Below, piece after piece: positions 1-64,000 of a stretch of DNA of 64,000 nucleotides. This DNA comes from Coleophoma eucalyptorum (Eukaryota > Ascomycota > Leotiomycetes > Helotiales > Dermateaceae), in NCBI GenBank assembly GCA_026120035.1, contig JALRME010000042.1, forward strand, positions 222,767 to 286,766. The letters run 5' to 3'. The notes under the pieces are model-generated. The model did not search any database, was not told the origin of the DNA, and saw only the letters and a program-made list of their open reading frames with translations. A program made the translations under genes and the position numbers. Position 1 is the first letter of the stretch; every line of letters starts with the position of its first letter.

Positions 1-297
1 TCTACGGTCGCTATAAATTCCGTGGTGCTGGCTAACTAGGCATCTGGCCCGAGGGAGTATCAGCTTGAGAATCTGACCTAAAATCTGACGCTGGTACTTC
101 GTATTTGACTGAGCTCTCTACTGCGCCCCGTCACTTGCATATAGACTAGCCTTGGACAGCCTTGCGACCCCAGCACATATGCTTTGATGAAATCCATAAC
201 TTCCCGTTTTAATTCCCGAAAGCAAAGCTGACACTAATAACTCATCTCAGTACGTAGCACGAGATTATCCACGTCTAGAATCCCTCTCTCAGAAAGA
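1..297. other. Leading intergenic sequence
   Basis: This stretch holds no reading frame I can support. It is the presumed promoter and 5' leader of the gene that begins at 298, and it has pyrimidine-rich patches but no clear TATA box. Confidence 0.5.
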
Positions 298-1600
298 ATG
301 CAGAGGTCCCAGCTCCGAGAGGCGTTGGCGCACAGCCTCGGGTTTGCTGATTATCCGCAAAACACCTTGTCGCAGCCTTATCTCAACTACATCGAGAACC
401 GGCACATGAACCTCGGCACCGTGGAAGAATATTTGCAATTATTCAATAAAGTCGTTTACGAATTTTCGCAGAGAGGCCCTCCCATTACAATTCGTGCATA
501 TATAGACGCTATTTGTAATTCTCGTGAACAAATCTTCGAGGGTACGCAAGATGAGGCGGCGCGGAGGGAGCTCGTTACCGACACGATTATGTTTATCATT
601 GGAGTGTGGGTCACAGCTGGAAGCTATTTTGTGAAATCAGGTGGGTACAGACAGGTTGAGCTGGCGTTTTGTCTCCAAAATGGGAAGAGTGCCGCTGTAG
701 ATTACAGCGCGACGGCATCGGATTCAACACTTTCGGAATTGCTGGTCGGGAGCGGCTTAGTACCAGCTGCGTCGGAGACGGTGGGTATGTTTGGCATACC
801 TACGACTACTGCAACTACTAGCAACTTTGCTGCGACAAGCAAAGCAAATATACATGTTGTTGAATACTCCCGTCTTGATTCCATCGAATCTCTCTCGATC
901 AAATCTACGACTCTCAATGCCTATACTCTATCCTTGCTCTCCAACACCCGCATCTCCTGGACGCTTAATTTCTCAAGACATCTCCTCCTCACTCCGCTTG
1001 CAGGTCACCATGTTCTGGAGCTATATGCAATCCCCTGTGTGTTGAATGGAAGATCCCTCGCGAGAGTGGGAATCCCAGCTGCGCTTATTAATGAGATCCA
1101 AATGTCTTATTCGATCCTTTTCAATCCATACGGACGACGATCACTGCATGCGAAGTACGGTAAAGTGGTGGGTCTGCACATGTGGTGTTGGTGTCGCTCG
1201 TGCAGCGCCAGCCGTATGAAAAAGTGTGAACTCAATACCCTGAGGAGGAAATCGAAATCGAGGAAGAGAAGAGGTGGAAGAGCGAAGAGCGAGTTCGATC
1301 CGCTTCTGGTGAACTTGATGGAGGAGCAGGGGACAGAGGACTGGAGCCCTGATTTGTTTCCGTACCTGTGGCCGAGAATTGTTGAATTGGAGGCACATTT
1401 ACATTCAGCGAAACCTTGGAACTTCTGGGTGCTGTTCGCAGATCGGAGAGACACTCTTCAATTCTGGACCTTTCTGTGAGTCTTTGTAGTCATGAAATAT
1501 TATGGCCTATGCTGATTATGCTAGATTTGGTTCCGTCATTCTCCTTTTGACGATTCTGCAGGTTGGGCTAGGTGTAGCTCAGGTGGTTGGATCATTCTGA
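298..1600 (+). CDS. Uncharacterised fungal protein with C-terminal membrane segment
   Basis: This is a two-exon gene, 298-1475 and 1525-1600, encoding 417 residues. The 49-bp GTGAGT...TAG intron is required because the unspliced frame stops right after WTFL. Splicing restores a hydrophobic tail (FGSVILLLTILQVGLGVAQV) that ends at a natural stop. A second hydrophobic stretch lies near residues 96-112. A basic Lys/Arg-rich loop sits near residues 318-333, between a Trp/Cys-rich segment (residues about 296-308) and an acidic segment. The overall pattern (SWTLNFSRHLLL, HAKYGK, then a tryptophan-rich end before the terminal membrane helix) matches a fungal family I know only as hypothetical membrane proteins. 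I assign no function. The start has an A-rich context (AAAGAATGC). Its neighbour is transcribed convergently. Confidence 0.75.
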
Positions 1601-1632
1601 GTGATTAATAGAAACCTTCCCTTTTTACCTAA

Positions 1633-4600
1633 TTACAAAATAACATGTTCCTTCTCCAGCTCTTCTGGAACTTTAAAGGCACCATAAAATGCGACGAGCC
1701 CTCTTTTCAATCTTGCCTCCAGATCACGACCTTCCATCTCATAAGTTTGGACGTTCCCAGATCTCTGAACAAAGGATTGAAATCCGACCACTCCAAGTCC
1801 ATCCGTGCCATCTGATCTTGCCCCTTGAGCATAGAGAGCTAGCCCACTTTGCCCACCCGGTACAGGAAAATCTGGGTAAACACGGTATAGTATTGATTCT
1901 GAAACCAGGGATTTCCATAACGTGATATCTTCATGTCGTACTCTACGTCGTAACTGTTGGTCGTCTTCGTATGCAGAGAGTTTTTGACGATTGAGTAAAA
2001 TGCCTTTTCCAACAATCTGACAAATTATTAGCGCTGGCACAGCACAGTGGTGATAGAGCTACACACCAGACACTCTGAATGAGTGAAGCTCGGTAAGGTT
2101 CTTGCCTCTGAGGTTTCGTTGTGAATAAGGATATGCAGATTACTTGGAGTCCGACGAAGATTATCCCAGCTGGATCGGGAAAGCCATCCAAGATTTGAAA
2201 TGGGAGATAGTATATGGAGAGTATCGCGATCGTCCAAGGGTCGCACGAGGCTAATATCGTGAGAGAATCCTGTTGGGTATTCCTCTGCCTCGTCATCGAA
2301 GGTCTTCCTCACCATACCAATCTGCCATAGTTCAGCAAGTTGGGTAAAAGTCATATAGTGGCGGTTTGCTCACCTTAACTCCTTGAACACAGATCTCTAC
2401 GTCTTTGTGCCAATTTTCACTTAAGGTTGATTTTGAGCTTCTGAACAATCGACGAAGTAACGGCCCTCGATCCTTGGCGAGTAATGACTCTGTTATAATG
2501 TGGGACGACATGGTCAGATAGATCTTGCCATTTTTTACTGTTTTAACCCCGATTCTGCCACTGTGCCGGGTCTGTGATTTAAAATTTGTTGGTCGAGACT
2601 CAACAACACTCTCTAACTTAATTCTAGAGCGGGGGTTTGAGACTCTTTGGGAATGAGATGATTGGGCATGGTTTCGTGACGTAGAAGCCGCAGGTGTGGT
2701 TGGCTGTTGAACTCGAGAATCCCGTCCCGCTGTAGCAGCTAAGTTTTGGTTTATATAACAGACCTTTAGCCCACCAAAATAATTGGGCTGGTGCGAGTAA
2801 GCCCAGTCGTAATTAAAGTTCTCTGGGACTAGAAGTTGAAGTAGTCCATTTAAGAGTAAATAGAATCCAGATATCTTAGGAAATTCTCTAAACACCTTGA
2901 TGACTGTTTGAATCTCTATTGGGGCCCGAGGATCAATTACCCGTGGGAATGGGTCTGGAGGTGGTGAAACTGCTCCACTGAAAGGGTAGTGGTATGCTAC
3001 GGGTATGACCACGGGACGTCCGGCGATTGTTAAAGGAATGCCATCTCGCAGAACCTTGTGACTCGGGGTACAGGTCCAACAAGATTGGGTATATTCAATA
3101 TCCCATCTGAAGGACTTAGGGAAGTGCGGCCGCAGAAGCTTCCAGTTATCACTTGAGAGCTGAGTAAACTGACCTGCAAGGAGATGTATTCCATCGCTAT
3201 TTGTATCAGGATTGCTTGGGAGGATTTCCGGTCCTGTAAAAACTCCATTCTCGTCCGATGAAGGGTTATCTGACAATGACGATAGCTCATCCAACTCTCC
3301 CGAATGCGTTTCTGATTGTAGCTCGTTCTGTGGATTTACATCTCTTGCGCCCAAGGAAATGAATTCTTCCGTCAAATCATACATCGCCATGTCATCTTTA
3401 AGATTCGGTGTCTTGGTTTCCACCATGAGCTTAGACGATTTCTTGATATCGTACGAGTCTAACGTCGAATCGTCGTCAAGTATGGCTCCTTGTAAGGTGA
3501 TAGAAAACTCCGACCTATTATTAGGAAGCCTCTCTGGCCAATTGAGGATTATCGTGCTCTTTACATCGGCGATCGTGGTGTTACCTGGTAGGACAAATCC
3601 AGAAAGAGCAGTGCCATCTGGCAGTTCCAAGAACAGCTCCATTTGTTTGAACCCTTCGAAGTGAACATGCAAGATCTTCCCATGACCAATCCCATAGCTA
3701 GCTAAACTTTCACCGTCTTGTAATTCGCGGCCAAGGTTGCGGATTTTTATCTGTGCAGGTAAGTATTGTTTCTGCTCTGATATCTGTTCCTTGATCTCTA
3801 AAATGGTGCTAGACGCTTGCACCGAAATAATATCTCTTTCTCCACCAGAGAAGTCCAGGACAATGCCTATTTCCTTATCTGCTGCAATATCGTTCCCTTT
3901 CTTGCTTGTTACTTTTTTATCCGCTGAAACAGCCTCCTTTCGATTTTCTGAGGTTTCTTTACTTGCTGCAACATCGTCGCTTTTCTTTTCTGGTAGGACT
4001 TCCAATCGCAATCTGCAATTTGGGTCAACGAAACAGTCAGCTAGGATGTCGGTATCTCTGAGGGTTCTCTCATTCAGTAGGAATTGCAAACGATCAGCAG
4101 GGATGCCAATCTCGGTTTCCATAAGAGTCTTCAGCCGTGAAATCGAATCGGATGATATGACAAGGAGAGGATAAGTTACATGTTGATGACCGAGTCGCTC
4201 AACATGTATGGTATAGGGACGATTATCGATAACTTGAAGTTCAACGAGTAATGATTCCGAAACGCCCAGATACCGAAGTCTTGCAGTAGTTTGTGACGGC
4301 AGAACGAATCCCTCTACCACAAGTCGCTGGTTTGATATGTCAATATCAGTCGCGAAGCTGATGGCCGCCTTCAGACCAGTAACAGAACTATCTTTCTCCG
4401 CGTCAACCATAATGATGGTACCATCTGGGAGCTTTACAGGAAGGCAAATATGCTCATAAGAGAGTGGGAGTGTTTTCGTGATGAGATGCATTGTTGCTCC
4501 ATTTCTGACTCCATAATAGCCCAATTTTAAGGATGCTTCCAGGCTTTTGCCAGAATATATTATTCTGTATGAATGCGGTTCAAGTCGCCATTTCTTGTTC

Positions 4601-4689
4601 ACCAGTTCCGCGAGTTCATCGACAGAGGCATTTTTGTCAACTTCGGCCTCCAGTTGCCTACCCTTCATATCTCTTATGAAGATCTTCAT
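1633..4689 (-). CDS. Multi-ubiquitin-like-domain protein, five tandem UBLs plus conserved C-terminal domain
   Basis: There are three exons on the minus strand: 4689-2374, 2321-2067 and 2016-1633. The introns are 52 bp (GTGAGC...CAG) and 50 bp (GTGTGT...CAG), and the product has 984 residues. Five ubiquitin-like folds follow one another at residues about 1-72, 80-154, 159-232, 273-345 and 350-426, each with the short beta-strand start, a central helix and a GxxL-type repeat. None ends in a diglycine, so this is not a polyubiquitin precursor. After an acidic linker, residues about 515-984 form a fungal domain with HYPFSG, YLTMS, SNLGWL and VYPDF motifs; I know it only as uncharacterised. The start chosen is the methionine that opens the first UBL (CAAAATGAAG). 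An in-frame ATG at 4803 would add 38 residues that look unlike the domain. A scaffold or proteasome-linked adaptor role is possible but unproven. Confidence 0.85.
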
Positions 4690-5636
4690 TTTGGGGCAAC
4701 TGGCTGTAGAAAAACCAAGGACAGCGCAAAATGGAGAAGCCTTGATGTGTGCACAGACAGACTGTACGGCAGGGGTATGACAAGCACGACAACGGTCAAA
4801 CAAATCGCATCGAGTTCCTAAAGAGAGCTTAACAGCAGAGCATCGTAGACTTCATCGCAAGACAGAAGGAGTATATTAACAGGTTCAAAAAACGATTCGT
4901 AGCTGCATGTGATGCTGTGAGGCTGTGAGGCTGTGTGTAGTGCAGCATGCGTTGAGTGGCGCTGTTATAATTTGAGCTTGGCTCTTATGGTGACGGCGGC
5001 TAAATTGTCGCATTTTATGGACTCGCAAATGTTGATGGCTTAACAGTCTTCTCGCCATCCACCAACCCGTCGCAGGTCGACACAATGCCTTGCGCCAGCC
5101 TTCATCAGTGCTTGCAATTGGATGTGCCTTGTGGTAGCGATTGCCTTGCTGACTGATCGACTGAGTGATACAACTTGGGGTTTGGTCTAAAAAGATAAAA
5201 TGAATCTACCTTACCTTTACTTCAAACGCTAATTATTTATGGATTATTCACGCACAGTAAGATAATTTATAGGCTAGTATGATGGTTCAACCCCACGACA
5301 TTGTCCTTGGAAGTATATCGACTTCATCACAATAGTGACAACAGAAGCCGCTCCAGCCGCTTAGTAAGCGAGAAGTAAGTATATAATAAATTTGTGTAGG
5401 TTTAGCCACTGCACTGTCAGCATTTGGGCTACGTAGGTGTGAATGTATCTTTTCTATATCTATCAAGGCTTAAGCATGGCCTGTTCATTTCCTTCGTAGC
5501 GAAAACCTTCCTTTACCTTACCTTCATCCAGCGCACGCGTACCGCCCAGTAACTCTGATGGCATCGGTATGAGGTTATGTTGAATTTACTTCGGGATGAT
5601 GCATCTCTATAGTTCTCTTGATACTGGGCTTCACCA
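4690..5636. other. Divergent intergenic region
   Basis: This is the shared upstream region of the UBL gene (minus) and the Zn2Cys6 gene (plus). It contains a short imperfect tandem of GAGGCTGT units near 4917-4938 and an AT-rich patch near 5190-5280. I see no coding signal. Confidence 0.5.
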
Positions 5637-7289
5637 ATGGGCAAGACGCTTCGCAGATCCTGCGCTGCTTGTGCAAAAGCAAAGCATAGTTGCGACCTTC
5701 GCACCCCCAAATGCTCACGGTGTGTGAAGAGAAGCTGCAACTGCGTTTATGCCAACGAGCCACTCACCTCGACCAGCACTCACCTTAGAGATGTTAACAA
5801 TGGGTTTCGCGCATCGCAAGCACCCAAGTCAATTACCAGACCTGCGCTGCTGACTGGAAGTGGGGGAAATGTCTCACCGGATTCCTCGGACATGTCAATG
5901 TTCTTCGAAGCACATGTACTTGATCCATTTGACTCTTATCCTTCCATAAATCTTCCCCGGGTGCGCGTTCAGGGTCTGATGCGGCATTGTAGGTGGTGTT
6001 CTGATCCGAGAGCTTTGGTATGTCTGACTGACCTGCCATAGTCTTGTCAAAAATTGCATTTCAGTATTACCCTTTGGATCTGAATCCGGCTTCCAACCCC
6101 TTCGTGACCTCTTGGTGGCCATTGGCTCTCACTGACCCCGCTTTGTTCCATGTGTCTCTTCAGACGGCTTCCCTGGACGATGAGCTCCATGCAAGTAAAG
6201 GGTTCCCTCACTCGGAGCTCCTCATGAAGGATTCTGTTTCTCTCTTGAGGCATAAAATTCAGTATGAGTCGCTCGCATTTCAAAATGCAACCATGAACGC
6301 GGTTATTACTTTAGCAGCGATCGAGGTAACGGTCTTAATGCGCTCTTGAATGGAAAAGGCTGACGCAAATCTGAACATTTTTAGCATGGAAAGGGAAACC
6401 TGCACCTGAGTAAAGTGCATATAGATGGAGTTAAACGCATGGTTAGTGTCCGAGGCGGATTGACTAAAGTTAGAGAGACGAGCCCGCTTACTGCGAGAAT
6501 GGTAGCCTGGTAAGACACTTTTCATTGTTATTGCCTATTGCTCACACTTATCTCAGGGTATCCATGTTGGTCACTGGATCGCCTCAATTCGACACGCAAG
6601 ATGATTCCGGGGAAGGAGATGGTGTCTATGCCATACAACAATGGCAACACCCAGCATCCGTGGGGGAAAAGAACCCAAATCTCGTCGATCTCGATGCGCT
6701 TGGCCTCGATCCTAACATTGGGAATATAATTAATCGTCTCCGCTCTGTCTTTGGTGTGTCCCAAATACTGGACGAGCCCGTTATCCTTTCAACCAACGAT
6801 CTACATGATCTGACCTGCTTTACTCTTCATCGTGTGTTAAGCCTGCCTCCTCTTACTGGCCAGGACTCTCTAGCCATGAACATCTCTGAATGTTTGCGGT
6901 ACGGAGTTTCACTCTACATGTTCATAGTTCACGGAGCAACGTATTATTCTCATGCCCATATTATCCATGGACTTGTCCTTCAACTTGAATACCACCTCGA
7001 TCCTCTGCTATCGTTTATTGAAGCAGAGGAGTCATTACTTGTTTGGTTCCTGACGATGGGAGCTGTAGCATCTGCTGGCACAAATGAAAACCAATGGTTC
7101 CGTGCAAGAGTAGGGGCAATGTCAATAGCACTTGGCTTTCGATGTTGGGAGGATGTTGAGAGGCATCTGAAAAAGGTCTTGTGGCTCGAAACAACGATGC
7201 GAATTCAATTCCAACAGGCGTGGGAGGAAATTGCGACTCTGGAATCATCAGCCCACAGCTTAGCGGCCGCTTGTGAGTTAAGGGCGTGA
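5637..7289 (+). CDS. Zn2Cys6 transcription factor
   Basis: There are four exons: 5637-5988, 6042-6325, 6385-6509 and 6557-7289. The introns are 53, 59 and 47 bp, all GT-AG, and the product has 497 residues. The N-terminus carries a complete binuclear zinc cluster spaced C-x2-C-x6-C-x6-C-x2-C-x6-C (starting at SCAACAKAKHSC). It follows only a few residues after the initiator, which supports this start. The middle segment (IAFQYYPLDLNPASNPFV) and the following helices fit the C2H2/Zn2Cys6-associated fungal regulatory domain (Fungal_trans_2 type). It is a nuclear, DNA-binding regulator by family. It stands upstream of ERG5 on the same strand, but nothing in the sequence shows that it controls ERG5. 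Confidence 0.85.
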
Positions 7290-7857
7290 CCTGATAAGCT
7301 GTGGAGTTTCCCAAGGCGGTAGCATAGCACACAACGGATTCGAGGACTTGTCCCATGCGGCACTGCATTGCGTTCTCTGTGCCGCCCTGCGTTCTCCTAT
7401 GCATTCGAATTAATTGCACCATCATATTCATCCCATCGAACTGGCCAGTCGTCGTTTGAGAATCTCGTACGAGGACCCTTCGGTAGGGCGCTAGTACTGT
7501 ACACCCTAGTGCACATCACTTTCGGAGTCTAGTCCTCTTTCGGACACAGCCTTCTAGTACGTCCACTCCAGCAATGGCCTTGGGCTTAACTGAGACTGAG
7601 AGCACCAATGTAGCGTCAAGTAGTCCCTTCAACATCCTATTTTCCTGCCCTTTTCATTTCCGATATCTTGCGCTCTTCGGGAAATGCTGTTCCGGAACAT
7701 GGCATGACCTCTCCGCTGTACCTTTCTTTATAATACGGTCCACCCTCCATTCTCCAGACACAAGTTTAAGTCACTACTCCTTTCTTTATTTCGTTAATAG
7801 AGGAATATCAAGCCTGCCAGTCCCTTTGTACAAAGAAAGAAAGAATATTTTGGCAAG
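7290..7857. other. ERG5 upstream region
   Basis: This 568-bp region precedes the ERG5 start codon. It holds a perfect 10-bp palindrome CTCGTACGAG at 7464-7473, a TTTATAATA element near 7728 and a pyrimidine-rich stretch nearer the start. I see no gene. Whether the palindrome is a sterol-response site is unknown. Confidence 0.45.
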
Positions 7858-9618
7858 ATGAATACGACTCAAACCATGGCGACTATCGTCATGGCCAATA
7901 CGTCTGCAGCAATACAATCCGCTCCAGATCGCATTGGCCATTTTCTGGGGGATTATTGGGTTACAATAAGTGGTTGGCAAATTGCGGCTACCATTTTTAT
8001 CATGCTCGTAGCCTATGATCAAGGTTCGTTGAAGTCATCCCTAACATGCACCATGCTCCAGACTGCTGACCTTCTACAGTCATGTATCTCAAGAGAAAAG
8101 GTTCAATCGCTGGGCCCATGTTCAAGGTTCCATTCATGGGGCCATTCCTTCAGGCATTGGATCCAAAGTTTGATGCATACAAAGAGCAGTGGGCTAGTGG
8201 AAAACTAAGCTGTGTATCTATCTTCCACAAGTGCGTTGGTGTGCCTTTGAACCTCGAATCAAAGACTAATAGTTAACAGATTCGTCGTCCTTGCCTCCGA
8301 CCGTGATCTGGCACGCAAAGTCTTCAACTCGCCAAACTTTGTCAAGCCGTGCGTCGTACCCGTTGCGGAAGATATTATGGGCGCCAGCGCTTGGGTATTC
8401 CTCGATGGAAAGCGACATGTAGACTTCCGCAAAGGCTTGAATGGCCTCTTTACCCGCAAGGCACTTGAATCTTACATGCCCAATCAAGAAAAAGTGTTTT
8501 CTGAATACTTCTCTAAATTCGTTCGGGCAAGTAGCGACAATAAAGGGAAGCCCATGGCATTCATGAGCTTTTTCCGAGAGATCAACTGCGCGATTTCCTG
8601 CCGCACCTTTGTCGGCTACTACATTTCGGATGAAGCTGTCAAGAAAATTGCAGACGATTACTACTGTATCACTGCGGCGCTCGAGCTTGTCAACGTACCT
8701 TTCTCGCTATATGTTCCATATTCCAAGGTCTGGTTAGGCAAGCGAGCGGCTGATGGTGTACTTGCCGAATTCACAAAATGCGCGGCGGCAAGCAAGGTCA
8801 ATATGGCTGCCGGTGGAAAGCCAACTTGTATTATTGATCGCTGGATCTTAGAAATGATGGAGTCGAAGAAATATCACGACAAGGTTGCGGCAGGTATCGA
8901 AACTGGCGAGAAGCCTTCTATCCTCGTGCGCGAATTTACCGATTTCGAGATTGCCCAAACAATGTTCACATTCTTGTTTGCATCCCAAGACGCATCGAGC
9001 AGCTCCACAACCTGGCTCTTCCAAGTCATGGCCCAGCGACCAGATATTCTAGATCGAGTGCGCGCGGAGAACCTCGATGCCAGAAATGGAGATATCAATG
9101 CTCCAATTGGGCTGCAGATGCTTGAGTCGATGGTTTATACCAATGCTGTCGTGAAGGAGATCCTTCGATACCGTCCGCCAGTCATCTTCGTTCCATACGT
9201 TGCCAAGAAAGCTTTTCCCGTCACACCAACATACACCGTACCACGAGGTGCTATGATTATCCCCTCTTGTTACCCGGCTCTCCATGATCCTGAAGTATAC
9301 CCGCTTCCTGACGTTTTTGATCCCGAGAGATGGATTTCGGGGGATGCAGCCGACAAGAGTAAAAATTGGTTGGTGTTTGGAACCGGACCACACAATTGCA
9401 TTGCACAGCAATATGTACAGTTGACTATGACGGCAATGATTGGTAAAGCTGCGTTAGAATTGGATTGGGTTCATCATGCCACACCAAGATCTGAAGAGAT
9501 CAAGGTTTTTGCCACGCTCTTCCCTATGGTATGTTGCTTTGAGACTCCTTATAATAAAATTCCTGAATGCTGACTTGCGCAGGATGAATGTCAATTGGTA
9601 TTTACCAAGCGATCATAA
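7858..9618 (+). CDS. ERG5: Sterol C-22 desaturase, cytochrome P450 family CYP61
   Basis: There are four exons: 7858-8023, 8080-8230, 8280-9528 and 9583-9618, encoding 533 residues. The last exon is tiny and encodes only the C-terminal DECQLVFTKRS. The enzyme introduces the C-22 double bond late in ergosterol synthesis and sits in the ER membrane by an N-terminal helix (about residues 40-55). P450 landmarks are visible: an I-helix with FASQDASSSSTTW, an ExxR motif in KEILRYRPP, FDPERW, and a haem loop FGTGPHNCIAQQ. Family identity rests on the long C-terminal match (ALELDW, KVFATLFPM) typical of ERG5. The residue two after the haem cysteine is Ala, where ERG5 proteins I recall have Gly; the P450 signature tolerates Ala. 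It is probably a housekeeping gene and not part of the cluster further right. Confidence 0.92.
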
Positions 9619-10713
9619 TGCCTTGACGTCATTGGAGAACCTACCACTTTCTTTCTCAATCAAACGGCTTAGTTGACAAATCATGTCAAAATAAAAATAT
9701 AATTAGCCTTAGAACCTAATGTCCTATGAAACTTGTATTATACTGATTAACATATTATTTACGTGGTCTTTGGACCTTGGTAAAGGTCTCGGTGTGACAT
9801 GTGTCGTCCATCACTGGTCCCGTGGACAAGGACATTCGAGAGATGATTTGCTCTCCCAATCTCCAGGATTCTAGCCACAGATCAAGAACGTCTGAAGTCC
9901 AGCTCCTACCAAACGGTAATGAGTATCAATATTGAAAGACTCGAGCTTTAGTTCACAGTACCGTGTCAAGGGGTTATAAGCTGTATGCCAATTATGTTTG
10001 CGAAATATTCAGTTAGCCCATGTATTAATATGTGGCACGCCCTTACCTTTCAAACAAATAGTAACATATAACGGATATATCGTCGTAATAGAAGTGTTTT
10101 TAGAGAGCAGATTTAATAGCATTGTTTCAGAGGGCTTTTTAGTTGAGATCTTATTATTCGTTGTGCGATCCTTACGTCACATGCCCTTCAGTCGAAAGCC
10201 TCGTGATTTTATCAATTTCAGATTCATGTTAATGTTTTCTGCAGTGATGATGATATGCCTCGAGACGAGTCCGTCGCAGAAGTCTCATGCAGATGCGGGT
10301 TAACTCCCCAGCTTGGTCTTCCAGCACTGGCGAGGTTTCATTCATCAGCAACAACGACCATCCAAAACCTTATTCACCTTCATTGGATTACTCATTTTCC
10401 ACATCCCCACACTTTTCAACAAGATGGGCTCATTTTTGTGGAGTTCGTGGAGAATGTGGGATGTCGACTAATACCCCCGTTGCTCCAGGTTTTATTCAAG
10501 CTGCAGGTGCTAGCGCTAAGTTCGGATGCCGAACGTGGTCTAGTTGCTGTATCATTCTATTAGGTGGTTGCTAGAGACATCTATATATATGAGAATAGAT
10601 ATCTGTATAGATGTCTGTCGATATTTTCCTATTACCTGCCTTTTTACCGATGCAACATATTTTAAAGCAACTATACTACCTTCCATAATCAAACTTGGGC
10701 GACTTCTTTCAAA
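9619..10713. other. Intergenic region before sugar transporter
   Basis: This 1.1-kb stretch has only short frames on both strands, none with recognisable similarity. It is moderately AT-rich with several TA steps (for example around 10580-10600). It presumably contains the ERG5 terminator and the transporter promoter. Confidence 0.5.
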
Positions 10714-12595
10714 ATGGACCAGCGACCTGGATTTAAAGTTGCACGTTACTTAGAGAAGAGATCTCTCCTTATTGCTGTTAACTCTATTGCGGCTCTCTCT
10801 ATTTTCTTCTTTGGTAAGGCTCCATAACAATAACAATGACCTACCGTTGAAAGCCCCTTCTAACGTTCTGTCTAGGTTATGACCAAGGGATGATGGGCGG
10901 AGTAAACAATTCTAAAGACTACATCGATCTCATGGGCTTTGGTTATGTTGATGCCAAAGGCGATCCAGTGGTGACGAACTCCATTCTGCAAGGTGGAATT
11001 GTGTCAGTTTTCTATCTTGGAACCCTCATCGGCTGCTTTCTTGGCGGTTGGATTGGAGATAAATACGGGCGAATCCAAACGATTGCCTTCGGGTCAGCCT
11101 GGGCCATATTTGGATCGGCACTTCAGTGTTCGGCTCAGAATTCTACTTGGATGATCTGCGCACGAGTGGTCAACGGCGTTGGCACGGGAATCCTCAACGC
11201 CATTGTGCCGGTCTGGGGAAGCGAAACGGCGGAGTACAAATCGCGTGGCCAGTTTATCGCCATTGAGTTCACTTTCAACATATTTGGTGTAGTCGTTGCT
11301 TATTGGCTTGCCTTTGGTCTTAGTTTCGTCGACGGTGGAAATACCGCATTTCGATGGCGTTTCCCAATTGCCTTCCAGATCGTTCCTCTGTTATTACTGC
11401 TCTCGATATGCTGGTTCTTTCCTGAATCACCCCGGTGGCTGGTCAAAGTGGGTCGAGTCGAAGAAGCTCGTTATATACTTGGAAGACTTCGTGGGGAGAC
11501 CGGTGAGGATGCAGGAAAGGCCGATGCAGAGCTTATGGATATCGAGAGAGTTGTAGAGCTTGAGCGACAGGCATCACAGAACAACTCATACTTCCACATG
11601 TTATTTGGTATTGGTTCTGGGAAGTTACACACGGGCAGGAGAGTCCAGCTCGTTATCTGGCTGCAGATTCTTCAGGATTGGGTTGGAATCGCCGGTGTGA
11701 CGATTTATGCCCCTAGTAAGTGAACTGTCAGTAACTACCGTATCCAATTTGAATCTGATCGTCGTAGCTATCTTCAGAATTGCTGGCTTCGCGTCCCAAA
11801 AGTCACAATTGCTCGCAGGACTCAACAACATATTCTACACGTTATCTACTCTCATTTGTGTCTTCACACTGGATAAGATTGGACGACGCAAGACCCTGTA
11901 TTGGGGCTCCATAGGGCAGGGCATTGCGATGTTCCTTGCAGGAGGCATGGCTCGCCTTGGATTGAACGCAACAGCAACTGGCAACGAGGCGAGTGCAATG
12001 AAGTACGGAGCTAGCGCTGCGTCTTTTGTCTTCATTTTTACCTTCGTGTTTGGCGCTACTTGGCTCACTGTTCCTTGGCTCTACCCAGCAGAAATCTTCC
12101 CCTTGCAAGTTCGTGCAAAGGGCAACGCTTGGGGAGTTGTAGGCTGGAGTTTGGGCAATGGGTAAGTCACTCTTGATATTCAAAATTCAAATGCTAACAA
12201 AGACCGTCCAGATCCTTGACCCTCCTACTACCGATCATGGTTAGTGCGCTTGAGGAGAAAACTCTGTATATATTTGCAGTCTGCAATGTTTTCACCATCC
12301 CTATAGGTTAGTGGCCCGTAAGTATAGCGTATCGAGGCAAAGCTAAAATATCACAGTGTGGGCGTTATACCCAGAATCAAACCAACGAACTCTCGAAGAG
12401 ATGGATCTTCTTTTCGCCTCAGACTCTATATGGAACTGGGAGGCGGAGAAAAACTTTGCTTTGCTTAAATCACAGGAGTCCAATTTCAATATGTTCACAC
12501 ACCGTGGCAAGTTCGATTCGGAGAATGGCTTAGAAGATACCATCGATGAAGTCAGAGTTGAAACCACTCATGAGTCTCCAAAGATATCAAGTTAA
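10714..12595 (+). CDS. MFS sugar transporter (sugar porter family)
   Basis: There are five exons: 10714-10813, 10876-11715, 11768-12161, 12212-12306 and 12357-12595. All introns are GT-AG and 50-62 bp, and the product has 555 residues. Sugar-porter hallmarks are clear: GYDQGMMGG at the end of helix 1, GDKYGR after helix 2, PESPRWL before the central loop, QDWVGIAG in helix 7, DKIGRRK, PWLYPAEIFPLQVR, and a final PESNQRTLEEMD. This is a complete 12-helix plasma-membrane uptake transporter by family. The exact sugar cannot be read from sequence. The N-terminus is short, as is usual. The first exon encodes 33 residues and splices inside the GYDQG codon, which fixes the start. Confidence 0.9.
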
Positions 12596-13839
12596 ACGGC
12601 GACTCCAATTTTGGATAATGGGTGATACAGAAGTTTTGAATAACTTGGCACAAAATGCTCGGAATATTCTAGACTTAGAAAGTCTGATAGTCAAATAGTA
12701 TTATCTTACTGCTGTTGGCCAACAGTTTTATGACTATTATAAAACAAGAAGCTTCAATATATTGCCTTTATAGCCACGTTTGATTAGTACTTTCTCACAA
12801 ACTCGTTTCGCGACGAAATTTTAACACATTTTCCTGAACCATGACGAGTAGAAGAAACTGTAACTAGAAAATGTAAAATTATACGAGTTAAGAAATTAAA
12901 TAAACAACATTGGTACTCTAGGTATATTTTCCTATGAACTTGATTCGTTACAGGTGTGAAGTATGGTGTGTTAGCGAAATAGCGCTAAGCCTATGCTTAG
13001 ACCAGCCGCTATATACCCCACATCTGGTGGGCTCAACTTCCTTATTTGGGTTGTATAGGAAGAAATCATACGCCATCCGACATTCTCAGAACCCTCATTT
13101 CGAGATGGTCAGAACTCTCGGAATCTATAAAGATGTTAGTGGCATTCTGTCTGACTCTATGGATGTCTAACTTGAGACTACCGAAAATCCCAGTTGCCAA
13201 GGATCGAAGAAATAATGCTGTCCCATGCATCTATCTGCAAGTGCAAGGTAAGTCAAGGAGATCTTAATATTGGTCCACAGCGATTAGTCATGGAACCAAG
13301 CGCCTTGTTATCACAATTAGAAATGGTGGTGACTGCAAATTCATAGAGGCTCAATTCGCCAATTCGCCCTCTTTAAAATGCCCTGAGTGGAAGGTTATTT
13401 AAGGGCACGGCAATATCCCAAGATTTGGCAACAGATGCATCTTGGCTCAATATTGCTTTCGTATAAACACAGGTTCACCAAGGTATTTCATATTTGGAGC
13501 TCGAGGACGATACACAAATGAGTAATATAGATCACGAAAGAATATTGTGGATTGGACGAATCGTCTAAGAGTAAGGAGGATAAAGCTGGTTATCACAGCT
13601 TCTGTAAATTCAAATTTTATGAGCAGCCTAGACCTAGAGCGCATATAACTTTTTCCAAGGCTAGCTCCTCCAGGTTGGGAAAGCCTTGTTATATAGTGAG
13701 TCGATTTTGCTTGTCCTTATTTCAATATCTAGATGAGGCGAGGCTTTAAGTAAGATCTATAGGAGGTATGTAATACATCAATGACAGTCACACGTAGAGT
13801 TTAGTCCATCTGTTATAATTCGCTACTTCTGATACATAA
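12596..13839. other. Gene-free stretch
   Basis: This 1.24-kb region separates the housekeeping-like left part from the accessory cluster. Only unconvincing frames below 80 codons occur, with no splice-joined extension. It is AT-rich near 12650-12910 and shows no obvious transposon signature. Confidence 0.5.
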
Positions 13840-14997
13840 CTAATGAGTCTTGCCATCAACAGCACCCTCAATCCCCTCCAGATCACTATACAGCCTCCAT
13901 TGATAGTCCAAACTAGGATCATTGAAACGTGCCTTGATATCTAGCGTGCCTATTTTTGCCATATCTTCGGGTTCTAGCTCAAAGTCGGCCTCTAGGTTCT
14001 GCTGGATTTGCCAGTCAATGACACTCTTTGGAATAACGGAGCGGCCGTTGTTCACTCCCCAAGCCAGAACAATCTGTACTGGGCTCTTGCCATATTTCTC
14101 GCCGAGTTCTTTTAAAATCGGTTGGTCAGTTACTCGAATCATGTGAGCAACTTCCTTGCTCCAGCCAGTCGTCCGGTAGAAGTCGTTCATATTACCAAGT
14201 GGGCTGAACTGGATGACGTGGATTCCCTTACTTTGAAGCCATTGGTTAAAGTCTTTCTGTTGGAGATACGGGTGGACTTCCATCTGGTGAACGGCCGGTA
14301 CCTATGTATCGAGGATTAGTTACGGTATCTCGGAGCGATTAGATTAGTCACCGTTACTTACAACATCGCATTCATCGAGCAACTTTTGGATTTCTCCCTT
14401 GCTGAAATTCGATACCCCAATGGCCTTAGTCTTGCCAGTCTTGACCAGTTTTTCCATCGCCTTCCACGTATCTACAAAGTTCGTTGTTCCAGCAATCATG
14501 TTGCCGTTCGCATCGCGAGGGAATCGCTCCTCTCCGCGTGCAAATGTGCAGGGATAGTGCATCATCAACAAGTCGACGTACGGGGTATCAAGATCTTTCA
14601 GGGACTCTTCCAGAGCACCCTCGACATCATCCGGATGAAATTTGTTGCACCACAATTTAGTGCCCACGAAGATCTCCTCTCGAGCCACACCACTCTCCTT
14701 GATCCCCTTTCCGACCTGCTGCTCAACATCGTAGACGCGAGCGGTGTCAATAAGGCGGCATCCTGCTCGTAGCGCTCGGCTTACAGCATCTACTTGTGCA
14801 TCGGGGTCTTGGAATGTACCGAATCCAATGGCGGGGATTTTAGCACCGGTGTTAAGAGTGTGCCTTGTTGATCGGGTGGAAAGGGCACGGCGAGTATTCA
14901 GTGATACGACGGACCGCACTGCCGGTGTTTGGCTCTTCCTGAACGTGCTTCGCAAAAGGTTCGAAGCACGAACTGGAAGGATCGATATAGAAGTCAT
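13840..14997 (-). CDS. Aldo-keto reductase with mitochondrial-type presequence
   Basis: There are two exons, 14997-14362 and 14301-13840, with a 60-bp GTAAGT...TAG intron, encoding 365 residues. The catalytic tetrad of the family is present: Asp and Tyr in LIDTARVYD, Lys in VGTKLW and His in LMMHYP. The IGVSNFS motif follows. The barrel begins near residue 49 (TLNTGAKIPAIGFGTF). The first 48 residues contain no acidic residue and many Arg/Ser, which suggests a mitochondrial targeting sequence. It should reduce aldehydes or ketones with NADPH. It is the leftmost member of the accessory metabolic run and is followed on the same strand by a scytalone-dehydratase-like gene. The substrate is unknown. 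Confidence 0.88.
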
Positions 14998-15990
14998 GAT
15001 AATGGAAGTTGGAATTGAAGCAGATGTAGGGTAGGTATAAATGAGTAGGATTGGGCTGTTTTGTGAGATCAGGGCGAGTTATGGTCTTGTAATCAACAAG
15101 TAGTCGGCCTCGTTTCCCCGCTATGAGAGTCGACAGATAGGTCTCTATGTATATATACACGTGATTCAGTGAATGCCACGTCTCGAGGCACGATGTATGC
15201 TCTTCTATTTTGTGATCTCAATGTCTCAATTTATATTCCGAAGATAAGCATAATCGAGGCATGGATATCCAATAAGGATACCCGCTCTGAAACAATTGAC
15301 CACTCTTTTTCGATGTGCGAGTAGAATTCCAAGTTAAACAGCAAAGCTGGTCTTTATACCATATTAGGTATCCGAACTCAGTATTACTATTACAACTGAC
15401 GATCACTCCGGCAGTGGGGTCCAGTCTAAGTCCGACACATCGTCAACTCGGCAGAACAAGCCCCTCTTGCCAAGCCATGCGGGGGAGGGAGAGGGGGCGG
15501 GTGCGACGGACTGGCCCCTAGCCTCCCCACAGTAAAAAACAGTCAATGGCTTTGCTGACGAATGAAAGCCTCGCGGGTTTTGAGAGATTAGGGATCGAGT
15601 CGAATCAAAAAGGCAGTTCCACCAACCTGAACCTGAACCTGAACCCTTAGATCTGCAAGGACTCGTTTCGAGGCACATCATCCCGCATTTTGAAGGCCCT
15701 TAATGAGAACTTAAAGACAGAAAAAGAAAATGTGCAACCAGCTTTGGGAGATTTGGCCTAAATAAACTGCATTATATTTTGGGGAATATGCAAGCGTTTA
15801 CTTTGTTTCCTCTAAACCTTCATACTTTACAAAGTCCAACTGCAGTAAAATTCGTAGGCTTTTAAGCGAGAAATGTAAGAGAGAAGAGTTTCCAGTACAT
15901 GAGAGCCTCTATTAACCCTGGAAGATGAAGTCTCGAGTATTTGATCGCGATGCTTTATGAGAAGACTGGTTAAGTCTATACTTTCTGTCC
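14998..15990. other. Intergenic region with short hexamer repeat
   Basis: No gene is supported in this 1-kb stretch. Three head-to-tail AACCTG hexamers lie at 15624-15641, and a strongly G-rich run occurs at about 15480-15503. It lies between two minus-strand genes, so it holds the promoter of the aldo-keto reductase and the 3' end of the dehydratase-like gene. Confidence 0.5.
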
Positions 15991-16566
15991 CTATGGTGTC
16001 ACTCTGTCTGCAACAACTTCAGAGAACTCTCCTATCTCATATAGCAGAGAAGGTTTTATCCCTGCAAGTTTCCAGAGCCCATCTATCTTGATGTACCGCT
16101 GCTCTATATAGGATTTTCCATCGCTTGTTTTATCAACCTGCTTCTTTAAGCTACTAGACTGCTCGATCCACCTACCGTGGCCTGCAATCTGTTGCCACTC
16201 AACCACGATCGTGTCGGTAGAGACAGACTTAAAATATGGCTGGCCAAGTAAATGCTGAGTGAGGAGGGTTTTTCTGCCGAGCAAACCAGGAGAGAGAAAT
16301 TCAGAAATGAATTCTTCAGGTTCAAAAACTCTGTTTGGGATGGTTGTAGAAACAAGACGATAATCCACTTCAATTTTCGAAGCAAGGACGGCTCGAAGTC
16401 GGTGTTCATCCTATGTTCGGTCAATGTTGAGTGCTTTTAGAGAATCAACCTGAAGATAGTTATATACCTTTTGATCATAACCATCTGCAAAGGTACGTGC
16501 GGTCTGAACAATACCAATGTAGTCTCTGAATTCGAGATTTTCGGGAATGTAGACCTCAAATGTCAT
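15991..16566 (-). CDS. Scytalone-dehydratase-like protein (SnoaL/NTF2 fold)
   Basis: There are two exons, 16566-16468 and 16410-15991, joined across a 57-bp GTATAT...TAG intron. The product has 172 residues, the usual length of scytalone dehydratase. Features that match the family are GYDQKD near residue 30, VDYR, EEFISEFLSPGLLG, TQHLLG with its His, a His-containing QIAGHGRW stretch, and the closing YIKIDGLWKLAGIKP strand. By family it is a cofactor-free dehydratase of a small hydroxylated aromatic. The Ser/Asn pair that contacts substrate late in scytalone dehydratase looks only half conserved here (SYI), from my remembered alignment. No melanin gene lies nearby. An upstream ATG at 16614 would add 16 residues. 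Confidence 0.82.
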
Positions 16567-17083
16567 TGTGGTTATAAGTTGACGCGGTATGATCAAACTT
16601 ATGGAATCGTACACTCTCCATTGCCTCGCGAACTGGGGCTATATATATGTTAAAGCATATCGGACTTGTTGAAAAGGGTCAATATTTGGCAAGCCGGATA
16701 AGTGGGTGGGCAAGCCTACGTTGCCGAGTTCCGATGAGGTTAAGCCACGTCTATAACCCATTAATTTCTCCACAGCTCAATTCTATAGTACCCCACCCCC
16801 ACAAAAACCCGATAGATACTTCATATCCTAGCCTGAAGAACCTCCATACGCCATTCTCCCTAAATCAATTCTATAACCACTCCACATCCACAAGTAGACT
16901 GAATAGATACGTATACTAGCCCAACAGATAGTCCGATCTTTGTTCAGAAATGTGAGAGAACTGGGGTTTCGATCATCTGGTCATCTAGAGTTATAAATTC
17001 GAAGACTTCACCACTTGAACTAAACTCGTCTTACCAAACGGCAACAGACAACAGCACAACTCCTCATTGAACAGTAAATCAGA
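16567..17083. promoter_or_regulatory. Bidirectional promoter region, dehydratase-like gene and MFS gene
   Basis: This 517-bp divergent region separates the dehydratase-like gene (minus) from the MFS gene (plus). A TATATATA element at 16640-16647 lies about 75 bp upstream of the minus-strand start. The divergent arrangement suggests joint control, which is inference. Confidence 0.5.
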
Positions 17084-18850
17084 ATGAACACTAACGATAT
17101 TGCCATCGACCTTGAAGAAGGGGCAGAACAATCATGCGATAAGATTAATATTTCAGAGCAGAAGCCTGTTGGCACTGTACAGCTCCTTGATCAGAATAAG
17201 ATCATTCTCATTCCCAAGCCAACTGCAGATCCTAGGGGTAGGTTAGACCGCCAAAACAAACATATCCTGTTAATATACCTTGCGTACTATATCATTTGCT
17301 TATTCAAATTAAAGATCCTCTGACCCGTGCAGCATGGCGCAAGTGGGTTTTTATGTTCATCGTTGGTAACTACTGTGGTCTGGCAAATCTCCTCACTTCT
17401 GGTATGGGAGCCGTTTTCCCCACGATACTCAAGGCATATCCAGGACAAGAGAATCGTGCCAATGATCTCAATACATATCCGACTGTAATGATGGGCGTTG
17501 GGAATCTCGTTGCAATGCCATTGGCTATGGCTGTTGGCCGTCGACCTGTGTTCTTGGCTATTTTAATCATCATGGTTGCCGCCTGTTTATGGTGCACATT
17601 CTCAACATCTCTAGAAAGCCATATTGCCGGTAGAGACATCATGTCTCTTGCAGCAGGTCAGGCTGAAGCTCTTGCCCCAATGATGGTGTCAGAAATATGT
17701 TATCTCCATGAACGTGGTCAAATGCTAGCTTGGCTATCAGCAATTCAGGCTGTGGGGAGTTGTCTGCTTCTTCTAGCTACAACGTCACTCGTTGCTGCTC
17801 GAGGCTGGCGTTGGCTATATGGTTTATTCGGAATCGTTAATGGTCTCGTTTTGCTGGGGGCCATTATCTTCGTTTATGAAACAGATTTTGAACGAGCAAA
17901 AAACAGTTTTGATATGTCGCTCGATGTGAACTTGCAGAGAGTTGATGCGGGAGGGAAAAGAGCTACAAGTCAAGCAGAAGTTATTGATGAAATAACCCAG
18001 ACGACATCAGCACCAGTGGTTCGCCCAACTCGGACTTGGAGAGATGAACTTCGTCTCTTCAACCACAAACCGCAATGGCGTAATGGCCTTCTATTCTACA
18101 AGCACCTCCTACAGGCTGCATGCATTCCATCCATGCTTTGGCTATTACTGCTCAACGGAGCTTTCTTAGGTAATGTTTGGTTCTTTCACGACTGTATTGG
18201 TCGATGCCATGCTGACAGACTTCGGGGTAGGAATGTACGTCTTCCAAGCATCTACTTTCGGCACGATACTGAGTACTCCACCATGGCATTTTACTACGGA
18301 CGATCTCGGTTACGTGCAAGCAAGTCAGATCATCGATATATTTGTCTTCCTTCCAATTCTTGGATACGGAGGCGACTTTTTCATCAGATGGTGCAGCAAA
18401 TATAGTAAAGGGGTATTCCGGCCCGAATATCGTCTTTTCATGCTTGTGGTTCCTGCCGTAGTTGGGGTTATTTGTACAATTGTCTACGGAAAAGCTGGAG
18501 CTCATCCGGAAAAGTACAGTTGGGTCACTATCGCGGCTACTTTTTACGCAGGCTTGTTTGCTTTTCTCGGATGCAACATCGTTGGATTAACCTATGCCAT
18601 TGACAGCTTCCCCCTGAGGAGGGGAAGCTTACTAGTACTTATTTGTTCTGGCAGAGGTTTTATTTCATTCGGTTTAGGCTACTCTATATTTCCGGCAGTC
18701 AGCTCCATTGGCTATGATGGCAGTGCAAATGCATATGCTATTGTTTGTGGAGCGCTGTCTCTTTTGGGGATTCCGGTTTTTTTCTTCGGACAGAGGATGC
18801 GAGAATTTGCGCAAAAGCGACTGCTTTCTAAAGCTGAAGTAGCATATTGA
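17084..18850 (+). CDS. MFS transporter, DHA1-like drug/metabolite type
   Basis: There are three exons, 17084-17237, 17315-18169 and 18231-18850, with 77- and 61-bp introns, encoding 542 residues. A 50-residue cytoplasmic N-terminus ends in PKPTADPRDPL, the usual entry to helix 1 in this fungal class. The helix 2-3 loop carries AVGRRPVFL and helix 4 carries EALAPMMVSEI. The central loop (about residues 250-300) is charged and the C-terminal half has six more helices. It is probably a plasma-membrane proton-coupled exporter or importer of a small organic compound. It resembles the transporter at 46.7 kb in layout and motifs, so the two look like distant paralogues. It is divergent from the dehydratase-like gene. 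Confidence 0.88.
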
Positions 18851-19359
18851 TAGCCATATTGATAACGTATACCCGAGAGCTTTAGTATTTGGATGGCAAA
18901 CGAATTTTAAACAACTGCCATCCTACAAAATTGAAAGCAAGACTTATGCAAGATCCATCCCTGCTATAGTTTTCTAATCTCAGTTTGAATAATTCAATAC
19001 CATATTTGAAGCCAATATCAAGGATCTCCGCTGATTCGTGAAACAAAATAAGAGATTTAGGATGCCATCGATATGACGAAGACTCCAAATATATTTTCTT
19101 GGTCTTTTTCCGCCTATTGCTTCATCATTGCTTTTTCTCGCCTGCCACTGCAACCGGCTTCCTAGTTCAAAGCGCGGCCCGATCAGCAGCAAGGCTGTAT
19201 ATTTATTACATACGATAAAGAATCTATAACACAGATTCATGAGCCTATTGGGATCTTTCAAGAGGAAGTGGAGGCCATGTGGTCGACAATCCGATAAAAT
19301 CTGGTAATGTGCTCGACATGTGCTAAAGAATTGGATTCAAAGTAAAATAAAATAAAAAT
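18851..19359. other. Intergenic region
   Basis: This is the 3' flank between the MFS gene (plus) and the decayed MFS (minus). It is AT-rich, with short minus-strand frames that show no recognisable family. It may include further eroded parts of the neighbouring pseudogene. Confidence 0.4.
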
Positions 19360-20084
19360 CCTTTTATGGTTTGAAAGGAACATGTAGATATAGCCAAATA
19401 TAATCCATAGAGTTCTTCTTACATAAGTAGCGCCGTCCCATATTATCTGCACAATCGCATTCACCAGCTGGCGAATCTGCAGGGCATGAAAAGGCAGGTA
19501 GAAAGCCCCAGGCCATTTTAGAAGGGACAATTTGGCCCAAGTCCCACCACGTGGCAAGGACAAAGGGTAACCACTGATGTCAAGCCGGGACAAACTCTAA
19601 GAAAATAGCACCACGCACAACTAGATTACCACCACATCCAGTGGCAGCAATGCAGAGCAATGAAGCCGCTGCAATAAAGCTATTTGCGCCTCCAACAGCG
19701 ATCAAGAAGACACCGCAGATGAAAAAGAAACAATTAAAGGTAAAGCGGCGGCCAACAATATCGCTGCCAAAACCCCAAAAGCTCGCACCAATGACCAATC
19801 TCACGATCCTAACATGATCAGTATAAAGTCTATCATGTATGATCTGTTAACATATTGAGCAAGTGCAAAGAAGGCCGGATACTGCGGGTTAAATTCGGCA
19901 TCGACCCGGGCAAGAATTCGACCAGTGACAGTCTCCATCGCCTGGTAAAAGTAATAAGTAGTGTCGCCCCCAAAGTTGCATGACCGACTCCACGTACCTG
20001 ATCGACGAACCATCCAAAATCACAAACAAACAGCATCTACTGGTATCTCCCTATACCTATGGCTTGGATGGCATGATTCACGAG
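19360..20084 (-). pseudogene. Decayed MFS transporter fragment
   Basis: Read on the minus strand, scattered frames give an ordered series of MFS motifs. These are HAIQAIGIGRYQ, then a stop, then GWFVDQ, AMETVTG and EFNPQYPAFFALAQY. They continue with ASFWGFGSDIVGRR, ATGCGGNLVV, FLEFVP, and finally WDLGQIV and FSCPADSPAGECDCADNMG. This is the first third of a roughly 500-residue transporter; the rest is missing. The break at 20037-20039 is a TAG where the family has Trp (TGG), and there is a frameshift near 19800. One intron (GTACGT...CAG near 19950-20010) is still recognisable. The family is of the type with long extracellular Cys-rich loop 3. It is not a copy of any other transporter in this window. 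Confidence 0.72.
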
Positions 20085-20607
20085 CTGTAGAAGAACTTCC
20101 ATTGACCAAAAAGAGTAAATAGATACAAAAGTCTAAAATGTTAAAAGCTGAAAAAGACATGCAGTAAAGCGTCCAAATCAGTCCACTGTTTAGACAATGT
20201 TTTCGTGGCTATGGTTTCTGCCTAAGCACGGCCATTTTCTGCATAAGTATAACCATATTACAAAAATCACGGAAGTGAGATTTACAACCCAGATATTTAA
20301 CTGCAAAGTAGAGAGAAAAATAAATAAACATACTCAAACACTTGAAATTTTTGTATAGAAGTGCTAATAATGTCAAACTTAACAGTTAGTAAGTAGACTC
20401 TTCGAAAATCGCAAGCTAATTTTGTTCAGATCCTCCTCCACCTCCTTTATCCCTGTATGCTTCGTCCTAGTCCCTGTCCGCCCCCACACCTTCCGAGCCT
20501 TCAAAAGTGTAAATTATATATATATATATATATATCAAATACTTAAGCATCGAGTACAAAGAATAATCTTGTTGTGGAAATTCATTGTTACTTCCCTAAG
20601 CTCCAAA
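20085..20607. other. Intergenic region with TA microsatellite
   Basis: This stretch lies upstream of the FAH gene. It contains an uninterrupted TA dinucleotide run at 20516-20536 that sits about 70 bp before the start codon. No gene is seen. Confidence 0.5.
20516..20536. repeat. (TA)n microsatellite
   Basis: This is a perfect alternating TA run of about 21 bases immediately upstream of the FAH gene. It could act as the TATA element of that gene. Confidence 0.8.
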
Positions 20608-22155
20608 ATGACCGTGCAAGGAATTGTCCCGGAGGGCTCACCATTCACAATCCATAATATCCCATTCGGCATTATTTCGTGCAAAAATAATCCAGAACCA
20701 AGATGTGCATCTGCCATTGGTGAATTTGCAATTGATTTGAAATTATATGCCGAAAAGGGTCATTTAGAAGCTTTGGGTATTGAATTTTCTACCGAGAAAA
20801 TATTCAATCAGGTCAGTCGCTCTTATTTCCAGACTGTATCCTCTGCTAACTTTCTGGAAAAGGCCTCACTGAATGCATTTGCGGCAATGTCACACACGTT
20901 TCGCCGGAGTGTTCGAGAGAAGTTGATTCACGACATATCAAATAATGAGATTGATTCTTCTTGTCTAGTTCCACTCGCAGACGTTACAATGCATTTGCCA
21001 ATGCAGATAGGCGGATACTCCGACTTTTACTGCTCATTGGAGCACTGTCAGAATGTAGGTGCTAAATATATTAAGAACCAATAACTATTTAAAACTGATC
21101 TTGATATAGTGCTCTCCAATGGCAGCTGGTGCTGCAATACCGAAAAACTGGTTTTATGCCCCATCAGTATACAACTCTCGAGTTTCGAGTATAATTCCAT
21201 CCCCGCTTCCTGTCCGTCGCCCAAGAGGAGTTTATTATAACAGTGATGGCGATCCAGTATATGGGCCGTCTCAAGAATTGGATTTTGAATTGGAAATGGG
21301 CTATTTTGTTTCCAAGCCTGTCGAGTTCGGCAAGGAACTTAATATAGCGGAGGCAGATGAGCACATCTTTGGGTTTGTCCTGCTCAACGACTGGTCTTCT
21401 CGAGATCTCCAGATTTTTGAAATGAAACCTCTGGGACCCTTCCATGGTAAAGGTAAGAATAGAAGCTGGATTGGGTATATCTATATCGTCTGTGATGCTC
21501 ATATTTAAACTAGGTTTTGGTACTTCCATCTCAACTTGGATCATTACTATGGATGCATTGGACCCCTTTCGGTGCAATCCTAAGACAACTCAGAACCCAT
21601 CCCCTTTTCCACATTTGAAGTGGCCACAGGAAGGAAACGGCGCAATTGATATTAAGCTTCGAATAACTCTGATACGTAAGCACACCTCCCTAATTATGCA
21701 ATTTCTAGCTCGCTCATATATGCTCCCTATTGCAGGAAAAGGGAAGACTTTTATTCTAGGTACAAGTAATCTCAAGTATCTATACTGGACTCCGTTTCAA
21801 CAGCTTGCACATCATGCCTCTGCACTGTGTGGTATGAATACGGGTGATCTTATAGGTACTGGTACTATATCTGGCGATGTACGGCCGTCTTCCCCCTTGC
21901 TTCCAAATGGAGTTGTACTTACTTTAGCTTATACAGGGTACCAACGAATATGGTGAGAAAAATGAACTCGGTTGTCTGTTTGAGGCGACTCAAGCAGGAA
22001 ATAAGTTCCTAGTGTTGGAAGATGGTACACAAATGAAATATCTTGAGAATGAAGATGAGGTGATTTTGGAAGCTTGGTGCGGAGATAGAGACAGAAAGAA
22101 TGTAGTATTTGGATTTGGTGAGTGTAGAGGCAGAGTCCTCCCAGCGTTTGGGTAG
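20608..22155 (+). CDS. Fumarylacetoacetase (FAH) family hydrolase
   Basis: There are six exons: 20608-20811, 20863-21054, 21110-21452, 21514-21675, 21736-21878 and 21937-22155. The product has 420 residues, full length for eukaryotic fumarylacetoacetase. The first intron (51 bp, frame-neutral) is inferred because removing it joins IFNQ to ASLNAFAA as in the family, and it has a GCTAAC branch site. Catalytic-core motifs are present: the metal-binding FELEMGYFV, LNDWSSRDLQ, KPLGPFHGKG, and NLKYLYWTPFQQLAHH. The enzyme cleaves a carbon-carbon bond in fumaryl-type diketo acids after aromatic ring opening, releasing fumarate. No homogentisate dioxygenase or maleylacetoacetate isomerase lies beside it, so the true substrate may differ. 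A frame extending upstream to 20422 has no better start. Confidence 0.86.
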
Positions 22156-22741
22156 CTAGACAGTTATCAATTCAAGCAGTGGTTTAGTCACGGATGCTAT
22201 ACGACCGGACTTGGATTTGAATTTCTCATCATGAATCATCATTCACGCCCGATATGACGACTATCCTATTAGTTGCATATATTTTAGTCGTAGAATTGCT
22301 AACATGCGTATTTAATAATACACTTATCCTTCGTTACTAGATAACTACCAGCAAACCCCATTCATTGGGGCTTCTTATCACGTGCAAGCATCACCCCACT
22401 GGAAGCCGAGGAGTGACCTTCGTCCAGCCCCACACAGTTCCGATAATTACGCATCATCATTGCAGCCACCTCCACCACAGCCACTGCTCAATGGCAACTA
22501 GTTAGCAAAGTTCCTTTAATGATTGAAATTTATGCGGGAATCCACGAAATACTTCCCCACATGGAAACGGTATTTGCGGGGTTCGTTTCAATATCGATTA
22601 AGGTTGGAAATGAATGTTTGGCTTTCGACTAATTGAGCACTCTCACTGCCTCATAACACAATACCATAAAAGAAACTTCAACATTATTTAAATTTGAAAA
22701 ATTAATCAGCAATCAAGGCCACAAACAGAAATCGTTTGAGG
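22156..22741. other. Intergenic region
   Basis: This 586-bp gap separates the FAH gene from the FAD monooxygenase, both on the plus strand. It shows no coding signal. An A-rich leader (22660-22730) precedes the start codon. Confidence 0.5.
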
Positions 22742-24500
22742 ATGACTAGCAAAGGAGAACCGGACTATTTTAAAGATCTACCATCTGATTGCTTTGCTCC
22801 TCGTCCTGGTAATGAAATCCTCAATATTGGGATCATTGGCGCTGGAATTGCTGGGCTTTCTGCTGCAGCTGGACTTCTTCGCAGCGGTCACAATGTCGAA
22901 GTATGCGCCCGTTGCTCTACCTTGAAGGGAAACAAACTCGATTAGTTGACTTACACACTACAAGATATTTGAGCGATCACGTTTCGCGAACGAAGTAGGG
23001 GCAGCTATTCATGTTTGCCCCAATGCATCTCGCGTGCTAAGATATTGGGGTTTTGATTTCGAAGCGGCAGGAGCTGTAAATTACGGTTTTGTTAGTGGCT
23101 CAAAGATATACAGTAGATGTAAAATACTGATCCAAATTAGAGTCATGTGATTACCGGAGACAGTCTTGAGACAATCTATCGTGGAACTCACGAGAGTTGG
23201 CCAGATAAATATGGAGCCGAAGCTTACTTTTTACACAGAGTAGATCTTCACAATGGTCTGAAATGTGTGGCTCTAGGCAGCGGTTCGAATACCTCTGCCG
23301 CTAAATTGAACTTGGCATCAGAGGTCGTTGACATTGATTGTGAATCTGGACGTATGACCCTTGCAGATGGAAGAACATTTCGGAAGGACTTGATGATTGC
23401 TGCTGATGGGGTCCATGTAAGATCAAACGTAGGGAACATTCTGTAATGCTTACCTTTTCCTGCAGTCCCGATTTCTTTCGAAAGTGGTGGGCAATGATAC
23501 ATCAGCATTATCCACCAACTTCTCGGCCTTTCGATTCATAATCCCAACTCAGGTTCTGCTCGATGCTCCTGAGACCAAGCCCCTCTTTGACGGCTCAGGT
23601 TCTGGGATAACAATACACACTTTGGATGACCGAAGACTTGTCTGGTATCCCTGTCGCTCGTACGGAATAGATACACCATATGTAAAGCACAGTTTCTAAG
23701 GTGTAATATAGAGGCATGCTACAGAATTTTGTGGGAATACATCCTGAAGTTGAAGGACAGAACTATCTAGAAGGCATGTACAATAACAGGTGATCCGTGT
23801 ACTGATCAGAGGCTGAATTGAAAACTAGAATGGAATGTTGAGGCACCCCTCAACAGGTTGCTGAAAACCTATGAAGGTTTCCATGGTTCTATAATTGAAG
23901 TGTGCAAGTAAGTTCTTAATGACAAAAGTTAACCGCCATTAAGATTTAGTCGCTATACTGATGGCTCGGTAGAAAAGCTGAAGACTTAAACTTATGGAAA
24001 TTACTATTCCGCAAGCCAATTGCCACCTGGAGGAAAGGCAAGCTTATTTTAATAGGAGATTCTGCACATCCAATGCTGCCTCGTTAGTATGACTACCTTG
24101 TTCAAAGTCTGGTATTCTAATTTAGCATACAGATCAAGGCCAAGGCGGTGGTCAAGGAATTGAAGACGGAGCTGCTCTAGGAGCTATTTTTTCCCATCTG
24201 ACTTCGAAGGACCAGATTCCAGAACGGCTTCGCATTTTCGAGATGGTGCGAAAGAACCGTGCCTCTGCAATGCAAATGTTGTCGAATGCAGGCCAAGACG
24301 AAGTTGAGAAGATTAAGAAGGATGTTCGACCATACATAAACGGGCCCGTTCCTCGTAGGTTGCTCTCACTCTTCGTGGCATTTAGCGCTAATAATGATTT
24401 TGTAGAAACTCCTGAACAAATACATGAATACAATTTTGGAAACAATGTTTTCCGAGACTGTATCAAGGCTTTGCAAGAGGAAGGACAATGGAAGGCTTAG
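22742..24500 (+). CDS. FAD-dependent monooxygenase, salicylate-hydroxylase-like
   Basis: This gene has nine exons: 22742-22900, 22965-23090, 23141-23416, 23466-23659, 23712-23773, 23829-23907, 23973-24082, 24133-24354 and 24406-24500. They encode 440 residues in one consistent frame. The FAD Rossmann motif is IGIIGAGIAGLSAAAGL near residue 30. A DG motif (AADGVHSR) and the second FAD motif LILIGDSAHPMLPHQGQG follow, and these define the para-hydroxybenzoate-hydroxylase-like flavoprotein group. Such enzymes hydroxylate an aromatic ring with NAD(P)H and O2. The fifth intron (23774-23828) fits only as GC-AG, and the last one is frame-neutral and inferred from branch site and family fit. It follows the FAH gene on the same strand. 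Confidence 0.86.
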
Positions 24501-25169
24501 CTATTCGATGAGCTGATTGGAAGGGAGCCGTTAATCCGCCATTATTTCACATTTGAGAAGTGTGTATATCTCGTATGAAGTTGAAGTTGAAATTATTGCG
24601 ACTGTTTTATGTATGGGACCTTTGCCATGTCAAATCTGCAGCTCCAAATCTCGTTACAATCATAATTTAAAGTGATGCTTGCACCTAGAACTTTTCAACA
24701 CTGACGCGCTTGCTCCTGAGCGTAATATTTCTGCTACCCACTAAGACTGCTCCCATTCGGAACTGATTGGTATAAATAAGGCCCAGAAATTGTCAAGATC
24801 TTGAGCTCAAGAAGTAACCAAATTTCAAAATTCTGGTATTATAGCAGCCACATGCGTTTCAAAGCCTATCTCCGAAGTCATCTCCATGTCTACTTACAAA
24901 AATCACATTTTAATCTGGGGTTAAACTTAATTCCAGTGCTATCTCCATGGGGTCGAAGTAGATTTATGGGTATGCTACCCAGCATAGTGGCTTGGCCAAC
25001 CCACAAGGGTTTCGATCACGATCGTGGCAACTCACCCCCACATTTGCCGACAACACATTTATTACTTTCAATATTTCCGACTAAGATAACCTTGAAAACA
25101 CTTGTGATAATTGAACTGCCATCGTTCTATATTCTTTTTGTGAAACTTAATCTCAAATTTACAACGACA
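24501..25169. other. Intergenic region before CocE gene
   Basis: This 669-bp stretch is without a gene. A TATAAATA box lies at 24771-24778, about 400 bp before the start codon, which would imply a long leader. Short frames in the leader show no recognisable similarity. Confidence 0.5.
24771..24778 (+). promoter_or_regulatory. TATA-like element upstream of CocE hydrolase
   Basis: TATAAATA occurs in the gap before the hydrolase gene. The distance of nearly 400 bp to the start codon is long, so its use is uncertain. Confidence 0.35.
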
Positions 25170-27335
25170 ATGTCGCTTCCAATAAAAGATATATACAGCA
25201 TTAATCGATGTGGTAACTATATTGTCGAGACTAATGTAACGATACCTTTAAGAACGGCTACCAAAAGTACTCCATCCGATCCTTTGCTGGTCCGAGCCAA
25301 TGTATATAGACCACATGGAAATGGGAAATTCCCAGTTATAGTGACTTATGGACCTTGTGAGTTTCAGCCACTCCCTACGTACTACTGTACTAATATTTCC
25401 AGATGGCAAGGACGTTCCATATGCAAAGTAGGCTAAATTCCATTATTTTCATTGATTTTTGACTCAACGCTCACTTACTATGTAGCTTCCACCCCAAGTC
25501 ATTTGCAGAAGTCAATCCGGAGCAGAAGTCTGAGCACTCGGCATGGGAGACGCCCGATCCAGCATTTTGGACCTCTCAGGGCTACGCAATTGTCCGCGCC
25601 GATGAGCGGGGCACTGGTCAATCTCCTGGCCGCCTTGATTCCATGAGTAGAGGAACAAGTGATGGGTTTTTCGATGTTGTGGAATGGGCTGCAGAACAAC
25701 CTTGGAGTAGTGGAAAGGTCGGACTGCTTGGCATCAGTTATTATGCTGGAAGTCAGTGGCGAGTTGCAGCTCGTAGGCCAAAAGGGCTTGCTGCAATCAT
25801 TCCCTGGGAAGGTTGGTTAATTACTTTTATGTTTCGCGCTATAGTCAAGCATACTGGCTAACGTTTCGTCAAAATCCAGGCATGAGCGATCTGTACCGTG
25901 ATAGGGTTCGCCACGGTGGAATACTCTCCAACACTTTCATTTGTAAGAGCTCTCTCGACACAGTTTTGTATTCTAATGATTTAACTTTGCCAGCATTTTG
26001 GTGGAACCGCCAAGTAGTTTCTAATCAATACGGGTTATCAGGAAGAGCAGCTCGAAACTGGGGACCAGACACTCTGGAGGGTAATTTATCTGTGGAGGAA
26101 CTAGAAGCCAACCGAGAGGATCAGACACTGGATACTGCAAAGTACAAGTACAGAGACGACGAATACTACGTATCGAAGGACTTCAAACTAGAAGATATTG
26201 AAGTTCCGATTCTGAGCGTAGCAAACTGGGTTGGTTGATATATCCTTCCAAATATTATGCCTAACGTTGATTCACCAGGGCGGCATCCTTCTTCACCTCC
26301 GTGGAAACGTGGTTGGTTATATGCGAGCTGGATCAAAACTCAAGTATTTGCGCTTCATCACCGGAAGGCACGACCTCCCGTTTTACTATAGCGAAGAGGT
26401 TGAGATTCAAAAATCATTTCTCGATGCATTTCTCAAAGGAGAAGACAGAAAAGGTTGGGCTATACCTGGTAAGGTGCCTCAAGTGGATATTTGTCTTCGC
26501 GTAGGCAACCCTGGAGTCAATGATCCAGCAGCTGAACTTGCTGCATTTTCTCGCCGCCAAGAGTCTGAATGGCCAATCGCAAGGACAAAATACACCGATT
26601 TCTACTTGAACTCCTCGAAAAAATTATCGACTATCCCATCGTCCGAAGTGGAAGTAGTCAAGTATGAAGCTCCCAGGTACGTTGCTTGGACACTATGCTA
26701 ATATGCACTTATCATCATTGCTTACATTCAAATAGTGGCGAAGTGACTTTTGAGACAGATGCTTTTACTGACACGACGGAAATTACTGGGCATCCTATAG
26801 CTCACCTGGTCGTGTCAGTCGAGTCCTTCAATGGCTCCTGTCCGACGGAAATGGATATCTTCCTCACAATTCGCCATTACGATGCTACAGGTAAAGAAGG
26901 TAAGTAGGCCTTGCAGTATAACTTGACGAAGCTAAGAATATACCTTCAGTATTTTATACCGGAACTACTGGTGAGCCTTGCCCTGTTGTAAAGGGTTGGC
27001 AGCGATTATCACTCCGTAAGATCGATGACACCCACCCTAATCATGCTACATACCTGCCGTACCGCAATTATTTCTCCACAGAAGTTGAAAAGGTAGAGCT
27101 CAATAAGATGTATGATGTAGATGTGGAAATCTGGCCCACGAATGTGGTTGTAGAAAAGGGCCATAAACTTGCTTTGCAAATTGCAAGTCATGACACTCAA
27201 GGAAGCGGTCTCTTTGAACATAATCACCCAGAAGATCGAGCGGAGGAAAGTTTAAAGGGTGTGAACTGTATACACGTTGGAAAGGACAGCAAGAGCTTTC
27301 TTCGTCTCCCAATTATCCCAGCAAATTTAAGATAG
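25170..27335 (+). CDS. CocE/NonD family hydrolase (S15 fold), first copy
   Basis: There are eight exons: 25170-25356, 25403-25427, 25486-25811, 25880-25942, 25994-26229, 26279-26676, 26736-26899 and 26950-27335. The product has 594 residues. Exon 2 is a 25-bp micro-exon encoding GKDVPYA. The alpha/beta-hydrolase core shows VTYGPYGKDV, the DERGTGQSPG strand, and the nucleophile elbow GISYYAGSQW. Late in the core comes GRHDLPFYY, which can supply the catalytic His. A C-terminal jelly-roll domain follows (from about residue 390, VSVESFNG through LQIASHD). Family members hydrolyse esters or amides such as cocaine or acyl-peptides. It follows the FAD monooxygenase on the same strand. A second, single-exon member sits at 39.9 kb. 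Confidence 0.88.
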
Positions 27336-27550
27336 TAGTAAATCAGGGTTATGCAAATGAATAGTTTCACACACAAATTAAAGATATTCTGCTACAACAT
27401 TGCAACCGCAGCCATGCATCAGCGTCATGGCAGCTCTTTGATAATTTTATCGTCCGCGTAATTACAACAGTTCAACGTAAGTGTCACGATTTTTTTTGGC
27501 TTTGCTAGTGCTTAAAAAGTCAAAATTTTACATTATTAGTGTGCAGCTAG

Positions 27551-30447
27551 CTATGTGATCTCCTCCAGGTTTTGTATAGACGAGTTAAGAACGCGAGCAA
27601 TTCTAACACGTAATCGGCATAATACAAGCCTCCCTACTTCCAATGTTTTCTTGATCGCTGCATGATCTACAGAATCAGAGCTAATGTGTACTGCCCACTG
27701 AGTAAGAACTGCGAGGTAAGTGCAAACGGCTGCATGAGGTGGTTCATAGAAGTTAGTTTCGGAATGGATGCTAGCGTTGGTGAGTGGGAATTTTGTTTTC
27801 CTCTGCGAAGACGTGATCTTGGAGGTTATTTTGATCAAATGATCTGCGTGCCAAAGAGCAATGGCACAATCATCTGAATAGCGCCAGGTACGCAAAGACG
27901 ACACCACTTCTTTGAACTCTTGCGCGTGTTTTAAATAAGTGTGGACAAGTCGATGGATGCTTGACATATTTGTTCGCAATACTATTGAACTCATGTGGAA
28001 TAAAAGCATTGCAGAATGATCCACGGTATTTCGAGACGTGTGCAACCACCGGTTGAGAGCGAGTTCGAAGTAAGCTGGCTTCCATATTGTTTTATTTGTT
28101 ACCGGATTGGGCCCTACAGGAATAGCGTTCCACGATATGCCAATGAGAGCCGCCAGACTATATATATTTGACATATCTGTATCGAATTTTGTCGAACTTC
28201 CTGGTCTTAGTAACATTCGAACAGAATCCAATAAATGTAGGGATTCGTCAGATGGAGCGGAATTGACTTTATCTAGAGACTCAGATAGATAGTTCCATTT
28301 CAGACTCAGATTCGGAGGACGTTGGAAAAGAACAGCGCGATAAGCCTCGAGCAAGTGAATATCATTTCGAATTCTACGAAAAACAAGTGTCTTAGAATTC
28401 GAACCTTTAGAAAGGCATATATGGATAGGACATACTTCGTAAGTTCTTCCTCGAATCTAGTATCCACAGGGATGCCTGATGAAGAAGGTCGAGTTTGATA
28501 ACATTGTTCAAGTTCCTAGTATAATAAGTTCATAGCGTGCAGATAGATCTTGAGTATTTGGCCATACCTCTAACAACAACATATGAAAGGCTTCGCTGCA
28601 TTCATAAAGTCTCTTATCGCCGCTAATCATCCCAAATAGCGTGATGAGCATATACTATTATTTGCAATATAGTAAGTAGTGCAATGGATTATATGAACAA
28701 AATACTTACCGCTTGCACGTTACGTATAAGATGGCCTTGAGGCCTTGGATATCTGGAGTAAGACTTTAATTGGTCGCGTCAGTAGTGCCTTCTACACTGT
28801 TATGATCACCTACATATCCAAATAAAAGTCTGCGAGAGTCATTGAACATGGCTTTTGACATGTTAAAACTTCCTTCAACGGTGCAGAATAAGCCCCCTAC
28901 AGCCGCCATGGCTAGGACTTCTTCTGGTGTAGTGTCCTCAGTTATCTTAAACCCAGCAAACGAAATAAAGGTGGCAGGAATGTGTTTCATAAAAATTGAC
29001 AAGAACACGTTGATAATACTTCGGTCAAAATTTCTGATAGATGGCTGAGTAAAGAGCCATCTGGTTGCATCTGTTGACATATGAGGTGACGATGCCCTGG
29101 AGAAGCGAGAATGTTCTTGGAGTGCATTTAAAGCAGCATATGGGGATTGTCCAGAAACGAAAAAATAATTATTAAATAATGCAGAGCCAGAATCATTAGC
29201 CGCATGGGGATTGGAACCGTACGAAAGATCGAAAAAGTCTGGGAGATTATAATTGCTGGGCATGAAATCGAAAGTCTGACATGGATGAGCATTTGCTTAG
29301 AGAAGTGAGAACTTGACTTACATTACTTCCCAGTTCGGAATTAGGCTCATAAATTGGAGCAAGACTGCTCATTTCATTCTCCGTAGGTTGTGTGTAAGAT
29401 TTATCAGAGAGAGCGAACTGATTGGAGGGCGAAGAGATTATTGGGATGAAAGCTTCTTGTTGCAGAGTGGAGTCAATCGCTTGACAAAGATGTTCTAGGC
29501 CTGCTGATATTGTTGGCATTGATGGATCAATCATCATGCCCGAAATCGAAGTTGTTGTAGCTTGATGCGGAAGTGCATTATGATGGATGATTTGATTCAT
29601 ATTTTCTGGAAGATAATTAGCAATTGTTTTATTTTATTTTTCTTATTTTTTTTATTCATGTTTTTTTGGTTTGAAATGGTGGTGCATTTAATACAGACCG
29701 GAAGCTGTCTCCCATACCATTCCTGTGGTGGAAGCATTTCCGCCACTGAGATCTGTTGACGGTGTATGAGCACCATTGGATGCAGCATCTGTCATGGGGG
29801 GCGTTTCTGGAACCGGGAATATCAAGTCGGAGGCTTCATCGATACCCGTTGCGGAAATTCCTGTAGTATGATACAGCTGTCGCTGGGTTTCGAACTGGCC
29901 GTAGGTACATTGTCTCCCAGCTTTGCGGCAGGCCGAACACTGCTCTTTACCAGAGCATCTGAGCTTTTTCTGTCGGCAAGAGTCGCAAGCTTGTCTAGCT
30001 CTCCGAGGTCGTGCTTCGTCTCGATTGTCGCTTGTAACTTCATCATTGCTGGGGCAATGTTTCGCTGTATGGCGGGTCTGCACATCTGATCGTTGGAAAC
30101 GACGTTCGCACTTCGGACACGAGTATGGGGCTTCTTGGGTGTCTAGATCAATACCAAGGGCTCTTGTCAGCGTTGTAGAGCATAATGACACAGAGGCGAC
30201 AGGACTCGATCATTCCAGCGGGTTCATACGTATTCGCTGGTGCCGGCGTAGATGTTCTGTTCTCTGAAAGCCTCGTCCACAGACCTGACACTATGAATCA
30301 AGGGTTCAGCACGGGGGTCTACTCGCACCCATACGTGCCGCCAAAACATACATGCTTCTGATCATGCGATCGAATGGGCTCATGATGGTTCCTCTCCTGA
30401 TTTTCGGTATCATCGCCATCCCTCAACGAAATACCCGAGTGGGCCAT
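27551..30447 (-). CDS. C2H2 + Zn2Cys6 dual-type transcription factor
   Basis: This gene has nine exons on the minus strand: 30447-30352, 30290-30230, 30142-29699, 29605-29322, 29275-28814, 28763-28710, 28654-28568, 28515-28436 and 28373-27551. They encode 796 residues. Two C2H2 fingers come first (CQVCGRGFQRTEHLRRHQ, then CPKCERRFQRSDVQTRH), each split or bordered by introns. A zinc cluster CDSCRQKKLRC...C follows, near residues 105-135. The rest is a fungal regulatory domain with the motif LFGMISGDKRLYE and a helical C-terminus. This order is known from pathway-specific regulators of carbon and specialised metabolism. It is a nuclear DNA-binding protein by family. It is divergent from a related protein that has no DNA-binding domain. 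Confidence 0.87.
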
Positions 30448-30884
30448 AGCAAGAAAATTGGATGAAGGAGTAGGATGGAGTGCAGAATCCGGAGCCGAAT
30501 GGGGTTGCGGGGTTTTCTGCTTGTTGAACTAAGAAACCTGGGGGCCGAGGACAGACGCGGCAAATGCGCACACCCACTGTTGGCACGCAATTCAGCCTGG
30601 TTGGGGACTTCCTGTACTCCACACAAATTCGTCATTGCACCACAAGAGAGAGACCAGATCAAGCCGAAGAGAGAGAAAGACGAGACACGACACACAACAC
30701 AAGTCAGTTGCGGAGAGAGTGGTCGGCGTTTGTTGAGGTCGGAGAAAGAAGGGCAGCATTGATGGTATGGAAAGGGATTTAGAGAATTGCGACACATCTC
30801 ATCTTCTCGTTTCTCCTCGCCCTGCCAGGTGCCATACGGAGTAGACCTTCGCTTGAACGTGAAACACGAAACATATTGACGGTC
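30448..30884. promoter_or_regulatory. Divergent promoter between two regulator genes
   Basis: A 437-bp region lies between the two start codons. It includes a purine-rich run (GAGAGAGA-type, about 30640-30730). Overlapping open frames on both strands here have no recognisable similarity and I treat them as non-coding. Confidence 0.5.
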
Positions 30885-32669
30885 ATGGAATCCATGGATA
30901 TCCATCATAGTGAGAATTTATCAGGCAGCAAACCAGTGGACGAGAACTCCTGGCCTGCTGAACGCATACCGGGACGCCTTGACGCCGAACAAGCTCAAGA
31001 GCCTCTGGATTCTTCTTTTATGACTAGCTTCAAATATGCACTTCTTATGGATGTTGCTGGTCAAGAAGTTGATCAGTATATCAACGACACAAACGAGCCG
31101 TTTCTGCTAGCTGCAGACTCGCCATCCATGGAAGTATGTAATGCCTAGCCCCCCTACAAGCCCCAGTTGAATACCTAACTTGTTCTAAGCCGTCATATCC
31201 CTTATCACTACTCTCTTCTTTCCCCGAAGTGCCGTCCGACGATGATTTAGCTTCTGCAGTGGCCTTGTTTCAAAGCACTGTGCACCGAAAAGTGTCGTTT
31301 CTCTCTTCCATCCCAATCGAAGAATTGATGCATAGAGACGCACCGAAATATCTGAGGTTTGCAATGGCGCTTTTGGGCTATATGACAATTGACGGACATA
31401 AACATGAGGCAAAAATTATATGGTATGCAGCTACTATCCTCATCGCAGCTGGCTTGGAAGTCGATAACCGTGAGGCGAGAAAAGCGGACCTGCTGAATGC
31501 GGTATGTAACAAGTCATACCAAATTTGACAGAGAATAATATATTCGGCAGTGGATAATGCTTGAATGCTACGGTACCCTTTCTGCGGATGCATCAATCTG
31601 GCACAGAACAAACATGACACATGGCTATGTAGAAACTGTAAGCGCATCTTCCATACCTTACTTGTGCAGAATGCAGATTGACAATTCTGTACCATAGGCT
31701 GCCCGCCGACTTTATATGTCTGCCAACCAAGCCGATTCTTCTGTTCCACCTAATCATGCCCAAGGACGCTCTTACAGGGATATTCAAAGGTAAATCTACT
31801 GAATTAGTCGTTTAGAGTAAGGTGTTAAAATTAACAATCGCAGAACTGCTATGCCTGCATTTATACTTATCGATCTCTTACGTTCCATTCATTTTGGTCT
31901 CACACCAACCGTTTCCATCCTTGAGATCCTTTCCAATCCAACGCAGCTAAACAACGAATTTGGCGCAATATACTCCGCTATCGTCCTAGAGGGATCAGAG
32001 CCGCCAGCCAATCTAGCAGCTGAAAGCGCATTCATCGCGCTGGTTGCAATCTTGAGTAACATACACAATTTGTCCTTAATTTTCCATCCACTTGAAGAAA
32101 TATCTAGTACATCTCAAACGGAAGTTCTTTTTTTCAATCCCTATTTGCCATTCTCGCCGTCAGATGAGAATCGCCAAATAACCTGCAGGCTTCAGAAAGC
32201 ACTTGACTTTTGGGGCGCGAAATATCTGGCGGCTTCCAATAAAGACACTACCGTATTTTTTATTTTTTGCAAGATGTATTTACTGCTTCCAAGTCTATCT
32301 TTCCTTCCAGTCATTGCCGGTTACAGCCCGCGAAAATCGTCCAATAATTCGACAATACTTCATTACCAAAGCAGTATTGATATGGAGCTGAAGAATAATC
32401 CCATAGCGTTGAAATATGCATGGAAAATCCTCGACAACATCCAGAAAGCTGACGGCGTCAGTGTGGTGTGGCTGCCAGTTTTTTTGTTTTATGCGAGCTT
32501 AACTGTCTGGCGAGGGATTATCTTGGAGGGTAAGTCGGGAACATATGGGTCACTACGAGTTTTAGGATTATTCAAGACTGAACTGGAACATATGAATTGG
32601 CCATGTTGCCTGGAGATGGCTGAGACTTTGGATCATCTGATGAGATCATCAAATGGGCAAGATATTTGA
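30885..32669 (+). CDS. Fungal regulatory-domain protein lacking a DNA-binding domain
   Basis: There are five exons: 30885-31133, 31190-31501, 31551-31637, 31698-31789 and 31844-32669, with introns of 49-60 bp. The product has 521 residues. The segment WIMLECYGTLSADASIW and the helices around it occupy the place of the corresponding segment in the divergent dual-finger regulator. The C-terminus is likewise helical and Leu-rich. No Cys cluster or C2H2 finger occurs in the 83-residue first exon, and none is visible in the upstream 400 bp. It may therefore act as a partner, co-regulator or competitor of a DNA-binding regulator. Alternatively a 5' exon may be missed. The start used is the first ATG in the open frame; one more ATG follows three codons later. 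Confidence 0.7.
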
Positions 32670-32829
32670 TTAGCGAAACAGGAAGAAAGTAGCAAGACAA
32701 AGCCAGAAATCAATCGATTTTGATCTTGACCGGTGCTGAATCTTTCAATTATCGTACATGTCTGAGAAGATCCTTCATATGTCAAAACTTCGTCCCCAAA
32801 AATTTATCAAATTCAGCTCTGGTAGGATT

Positions 32830-34568
32830 CTATTTAACATCCTCAATGCAAGTAGCAGCGATCTTCTTGTCCCCCACTGCATTCTCGTCATCGCCATCTA
32901 AAATATTCTGGATTTTCTGATTCGGGAGACCATCCTTCTCAAACACATCAGAAATCTGTTCAAGTGACATGCCCCGTGTCTCGGGAAACAAGAAGTACAC
33001 GATAACGAGGAAGACAGCAAGAATAGCAACATAAACCAAGTAATATTTCCATCCAATAGCCTCAAGGGCGATGGGGTTGACGAAAGAATTGAAAAGAAGG
33101 GCCAATCCAGTAGTGAATCCAACGATCGAAAGACCTTTTTGTCTGGAATGATATGGCATAATTTCAGCGGGGTATCCTACGTCAGTAATGATTAGCTAAG
33201 AATTGAGATGGAAATGCTATAACGTACCAAAAGTAAACCCTGTAATGGCAATGTCGTAATGGAAGAAGAAAATAAAAAGGAAAACAATAACACAATAACC
33301 AGCTGCTTTTGATCCCGTTTTGGTGTTAACTGCAGAACAGGCAGTCCAAGCAATATATGAGACCAGCATACCGCTGACAGACCAAAGCCAGAGGGGTCGA
33401 CGACCCACGCGATCTACCATAAGAACGCCAAATACAGCGGCCAGTCCATTGAATATCTGCAGGATGCCGTTCAGCAGAGTTTGATCAAAAGAATCAGTAA
33501 TGCCAACGGAGTCTAAAACCAAGGAGAGATAATAGGATATAATACCATTGCCAGCCCATTGAGCAATGATTGCGACGAGAATTATGATGGCAAGGCGCTT
33601 TCTGTCTGCTTTAGTAGCCCAAAGCTATGCCGATGTTAGTATGTTGAGCTTCAGCTAATTTTCGACCCCAAGGGACTTACTGAACTCCATCCTGACCCGG
33701 CACAGTCAAGCTCAGCCGTGACGTGGCCCATGATTTCTCTCATCTGGTGGTCAACCAAAGGCGAATTTGCATCACCGGCAGCATGGAACCTAACAAAAAC
33801 TTCGCGAGCTTCATCCTCACGGCCATTCGCGATAAGCCACCTGGGAGATTCGGGCACGAAATAGATGCCACAAAGTTGGATAGTTGGCAGGAAGCACTGA
33901 AGGACGGAAGGAATTCTCCACGTCCAAGTGGAAGTTTGCGACATTTGAAATGTTCCGAATATGATCCAGCTGGAGATAATTGCTCCTAGGTAAAAGAACG
34001 CATTATAGAGGTTGGTGACTTTGCCTCGATGTGTTGGGTATGCGAGCTCAGTAATCAAGGCAGGCGAGGGAAGAACTGCCATCTCAATGCCCACCCCGAT
34101 GAAAAATCTGGCAACTATAAACGTAGCGACATTATGTGATGCTGCTTGCATTATTGCGGCCAATATGAGAATTGTCAGGCCGGTAGAGATAGTGACTTTT
34201 CGACCGTATCGATCTGATATCCAGCCAGTAGGAAGAGCAGCAAGAACCTATGGGTACATCCGTCAGAACCCGAGTATATCTCATATTAGATTGGATAGAC
34301 ATACCACGCCAAGTGCTAAAACAGCATTCATGAGTCCGAGAATGCTCCCCGAAGGATTCCCAAAGTAGTTTTTCCACGTCGACAAAGAAAGAAGCCCATT
34401 CATCATCGAGCCATCGAATCCCATGGTTCCTGAAGATAGAAGAAGTGGTAGCAGCCTAAGATTCAGGGCTAGCAAGTGCGAATGGCGAAACCAAGGGCCA
34501 GATAGTTGGGGCATGACCGATCCTAGATCGGCTCCGACTATTTTATCATTGGATGAAGCTGGCGACAT
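32830..34568 (-). CDS. MFS sugar-porter-type transporter
   Basis: There are four exons on the minus strand, 34568-34305, 34247-33681, 33624-33228 and 33176-32830, encoding 524 residues. Motifs of the lactose/hexose permease group are present: GFDGSMMNG in helix 1, SDRYGRK after helix 2, PESPRWLIANGR, QWAGNGIISYYL in helix 7, DRVGRRPLW, YPAEIMPYHSR, and FPETRGMSLEQI near the end. It is a full 12-helix plasma-membrane transporter, most likely for uptake of a sugar or related polyol or glycoside. The open frame extends 20 codons further upstream but with no ATG, so the methionine at 34568 is used. It is convergent with the regulator-like gene on its left. Confidence 0.88.
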
Positions 34569-35474
34569 GATTATGAGAGCTGACTGTTCAGAGGCACGAA
34601 TGCTCGTTGCTGGTAAGGCGAAAGCCAATGGAAGCTCCGAGGTTGAGAAGAGAATACTGAGAGTGGGATCAAAAGGAAGAAGATGACAAGATTACTTTGA
34701 TTGATGGTGCGGAAAGGCTTTGTTTGACGAAATTGATAGAAGGATTTCGTGCTCCTTTTATAAGTCACAATTGCGGTAGTGGAAAGTGGAAAACCCGATG
34801 AATTATATGCTCTATGAGGGCAGCGCAACGCATCTTGCAATGGCGCTCCAAACCAAGTTGGAGGTTACAGCTTCGTGGTCCAGCTACCAGCACTGTTACT
34901 GTACTGGGGCAGTGTGGAGGTGGCTTTCTAGATCCCTTGCCCGTACATGATGGGGAAACTCTATCTGTGCAACAAAACTCAGCCGTTCTCGCGCGAATTG
35001 AAGCAAATCCTGATGCAGAGCCAATGAGAGGTACGAAATTGGTCACAGTTTCTGCACAGAACTAGAATTTGGGATCTGGATCTCGACTTCCTTGTGCATC
35101 CGGGGTTGGGTATTACCCTGGCCATGGCACATTGTGGGGTAGGCGGACCTCACCTCACTGTCGAGAACTAGAATTTTTCGCCGGTGGAGAGGAGGAGTAG
35201 GTGCCCATGCCCATTCCCCGCATTCCCCTCTCCATGGCTCCGAACTAAGCAAAAGTGCTCAGCTGTTACATCTCCACATTCAAATTCGCTGCTGGCTTAT
35301 ACGGTATGCAGGGCGCGGGCAGTGATATCTCGTTGCATTGCCTTCATGCATGTAGCGTAACTACACTAATGGCTCCTGGTGCTCGCACAGGCCCTATTCA
35401 TTATCCTTCTCTCCGATCTCGAGGGATTCCCCCCCATCCCCCAGTGGTCACCTCTTGTGGTGGTGGAAGCACAT
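34569..35474. promoter_or_regulatory. Divergent intergenic region, transporter and Zn2Cys6 regulator
   Basis: This 906-bp region contains a TATAAAAG element on the minus strand (34755-34762), about 190 bp upstream of the transporter start. A direct 13-bp repeat AGAACTAGAATTT occurs at 35058-35070 and 35164-35176. I see no gene. Confidence 0.5.
35058..35176. repeat. Direct 13-bp repeat in divergent promoter
   Basis: AGAACTAGAATTT occurs twice, 106 bp apart, within the divergent region. It could be a binding site or chance. Confidence 0.4.
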
Positions 35475-37824
35475 ATGGATAATGTGCGCAATACCCAACG
35501 GCTGCCTAGGCGTTGCATCGAATGCTCCAGGAGAAAGATCAGATGCAGTAAAACCATTCCATGCGCGCCTTGTATCAAGCGCGGTGTCGCTCATTTATGC
35601 GCGCGGGAAGTGGTGAGCATCAAAGGGAGCCTTAAAGTGTATGTATCACTTTCCTTCTCCACACGTTCTTATTCCCCAGTGCCACGTTATCTTGTGCTCG
35701 CCCACTCTAGTGACAAATTTTACCAGTGCTATTGATGATGATCAAGCCAATCCTACAGACCAGGATACTGCGGGCCTTATCAAAGAGAATGCGCTTCTGC
35801 GGTCACGCATTGCGCAACTTGAGCTAGCCCTTGCCTTTCGATGCCACAATCGGGCGGGACCAAGTTCTCGCCTGTCTGAGGTCAGCGATGGAATAATTGA
35901 AGCCCAGGTGTTTCATAAGGAGAGACTCGATCGAATTGAGCACTTCGAATCTATCCTTGAAGCCTGGTCAAAAGGCAAGCAAGGATTGAAGCCCGGGGGG
36001 ACTGTTACTGAGCCCACTACACCAGTGCCTATTTATATTGCTGGCCGAAACAGCATCCCTTCGCGGCAGCTCAGTGATGCAATCATATCTTTTGCACTCC
36101 ACGAACTGGGATGGATTCATTGTGCAATCAGAGCTTCTGACTTTCAGTCACAGTATGAAAGTTTTTGGAAGGTCTCTGAGCTACCAAGCAGCATCCAAAA
36201 TAAGGTGGAACACTCGTGGATGGCATTGTTCTACAGCTTACTCTCGGTATGTCTTATGTCAGATATTTTAACTCAACTAACAACTAAAGGCTGGTTTCTT
36301 ATTTGCTGAGCCATGCGATCTAGCGCAAGGCAGTCAAGACGCAGTGTTCGAGTTGCCTGCCAAACAAGACTTTTTCCAACAGGCCAAACGATGGTACACT
36401 GCAGCGTTGAGAGAGCTTGAAAATTCAGACATCTTGGGTGTGTCAAATATCCAAAATATACAAGCAATCGCAATCCTAACATTGTGCAACGGAAATTTTG
36501 GGGAAACAGAGAGAGAAATAATGCTCATTGGTGTTGCAATCAATGCTGCTAGACGGCTCAAAATGGACCGATTGGGAAGCGAAGATACGTTCACTCAACC
36601 TTGGGGGTCAAACCACTCATTGTGGGCAACAAGGGCAGATAGAGAACTCGGGAGACGATTATGGTGGACTTTGGTTATTTGCGACTGGTGAGTTATAAGA
36701 AATTTTCTGCACTCGCACCGCTCACCAGCCTTAGGCTTGGAGATGTAACGCGCCCGGCTTCAATATCACCTATGAGCTTTGACTCCGTCATATCTGCAGG
36801 TCAACACGATCACAATATTCTACTTGGATGCAATCGTATTGGCACAGATTGTCCCTCTCCCATCGAAAATCACGTTGCGATGGCTAAGCTCTCTCACATT
36901 GCTTATACGTATATCAAAGCCGACAGAGCCTACTCTTCAGTAAACATTAGCAAGGCTATACAAGAAATACAAGAACTACAACATCAGCTACCAGTGTATT
37001 TGAACTGGGATGATTCTAGCTTACTAGATGACAAACCTTGGGACAACCTGTATCCCTGGCTGTCTTGGCAACGCTACCAGCTCAAAATTACATTTGAGTT
37101 CATCAAGCTCACGCTGTTCAGGCTGTCATCTGTTACACTGACCTCCGTTGAGCAAACAGATAGCTTCAGAAAAGGCACTATTCGTGCCGCAACAAGTATA
37201 ATCACCATGAGGACTATTGCGGTGCATCGCAAGCTTGAAAGGTCCTGGTAAGAGTTTCCTGGTTAATTTGAAGATAAATTACTATGATGCTAAGTTAATT
37301 TTAGGTCGGTTTCGGCTGCCACATTAGCAGCTGGAATATCCCTAGGGATAGACCTCTACTGTAAGGACCAACCAACACCAGGGGAAGCACAAGAGCGGTA
37401 TCAACAAATAAAAGATTGCATTTCGAAATTGCAGGAAGCAGAGACTTCAACTATCATTGCGCTAAAAGGCCAAGTTATTTTAAATCGGTTATTGCAGATA
37501 GTAGATCACTGGCAACAACGAGAGGATGAGACACAGAGGAGAGGTATACAGGATATTATCGATTTCGTTAGTGCACCAAAGCTAGAAACCGCTCTCGATA
37601 AACCCCAAGAGGAATCAACCCAACATGAGTTCTCCCACTATTTGACATCTGCAAGCGCATGGTTAGACGCAGCTGATGCCCAATTCTCTGGAAACTTATT
37701 GGGAGATTTTGGATACCCCCTTTTTATCGAAGCGGGTACGGAATACATGTTACCATATGAACAAATGGACAGAATAGGGCAAAATTCAGGTGATGACTAT
37801 AACCACAGCTCATTTGCACTTTGA
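35475..37824 (+). CDS. Zn2Cys6 transcription factor
   Basis: There are five exons, 35475-35638, 35727-36246, 36290-36687, 36735-37247 and 37305-37824, encoding 704 residues. The zinc cluster starts at residue 14, with spacing C-x2-C-x6-C-x5-C-x2-C-x8-C (CIECSRRKIRC). A leucine-rich coiled-coil linker follows (LIKENALLRSRIAQLELAL). The middle homology region includes NAARRLKMDR and RRLWWTLVICDW, the typical Fungal_trans core. This is a Gal4-type nuclear regulator. The start is the ATG that places the cluster about 13 residues in. It lies between the sugar-type transporter and the PhyH/CocE pair and is a candidate pathway-specific regulator of those genes. Confidence 0.87.
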
Positions 37825-37934
37825 GGCTCAGGAAGACTAGCGTTTCAAGTAATTTTCCATACAAATCAAATTTATTTTAACGAAATGTGAAGTACAACCG
37901 TGTTAAATACAATAGAGAAAGCTAAAGCTTTATT

Positions 37935-39013
37935 TTAATAGGCCTTTACTCCAGCCAACTTCAGGATTTGATCTGTTTCTTCCGGTTTCTCCAACGGCTC
38001 ATTTCGTTCTAAAGGATCAACAGAGCCACTAAGCCTGGCTTTACCATGGCCGTATATGTTGCAGTGAGGCCAATGTGTCGTTGCCTCATGACGTTTGAAC
38101 AGATCTGCCTTCAATTCGAGATCCTCCTTTTTGGCAAGCGCGGCGGGTGTATAGCAGATGTACATGACCGTGCGTACAGTATCATTTTCCGGAAGAGCCA
38201 CGTGATGAATCGTACGTGAATCCCACAAAATAAGATCTCCCGGTTCAGCATTCACCTTTATGAGCTTGCAGCCTCTAGCCTCGTACCATTTTATCTGCTC
38301 CTCCGTAAACATGTTGAAATCATAATGTTTGGCAGGCACTTTTGATCGATCGCCGGCAGGGTTTGTTTTGAAGAATTCTTCAAAAAGAGCAGAGGATCCG
38401 ACCATGAGGAGAAGACCACCGTCTTTGGGACCAGCTTGCGTACAACAGAGAAGTCCTTGCACACAAGCAAGTCCCTTACGTTCAGGGGCTTGGTCTACAT
38501 GAGGCCATGGAGTAAAATCGTGCAACTCTTGTTTTGGTAGCGTAATGTTGAAAGTATCAAATGAAACGAGGAGCTCGTCAGTGCCCCATAGCTTTACAAA
38601 TGGCTCTATGATTCCTGGTTCACTATCTACAGTCAGAATGGCGAAGGGTCTTATGATTTATTCCCGTAGGTAATAATCGTTCCGTTCTGAAAAAACGAAG
38701 GAATAGCACAGGGGAGAAGGATCGGCTGCACTTACGTTCTAGCATCCCACATAAATTTCTCGTGCGCTGCACAGTAGTTCAAGTACATGTGTCTGAAGTT
38801 TTGAGGTAAATTTTCTTTGGTCCATGTGCTCCTGTCGTTCCAGGAAAACCCATTTTCAAAAGATGCCAACCAGTCTTGGGCTTTTCTAGCATAGTATTTG
38901 ACCGCTTTCTCCTGAGGGACAGCGCCTTTAATGACGGTGTATCCGTCCTTGAAGAAAGCATCTCTCCAGTCACCATAGTTTGCATCGATGTTTTCTTCGA
39001 GTGATGGTGCCAT
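37935..39013 (-). CDS. PhyH-family Fe(II)/2-oxoglutarate-type dioxygenase, first copy
   Basis: There are two exons, 39013-38736 and 38622-37935, encoding 321 residues. The 113-bp intron is the longest in the cluster. Iron ligands are visible as HxD in WPHVDQ and the distal His in SRTIHH; an Arg a few residues later (DTVRTVMY) can hold 2-oxoglutarate. The sequence fits fungal phytanoyl-CoA-dioxygenase-like proteins (GDLILWDSR, YICYTP). These hydroxylate or desaturate small substrates, and the substrate here is unknown. It is divergent from the second CocE hydrolase, sharing an 876-bp promoter region. A paralogue lies at 54.8-56.1 kb. Confidence 0.87.
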
Positions 39014-39889
39014 GTTTTCTTTTCCACAGTTCTGGGAGAAATTGGATGCTTAATTGAGTGCTTCAAGAATTATGAATGAACCTGTTGAAATCTGATTCGA
39101 GCTTATTCATCTATTTTAAGAAGAAAGATAATAATTATCTAAGAATACAAGCAGCAATAGAGATTTATATAGCATATACTGTGTACCAACCTTCCTTGGC
39201 TCATAGGCGTCTGAGCGGGTAACTAGAGTTTACGCCACCTCCTCGGCCGACTTCGTATGCTTCAGCTCTCGGAAATAAACCTTGACACTGACCGATAATT
39301 CCAGGGCGAAGATCTCAACATATCAAAACGGCAAATCCTTTATGTGGACTGGGATTGGAAAATGAAACCGAAGGTTATTGATATCTCGCGCGAGCTCGCG
39401 CAAGTCTTTATCGGCAGCCTACAGAATGGAGCAAGCGTTGTCTAACAATCTCTCCTCCTCAACAAGGGTCCTCGAGTGGACCCCATGACAAGGTATTTGG
39501 TACGATCAAGTGACTTGCTAGCATTGATACGCTAAATAGTAAACTTTACGACGGAGTTCAGAGAGAGGGAGGGGAGTCGGCCAACCAATATCAGATATTA
39601 CCCCACACGGCATCGTTGGTTGTGGAGTTTGTTGCTTAACCACCAACAGATGGTCGCAATTCTTCTGCGCACTAAATCCATTGTTGGCAATGCGGATTCA
39701 ACTTTCCACATTATTATAAAACTTAAGATTAGGCTTTGTAGAAATAATGACAATTCTTAAAGTCTGGCTTGTTCAAAATAGTAACAAGTTTTATTAAATT
39801 GCAACTCCATTGCTCCATTCTACCCTTGGCTCTAGCAGCTGGCTTCCTACTTTTTATGCGCTATCTAGTTCATCTTTCTATCCAGAAAA
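39014..39889. promoter_or_regulatory. Divergent promoter region, PhyH dioxygenase and CocE hydrolase
   Basis: This 876-bp region is without a gene. A TATAAAA element at 39715-39721 lies about 170 bp before the hydrolase start. CGG-containing sites (for example CTCGGCCGAC near 39241) are candidates for zinc-cluster binding, which is inference only. Confidence 0.5.
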
Positions 39890-41659
39890 ATGCCACCTCC
39901 AGTGCAGCACGGTCTTGTCAAGTTAAATCCCCCCACAATTGGGAAAAACAACTACCAAGGGTTCAATCCACGCCAGGAAGTACTACCTAAGGGCTGGAGA
40001 GGCTACGAAGGTCGACCGCTTTCATGCGACATCCTTGTAGAACACGACTTTGGCGTCAGAGTCCGCGATGGCTGTACACTGTATTGCGATATCTATCGGC
40101 CAGCAAATTCAACTGAAAAGGTTCCAATTATTATGGCATGGAGTCCGTTTGGCAAAAAGTTCAACGGCATGACATTTTTGAAGCTGCTACCATGGGGCTT
40201 GGGAATCCCCAAAGATGTGCTAAGCGGACTGGAACGGTTTGAGGGTCCTGATCCAGCCGAGTACGTGCCGCAAGGATATGCTGTAGTCAATGTTGATGCG
40301 CGGGGTTCAGGTGACTCAGAAGGCTCAGTCGTCATCATGGGACAACAAGAAGCAGAAGATGGATATGATGTGATAGAGGCACTGGCAAAGCAGGAATGGT
40401 GCAATGGCAGCGTTGGATTGGCAGGGAATTCCCACTTGGGCATAGTTCAATGGTTCATCGCTTCTCTAAGACCACCGTCCCTTAAAGCCATTGCTCCGTG
40501 GGAGGCAGCTGGAGATCTCTACCGGGAGCAATTTGTACGAGGAGGGGCATGGGACAGCGGTCTTTTCGACTTCATTACAGAACATATAATTCAGGGACAC
40601 AACGGCTTAGAGCACTTCGCTGAGATGTACAGAAGAAGTAAACTACAAAACGCTTACTGGAAAGACAAACGAGCAAACATCAAGAATATCAACATTCCGA
40701 CCTACGTTGTAGCTTCCTATTCTACATTTGTTCATACAATGGGATCAATTAGAGGGTTTATGGAGGTGAACACCAAAGACAAATGGCTGCGATGGGATCC
40801 ATATCAAGAATGGTTTGACCTCTGGGCTATTGACGAATCCCGGAAAGATCTCGCTGCCTTCTTCGACAAATTTTTGAAAGGATTGGATAATGGCTGGGAG
40901 AAAACACCCATGGTGCGAAGTACATTACTTCGGTTCGGTGATAGTAATCCAATATATCCGATCGTCGAAGAAAACTATCCCATTCCGCGAACTCAATATA
41001 AGGAGCTCTTTCTGGGTTCAAATAGTAGACTGAGCTCTAGTGTGCCAGCTGAGGAAGGTGTCTTGAGTTACAATTCCGAGGCTTCAGGTCCGGACATTGA
41101 GTTTGTGAGCTTCACGCATACGTTCACTGAGACTACACGCCTAGTTGGAATGCCAAAAGCTGTCCTTCATATGTCATGTGAGGAGTTAGATGACATGGTA
41201 ATCTACGTACTTATTCGAAAACTTGACAAAGATGGGAATTTAATGCTGAATCTTAACATTCCTTGGAGTCATGCACCCATCAAAAGTATGGCCGAAGTGG
41301 ACCCAAAAGATCATCACAATATACTCTTTTATTTTGGCCCATTAGGAATTCTGAGAGCCTCGCACCGCGCAATCGATCCGACAATGTCAATTCACTCACA
41401 GTACCCATTTCATCCTCATGACAAGGAAGAAAAAATCACACCGGGAACAATAGTTGAGTTGCAAATTGGTCTTTGGGCAATGGGTATTCAATACGAGAAA
41501 GGAGAGTCTTTAAGAGTACAGATTAGCGGACAGTACCCATTATTTCAGGACTATACAGAGGTTGAAGTCGCAAATGAAATGGAAGAGCGGAACAAGGGAA
41601 CCCACAAAGTGTATTATGGTAGCTCCTACCCTAGTAGAGTTATTCTTCCATTTGTTTAA
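39890..41659 (+). CDS. CocE/NonD family hydrolase, second copy (single exon)
   Basis: This is an uninterrupted frame of 589 residues. The hydrolase core shows DGCTLYCDIYRP, NVDARGSGDSEG and a nucleophile elbow AGNSHLGIVQW. A cap region is followed by a C-terminal jelly roll (about residue 380 on, ending in VYYGSSYPSRVILPF). Compared with the first copy, the elbow has His instead of Tyr after the Ser. The position where copy one has GRHDLPFY reads RWDPYQEW, so the catalytic His is not obvious. Absence of introns contrasts with seven in copy one, so the two are old paralogues or came by different routes. It is divergent from the PhyH gene and convergent with the ALDH-like gene. Confidence 0.88.
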   Translation: MPPPVQHGLVKLNPPTIGKNNYQGFNPRQEVLPKGWRGYEGRPLSCDILVEHDFGVRVRDGCTLYCDIYRPANSTEKVPIIMAWSPFGKKFNGMTFLKLLPWGLGIPKDVLSGLERFEGPDPAEYVPQGYAVVNVDARGSGDSEGSVVIMGQQEAEDGYDVIEALAKQEWCNGSVGLAGNSHLGIVQWFIASLRPPSLKAIAPWEAAGDLYREQFVRGGAWDSGLFDFITEHIIQGHNGLEHFAEMYRRSKLQNAYWKDKRANIKNINIPTYVVASYSTFVHTMGSIRGFMEVNTKDKWLRWDPYQEWFDLWAIDESRKDLAAFFDKFLKGLDNGWEKTPMVRSTLLRFGDSNPIYPIVEENYPIPRTQYKELFLGSNSRLSSSVPAEEGVLSYNSEASGPDIEFVSFTHTFTETTRLVGMPKAVLHMSCEELDDMVIYVLIRKLDKDGNLMLNLNIPWSHAPIKSMAEVDPKDHHNILFYFGPLGILRASHRAIDPTMSIHSQYPFHPHDKEEKITPGTIVELQIGLWAMGIQYEKGESLRVQISGQYPLFQDYTEVEVANEMEERNKGTHKVYYGSSYPSRVILPFV

Positions 41660-42014
41660 GTTCACATTGTAATTTAAAGTCAATCTTCAAACAAAAATGA
41701 AGCAACATAAAATCATTTTACTTCAGTTTCGGCTTTATCTTTGCCAACAGGGGTTTTCCTCCAGGTCACAACTTCGGCTCAAGTGATAGAATGCATAACA
41801 AAGGGCGACCAATTTGATGATAAATTAAATAGTTACATAGGATAGTTCGAAATGGTTTTTGGACTGATCATATCATAACAGTATAAATAATAATGCAAAA
41901 TCGTTGGAAGTTTTCCATAGGATAGCTAATTAATGGCTCGAAATCAAACATAAATATGGTCAAATTCAAATACATGAGAACTCCATTGGGTCTTTGTGAG
42001 ACTTCGTCAACATC
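41660..42014. other. Convergent intergenic region
   Basis: This 355-bp AT-rich spacer lies between two gene 3' ends. It presumably carries both polyadenylation regions. No other feature is seen. Confidence 0.5.
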
Positions 42015-43638
42015 CTACCATCTCCTTTGTAATGCGCGAAATCCGAAATACAACCCAGAAATCACAGCAATTCCCGTTGTTACAGCTATTCCCTTTATCA
42101 AATACTCAACCTGTACAAAAAATCCAATTCTTTCCCCTCTTGGCTCTGGCTTTAAGGGAAAGATCAGTTTGTCATATGTTGCCCGAATTCCAGCTACCGA
42201 AGTTGGTAGAAATGAAACAGGTGGTAAAACTGTCGTTTGAAGGCGGGAAAATAACGATGTAGGATAAACTGGAGATAAGTCTCCTGCTGAAACGGCCTCG
42301 AAACCTAAGAAATCGTTAATCACTATCGGAATGAAAGTATTTAACCAGGATTCCCAACCAAAATTATTCGCAGTATTAATCTGTCCAACAGAGAACACAG
42401 ATGCAGGTATCCAGTCCTGAACGTAGCTAATATATTTCTCCGAAATTGGATTGAAAAATGTGAGCTGTTGTATCAGCTTGTGAAGGCCGATGATCGAATC
42501 CAAAGTCTGGTCCAACGATGTTACCGCGACGATCAAGACCCCACCATTATCGGTGACAAGTTGAAGACAGTCTTCAAAATTGTTTTGAAGAAGGCTTTGG
42601 TCAGTTGTGCGTTTTGAAAGGTCCAACAAGGAAATATTTGGGCTTATTTCCAGGAGGTTTTGCTTCTGTAAAGATTTGTATGTAGAATTTGCAGAATTCA
42701 TACCATTATTATTCTGCTGGCCAGATAAGTCCCTTAGTTTCCGCAAAAGATCATCCAAATCTTCTTTTCTAAGGAAGACTGCTGACAGCCGATGAGACGG
42801 TAGAGTCTTATCACCTGAATTGTCGAGGATCTCCCCAACAATTTGTTTCCAGTCTTTGGGTCCTTCATCTATTATTGCGAAGTTATATCCACCAGATGTT
42901 GAGTAAAATTGTGCTTTAGGTGATTCCAAGATCGACTTGTACTTAATGGATGCTGGACCATCATCTTAGGACGTTAAGAAGTCAATGTGCTGATACTAAA
43001 TAGGACACTATCTGGGGGCCTGAGCTTACCAAATATGGAGATATGATCAATTTCAGAGGTCTTAATGTCCGATATATTGACACCTGAGATGAAAAGGACA
43101 GTTTTGGAGTCCATGTAGCTCCTCCATTTCTTCTGTAAGAGCTTGACGAATGGGCTGTCTGTATCAAGGCTTGTGGCAATTATAACAACATTGCCAGCTG
43201 CAATCGAAGCTACCAAAGGAGTTAATCCGTATCTGACGAAATTAATAGAATTACAGAGGATGACATCGACCCCAAAAGGTCTTTCAGTGATTTTAATTTT
43301 CTTGTATTGTGCAGAAATCGCAGCTTTGCTTCGTAATTTCGGATTCTGCAGACTCGATATGTGACTGTGAAGCTCCTTAACGAAGATCGCTATTTCTCGT
43401 TCGTATACAATCTCTGAGATAGCCTGGGCTTTTTGTATACATAATCAGTTTCAGATTGCGAAATTTCTAGAATGTATTGCATACCTTCCGAAAGTGTAGA
43501 AACAATTGTGTCTCGATTATCAACCACAAACCGGTGCAAGTTGTGCAGCCTTGGAAGTCTTAATTTTGCATCTAGAGAAGTGTAGTTCGATTGCCACGAA
43601 TTTTGGGCAGCCGACACGATATCTGTGAAGGACGACAT
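42015..43638 (-). CDS. Aldehyde-dehydrogenase-like pseudoenzyme with C-terminal membrane anchor
   Basis: There are three exons, 43638-43485, 43428-43030 and 42964-42015, encoding 500 residues. The N-terminal half follows the ALDH cofactor domain (KITERPFGVDVILCNS, then PLVASIAAGNVVIIA). The catalytic half is degenerate. Where ALDHs have the Glu of LELGGK this protein has STSGGYN (about residue 210), and where they carry the Cys of GQxC it has NSGDKTLP (about 233-240). Both catalytic residues are therefore gone. A hydrophobic helix near residues 470-492 (GIAVTTGIAVISGLYFGF) followed by RALQRRW resembles the tail anchor of microsomal fatty-aldehyde dehydrogenases. All splice junctions and the frame are intact, so this is a gene and not a relic. 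It is divergent from the extradiol dioxygenase gene. Confidence 0.75.
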
Positions 43639-44144
43639 GAGTCAACTTTTTGATGATGGCGCAAAGTCTTAGATTTGTTCAGGATTCATAGAGGGAGCTG
43701 CGCAGAAGCATCAATGCAATATGTGCAAAGTAAGTCCTGGCCACGTGAGGTTAACTCCATAGAGGTCAATATATGATATTAAGTTACGGACCCGGAGATA
43801 ATTTGAGCACTCCGGGCACCCCCATTTGAATGCCGAGTGGGAGGGAGCATTGTACAAACATTTACCAGCCATGCTCTAAGCGCCTCCACCCGGGCCGGCA
43901 TATCCACAGGGTAAGCAGGGTATGACTGACAACTCTTTGGACTGCATCCCACACTGATCCGAGAACTATGCTGTGGATGCTATGTTTTGGCTTTGCGTGA
44001 GGCTTCTGTAACAGTCGCGAAAGGAAAATTACAAAGGCCTGCGAGCTGGCGTGCAATCTTGTGATCGGTTCACCATCATTCATGAGCCCTCACAGAATCA
44101 ATAAGCGAGTCTAATCCATATCATTTATCGAATCCATCATTACC
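43639..44144. promoter_or_regulatory. Divergent promoter region, ALDH-like and extradiol dioxygenase genes
   Basis: This 506-bp region carries several CGG/CCG triplets, including CGGACCCGG near 43788 and CCCGGGCCGG near 43889. Such triplets are typical contacts of Zn2Cys6 regulators. No gene is present. Confidence 0.45.
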
Positions 44145-45109
44145 ATGCCCCACGCTGAAGAGTCTGTAACCTTCACCCCAGCCGCATTTTGGTCTCATGG
44201 TTCTCCACTGATGTGCTGTAAAGAGTCCACCTCATCAGCGTACTGGCAAGAGGTTAGTTATTTCACCCTAAATATCTGGAAATGCAGATATCTAACGTAT
44301 CATATCTAGTTTGGAAAGCAAGCTCGAGCTCATAATGTCAAAGGTCTAGTGTTCATTGGCGCCCACTGGGAAGAGCTAGATGACCGCATTCGAGTGGCCA
44401 CAAAGCTGAAGCCAGATATTCTCCAAATGGATATGGTCCCACGGTCATACTGGGCAGATTATAAAATGAACATCGATCTTGGCCTCGCCCAACGAGTGAT
44501 TTCCCTTCTTCGGGATCATGATTTTTCAGATGTCGAGGAGGACCCAACTTTTGATTGGCATGACGATACCATCACGCCTGCTACCTGGATTTTTCCAGAA
44601 GGTACACCACCTGCAACGGTTGTGAGCCTAAATGCTCGATACAACCCCGTTTTCCATGCAAAAATTGGTCAAGCTCTAAGCCAGCTCCGCAAAGAAGGTA
44701 TTCTACTTTGTGGAACGGGAGGGGCTGTGCATAATCTATATCGAAATAATTGGCTGCCAGTATTGGCAAGGGGAGATAACTTCCAGCCAAATTCAAAGCC
44801 TGCTCAATGGGCTGTAGAATTTGAAAAGTCTGTCAATGATGTTGTTACCACAACGGCTGTTAGTATATACCCTTAACCTATTACTCACGCACACTAACGT
44901 TCACAAAGGGGTCACAACTTGTGGGATCATTGATACGATTGACCAATTCGCCCCGTTATAAAGATGCTCATCCTACCGACGACCACTTCTATCCGCTGAT
45001 TGTAATTGGAGGAGCAGTTGCAGAGGAAAATTCACATGGCCAGAAGATGGCTCAGACTTGGGAGTTACAGCATATGTGTAATAATCAGTTTGTTTGGGGA
45101 AGCTGGTAG
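44145..45109 (+). CDS. Extradiol ring-cleavage dioxygenase, LigB/DODA family
   Basis: There are three exons, 44145-44252, 44310-44858 and 44909-45109, with 57- and 50-bp introns, encoding 285 residues. Metal and catalytic His residues appear in SHGSPLM (residue about 18), GAHWEE, GGAVHNLYRN and DDHFYPL. That is the pattern of class III extradiol (LigB-like, DOPA 4,5-dioxygenase) enzymes. It should open a catechol-type ring next to the hydroxyls using Fe(II) or Zn(II) and O2. The acidic surface and the lack of a signal peptide suggest a cytosolic protein. This is the only ring-opening enzyme seen in the window and the strongest pointer to aromatic catabolism. Betalain-type chemistry is an alternative known for the family. 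Confidence 0.88.
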
Positions 45110-45376
45110 ATTGTAGTTGTCAACCACTCTGAAATATTCAACTATTGGTTAAGTCTGCCATCGTTCCTTATCTAGCTTGTGTCTCGCGTTACCACTTTAG
45201 TCAGGTTATCTGAAATGTCATATTTTGATCTATAGCCTCTATATTAAACATTTAGTCATCTTGGGTATCATATTAAATGCATCGCAAGATATATTTTAAT
45301 GTATTAAACCTACGAAATCAAGGTCTTCTTCGCTCAGTGAGCATATACATTGCTATATTTTCCAAGGAATCATCAT

Positions 45377-45970
45377 TTAGTCATCATTTCCACTAGCTGG
45401 AACCCCCTCTGTGCCTCGTCCAAGATCTTCCTTCAATACTTTGCCACCCAGAACCAACTTTTGACAGTCTTGAAGAACAAATAGCATTCTCGCCCACTCG
45501 GTCTCACTTGGGTTCCTCCACGCATGCATTGTTGCCCTTTGAACGGCTACGTCGCCTCGGTCCATGATTTGTGTTTCTCCGGAGTCTAGTACCAATTCAA
45601 TTGCTCCTTCAAGTACCACACCATAGTCCAGACTCTGAGTTCGGTGCATCATGCAGTCAAAGCCGGGAGCAAAGTCCACAATTCGACAAACGGTGCCTCC
45701 GGAATTGACCAGGCCAAGCTTCTTTGAGGACATAAGGGCATCATGTGTTTCAATATCTGCGGAGTCATTGAGAGATACTGGAAATGATGAGGTCGTGTAA
45801 ACTACGCTGAAGCCCATGGCATGGTCTTCGTAGGCAGACCAATTGGCAGGACGTTTGGACTGGATGATCGCTTTCCCAGTTTTCTCATCGTGGCCGGTAA
45901 GATAGGCTTGCACGCCACGAAGGTTTGACACCTGCTGTGGTTGTGGTGAAGGATTTTGAGAGGTAGCCAT
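45377..45970 (-). CDS. Cupin-domain protein
   Basis: This single exon encodes 197 residues. The cupin barrel covers roughly residues 95-180, with FAPGFDCMMHR, DYGVVLEGAIELVLDSGE and GDVAVQRATMHAWRNP. The metal site seems partial: one His in motif 1 (MHRT) and one in motif 2 (MHAWRN). Small cupins of this type often sit beside transporters and dioxygenases in fungal metabolic clusters, acting as isomerase, decarboxylase or unknown. An in-frame ATG at 46078 would add 36 residues of basic, poorly conserved look, so I use 45970. It is divergent from the second DHA1-like transporter. Confidence 0.8.
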   Translation of the reverse strand: MATSQNPSPQPQQVSNLRGVQAYLTGHDEKTGKAIIQSKRPANWSAYEDHAMGFSVVYTTSSFPVSLNDSADIETHDALMSSKKLGLVNSGGTVCRIVDFAPGFDCMMHRTQSLDYGVVLEGAIELVLDSGETQIMDRGDVAVQRATMHAWRNPSETEWARMLFVLQDCQKLVLGGKVLKEDLGRGTEGVPASGNDD

Positions 45971-46655
45971 TGGAATGATCAATTTGCCGATGATGGTAGG
46001 TTTGTCTCGTCCGAAGCAGTTTCTCATGCGATATAACAGTCTTGAATGAGAAAACGAGTCTGATATAAACGACCCCACTGAATCCGCATGGATGTTGTCC
46101 TACTGTCTCAGCCCGGATGTACAGCACTATGCTCTAGATGGGGCACGGTTTGCCCTGACGGGCAGTTCTCAGTCGGGTCGGTTCAGCAATGCAACAACGC
46201 CACCCCCGCACGGCCGAGCAGAGTCTCTTCTTTACCCCGAGATATTTCTCCACTACTGCCCCTGATGATCGTGGGGTGAGTGCGATAGTTGCGGGGTCCC
46301 CAGCCGGATCAAATGGTGAGCATGACTGATCAGAGTTCGTAGCGTTGTGATTTGTTCGGGACAGTGTACTTGTTGTGAAGCAGCCATTCCCACCCGCCCT
46401 CTGTCTGCCGCGGCGCCTGCTCCTTCTCCGACAGTAGCAGAACCAATTCAAGGTTGAAAATTTCAACTACTACTATATAAATGAGTTGCTTGGCAGCGAC
46501 CCCAGAAAAGAATACGAATCTTTTCCCTTCCGCCAGTGCTCCCACCCATCCACCCTTCCATATCTTCCTCGACCATTTTTCAGACTTTCTGTTTGTTTTT
46601 GGGGAAGTCTGAAGACGCTCAATACATTCCTATATCCCCGTCCCGTGACACAACC
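45971..46655. promoter_or_regulatory. Divergent promoter region, cupin and MFS genes
   Basis: This 685-bp region is without a gene if the shorter cupin start is right. TATATAAAT at 46474-46482 lies about 175 bp before the transporter start. The preceding 46190-46430 stretch is GC-richer than its surroundings. Confidence 0.5.
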
Positions 46656-48395
46656 ATGGAGGAGAAATCCCAGCAAGACGCAGCGGTCCATGTCGTGGAA
46701 GAGATTGAGAAGCGTGCAACCACTCTAGACACTTCGACCATTATTACCGGTAATGCCTTGCTCGTTGATGCGGACGGCCATATACAGAAGTTACCCCTCC
46801 CTAGTTCAAATCCCAATGATCCACTCAATTATTCCAAATGGGAGAAGGCACTTATCACTTTCAACTGTTGCTGGTTCTCAATCATGTCTCTCGCTCTGGC
46901 AGGTGGTCTGGGTGCTATTCTCGTCACCTTCATCGACCTGTACACCCCCGAACACACGGTCAACCAGGTGGTATGGTTGACCACCTTTCCATCCTTATTC
47001 ATTGGAATCGGTACGTTGCCGAAGCATTGATTTGTTACAAGTGATGCTAATGTAGAATAAAGGCAACTTGATAATTCTGCCACTTGCCTTGGTATTCGGA
47101 CGACGTCCCGTATTCTTGGTCTCCATTTTCGGTCTTCTGCTTGCGACAATTGGAGCAGCTGTCCAGAAATCGTATGAAGGCCACCTTGCCGCTCGAATAA
47201 TACAGGGCTTGGCAACAGGCGCAACTGAGAGTCTCCTTCCTCTCATGATTACAGAAATCACGTTCGTACACCAGCGAAGTCTTGCATTTGGCCTTTACTG
47301 GTCTACCCAGACGGCTCTTTCTAGCGCGCTCAACCTAGCCAGCTCGTACGAAACTGCATCGCTGTCCTGGAGATGGTATTACTGGATTTATGTTTTTACA
47401 ATCGGATTTGGCTTGGTCACAGCCCTCTTGGGAGCCTTTGAGACTCGATTTCAACGCCCGCCCATTTCTTTACAAGGGCAAGTCGTCATAACCGATGATT
47501 ATGGTGTTACGCGGACATTGCAAGGTGACGAGGCTATTGCATATATGGAATCAGAATTGATAGATTTAGATGCGGTAAATGTTGCGCGGAAAACTTACAT
47601 TCAAAAGCTTGATTTATCCTCTGGCATCGCACCTCATCCATTTCACATCATGGTGACATGCTGGGGAAATATGCTCAAGGCTCTGAGTTCTCCTGGGATT
47701 GTATATGCTCTGCTAGTCTCAGCAGCAGTTTTGGGATGTGCCATAGGTGTGTCATTAACGTACAATACTGTGCTCCAAGAAGTGTATGGCTGGCCCCCTG
47801 CTAATGTTGGTCTCATCAATATCGGGGGGGTCATCGGTGCTTTCCTCGGCATGCTCTATGCTGGCCACCCAGCCGATAGACTGTCCGTATGGCTTGCGAA
47901 GCGTAACGGGGGGATTCATAAACCCGAACATCGTCTTCTCATGCTGCCCTTCGTTGGCTTGGTAGGGTTCGCATCGCTTCTTCTGTACGGATTCACAGCA
48001 TCAGGCAATGCTACCTGGTGGGGACCTTACATGGGCTGGACATTATATGAGTTTTGCTTCGTCGCTATTCTCATCATTACAACGTCGTTCGCCGCCGAGT
48101 GCCGACCTGACGACCCCGGCCCAGGCCTAGTGATGGTTGTAGGTGCAAAAAATATCATCGCTTTCGGCGTATCTTATGGATTGATTCCCATGGTTACAAA
48201 TTACGGCTACAAAAAATCTTTAGGAATACTGTCGGCTGTCCATGCTGGCATCTTTCTGCTTGGTATTCCAACGTACTGGCTTAACCCACTCGTGAGTCGT
48301 AACTTAATCCTCCTAACTGACATTCCACTAATTATCAACAGTGGCGTGAGAAGTTTGCAACAAGATCTAAGCAGTCTCGTGCCGGAGGAGCATAG
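46656..48395 (+). CDS. MFS transporter, DHA1-like, second copy
   Basis: There are three exons, 46656-47010, 47063-48291 and 48342-48395, encoding 545 residues. The last exon adds only 18 residues (WREKFATRSK...). The motifs NDPLNYSKWEKA, VFGRRPVFLVS and ESLLPLMITEI match the layout of the transporter at 17.1 kb. The helix 4-5 block and the charged central loop are also similar. It has twelve predicted helices and is located at the plasma membrane by family. The likely role is movement of an aromatic or other small organic compound, with direction unknown. It is divergent from the cupin gene and followed by a Zn2Cys6 regulator. Confidence 0.88.
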
Positions 48396-49061
48396 GGTTC
48401 GAGGAAAACAAATGGCTGCTCTCCTGAATTTTGTACAGCAATTGCTTCAAGCCTCACGGAGGTCCTATTCCGCAATGGAACCCGCTTCAATAATACCTAA
48501 CCATACTTTGGTTTAGCATTCAATATTTTGAATCCATGCTCTATAATATGTGGTTTCAGAGGTGTAGAATGAGGATATACCAAAACTCACAATATTAAAT
48601 CTTGAATCTCTGAACGTGACTGGATTCTAGCTAAACTGAGGCTCAAGCGAGCGAGTTCCAAGTGAGATAAGCAAGAGCTATCGTGTATAGTTCCCAGTAT
48701 AACAGGTAGAGGATACGCTCTGCATCTACATATATGCTGCCTTCCGCGGATCTTTGCCCCGACACATGTCTACAACTTGGTCTCTAGGACGGCGTTCGTC
48801 CCTTTCACGTGACCCGGCCACCCCCACAAACTCTCCTCCACGAATTTAGACGAAGATTTGCCCCACGTTTTCGCCAAGCATCCATCCTCATGCGCAGCTC
48901 AAGCACGCTTCTTCAAACCCATGGCGGACATCGTATATATATATATATGGCATAGCCTTGACGGCTGACCACAGTTGCAACACATAGAAGGTTTGATGTT
49001 GTGGTGAGGATATTTGACTGCTTGATACGCAGGTGGGAATCATTCCAATAGCTGTGGGAAT
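48396..49061. other. Intergenic region
   Basis: This 666-bp stretch lies between the transporter and the next regulator, both on the plus strand. It contains a TA run at 48934-48948 about 115 bp before the regulator start. No gene is seen. Confidence 0.5.
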
Positions 49062-51861
49062 ATGGAGACCTCTTCGTCACCAGTCCCTCGAAGCGCCCAG
49101 ACAGAATCGTCTTTGAAGTACTCTTTGACAAAGCGCAAAAGACTATCACATGCGTGCAATCACTGCCGGGCTTCAAAGAAGCGATGCGACGAACAACGGC
49201 CGTCATGCAAGAACTGCATTACAAGCAACCGTGTCTGTATTACTACGGATCCCAGGAAAGAAGGTTCGCCACAAGTGACACGCAAACGTGCAGTTTCTAA
49301 GACATCAGTCAAGCATAGCGTAGAAAAGAATCATGGAAATCCTGATACTGAAGCCACGGGAGCAGAACTCCGCGCCAGTGGAGATGGAGAAGCAGATGCA
49401 ATGACAGCCTCAGGAGACCAAGTACCAGATTCTACAGCTCGGCACAGCGCAGCACTTATTTCACCCAACAACCTTCGAGGCAACCTTGGTATGAGAAGTC
49501 CTTCGTGGCGAGCACAGTCACCATCTATGAGGCCCTATGTCGCTGCTCCTCACTACAATGAGCGCCAAACTACGGATGGATCCATGCAGGGCAATGTGGA
49601 ACAACATGAACATGATGAGGACACTCCAGACATTTTAGATCAATCCATCGCGACAGCACTGAACGACGATGATACCCAGCTTCGAAAGAAATTTTTGGGG
49701 GCAAGCAGCTCGCAAGTCTTTGCGCAGTGGGTTGATATGGCCCTGAGGGCATATGGTCACCAGGAGGCGTTGTCGTCGGATTTTCGATATGGAATGCGCA
49801 CTGCAGAAGAATTTGATTTGCCTCTGATAATCACCCTACCGCCTCTCTCCACAGTGTGCAACATCCAGCACTTTATTGACGTTTACTTAAATCGAATCAA
49901 CCCAATCTACCCATTTGTGGATGCGGCCTTTCTTTCCGCCATACTAGCAAAATTCGCAACCTTGGATCCCATGGTGGCCATGAATGCGGGGGATGCACCA
50001 GAGCTCGCTTGTCTCTATTCTGTGATATCAGCAGCGATGAACGAGCTTGGAGAGCATGAGTCTGGTTTAAGTAGGAAGCTCATGCAGTCTGCGTACTTCC
50101 TATATGGGCATGTGGTTGGCCATCCCTACCTCACTTCAGTCCAAGCGTTGGGTACTATGGCAATAGCTTTACGAGGCCGTTTGAAAGACGGGGTTGCAGC
50201 TCATCTTATTGGCTCAGCTATCAAAATCGCGCAGTCCATTGGTCTTCACCGGGAGGATCTGTATGCTTCTGATATTAGAGCGCATCACGCACGAAGGACT
50301 TGGCTGGCATGTTACACCTATGAGCGGAGCCTGGAGTTTGAGACTGGTCGTCCTGCTGCCATTCAAGATGAAATACCCCAGCGTTGGGTAGGAGATCCTT
50401 GTAACAGTGACGACCCAGATTACCTTCGAGCCCTCTTTGAGTTGAGCAACATACAACTACAAATCAATAGAGAGATTTTTAATACAAAGTCGCTCTTTTC
50501 ATCAGCAGACACAATGATGCCCATTATTGGTAAAATGGATGCAAAGCTTGTCGCATGGACTGATAGTGTGCCAGATATTATCAGGTGAAGTTAAATCACG
50601 GATAAAGGGGTTTATTCTAATAGCAATTTAGACCTGGGCGTGATCTGATTTATTGTCCATCTCATATGCGACCTTTCGCCACGGTGCTGGCTCTTCAATA
50701 TTATATCACGTAAGTGTGCAAAAGCTTTCCACAAATTTTACTGATGTCATTAGACTTTCAATGATCCATCGGTCATCACTTCTTATAGACAATAAATTTC
50801 ATCATGAAAAAGTCGAATCAGCTCAGTTAGATGTCAATGTCAAGCATCGACTTCTAGCAGGAGAGTCCATTTGTGTTCACGCTGCTCGCTCTATCATTCG
50901 TACAGTTTCCGAGCTATTAAACATTCATCCTTTTTCACAGTTACTCAGTCCTTCTCCCTGTATCCTAGCGGTTTATATCCTTTTAATATATCTGATGCGA
51001 AATCCACGCCGGTGGACAGCGGCGTCTGACTTAGAGGTGAGTCTGGTTTCGATACGTGCATAACATTGGAAATCTGATTTTTTGAAATAGTTAATAAAAC
51101 TGGCGACTGATTTCCTGCAATTAATATATACACGCTACGGCCAAGATAAGCGCTATGTGCGAATGTTTTCCAAGTTAAATAAGCTGGCCACCAGGATTGT
51201 AACAAATATTTCCAAGGATACAAGGGAAGACCATTTCCACAATCATCGAAACACATATCATGAACGTCATCTGAAGAGAAATCAACTGCACAATTCTCAA
51301 CCGGTCGCAGATATAAACTTGCCTGTGATACCGTCAATAAGTCAATTAAATCCGCTTGCAGATGCATCTAATGAGCCTTGGGGAGCGTATGAGGGGCAAG
51401 GGAGATCTCGCGCTGAATCTGTCGACCATCTTGGCGTCTCTCAGAGTTCCTTACACCCGCTATGCGACCAGGGTTACGTTGATCTATCGTCAGAACAGAT
51501 TTCACAAAACAAATGGCCTTCTCCGGGTACCATGGACCAACTTTGGCTAACTAGCTTAAGTGATAGTCTCAATTATCTACCCACGACTCGGACGACGTCA
51601 CACTCACTGAGTTTCCTGAGTGGACAAAGCCATTCTGGCGATGATAATGGAGCATTATCCGTGAATGATGCAATCAATCTTTCTCAACGGCCACTTTTGG
51701 ACCATTTCCATCATCCATCGTTTCAAGAGATGCCGGAGATGACCCTTGAACAAACCCGCTTTGTCCTCGGGCTGTCTGAATTTGACAACCTGATAGATCC
51801 GGAAACGCCCTTATCACATTTTTCAAGTAATGGCACTGGCAACCTGGAAGTAGAATTCTAA
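49062..51861 (+). CDS. Zn2Cys6 transcription factor, large
   Basis: There are four exons, 49062-50584, 50632-50709, 50754-51036 and 51091-51861, encoding 884 residues. The zinc cluster is C-x2-C-x6-C-x6-C-x2-C-x6-C at about residues 32-59 (CNHCRASKKRC) and is followed by a basic segment. A low-complexity region (about 60-210) leads to the Fungal_trans homology region (HFIDVYLNRINPIYPFVD, then SIGLHRED and CYTYERSLEFETGRP). The C-terminal 250 residues are Ser/Asn-rich and probably activating. It is a full-length Gal4-type nuclear regulator, comparable to activators of quinate, acetate or xylan pathways. It is a candidate regulator of the right half of the cluster. Confidence 0.88.
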
Positions 51862-52887
51862 TTCATTTTTCAACTGTATGTTTAGTACGTAGTAAAACCT
51901 TTGGAGAAAGGATACAATAATCACGTTCTGAGCTGGTGAATTAAAGTGGTTTTGCTTTTGTTGTTTATTACTAGCTTCATATGGCTATACTACTTTATAA
52001 AGCTCTCACTTGACTAAAACTCGGCTTCAAACCAAGAGAAACAGGTAACCAGTATCTAAACCAGGCATAGGCGATGCTCTTGACCTAACACAGCTGGCCT
52101 GAGGCTGTACATCATCTCATTTTTTTTTAAAAAAAAAGAAACAAATGGTGCCATACAATATACTATAGTTACTTGCTGGTATTTCTTGTTACACATCTTC
52201 AAATTGTATACACTCAGAAGAATCTACTGCTATGCAGGAACGAACAGTGCAATGAGTGACTGACTTACGTGGTGAAAAGATACTCTTCGCAGTACCTTTT
52301 TTTTAATAAACCCAATGGCAGTACGTAACTGCGCCAGATTGAATTCTTAGCTATGACTGCTTCCTAATTCTCTTGACCTGCATTGTGCTCCAGGGCTCGG
52401 CTGGTCACTGGCGGTTGGAGTCGCCAATCATGGGCGGCGGTTGAGTTGGCGGCTGGAGGAAAGATGGATCTGTAGGAACCGGCTGGTGAACTCACTTGCG
52501 TTGGGCTAGGTCTGGCCTCGTTGTTATGGACAGGGTTCATCCCTTAATCGGCCTCCCCATCTTCTCCGACTTGCCACCTCCACACAACTCCGTGCAACAG
52601 ACTGCAGCGTAAAATGGGGATTCGGTGGTGGAGTAATCTAAACTCCTTGCTGGGGGGAGAATCTCAGTTCTGGACTAGTCGGCTGGGTTGCGGAGTAAGC
52701 TGCACTCTGGAACATTACATTGTATCTCCACTTAGACTTACGAGGCTCGGTAGACGCTCATATAGATGCGACCCTACGCCAGAGTGCCAGGTGCGCGTTC
52801 ATCACATCGATCGTCCCTTGCTCCTTCTGTGAATCTTTGTTGGAGGTCCAAATATATTCACTTAAATCGATTCTTTCTGTCTGCAAA
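51862..52887. other. Gene-free stretch with T9A9 palindrome
   Basis: This 1.03-kb region precedes the second FAD monooxygenase. It includes a perfect T9A9 run at 52120-52137. It also has a GC-rich block (about 52390-52480) with repeated GGCGG and CTGGCGG motifs. No coding sequence is supported. Confidence 0.5.
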
Positions 52888-54259
52888 ATGGCTGATAATC
52901 CTTTAAAAATCCTGATCGTGGGGGGAGGAATTGCTGGACTTGTATCTGTAGGACTTACAACAAATCTATGCGGTCCAAGTTAATAACTTATAATTATAGG
53001 CAGTAGCTCTTCGCGCGCCCAATCGAGAAATCATTGTTTTGGAGCAGTCACGGATGAATAAGGAAGTGGGCGCCTTGATTTCTTTGCAACCTAATGCGAG
53101 TAGGCTGGCTGCGAAGTTGGGTCTAAACACCTTCCTGGAAACCAAGCGTCCGACTGTGGACTCAGAGTTCCGAATATACGACTCGGATGGGAATGTTGTT
53201 AATTCCATACCACTTGAGACTGATGTCTCGGCTGGGGCACGAGTCTGCTACCATCGGGTGGATCTTCACGACAGTTTGAAACAAGCTGCAGTGCATGATG
53301 ATGGTCTTACAAAGCCTGCTGAGATCCGAGTATCGTCAAGAGTGTCTTCTTGTAATGCTGAAGAGGGAAGCGTCACTCTTGAGGATGGACAGACAATATC
53401 AGCAGATATAATCATAGGCGCTGACGGCATACATTCTGTATGTCGAAGGTCAATTTTTCTCGAAGGGGACGACTCCACTGCGTCGTCACCAAAACCTACT
53501 GGAATCAGCGCGTACAGACTCCTTCTTCCTGTCTCTCGTATTCTTGCCATACCGGATATCATGAGTCATCTTGATCCATCCGCTCCCATGACCCATATGA
53601 TATTTGGACATGAGCAGAGAGTTGTGATGGGGCCCGCTCGGCAAGGCGCCATCTTTGGCATCAGCGCTTTAGTACCCGACGAGAAGATGCAGGAAGTCAG
53701 CTCTACCCAGTCTTGGACCTCGACTGGATCACTAGAAAAACTGCTAGAGACATTTTCAGAATTTCCTCAGTGGCTGAAGGATATTTTTTCTGCTGCCGCC
53801 GGTCCTGATGAGGATGATAATCCATCGGATATCGCACTCTGGCAATTACGGGACATTGACCCTCTTCCTCGTTGGTCAAAAGGCCGATTAGTCCTGGTCG
53901 GTGACGCTGCACATGCTATGCTTCCAACACAGGGACAAGGAGCATCGCAATCGTTTGAAGATGCTGAAGCTCTCGGTGCTTTTATCAACGACATTCATTC
54001 AACTTATGCTAAATCAAAACCTACTAAGTCTGATGTCGAAGCCTTTGCAACCAGGTTTTTTGCCTGCCGCTACGAGCGCGCCAGCCTCATACAGAGATAT
54101 AGCCGGCAACAGGGCCAAAAACCAGGTCAAGAGGTTAATGGACATTCAAAGAAAGTAGTATTAAACCCAGCAGAATTCCTCAAGTATAACACAAATTACC
54201 ATGGCGCAAAAGAATGGGAAAGATTTGGAGGAAACCCAATTCAGGAATCAGTTTATTAA
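52888..54259 (+). CDS. FAD-dependent monooxygenase, second copy
   Basis: There are two exons, 52888-52941 and 53000-54259, encoding 437 residues. The 18-residue first exon carries ILIVGGGIAGL and splices across a 58-bp intron straight into AVALRAPNREIIVLEQS, completing the Rossmann unit. That fixes both intron and start. Further motifs are GADGIHSVCRR and LVLVGDAAHAMLPTQGQG, as in para-hydroxybenzoate-hydroxylase-like flavoproteins. By family it hydroxylates an aromatic ring using NAD(P)H. Its exon structure differs sharply from the nine-exon copy at 22.7 kb. It is convergent with the second PhyH gene. Confidence 0.9.
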
Positions 54260-54839
54260 TAGAAGAGACTTACTTCCTGCCTTATTTTGGCAAATGTCCC
54301 AAATGCGTATTCTTTGATCTGCTTAGTATGAAACTTTAAGACATGGATTTTCTGGCTTACTTGACTTCGTTAAGAAAACACTTTTAAGAGCAATTCAACT
54401 TATGTTCTCGGTTTCTGGTAACGGAGTCAATCCAACTTCTTAGCTAGTCCCCTGGCTGTGTCTAGACGTTGCCGCAGATAAGCACTATTGGACTGCGCAA
54501 TCTGTTAAACTGCTCCAGAAGATGGAAAAAAATACCGGTTAAAGCAGTAGCCTTTGGTATCATTCTTGTACTTTAACTGAAATATTCTAATATCAGTCGA
54601 AGCCGGAAGTCATGAGTCGAACCATGAAACTCCCCGTGGCTTTACTGAATTTTCGATGTGGACAAGAATGTTAAGTACCGAAGCAGTAACAATAACGTAC
54701 TCCCAGAACAGCTTCTTTTAATCCTTCTATAGAGATTCTTGACAAATTGTACGTGATTGATTACAACATATCAATCTTCATAACATCAATTTCCTACGAA
54801 GCTAATTTGCGACACAAATGTTTGAAACCAACCAACAGC
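54260..54839. other. Convergent intergenic region
   Basis: This 580-bp gap separates the 3' ends of the FAD monooxygenase and the PhyH gene. No reading frame is supported and no repeats are noted. Confidence 0.5.
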
Positions 54840-56057
54840 TCAAGCCTCCGATGATATATATGGAACACCAGTTAACTTATAACCCCTCTCGGTCAATTGA
54901 GGTTTCCCAGATTTTGGAATTTCATAATTGTACTTGCAAGGTTCCCCTTTTCTGAGGACGGGAGGCCCGCCAACATGAGTAGCATTTGGCCAATGGCTTG
55001 TCACCTTGCAATCTGAATGGAATCCGTTAGTCATTGTTGGTTGCAAAAGAAGAGTAACAAGGGACATACTTTCAAAAGCCTCCTTTTTCCTCAACAAATC
55101 TTCCTTGCTGGCGTCCGTGACTGGCATATAACAGGTATAAACGCAGAAGCGAGGCTGACTAGAGGATGATGGAAGGTTATAATGAGGGGTACGCGAATCC
55201 CACAGCAACAGATCGCCAGGCTCAGCACACACTTTTTCCCACTTGTAGCCCCTCTCTTCGAGCCATTTCATACCGGAGTCTGTATAACCGTACCACTCTT
55301 TCGTCCTTCATACAAGTTAGAGGATGAAAATGGGATGTGGTGGTGTCATACATACCAGGCGGGTATCCGATCCGGTTCATTCTTGAAGACTTCGTGAAAT
55401 TCATCACTAGCAAGATGTGCCCCAGAACAGACTATCAACCCTCCATCATCAGGGCCATTGGGCAGGATATTGACTAATCCTTGCAGGCATCGAAATCCGG
55501 ACTTTTTCGGATCTTGATCTTGATGTGGCCAAGGTTTATTAGGCTTCAAATCACATCGGTTTGGAAAGCTGTAGTTAACTGCGTCGAAAGATACGAGAAG
55601 ATCATTTGTGTCGTAAACTTTCTCAAATGCTTCTATGACACCTGGTTCACAACGAATGTCCCAAGTGAACTTCTCATGTGGAAGGCCGTACGCAAATACC
55701 ATACCCTTCTCGGTGATGACGGGAAGGTGATCTTCATTCAAGGTTGAAGGGTCATCGCGTTTGAAACCCAATCCACTACGGAAAAGTCGAGTTAGTATAC
55801 ATGATGAACATCAAACCACGGCATACAGCTTACAATTCTTCGAGAAACTGAAACATCTGTTCTCCATATTTCTCAGCTCTTTCTTTTGGAATTGCCCCCT
55901 TTACGACTGCGAAACCTTTCTGGAGGATGTCATCACGAAAGTCACCATACGTGACATCTGTTCCTCGCGAGAATAGTAGGTCGGGGCCGGAGGGAGCAGG
56001 AACCCGCTTTATCTGTGCTGTTTCGGAGGCGATAGTTGACACAACCTCTGTAGCCAT
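54840..56057 (-). CDS. PhyH-family Fe(II)/2-oxoglutarate-type dioxygenase, second copy
   Basis: There are four exons, 56057-55834, 55775-55356, 55305-55070 and 55012-54840, with introns of 50-58 bp, encoding 350 residues. Iron ligands are HxD in WPHQDQ and His in DSRTPHYN, with a following Arg in QPRFCVYTCY for 2-oxoglutarate. The framework (KGFAVVKGAI, FTWDIR, GDLLLWDSR) parallels the first copy closely, so they are paralogues. This copy is about 29 residues longer and has three introns against one. A role in oxidising a cluster intermediate is inferred from position only. Confidence 0.87.
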
Positions 56058-56449
56058 TTCAATTCGTGTTATAGATTATTCTAGACAGGGAGTAATGCGA
56101 CCGTCTCAAGTTGTGGAAAGACGTAGTAGTGTGTTTTGAGTCAAAAGGGATCAATTTTTGCTTTGATGCATTCCGATTCAAAAATAACAAAACATTCGAC
56201 ACTCCATTATATAGTAGTATCTAGGCAGGTGGACAGACCAAGGATGTGGTCAAATAATGCAAAGCTCTTTGGGGCAAGCTTTCTCGATTTCCTGCACTCC
56301 ACAAGACCGCAAGATTCATGGTTTGGTACAAGCGGTTTAGCTTTACCAGTTTATCCCGAGCCGACAGTGCATAGGCGGTTCGGCTGAGCAAGATATACTC
56401 AAGCGGAGCGGTTCGGCTGTCGGCTGAGGTAACAGTAGCGACGCCATGC

Positions 56450-57143
56450 GGCCTAACCCCACTCTGCCGCCAAAAAGGCTGGTTCAACCGAACACGGGTT
56501 AGAATACTTGATCTTCTCGCAAACTTCAACGATACGTCCCAGTACTACGTGGCGAAGAGTGTCTATCATGATATGTGCTAGTCGCGCTGAATACCACACG
56601 TGTATAATATCGTGACTGCTTCTTCGGGTTCAAGGCCTAATGCGACGAAAAATAGGATAGCGTTACGTGCGACGACCATAAAATTAACATCGTTAATAAC
56701 AAGCGTGCATCGGCCATCACATCCATCTCGAAGACCTTCTATGATAGATAGACTTAACAACGTTTCGGATATCTCCTAATGCAGCAAACAGTGAATCCAT
56801 ATCGCGATGAATATTGCAAATATTTTCGGTCTTTTCTATGTTGAGTATATTCACGGCCGGCATGTTTCCCCAAAGATATTGGTTCATGCCAAAATCCGAT
56901 GAGAGTCTGCTGTCGGAGACCCAGCTGGGAACACGGTTGCTTGATCTAGCCTGGGACGTATTTGCTCCTCATGAGGTTGGACTTGCAGATCTTCTTATGG
57001 TGAGACCAGTTCGTGATCTGACATTCTTTAGAGCAATACTTAAAAACGTCAGGCTTATTCATCCACATCGTGGTAGTAGTTGCAGTATTCCGCGACCTAG
57101 CCAGCGCGAAGCGTCTTGTGGAAGCTGACCATGCCTGAATCAC
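56450..57143 (-). pseudogene. Broken MYND-finger / DUF4470-type protein gene
   Basis: On the minus strand, three frames in order give parts of one known fungal architecture. First comes the second half of a MYND zinc finger (KYCSKECQITNWSHHKKIC). Next is a segment GNMPAVNILNIEKTEN...FAALGDIRNVVKS. Then follows TLVINDVNFMVVARNAILFF...EPEEAVTI, continuing in a further frame as HVWYSA. Stops and frame changes separate these pieces (near 56945, 56720 and 56590), and no set of introns joins them all. The first Cys pairs of the finger are not seen. I read it as a decayed gene of the MYND plus DUF4470 group; the limits are approximate. Confidence 0.65.
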
Positions 57144-57688
57144 TTTGCAGAAGCCACGGCAGTTCCTTGCTATCAGCTTTTCGTTCAGTGTTTGCGCAGA
57201 GAGAGTGATTCAGGAAGCCCCATTGTCAGGCTGGACCGACGGCACGGGGCGCATGTTGGGGCTTGCGAAGGTTGTAGTTGTTAACTTGTTGAAGCGGCAG
57301 TAGACCTCGCGAGAGTAGATGCGAAATGACCGAATGCGCTTAGCTTGCCGTCTGGTTGTTTACTATTATCTAGAATTAGGGTACAAGCTACAAATATGCG
57401 GCCCCTATTATACATATGCCTTACCTACTGCAACGCTAAAACATTTTATCGTCATATCACTAGCTTTATATGCGTTCTGGTTTATGAACAAATCATGAAG
57501 CTAGACATTAGGGTTATGGCGATAGAAAATACCTTATAATTGAGCCCTCCACGTCTACTGTTATTTTATGAATTAATACACTTTTATTTATTTTTTTGCT
57601 AATCATATGATATAATGCCAAACCCAATGGGGCCATTGTCCATAGAGGCCAAACCCCAGCCGAAGTGTATCTAATGTGCACTCTTTCC
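57144..57688. other. Intergenic region
   Basis: This 545-bp stretch lies between the broken MYND gene and the tannase gene. The right part (57350-57620) is AT-rich. No gene is seen. Confidence 0.5.
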
Positions 57689-59647
57689 TTAGTAGACAGG
57701 CACCTTGAAAGCATCGAGATCCCAGAACCAGTTATCAATGCTGGCCTGATCGTAGACGCAAGAAGGCTCAGTGGAGTTGTTGGTCCAGAGTGGTCTCAAT
57801 GGCCAGGCGCAAATCTGAGCGTTCGCTCCGATATTAGTGCCAGCCAGATGAGTGGCATTAAGAGTAGTTGGAGTATTTCCATTCTCAACCCAGTCGATCA
57901 TGACGGCCAGGTTGGTCTGAGGGAATGGACCTTCTGGCTCATAGTCATTAAGTGCGCAATGAGAAGCACCAGGGACAAGGTATAGTTGGTACCTAGACAT
58001 TAGGATCTCAGACTTAGTATTGGCTTTTAGGGAATATTTTGGGGGGGGGGGCGGGAGGGGCATTTGATGGGTTAGGAGTTAGAGTGGCATACCAATCAGC
58101 CATCGCGGCAGTCGACTCATTGAAAGTCATATTACCGTACATAATGTTGCGAACGGATTCGTGGTAGCGGACTGAGGAGGCAGTAGGGATAGAGAAATCA
58201 GATTCTCCATGGTAGTGAAGAATCTTTCCTCCAGCTGCCTGCCAATCAGAAAGGTCGGGCCAGGTTGTTTGGAGGACATCCTCGTACTCTTTCCACCCTT
58301 CGACGATCCAGTCCTTCAAAGTAGAACCAGTAACATTGTCAAGTGTGGTGAAAATGTCGGTGTCAAGAAGTTGAACGAAGCGTGTGATAAACTCAGTACC
58401 TTGAGAATTGATTGAAAGGCCCCATGTTCCAGTGGTCTCGTCGTATGCAGTCAGGGCATCTACAAAAGTGGCCATAGCTGGTTGGTATGATAAATAGACT
58501 TGCTTTCCCTCATCATCCTTCATTCCGGCGACAATAGCGGAGGCAACAGCAGCTGCTTGTTGAGTCACAGTGCCATTTTGAGCAGGATAAGCCGATGTGT
58601 ACTGAGTAGCAGCAGTAGCCTCGCAGCTGTACGCAAGACCAACAGTAGAATTGAAGTCAAAGTTCATCTTACAGAGATCCGATCTTGAAACAACCCCATC
58701 GGCTTTTCCGTCGAATTCATCGCAGGCCAGGATTGTGGCATTAGTAATGGCCTCCATCTCGCATGGAGGGGGATAGTATCCCAAGTCTTGCTCCACAACA
58801 TTTGACCAAAGATGTTGAACTTGTTGGTGGGCGAAACGGAAGGCGGGGGCACCAGCGATAACACCATCATAGACTATTTTCTGATCAGCTATATTTTCTG
58901 ACCTCAATGTAAAACAGAACACTTACCACCTGGGTATCTTTGAACTTGAGACCATCCATCACGACCGCCCTCGGAGCATCCTTGGTAGTAAGTGTAGACG
59001 TGACTATCACCCATACTGTAGAAAAGTCTAGTCAATTCCTTTCCAAGCACAGTGAGTTCGTGGATGCCCTGGTAACCGAACATTTGAAGAGCGGGCAAGT
59101 TGGCAGTGCCATTGGCGAGGGGGAAAACAGAGTCGAACTGATTAGCTGCGGGGTATTAGTAGTTCCTCTTCCAAGCGTAAACCGAAAGCGACTTACAGAC
59201 ACTACCAAAACCTGCATCAGTAAGACCTGAGACAGCACCGTAAGTGACTCCTCCCGGAAGAGAGCCACTGAGGGTAGTCCCAGAGTTAATTGCATAACCA
59301 CCGCCACCCGTTGCCAAGAACCGATTTTTGAAGTCAGCTGGGGCAGGAAGCCAGTAAACTACAATAATGCTGTCATCAATGGCCGTGTGAGAGTATGTGA
59401 AGGTAACATTGCAGTAGTCGAAAACAGCATCAGGGTAAAAGACGACACCGGAAACTGAAGCGTTGTAAACAGGATTGGCAGTCACTGATGTGGCATCGAT
59501 GGTGGTTCCAGCAATAAAGCCATCGGCTGGTAGAGCGGCTTGAACGTTAGCAACGGTACAAGCATCAGCAAGGGTGGTAGCCGTGGTGGAATTGGCAGCT
59601 TGGACCGATGCTGCGGCACTAGCAGCTAGGAGGGCTGAGACTCTCAT
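57689..59647 (-). CDS. Secreted tannase / feruloyl esterase
   Basis: There are four exons, 59647-59197, 59145-58927, 58873-58093 and 57992-57689, encoding 584 residues. A signal peptide is evident (MRVSALLAASAAASVQA). The tannase-family catalytic pattern is complete: the nucleophile in YYQGCSEGGRDGW, an Asp in HYHGESDFSIP, and the His-Cys pair in PGASHCALND. The Cys neighbours of Ser and His form the disulfide-linked CS-D-HC arrangement known for this family. The calcium-loop region (FDGKADGVV) is also visible. The enzyme would release phenolic acids such as gallate or ferulate from plant esters outside the cell. The 100-bp third intron contains a ten- to eleven-base G run on the plus strand. 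Confidence 0.92.
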
Positions 59648-60148
59648 CCTATCTGTATGGGGGAGACGAAAGAGACAGGTATTAGACGATAAGAAGTGCT
59701 AAAGAGCGTGGGTGGTTGGTAAAGGTCTAGAAGAGGAGCGCCAAACCTACCATATATACTTAGCTTCCCCTTCCCCTCTGTCCTAGATTTGATCTGTACA
59801 TCGATATCATGGTTCCTTGTGCGATATAGGAGCCGGAAGCACGGTTCCCTGTGCAGGGGGCGCTGCTCCCCAGTCTGCAAATTGTGCAGCGGAGTACGAT
59901 ACTGTGCATAATTAGTGGGGTCGTGGGGTCATAGATTGTGGAGGTTGTTAACTACCGACTTGTCACGAACGTCAAGGCGAATATCCACTGTGACCGTTTA
60001 CCAGCATCTGATTGACCTAACACTGATTACTCCGTGAAAGAGCCGTGATGGCGACTGAAGGGAGGGAGATGCGTCCACCTTTCATTAATTAAGCTATCAT
60101 CAAAGGATTGTGGACGGCCGGTGCTTCCATGGTATATTACCGAGACTT
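59648..60148. promoter_or_regulatory. Tannase upstream region
   Basis: A TATATA element at 59753-59758 lies about 105 bp upstream of the tannase start on the minus strand. The remainder has no gene and leads into the repeat region. Confidence 0.45.
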
Positions 60149-60245
60149 ATTGTCAAAGTAAACTTCATCGTCGGCGATTTGGTTCGGCTAATAGTAGGAT
60201 TGTCAAAGTAAACATCATCGTCGGAGATTTTGATCGGCTAATCGT
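60149..60245. repeat. Two tandem ~50-bp units
   Basis: Two head-to-tail copies of a unit beginning ATTGTCAAAGTAAAC and ending CGGCTAAT start at about 60149 and 60199. They differ at a few positions. A third copy lies at about 60533-60572. The unit is seen nowhere else in the window. Confidence 0.8.
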
Positions 60246-61016
60246 CAAACCCACTTCTGGACACTACACGCGGTGCTTCGCTTCTGAAAGGGGTAGAAGC
60301 AAGAGCACGAGAATGGCATCGAGCTAGAGTCAGGGAGATGTAGGTGAACAAGAAGTCTCATTTACTATTGATACAGGTGGTGATACTAACCTAAGCCAGA
60401 GCTTCGTTCCTTTTACGAAGGGAATAGCGGATGCTTTAGTATCAAATAAATCTAATGCAGATGCTATAGATAAGATGATTTACTCTTAGTTTGGAGAAAG
60501 CGCTTCATAGAACAGGTAGTGGTATTGTCGAAGTAAACTTCATCGTCGGCGATTTTGTTCGGCTAATAGTACTTCTTATGTTTCTCCTCCCCCCCACTAT
60601 ATGCCAAGGCTCGTAAAAGCACTAGGGTGTAGCAACCCCTTGTATAGTTTGCAAAAGCAGTACAAGCTTCGTAATGAACTTTAGGGGATAGAAGATTGTC
60701 TATCCACTATTGTTATCCGCTCTCTTTCAACTCAGCTATATATTGGTGCGTTACTCTTTCCTCGACATGAAACCATCAATCTTTTGAAGGTCGGCAGCAA
60801 CCTTAGTCTTTGCCAGCAGCACAAACCCAGCACTTATGACATAGTAGTCGGAAGTACGGTAATTTATAGTAGGCATACACGTGGTACGGCAACTCATTTG
60901 TCAGCTGGCACTACTAGTCAAATTTTGTTGAGCTTTTTGGACTGAAAGTACGTTGGTGTGATACAAGCTTAATCCTTTGCAGCATGTCTCCGATCAGTAA
61001 GTTACACATCAGTTCC
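60246..61016. other. Repeat-flanked stretch, no recognised gene
   Basis: Two open frames without recognisable similarity lie here on the plus strand. One is about 60340-60489, containing FTIDTGGDTNLSQ. The other is about 60690-60945, some 85 codons without an early ATG. They could be remnants of a mobile element. I do not call them genes. Confidence 0.4.
60533..60572. repeat. Third dispersed copy of the ~50-bp unit
   Basis: This copy reads ATTGTCGAAGTAAACTTCAT and continues to CGGCTAATAGTA. It is nearly identical to the first unit and lies about 380 bp downstream of it. Confidence 0.8.
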
Positions 61017-61091
61017 GCTTACTAAGCCATGTACAAATCAAGGGGTCCCAATACACTGACCCCCCGGGGTCAAATAATGTGCTTAGTAAGC
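61017..61091. repeat. Perfect 11-bp inverted repeat with nested G/C hairpin
   Basis: GCTTACTAAGC at 61017-61027 is the exact reverse complement of GCTTAGTAAGC at 61081-61091. Inside the loop, GACCCC and GGGGTC form a second, nested stem around 61058-61071. It lies just left of the decayed MULE transposase and may mark the end of that element. Confidence 0.7.
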
Positions 61092-61248
61092 ACAATACCG
61101 CCCCAACTAGCACACCCCCTCTTTTCTAATGCAATTGCATTCAAAACACTCTCTTACAACCACCATTTGGAAGCTATATAGCATCTACGTCATACGCAAT
61201 GGACCTTCGAATCTCTATTTCAGTTTCTCTACCTCCTATAGTGCTATC

Positions 61249-63870
61249 ATCGTCACCAGTACCAGTAGCACAGCCAACAGAACAGCCAACAGAACAGCCA
61301 ACAGAATAGGCTACAAAAGAGCTATTAATGCTATTACCCCCTAAGGCTATATATAGCTCTAAAGAGGAGCTATATACATCAATTCAAGCCTAGGCAGCTT
61401 AGCACAAGTATGCCTTTCGCATTGGTAGGTCAAAAAAGATCCACGAAGGCCCTAGGAGGAAGATTATATATAATTGCGACCGCTACGGGCCTCCACCACC
61501 AGAAGATCATCCACAACAGTACTTACACGCTCGCAAACGACATACAAGTACTCGAAAAATAGGTTGTTAATTCTCAATCGTAGCTATTGAGCATTCAAAT
61601 ATACAATAGGAACTTAGACATAGGCCAGGTATAGAATATAGCATTCATAATCACCTCCCTAGTTAGTCTATTAGCTCTCATCCAGCTCATAGAAAATTGG
61701 CACAAGCGGATATAAACTAGACTAGAGTTCTTTATAATATAGGTAGGGTTTTAATACTATATAATATTTACTTAGTCTAATATTATATAGGTATAAAACC
61801 TAATCAAGTATTAACTACTTTACACCAAATAACGTCTATTCCTCTTCAACCGTACGATATATATAATCTAAATGCTTTATTTAAACGCGAGCAACAATAA
61901 GGCCTTTCTACAAACGATACTTTGATTCAATATCTCAAAAATAATAATATAAACTTTAAAATCAAGGTTACATTAGAAAATCGAATAGGACATCTATTTA
62001 TTATATATCCATAATCTATTCAACTAGCACAAAGTAATCAAGACGTTATATTAGTAGATAATACTTATAAAACTAATAAATTTGATATACTATTACTTTA
62101 TATGATTAATAAGTATAAGGCTATAATTAATATTTAAATGACTTAGTTTAATAAATATAATCTTCAATTAAATCTTATATTATTAACTATAGTTACTAAC
62201 TAATAGTTCTTCTAGGTATAATAAGCTTAGGAATATCATTCTTAATTAGATTTTGCTTTCTTCCAATAGAACAAGAGGAAGATTATATATAGGCTCTTTG
62301 TTGCTTTCAAAAGCTTAAGATTAATCCTTCTATACTTATTATAGATAGCGATCAAGCTTTACGAAAAGCCTCTAAAGTAGTATATCTATCTATACCTATA
62401 TTACTTTATATATAGTATATTAACCAATATGTTCTTATAAATTGTAAGAATATATTTGAGAAAGAGGAGGATTAGAAAGCCTTCGATATAGTATAGCATT
62501 CTTTAATTTCAGCCCCAACACTTAAGTAATTTAATAAGCTCTAGCTTTAATTTCATACACAATACTCTAATCCAAAGTCTTAGAAATATATTACCTACCT
62601 TTAAAAAGAATAACTTAAAGAAGGCCAAAAAGAACGACTATTAGTAGTATATACAAATCAATACTTACACTTTGGTATTCGAACAACCTCTCGAGGTAAA
62701 GGTACTCATATATATATCAAACGATACCTTGGTAGCAAGAAGAATAAAGGAGACTTATATTCTTCTTAGCTACTTATTGAAGTAGCTATAATTAATTAAA
62801 TTATAGCTATCTCAAATCGTACGAACATCAAACGAGATCATACACCTATTAGTATAGATAAAAAGCTATATTATAGTTATTTTAGAGTTATTATATAGTA
62901 TACTTTACGACTCGTTCAACAATATATTGAATTAGTTCCTTTACCACTATAACCTTGTATTAGTAGCTTTACTCGTTCAATAGGCCTATTATATATATAT
63001 ACTTATGATATTCGAAAAGGTATAGGAGGCCTTACTCCCTCGGATTTCTATAAGCACTAGTTTTGAGATCGTAATAGTACTTTTCAACTACTTCGTGATC
63101 CATTATAGGCTAGAAAACAATGTAATATATCCTTAAGTACTCGAACTACTTCTATAGGACGAATTCTCTCAATAGGAGAATAAGCTAAGAAGCAACCTTC
63201 TACCTATTCAGTATGTTATCAACAAGGTTATATTATAAGTAGTCGAAATTACCCTCTAAAGCTTTAAGCTTCTATAGCTAGTCAGAGCCAGATACTTCAA
63301 AATTTTGAGCAAGCATAAGCATAAGTATAGGCACAAGCATAGGCAAAGGCACAAGTACAACTAGTAGCTCCTACTACGACTATTGAAGTAATAGCTTTAA
63401 TTCTAGCTTTTATATCACATATAAGCTCACAAGTAGCTATAAACTTACAACTAAATCCATTACTAGACTCGTTTTAATTCAAACAACCTACTAAACAAGT
63501 ACAGTCTCAATCACCTAAGCAACTCTCTCTAGATAGGCCAAAGATCTTAATACAAGCTTACTTAGCTAAGAAGAATACTTGGCTAGCAAAGCACTTAACT
63601 ATACGACCAACACAATATCGTAAGGCTCGAAAATAGAAGTCCTTTCGCCCAAATGTCTTAAAAAATCAAGCTTTATATATGCCTAGAGAGCGACGTAACC
63701 TCGAAGGTTATATTACAATAGAGAAAGCAAATTGGACTACTAAGGAAATTATAGTATAGCTAGATAACGAGGAGAAAAAGGATGAAGAGGAATATAATAA
63801 GCACGAATCGGAGTTTATAAGAAATAATAATAGGTATACTTTAACTAAGCATAAGGATATATAGAATAGA
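61249..63870 (+). pseudogene. RIP-like degraded MULE transposase (FAR1-type zinc finger plus MULE core)
   Basis: Reading through stops in mainly one frame recovers transposase order. A Gln/Pro/Thr/Glu tetrapeptide repeat (about 61275-61305) comes first. The FAR1-like DNA-binding part follows (KYAFRIGRSKKI, YNCDRYG, RKIGC) and then ELRHRPGIEYSIHNH. The MULE core follows, with NQDVILVDNTYKTNKFD and EQEEDYIQAL. After that come IDSDQALRKA and a C-terminal region with HFGIRTTSRGKGTHIYIKRYLG. Many in-frame stops replace Gln (CAG to TAG) or Trp (TGG to TAG). At least one frame change occurs near 62220. It cannot encode a functional protein. Confidence 0.75.
61265..61304 (+). repeat. Three-copy 12-bp minisatellite in transposase relic
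   Basis: The unit ACAGCCAACAGA is repeated three times, encoding Gln-Pro-Thr-Glu tetrapeptides. It lies inside the transposase relic. Confidence 0.7.
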
Positions 63871-64000
63871 GTCGAAGAGGAGTATACTAGAGAGTCTAAG
63901 TAATATATACTATAGATATAGATTAGGTATAATATAAATACTATAGGTCTTTAAGTCTTTTGTACCTAATACTTGATTATTAATTAATAAAAGAAAAAAA

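What the first reader, a model, noticed from the sequence alone, without database searches (positions are those of the whole stretch)
13840..59647. A 46-kb accessory metabolic cluster with no backbone-synthesising enzyme, readable as a phenolic-catabolism supercluster
Seen: tannase, two aromatic-ring FAD monooxygenases, an extradiol ring-opening dioxygenase, FAH, two CocE hydrolases, a scytalone-dehydratase-like enzyme, aldo-keto reductase, cupin, two PhyH dioxygenases, three intact transporters and four regulator-type genes. No PKS, NRPS, terpene cyclase or prenyltransferase is visible on either strand. Known: these families cover ester release, hydroxylation, ring opening and cleavage of the opened chain. 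Inferred: they act together on a plant phenolic. Cluster finders keyed on core enzymes would miss such a locus.
Basis: partly seen in the sequence, partly recalled or inferred. Interest (0 to 1): 0.8.

Follow-up and report, generated by a model that had tools for sequence, protein, structure and literature searches.

The report
Fungal phenolic-degradation supercluster of two modules
This stretch of a fungal genome holds about twenty accessory genes, most likely two interleaved gene sets for breaking down aromatic (probably plant phenolic) compounds; part of one set appears to have moved between distantly related fungi as a linked unit and carries a ring-opening enzyme type seldom reported in fungi.

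Summary
The gene list is real. No ketoacyl synthase was found on the contig.

It is more than a chance neighbourhood. Relatives sit together elsewhere in this genome: on C46 (DODA, ALDH-like, CocE1, cupin, FAH, MFS, FMO) and on C28 (PhyH2, FMO2, TF3, CocE2, PhyH1, MFS). Outside the window, 24 cross-family pairs lie within 10 kb; random placement gives mean 0.55, maximum 7 in 20,000. In other fungi, the ten nearest CocE1 relatives match the contig of a DODA or ALDH-like hit in 9 of 10 cases, the next 110 listed in none. DODA and CocE1 trees agree on 6 of 6 splits and both reject Sordariomycete monophyly.

Best reading: a hybrid degradative gene cluster, a known kind, made of two interleaved modules. 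Substrate and pathway order are inferred. Tannase, dehydratase-like and reductase genes do not recur with the modules.

The parts
13840..14997 (-). aldo-keto reductase (edge gene; not shown to belong to either module)
   Evidence: Pfam PF00248 E 4.9e-43; 2 exons
15991..16566 (-). scytalone-dehydratase-like protein (edge gene; its last intron is optional, the frame stays open without it)
   Evidence: Pfam PF02982 E 5.8e-27 for the form without the last intron; PDB scytalone dehydratase E 8e-20 for the spliced form; a much stronger match to the family lies on C42
17084..18850 (+). MFS1 transporter, 3 exons, open
   Evidence: PF07690 on the main frame 17245-18402; splice model without stop
18983..20036 (-). 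sugar/MFS transporter remnant
   Evidence: broken frames; weak MFS_1 match on 1 of 3 frames
20608..22155 (+). FAH: full-length fumarylacetoacetase-type hydrolase (module B)
   Evidence: PF01557+PF09298; solved fumarylacetoacetase 9sqs E 4e-84 over residues 7-436 of 437
22742..24500 (+). FMO1: FAD aromatic hydroxylase (module B)
   Evidence: PF01494; best PDB decarboxylative vanillate 1-hydroxylase 8x38, 171 bits
25170..27335 (+). CocE1: CocE/NonD-type alpha/beta hydrolase (module B)
   Evidence: PF02129+PF08530; 3ib3 E 3.5e-56 with the GxSY motif aligned
27551..30209 (-). TF1: Zn2Cys6 regulator with adjacent C2H2-like motif (by eye); exons and start unsettled; assigned to module B only because C46 has a regulator of the same domain type
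   Evidence: PF00172 E 1.5e-7 on 29691-30209; exon chains; C46 regulator C2H2+Zn_clus; bodies of the two show no BLASTP similarity (20 bits)
30885..32669 (+). TF4: regulator-like protein, no recognised domain
   Evidence: no Pfam hit; open splice model
32830..34424 (-). MFS2: sugar-type transporter (first exon may lie further upstream)
   Evidence: PF00083 E 1.4e-84; models
35475..37824 (+). TF2: fungal transcription factor (Zn2Cys6 motif by eye)
   Evidence: PF04082 E 2.7e-8; open 5-exon model
37935..39013 (-). PhyH1: phytanoyl-CoA-dioxygenase-like (module A)
   Evidence: PF05721; HxD motif
39890..41659 (+). CocE2 hydrolase, divergent from PhyH1 (module A)
   Evidence: PF02129+PF08530; the divergent pair recurs at C28 and C9
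42015..43638 (-). ALDH-like protein, divergent, no conserved catalytic Cys, hydrophobic C-terminal tail by eye (module B)
   Evidence: Aldedh below cut-off alone (16.3 bits, E 0.0038); family profile that includes the C46 row vs class-3 ALDH E 2e-14; Cys check; relatives on the same contigs as DODA or CocE1 in other fungi
44145..45109 (+). DODA/LigB type III extradiol dioxygenase (module B)
   Evidence: PF02900 35.7 bits; DOPA dioxygenase 8in2 E 6e-23; AF2 model of the relative P0003, Foldseek to 8in2 E 4e-19
45377..46027 (-). small single-domain cupin (module B)
   Evidence: PF07883 30.8 bits; 8x0u E 6e-32, 3es1 E 4e-27
46656..48516 (+). MFS3 transporter (module A or B)
   Evidence: PF07690
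49062..51861 (+). TF3: Zn2Cys6 regulator (module A); relative on C28
   Evidence: PF00172+PF04082; 29% over 655 aa to C28 gene
52888..54259 (+). FMO2: FAD aromatic hydroxylase (module A)
   Evidence: PF01494; 51% over 408 aa to C28 gene
54840..56057 (-). PhyH2 (module A)
   Evidence: PF05721; 49-55% to C28 gene
57689..59647 (-). tannase/feruloyl-esterase family protein, signal-peptide-like start by eye (edge gene)
   Evidence: PF07519 E 4e-85 on an earlier 509-aa model; CS and HC motifs in the 584-aa model
61600..64000 (.). AT-rich, RIP-like degenerate sequence at the contig end (right flank)
   Evidence: GC 26-33% and TA/AT 1.3-1.5 at 62-64 kb; contig ends here

Best explanation
The locus is a hybrid fungal degradative gene cluster in which two accessory catabolic modules are interleaved. 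Module B (FAH, FMO1, CocE1, ALDH-like, DODA, cupin, with an MFS and probably TF1) most likely runs a meta-cleavage pathway for a carboxylated phenolic: MFS uptake; CocE1 cuts an ester or lactone; FMO1 hydroxylates the ring, ortho or ipso with decarboxylation, to give a catechol or hydroquinol; DODA opens the ring; the cupin rearranges or further oxidises the product; FAH hydrolyses the resulting 1,3-diketone or acylpyruvate to central acids. Module A (PhyH1-CocE2, TF3, FMO2, PhyH2, MFS3) would hydrolyse and hydroxylate a related ester and may feed module B or act alone. Shown: gene content, recurrence of both gene sets in the genome, cross-species contig linkage of CocE1, DODA and the ALDH-like gene, and matching CocE1 and DODA trees. 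Inferred: activity, substrate, step order and joint regulation.
For: Families. C46 holds a C2H2/Zn2Cys6 regulator, DODA, ALDH-like, CocE1, cupin, FAH, MFS and FMO within 15.3 kb; C28 holds PhyH2, FMO2, TF3-like, CocE2, PhyH1 and MFS within 16.1 kb; C90 holds FAH, cupin and CocE, C24 holds FMO, CocE1, cupin and a Fungal_trans protein. 24 cross-family pairs within 10 kb outside the window against a random mean of 0.55, maximum 7 in 20,000. Trees agree on 6 of 6 splits over 9 shared rows; Sordariomycete monophyly rejected, p-AU 0.0002 for both. DODA fold and conserved His; FAH matches a solved fumarylacetoacetase over its length; FMO1 is nearest a decarboxylative vanillate 1-hydroxylase. No ketoacyl synthase on the contig.
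Against: No expression or metabolite data. FMO matches are distant (171 bits at best), so the substrate is open. The ALDH-like proteins share no catalytic Cys, so no aldehyde oxidation step can be assigned, and their ALDH kinship is itself weak: 0 of 6 pass the Aldedh cut-off (best 19.1 of 23 bits); the E 2e-14 profile match includes the C46 row, which is the only one over the cut-off. The C46 ALDH-like gene was missed by the genome search with the window protein; its link rests on BLASTP 31.6 bits and hhalign probability 94, E 1.5e-7 over 135 columns. TF1 and the C46 regulator share domain type but no detectable body similarity. TF2, TF4, MFS2 and the ALDH-like protein have no tblastn match of 45 bits or more in the four regions. 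The C46 DODA belongs to a different subfamily, so C46 is a deep relative, not a copy. Most members of these families are not clustered: neighbours within 10 kb for FAH 3 of 7, DODA 1 of 5, PhyH 4 of 12, cupin 3 of 9, FMO 3 of 9 (CocE 8 of 13). Module A was tested only inside this genome. The random null ignores that accessory genes gather in some regions. Shared multi-megabase contigs do not prove adjacency. F. mexicanum, Coniothyrium and C. higginsianum have both genes without a shared contig (the first on two contigs under 18 kb, the last perhaps from two assemblies).
Confidence: 0.6

Rival explanations
1. Detoxification rather than nutrition: the modules destroy plant or microbial aromatic toxins without feeding carbon to the cell.
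For: Patchy distribution and tree conflict fit selection by particular chemicals; degradative clusters have been linked to plant defence compounds (PMC10735191, passages read).
Against: FAH-type enzymes normally yield acids that enter the TCA cycle (general knowledge), which suggests carbon use.
Confidence: 0.3
2. Biosynthetic cluster without a local backbone enzyme: FMO, cupin and reductase tailor a hydroquinone made elsewhere, as in epoxyquinoid (asperpentyn) biosynthesis, where an FAD monooxygenase, a cupin and ketoreductases act on a 4-hydroxybenzoate-derived core.
For: FMO1 resembles a decarboxylative hydroxylase, a cupin and an aldo-keto reductase are present; asperpentyn uses the same enzyme classes (PMC12356543, abstract and passages on cupin read).
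Against: No prenyltransferase or P450 inside 13.84-59.65 kb (a P450 lies outside at 7.9-9.6 kb); DODA and FAH belong to ring-opening and C-C-cleaving families; AKR has no match in the C46, C28, C90 or C24 regions.
Confidence: 0.15
3. DODA makes a pigment precursor (betalamic-acid type) and the cluster is for pigment or DOPA-derived products.
For: Nearest solved structures are plant DOPA dioxygenases; betalains are reported from Aspergillus sydowii with tyrosinase named in the abstract (PMC12653660, search listing and start of abstract only).
Against: No tyrosinase among the models; FAH and CocE have no place in that route.
Confidence: 0.05
4. Accidental gathering of unrelated accessory genes next to a repeat-rich contig end.
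For: RIP-like AT-rich right flank at the contig end; edge genes (AKR, dehydratase-like, tannase) show no recurrence with the modules.
Against: Recurrence of both gene sets in the genome and linkage in other fungi.
Confidence: 0.1
5. A standard gentisate (GC) or homogentisate (TD) catabolic cluster.
For: Contains FAH, a salicylate-hydroxylase-like FMO, a cupin and MFS genes.
Against: Cupin has no gentisate-dioxygenase match at E up to 1; FAH is the two-domain fumarylacetoacetase type; no model hits hmgA, maiA, hppD or stilbene-dioxygenase families.
Confidence: 0.05

Closest known systems
Fungal degradative gene clusters (DGCs), classes ARD (aromatic ring-opening dioxygenase) and SAH (salicylate hydroxylase), and their hybrids
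   Same: Accessory clusters with aromatic-processing core genes, uneven distribution; hybrid classes are reported (PMC10735191, part 1 of section 7 and passages read)
   Different: Here a LigB-type gene co-travels with CocE1 and an ALDH-like gene and sits with cupin and FAH, interleaved with a PhyH/CocE module; I could not check the original DGC gene lists (Gluck-Thaler and Slot 2018 is not held)
Gentisate catabolism (GC) cluster of Aspergillus fumigatus
   Same: FMO, FAH-superfamily hydrolase, cupin, C6 regulator and MFS together (PMC3914699, outline and passages read)
   Different: GC uses gentisate dioxygenase, fumarylpyruvate hydrolase and stilbene dioxygenase; none is found here, and the GC gene list in the passages read has no LigB-type enzyme or CocE
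Tyrosine degradation (TD) cluster
   Same: FAH
   Different: no hmgA, maiA or hppD among the models here
Tannic/gallic acid regulon TanR/TanX of A. niger
   Same: tannases and an FAD monooxygenase for gallate (PMC10512348, passages read)
   Different: Deleting all 17 putative ring-cleavage enzymes, chosen by domains that include LigB, did not stop growth on gallate there; tannase is not linked to the modules here
Asperpentyn epoxyquinoid cluster
   Same: FMO + cupin + reductase
   Different: its route starts from a prenylated benzoate and a P450; no DODA or FAH is named in the passages read

Membership tests
Fungal degradative gene cluster (ARD/SAH hybrid) | core aromatic-processing gene: aromatic ring-opening dioxygenase | tested here: met
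   LigB PF02900 over cut-off; several relatives bear that name in NCBI; fold match to DOPA dioxygenases. The query sequence used in the DGC papers was not available
Fungal degradative gene cluster (ARD/SAH hybrid) | salicylate-hydroxylase-type FMO | tested here: inconclusive
   PF01494; salicylate hydroxylase 5evy among PDB hits but not specific
Fungal degradative gene cluster (ARD/SAH hybrid) | conserved co-location in several genomes | tested here: met
   shared contig for two of CocE1, DODA and ALDH-like in 11 other fungal genomes (7 CocE1-DODA, 2 CocE1-ALDH-like, 2 DODA-ALDH-like); other genes could not be checked
Fungal degradative gene cluster (ARD/SAH hybrid) | demonstrated degradation of an aromatic compound | not testable with these tools
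   needs growth or enzyme assays
Gentisate catabolism cluster | gentisate 1,2-dioxygenase | tested here: not met
   cupin matches 8x0u and 3es1 at E under 0.001; no gentisate dioxygenase at E up to 1
Gentisate catabolism cluster | fumarylpyruvate hydrolase | tested here: not met
   two-domain fumarylacetoacetase type, solved fumarylacetoacetases E 4e-84 and below 1e-79
Homogentisate/tyrosine cluster | hmgA and maiA beside FAH | tested here: not met
   no modelled gene hits these families
PKS/NRPS-type biosynthetic cluster | backbone synthase | tested here: not met
   none of 65 listed ketoacyl-synthase matches on C38; no such family in models
LigB/DODA type III extradiol dioxygenase | conserved His residues of the family and fold | tested here: met
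   H55, H152, H245 invariant in 17 of 17 rows, H177 and H240 nearly invariant, SHG His present in 15 of 17 (the other 2 start downstream); Foldseek; which His bind metal is recalled
Active aldehyde dehydrogenase (window 42015-43638) | catalytic cysteine | tested here: not met
   window protein has only Cys 110 and 313; the one column with Cys in 4 or more of 7 rows is N-terminal

The most novel reading that the evidence does not exclude
A horizontally moving fungal meta-cleavage (extradiol) pathway: CocE1 and DODA form a linked unit that has spread among Leotiomycetes, Sordariomycetes and Dothideomycetes, in the first two with an ALDH-like protein that lacks the catalytic cysteine and seems membrane-anchored. 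In this genome it has been woven together with a second hydrolase/PhyH module into one 46-kb supercluster. If so, ring opening in ascomycete catabolism is not only intradiol, and a dead dehydrogenase-like protein has been kept as a pathway scaffold or regulator.
Probability: 0.35. Interest if true: 0.72.

Novelty: new variant of a known kind. Interest (0 to 1): 0.52.

Why it matters
[quoted passage not shown] A gene set that ties a LigB-type enzyme to fixed partners across three fungal classes gives a testable catabolic pathway for it. The interleaving of two gene sets that also occur apart shows one way catabolic superclusters may be assembled.

Tried and rejected
Gene finder: a strict setting collapsed to 13 genes and a lax one gave micro-introns; a middle setting plus hand-picked splice sites was used. 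Structure prediction of the ALDH-like family failed (mean pLDDT 40.9) and was not used. The PDB sequence search for PhyH1 gave nothing. Rfam and tRNA scans of the window were empty. Paper searches: in the rows listed (6 to 15 rows each, except 1 and 3; often far more papers matched) I saw no title or abstract start that names a CocE-DODA-ALDH-like-cupin-FAH cluster; of the 3 papers I opened one (PMC10512309, passages). Subscription papers are not held. Gentisate, homogentisate, PKS, pigment and epoxyquinoid readings were weighed and set aside (see membership and rivals). The organism was not identified: the nearest sequences in this cluster are Leotiomycetes, but the cluster seems mobile, so this is weak.

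Rows chosen: the A1 alignment used 16 of 85 DODA hits, A4 15 of 85, the first DODA tree 21 of 85 and the second 13 of 85; the CocE trees used 35 and 16 of the 120 listed of 1763 hits. The co-location count used loci merged by hand and their midpoints: FAH 7, DODA 5 (4 of them distant), PhyH 12, CocE 13, cupin 9, FMO 9 (only loci with a best exon of 80 bits or more; weaker FMO loci were dropped); the window itself was excluded. The tannase control used 22 hand-merged loci. The clade tested is a taxonomic class, but I ran the test after seeing the tree. One search printed only matches of 45 bits or more, and TF1 was not among its queries.

Full report
What is there. The window is G000:C38:222767-286766 of an unnamed 45.26-Mb genome and ends at the contig end. 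Introns and Zn2Cys6 regulators mark it as fungal. Between 13.84 and 59.65 kb I modelled 20 genes; 19 are open from ATG to stop, the exception being TF1, whose exons and start are unsettled. In order: AKR(-), scytalone-dehydratase-like(-), MFS1(+), FAH(+), FMO1(+), CocE1(+), TF1(-), TF4(+), MFS2(-), TF2(+), PhyH1(-), CocE2(+), ALDH-like(-), DODA(+), cupin(-), MFS3(+), TF3(+), FMO2(+), PhyH2(-), tannase(-).

No backbone enzyme. A genome-wide ketoacyl-synthase search lists 65 matches, none on C38. The 19 gaps between models are at most 1757 bp with no open frame above 153 aa; ten leftover frames and exon pieces gave a weak MFS match, one chance match, and two domains already in the models.

The genes recur together in the same genome. 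I searched the whole genome with FAH, DODA, PhyH1, FMO1, CocE2, cupin, CocE1 and FMO2 and read four regions. C46:1157251-1172522 carries a C2H2/Zn2Cys6 regulator, DODA (43% over 238 aa), an ALDH-like gene, CocE1 (57-60%), cupin (58% over 104 aa), FAH (35-37%), MFS (26-30%) and FMO (39-42% to FMO2). C28:2713-18837 carries PhyH2 (49-55%), FMO2 (51% over 408 aa), a TF3 relative (29% over 655 aa), CocE2 (49%), PhyH1 (46%) and two MFS. C90 carries an AP_endonuc_2-type gene (dehydroshikimate-dehydratase-like by recall), a SnoaL-like gene, FAH (43-49%), cupin (52%), a protein with no clear domain, and CocE (36% to CocE1). C24 carries FMO1 (40%), a histidinol-dehydrogenase family gene, CocE1 (55%), cupin (53%) and a Fungal_trans protein. 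C9, C7 and C47 carry CocE2+PhyH1, CocE2+CocE+PhyH1 and FAH+CocE by coordinates only. The divergent PhyH1-CocE2 pair is seen at C38, C28 and C9. So the window looks like a C46-type set and a C28-type set interleaved: PhyH1-CocE2 lies between the two halves of the C46-type set, and ALDH-like-DODA-cupin lies inside the C28-type set. AKR, the dehydratase-like protein, tannase, TF2, TF4, MFS2 and the ALDH-like protein had no match of 45 bits or more in the four regions.

Two links are weaker than the rest. The C46 ALDH-like gene was found by position: its own Aldedh match is E 1.7e-10, BLASTP to the window protein gives 31.6 bits, a profile of five relatives gives probability 94 and E 1.5e-7 over 135 columns, and the genome search with the window protein missed it. 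TF1 and the C46 regulator share a domain type but their bodies show no similarity (20 bits).

Is this more than chance? With the window excluded and loci merged by hand, 24 cross-family pairs lie within 10 kb; 20,000 random placements gave a mean of 0.55 and a maximum of 7. Accessory genes gather in some regions, so this null is generous. As a counter-check, of 22 other tannase loci 0 lie within 10 kb of a module-family gene (1 within 15 kb), and of 3 other scytalone-dehydratase loci 0 do. Not every locus is clustered: FAH 3 of 7, DODA 1 of 5, PhyH 4 of 12, CocE 8 of 13, cupin 3 of 9 and FMO 3 of 9 have such a neighbour.

Other fungi. Protein searches gave 85 DODA hits, 5 ALDH-like hits and, for CocE1, 1763 hits of which the best 120 are listed. 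By species and contig length, DODA and CocE1 share a contig in Xylogone, Fusarium sp. Ph1, F. lateritium, F. torreyae, Aureobasidium, Sporothrix bragantina and Thozetella; ALDH-like and CocE1 in Fusarium AF-6 and Dactylonectria; ALDH-like and DODA in Bisporella and F. duplospermum: 11 genomes. Among CocE1 ranks 1-10 this is 9 of 10; among ranks 11-120 it is 0 of 110. Locus-tag gaps where printed are 4 (F. lateritium), 5 (F. torreyae), 2 (S. bragantina), 3 (AF-6) and 1 (F. duplospermum), five pairs; the Aureobasidium pair sits on a 28.8-kb contig. F. mexicanum, Coniothyrium and C. higginsianum have both genes on different contigs. The ALDH-like relatives were found only in Leotiomycetes and Sordariomycetes. 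One Aspergillus oryzae entry is annotated as CocE and cupin in one 795-aa protein (P0136), either a fusion or two neighbouring genes merged.

Co-inheritance. Trees of CocE1 and DODA agree on 6 of 6 splits over nine shared rows, and both reject one Sordariomycete clade (p-AU 0.00018 and 0.00024); the CocE1 tree places the Dothideomycete Aureobasidium with Sporothrix and Thozetella (100/98), and so does the DODA tree (92/93; taxonomy). This fits transfer of the linked pair, or old duplication with losses. The test was run after I had seen the tree. In the larger CocE tree the window sits in a clade of 12 (100/99) within a clade of 14 whose sister is the C46 CocE (96/95). The C46 DODA belongs to a different DODA subfamily.

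Enzyme-level evidence. DODA: LigB family; the model of the relative P0003 (mean pLDDT 81.5) matches DOPA dioxygenases first, then aminophenol, gallate (DesB) and LigAB dioxygenases. Its histidines are conserved; metal roles are recalled. FMO1: best PDB matches are decarboxylative vanillate 1-hydroxylase, an unnamed FAD protein, 6-hydroxynicotinate 3-monooxygenase and an entry named 4-hydroxybenzoate decarboxylase. FAH aligns with solved fumarylacetoacetases over its length. CocE1 keeps the GxSY nucleophile region. PhyH1 and PhyH2 keep HxD. The cupin matches two PDB entries named only as cupins. The ALDH-like protein has two cysteines, and no column beyond an N-terminal one holds Cys in 4 or more of 7 rows, so it is unlikely to be an active dehydrogenase; the seven-row profile matches class-3 aldehyde dehydrogenases over 183 N-terminal positions (E 2e-14), but it includes the C46 row. 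Its structure prediction failed.

Mechanism. Inferred order for module B: uptake, ester cleavage (CocE1), decarboxylative or ortho hydroxylation (FMO1), extradiol ring opening (DODA), a cupin step of unknown kind, FAH hydrolysis. Module A: hydrolase, FMO and two 2-oxoglutarate-type oxygenases on a related substrate. None of this is shown by sequence alone; a detoxification role is also open.

Comparison. Degradative gene clusters keyed on ring-opening dioxygenase or salicylate hydroxylase, with hybrids, are a described kind (PMC10735191). The gentisate cluster (PMC3914699) differs in its dioxygenase and hydrolase. Two papers state that extradiol cleavage is undescribed or less common in fungi (PMC10512348; PMC12388069). 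I therefore call this a new variant of a known kind.

Noticed in passing
window 61600-64000: AT-rich stretch with RIP-like dinucleotide ratios at the contig end, probably a degraded transposable element bordering the cluster.
   Followed up: partly
window 60148-60571: Three copies of a 49-nt direct repeat (86-100% to the reference copy) between the tannase and the AT-rich end.
   Followed up: no
window 27551-32669: Divergent regulator pair: a protein with a C2H2-like motif plus Zn2Cys6, and a partner with no recognisable domain.
   Followed up: partly
window 1633-4689: Protein with several tandem ubiquitin-like domains (5 Pfam ubiquitin stretches in the 458 residues scanned) and a further C-terminal region that was not scanned.
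   Followed up: no
window 7858-9618: P450 that looks by recall like ERG5/CYP61, next to a sugar transporter at 10714-12595; likely the left border of the accessory region.
   Followed up: no
L049-L050, G000:C90:918025-928302: Small cluster joining an AP_endonuc_2-type gene (dehydroshikimate-dehydratase-like by recall), SnoaL-like, FAH, cupin and CocE.
   Followed up: partly
L051-L052, G000:C24:2403431-2412995: FMO1-like gene, a histidinol-dehydrogenase family gene, CocE1-like gene and cupin side by side.
   Followed up: partly
P0136 (Aspergillus oryzae): One annotated protein carries both CocE domains and a cupin domain, either a fusion or two merged neighbouring genes.
   Followed up: no
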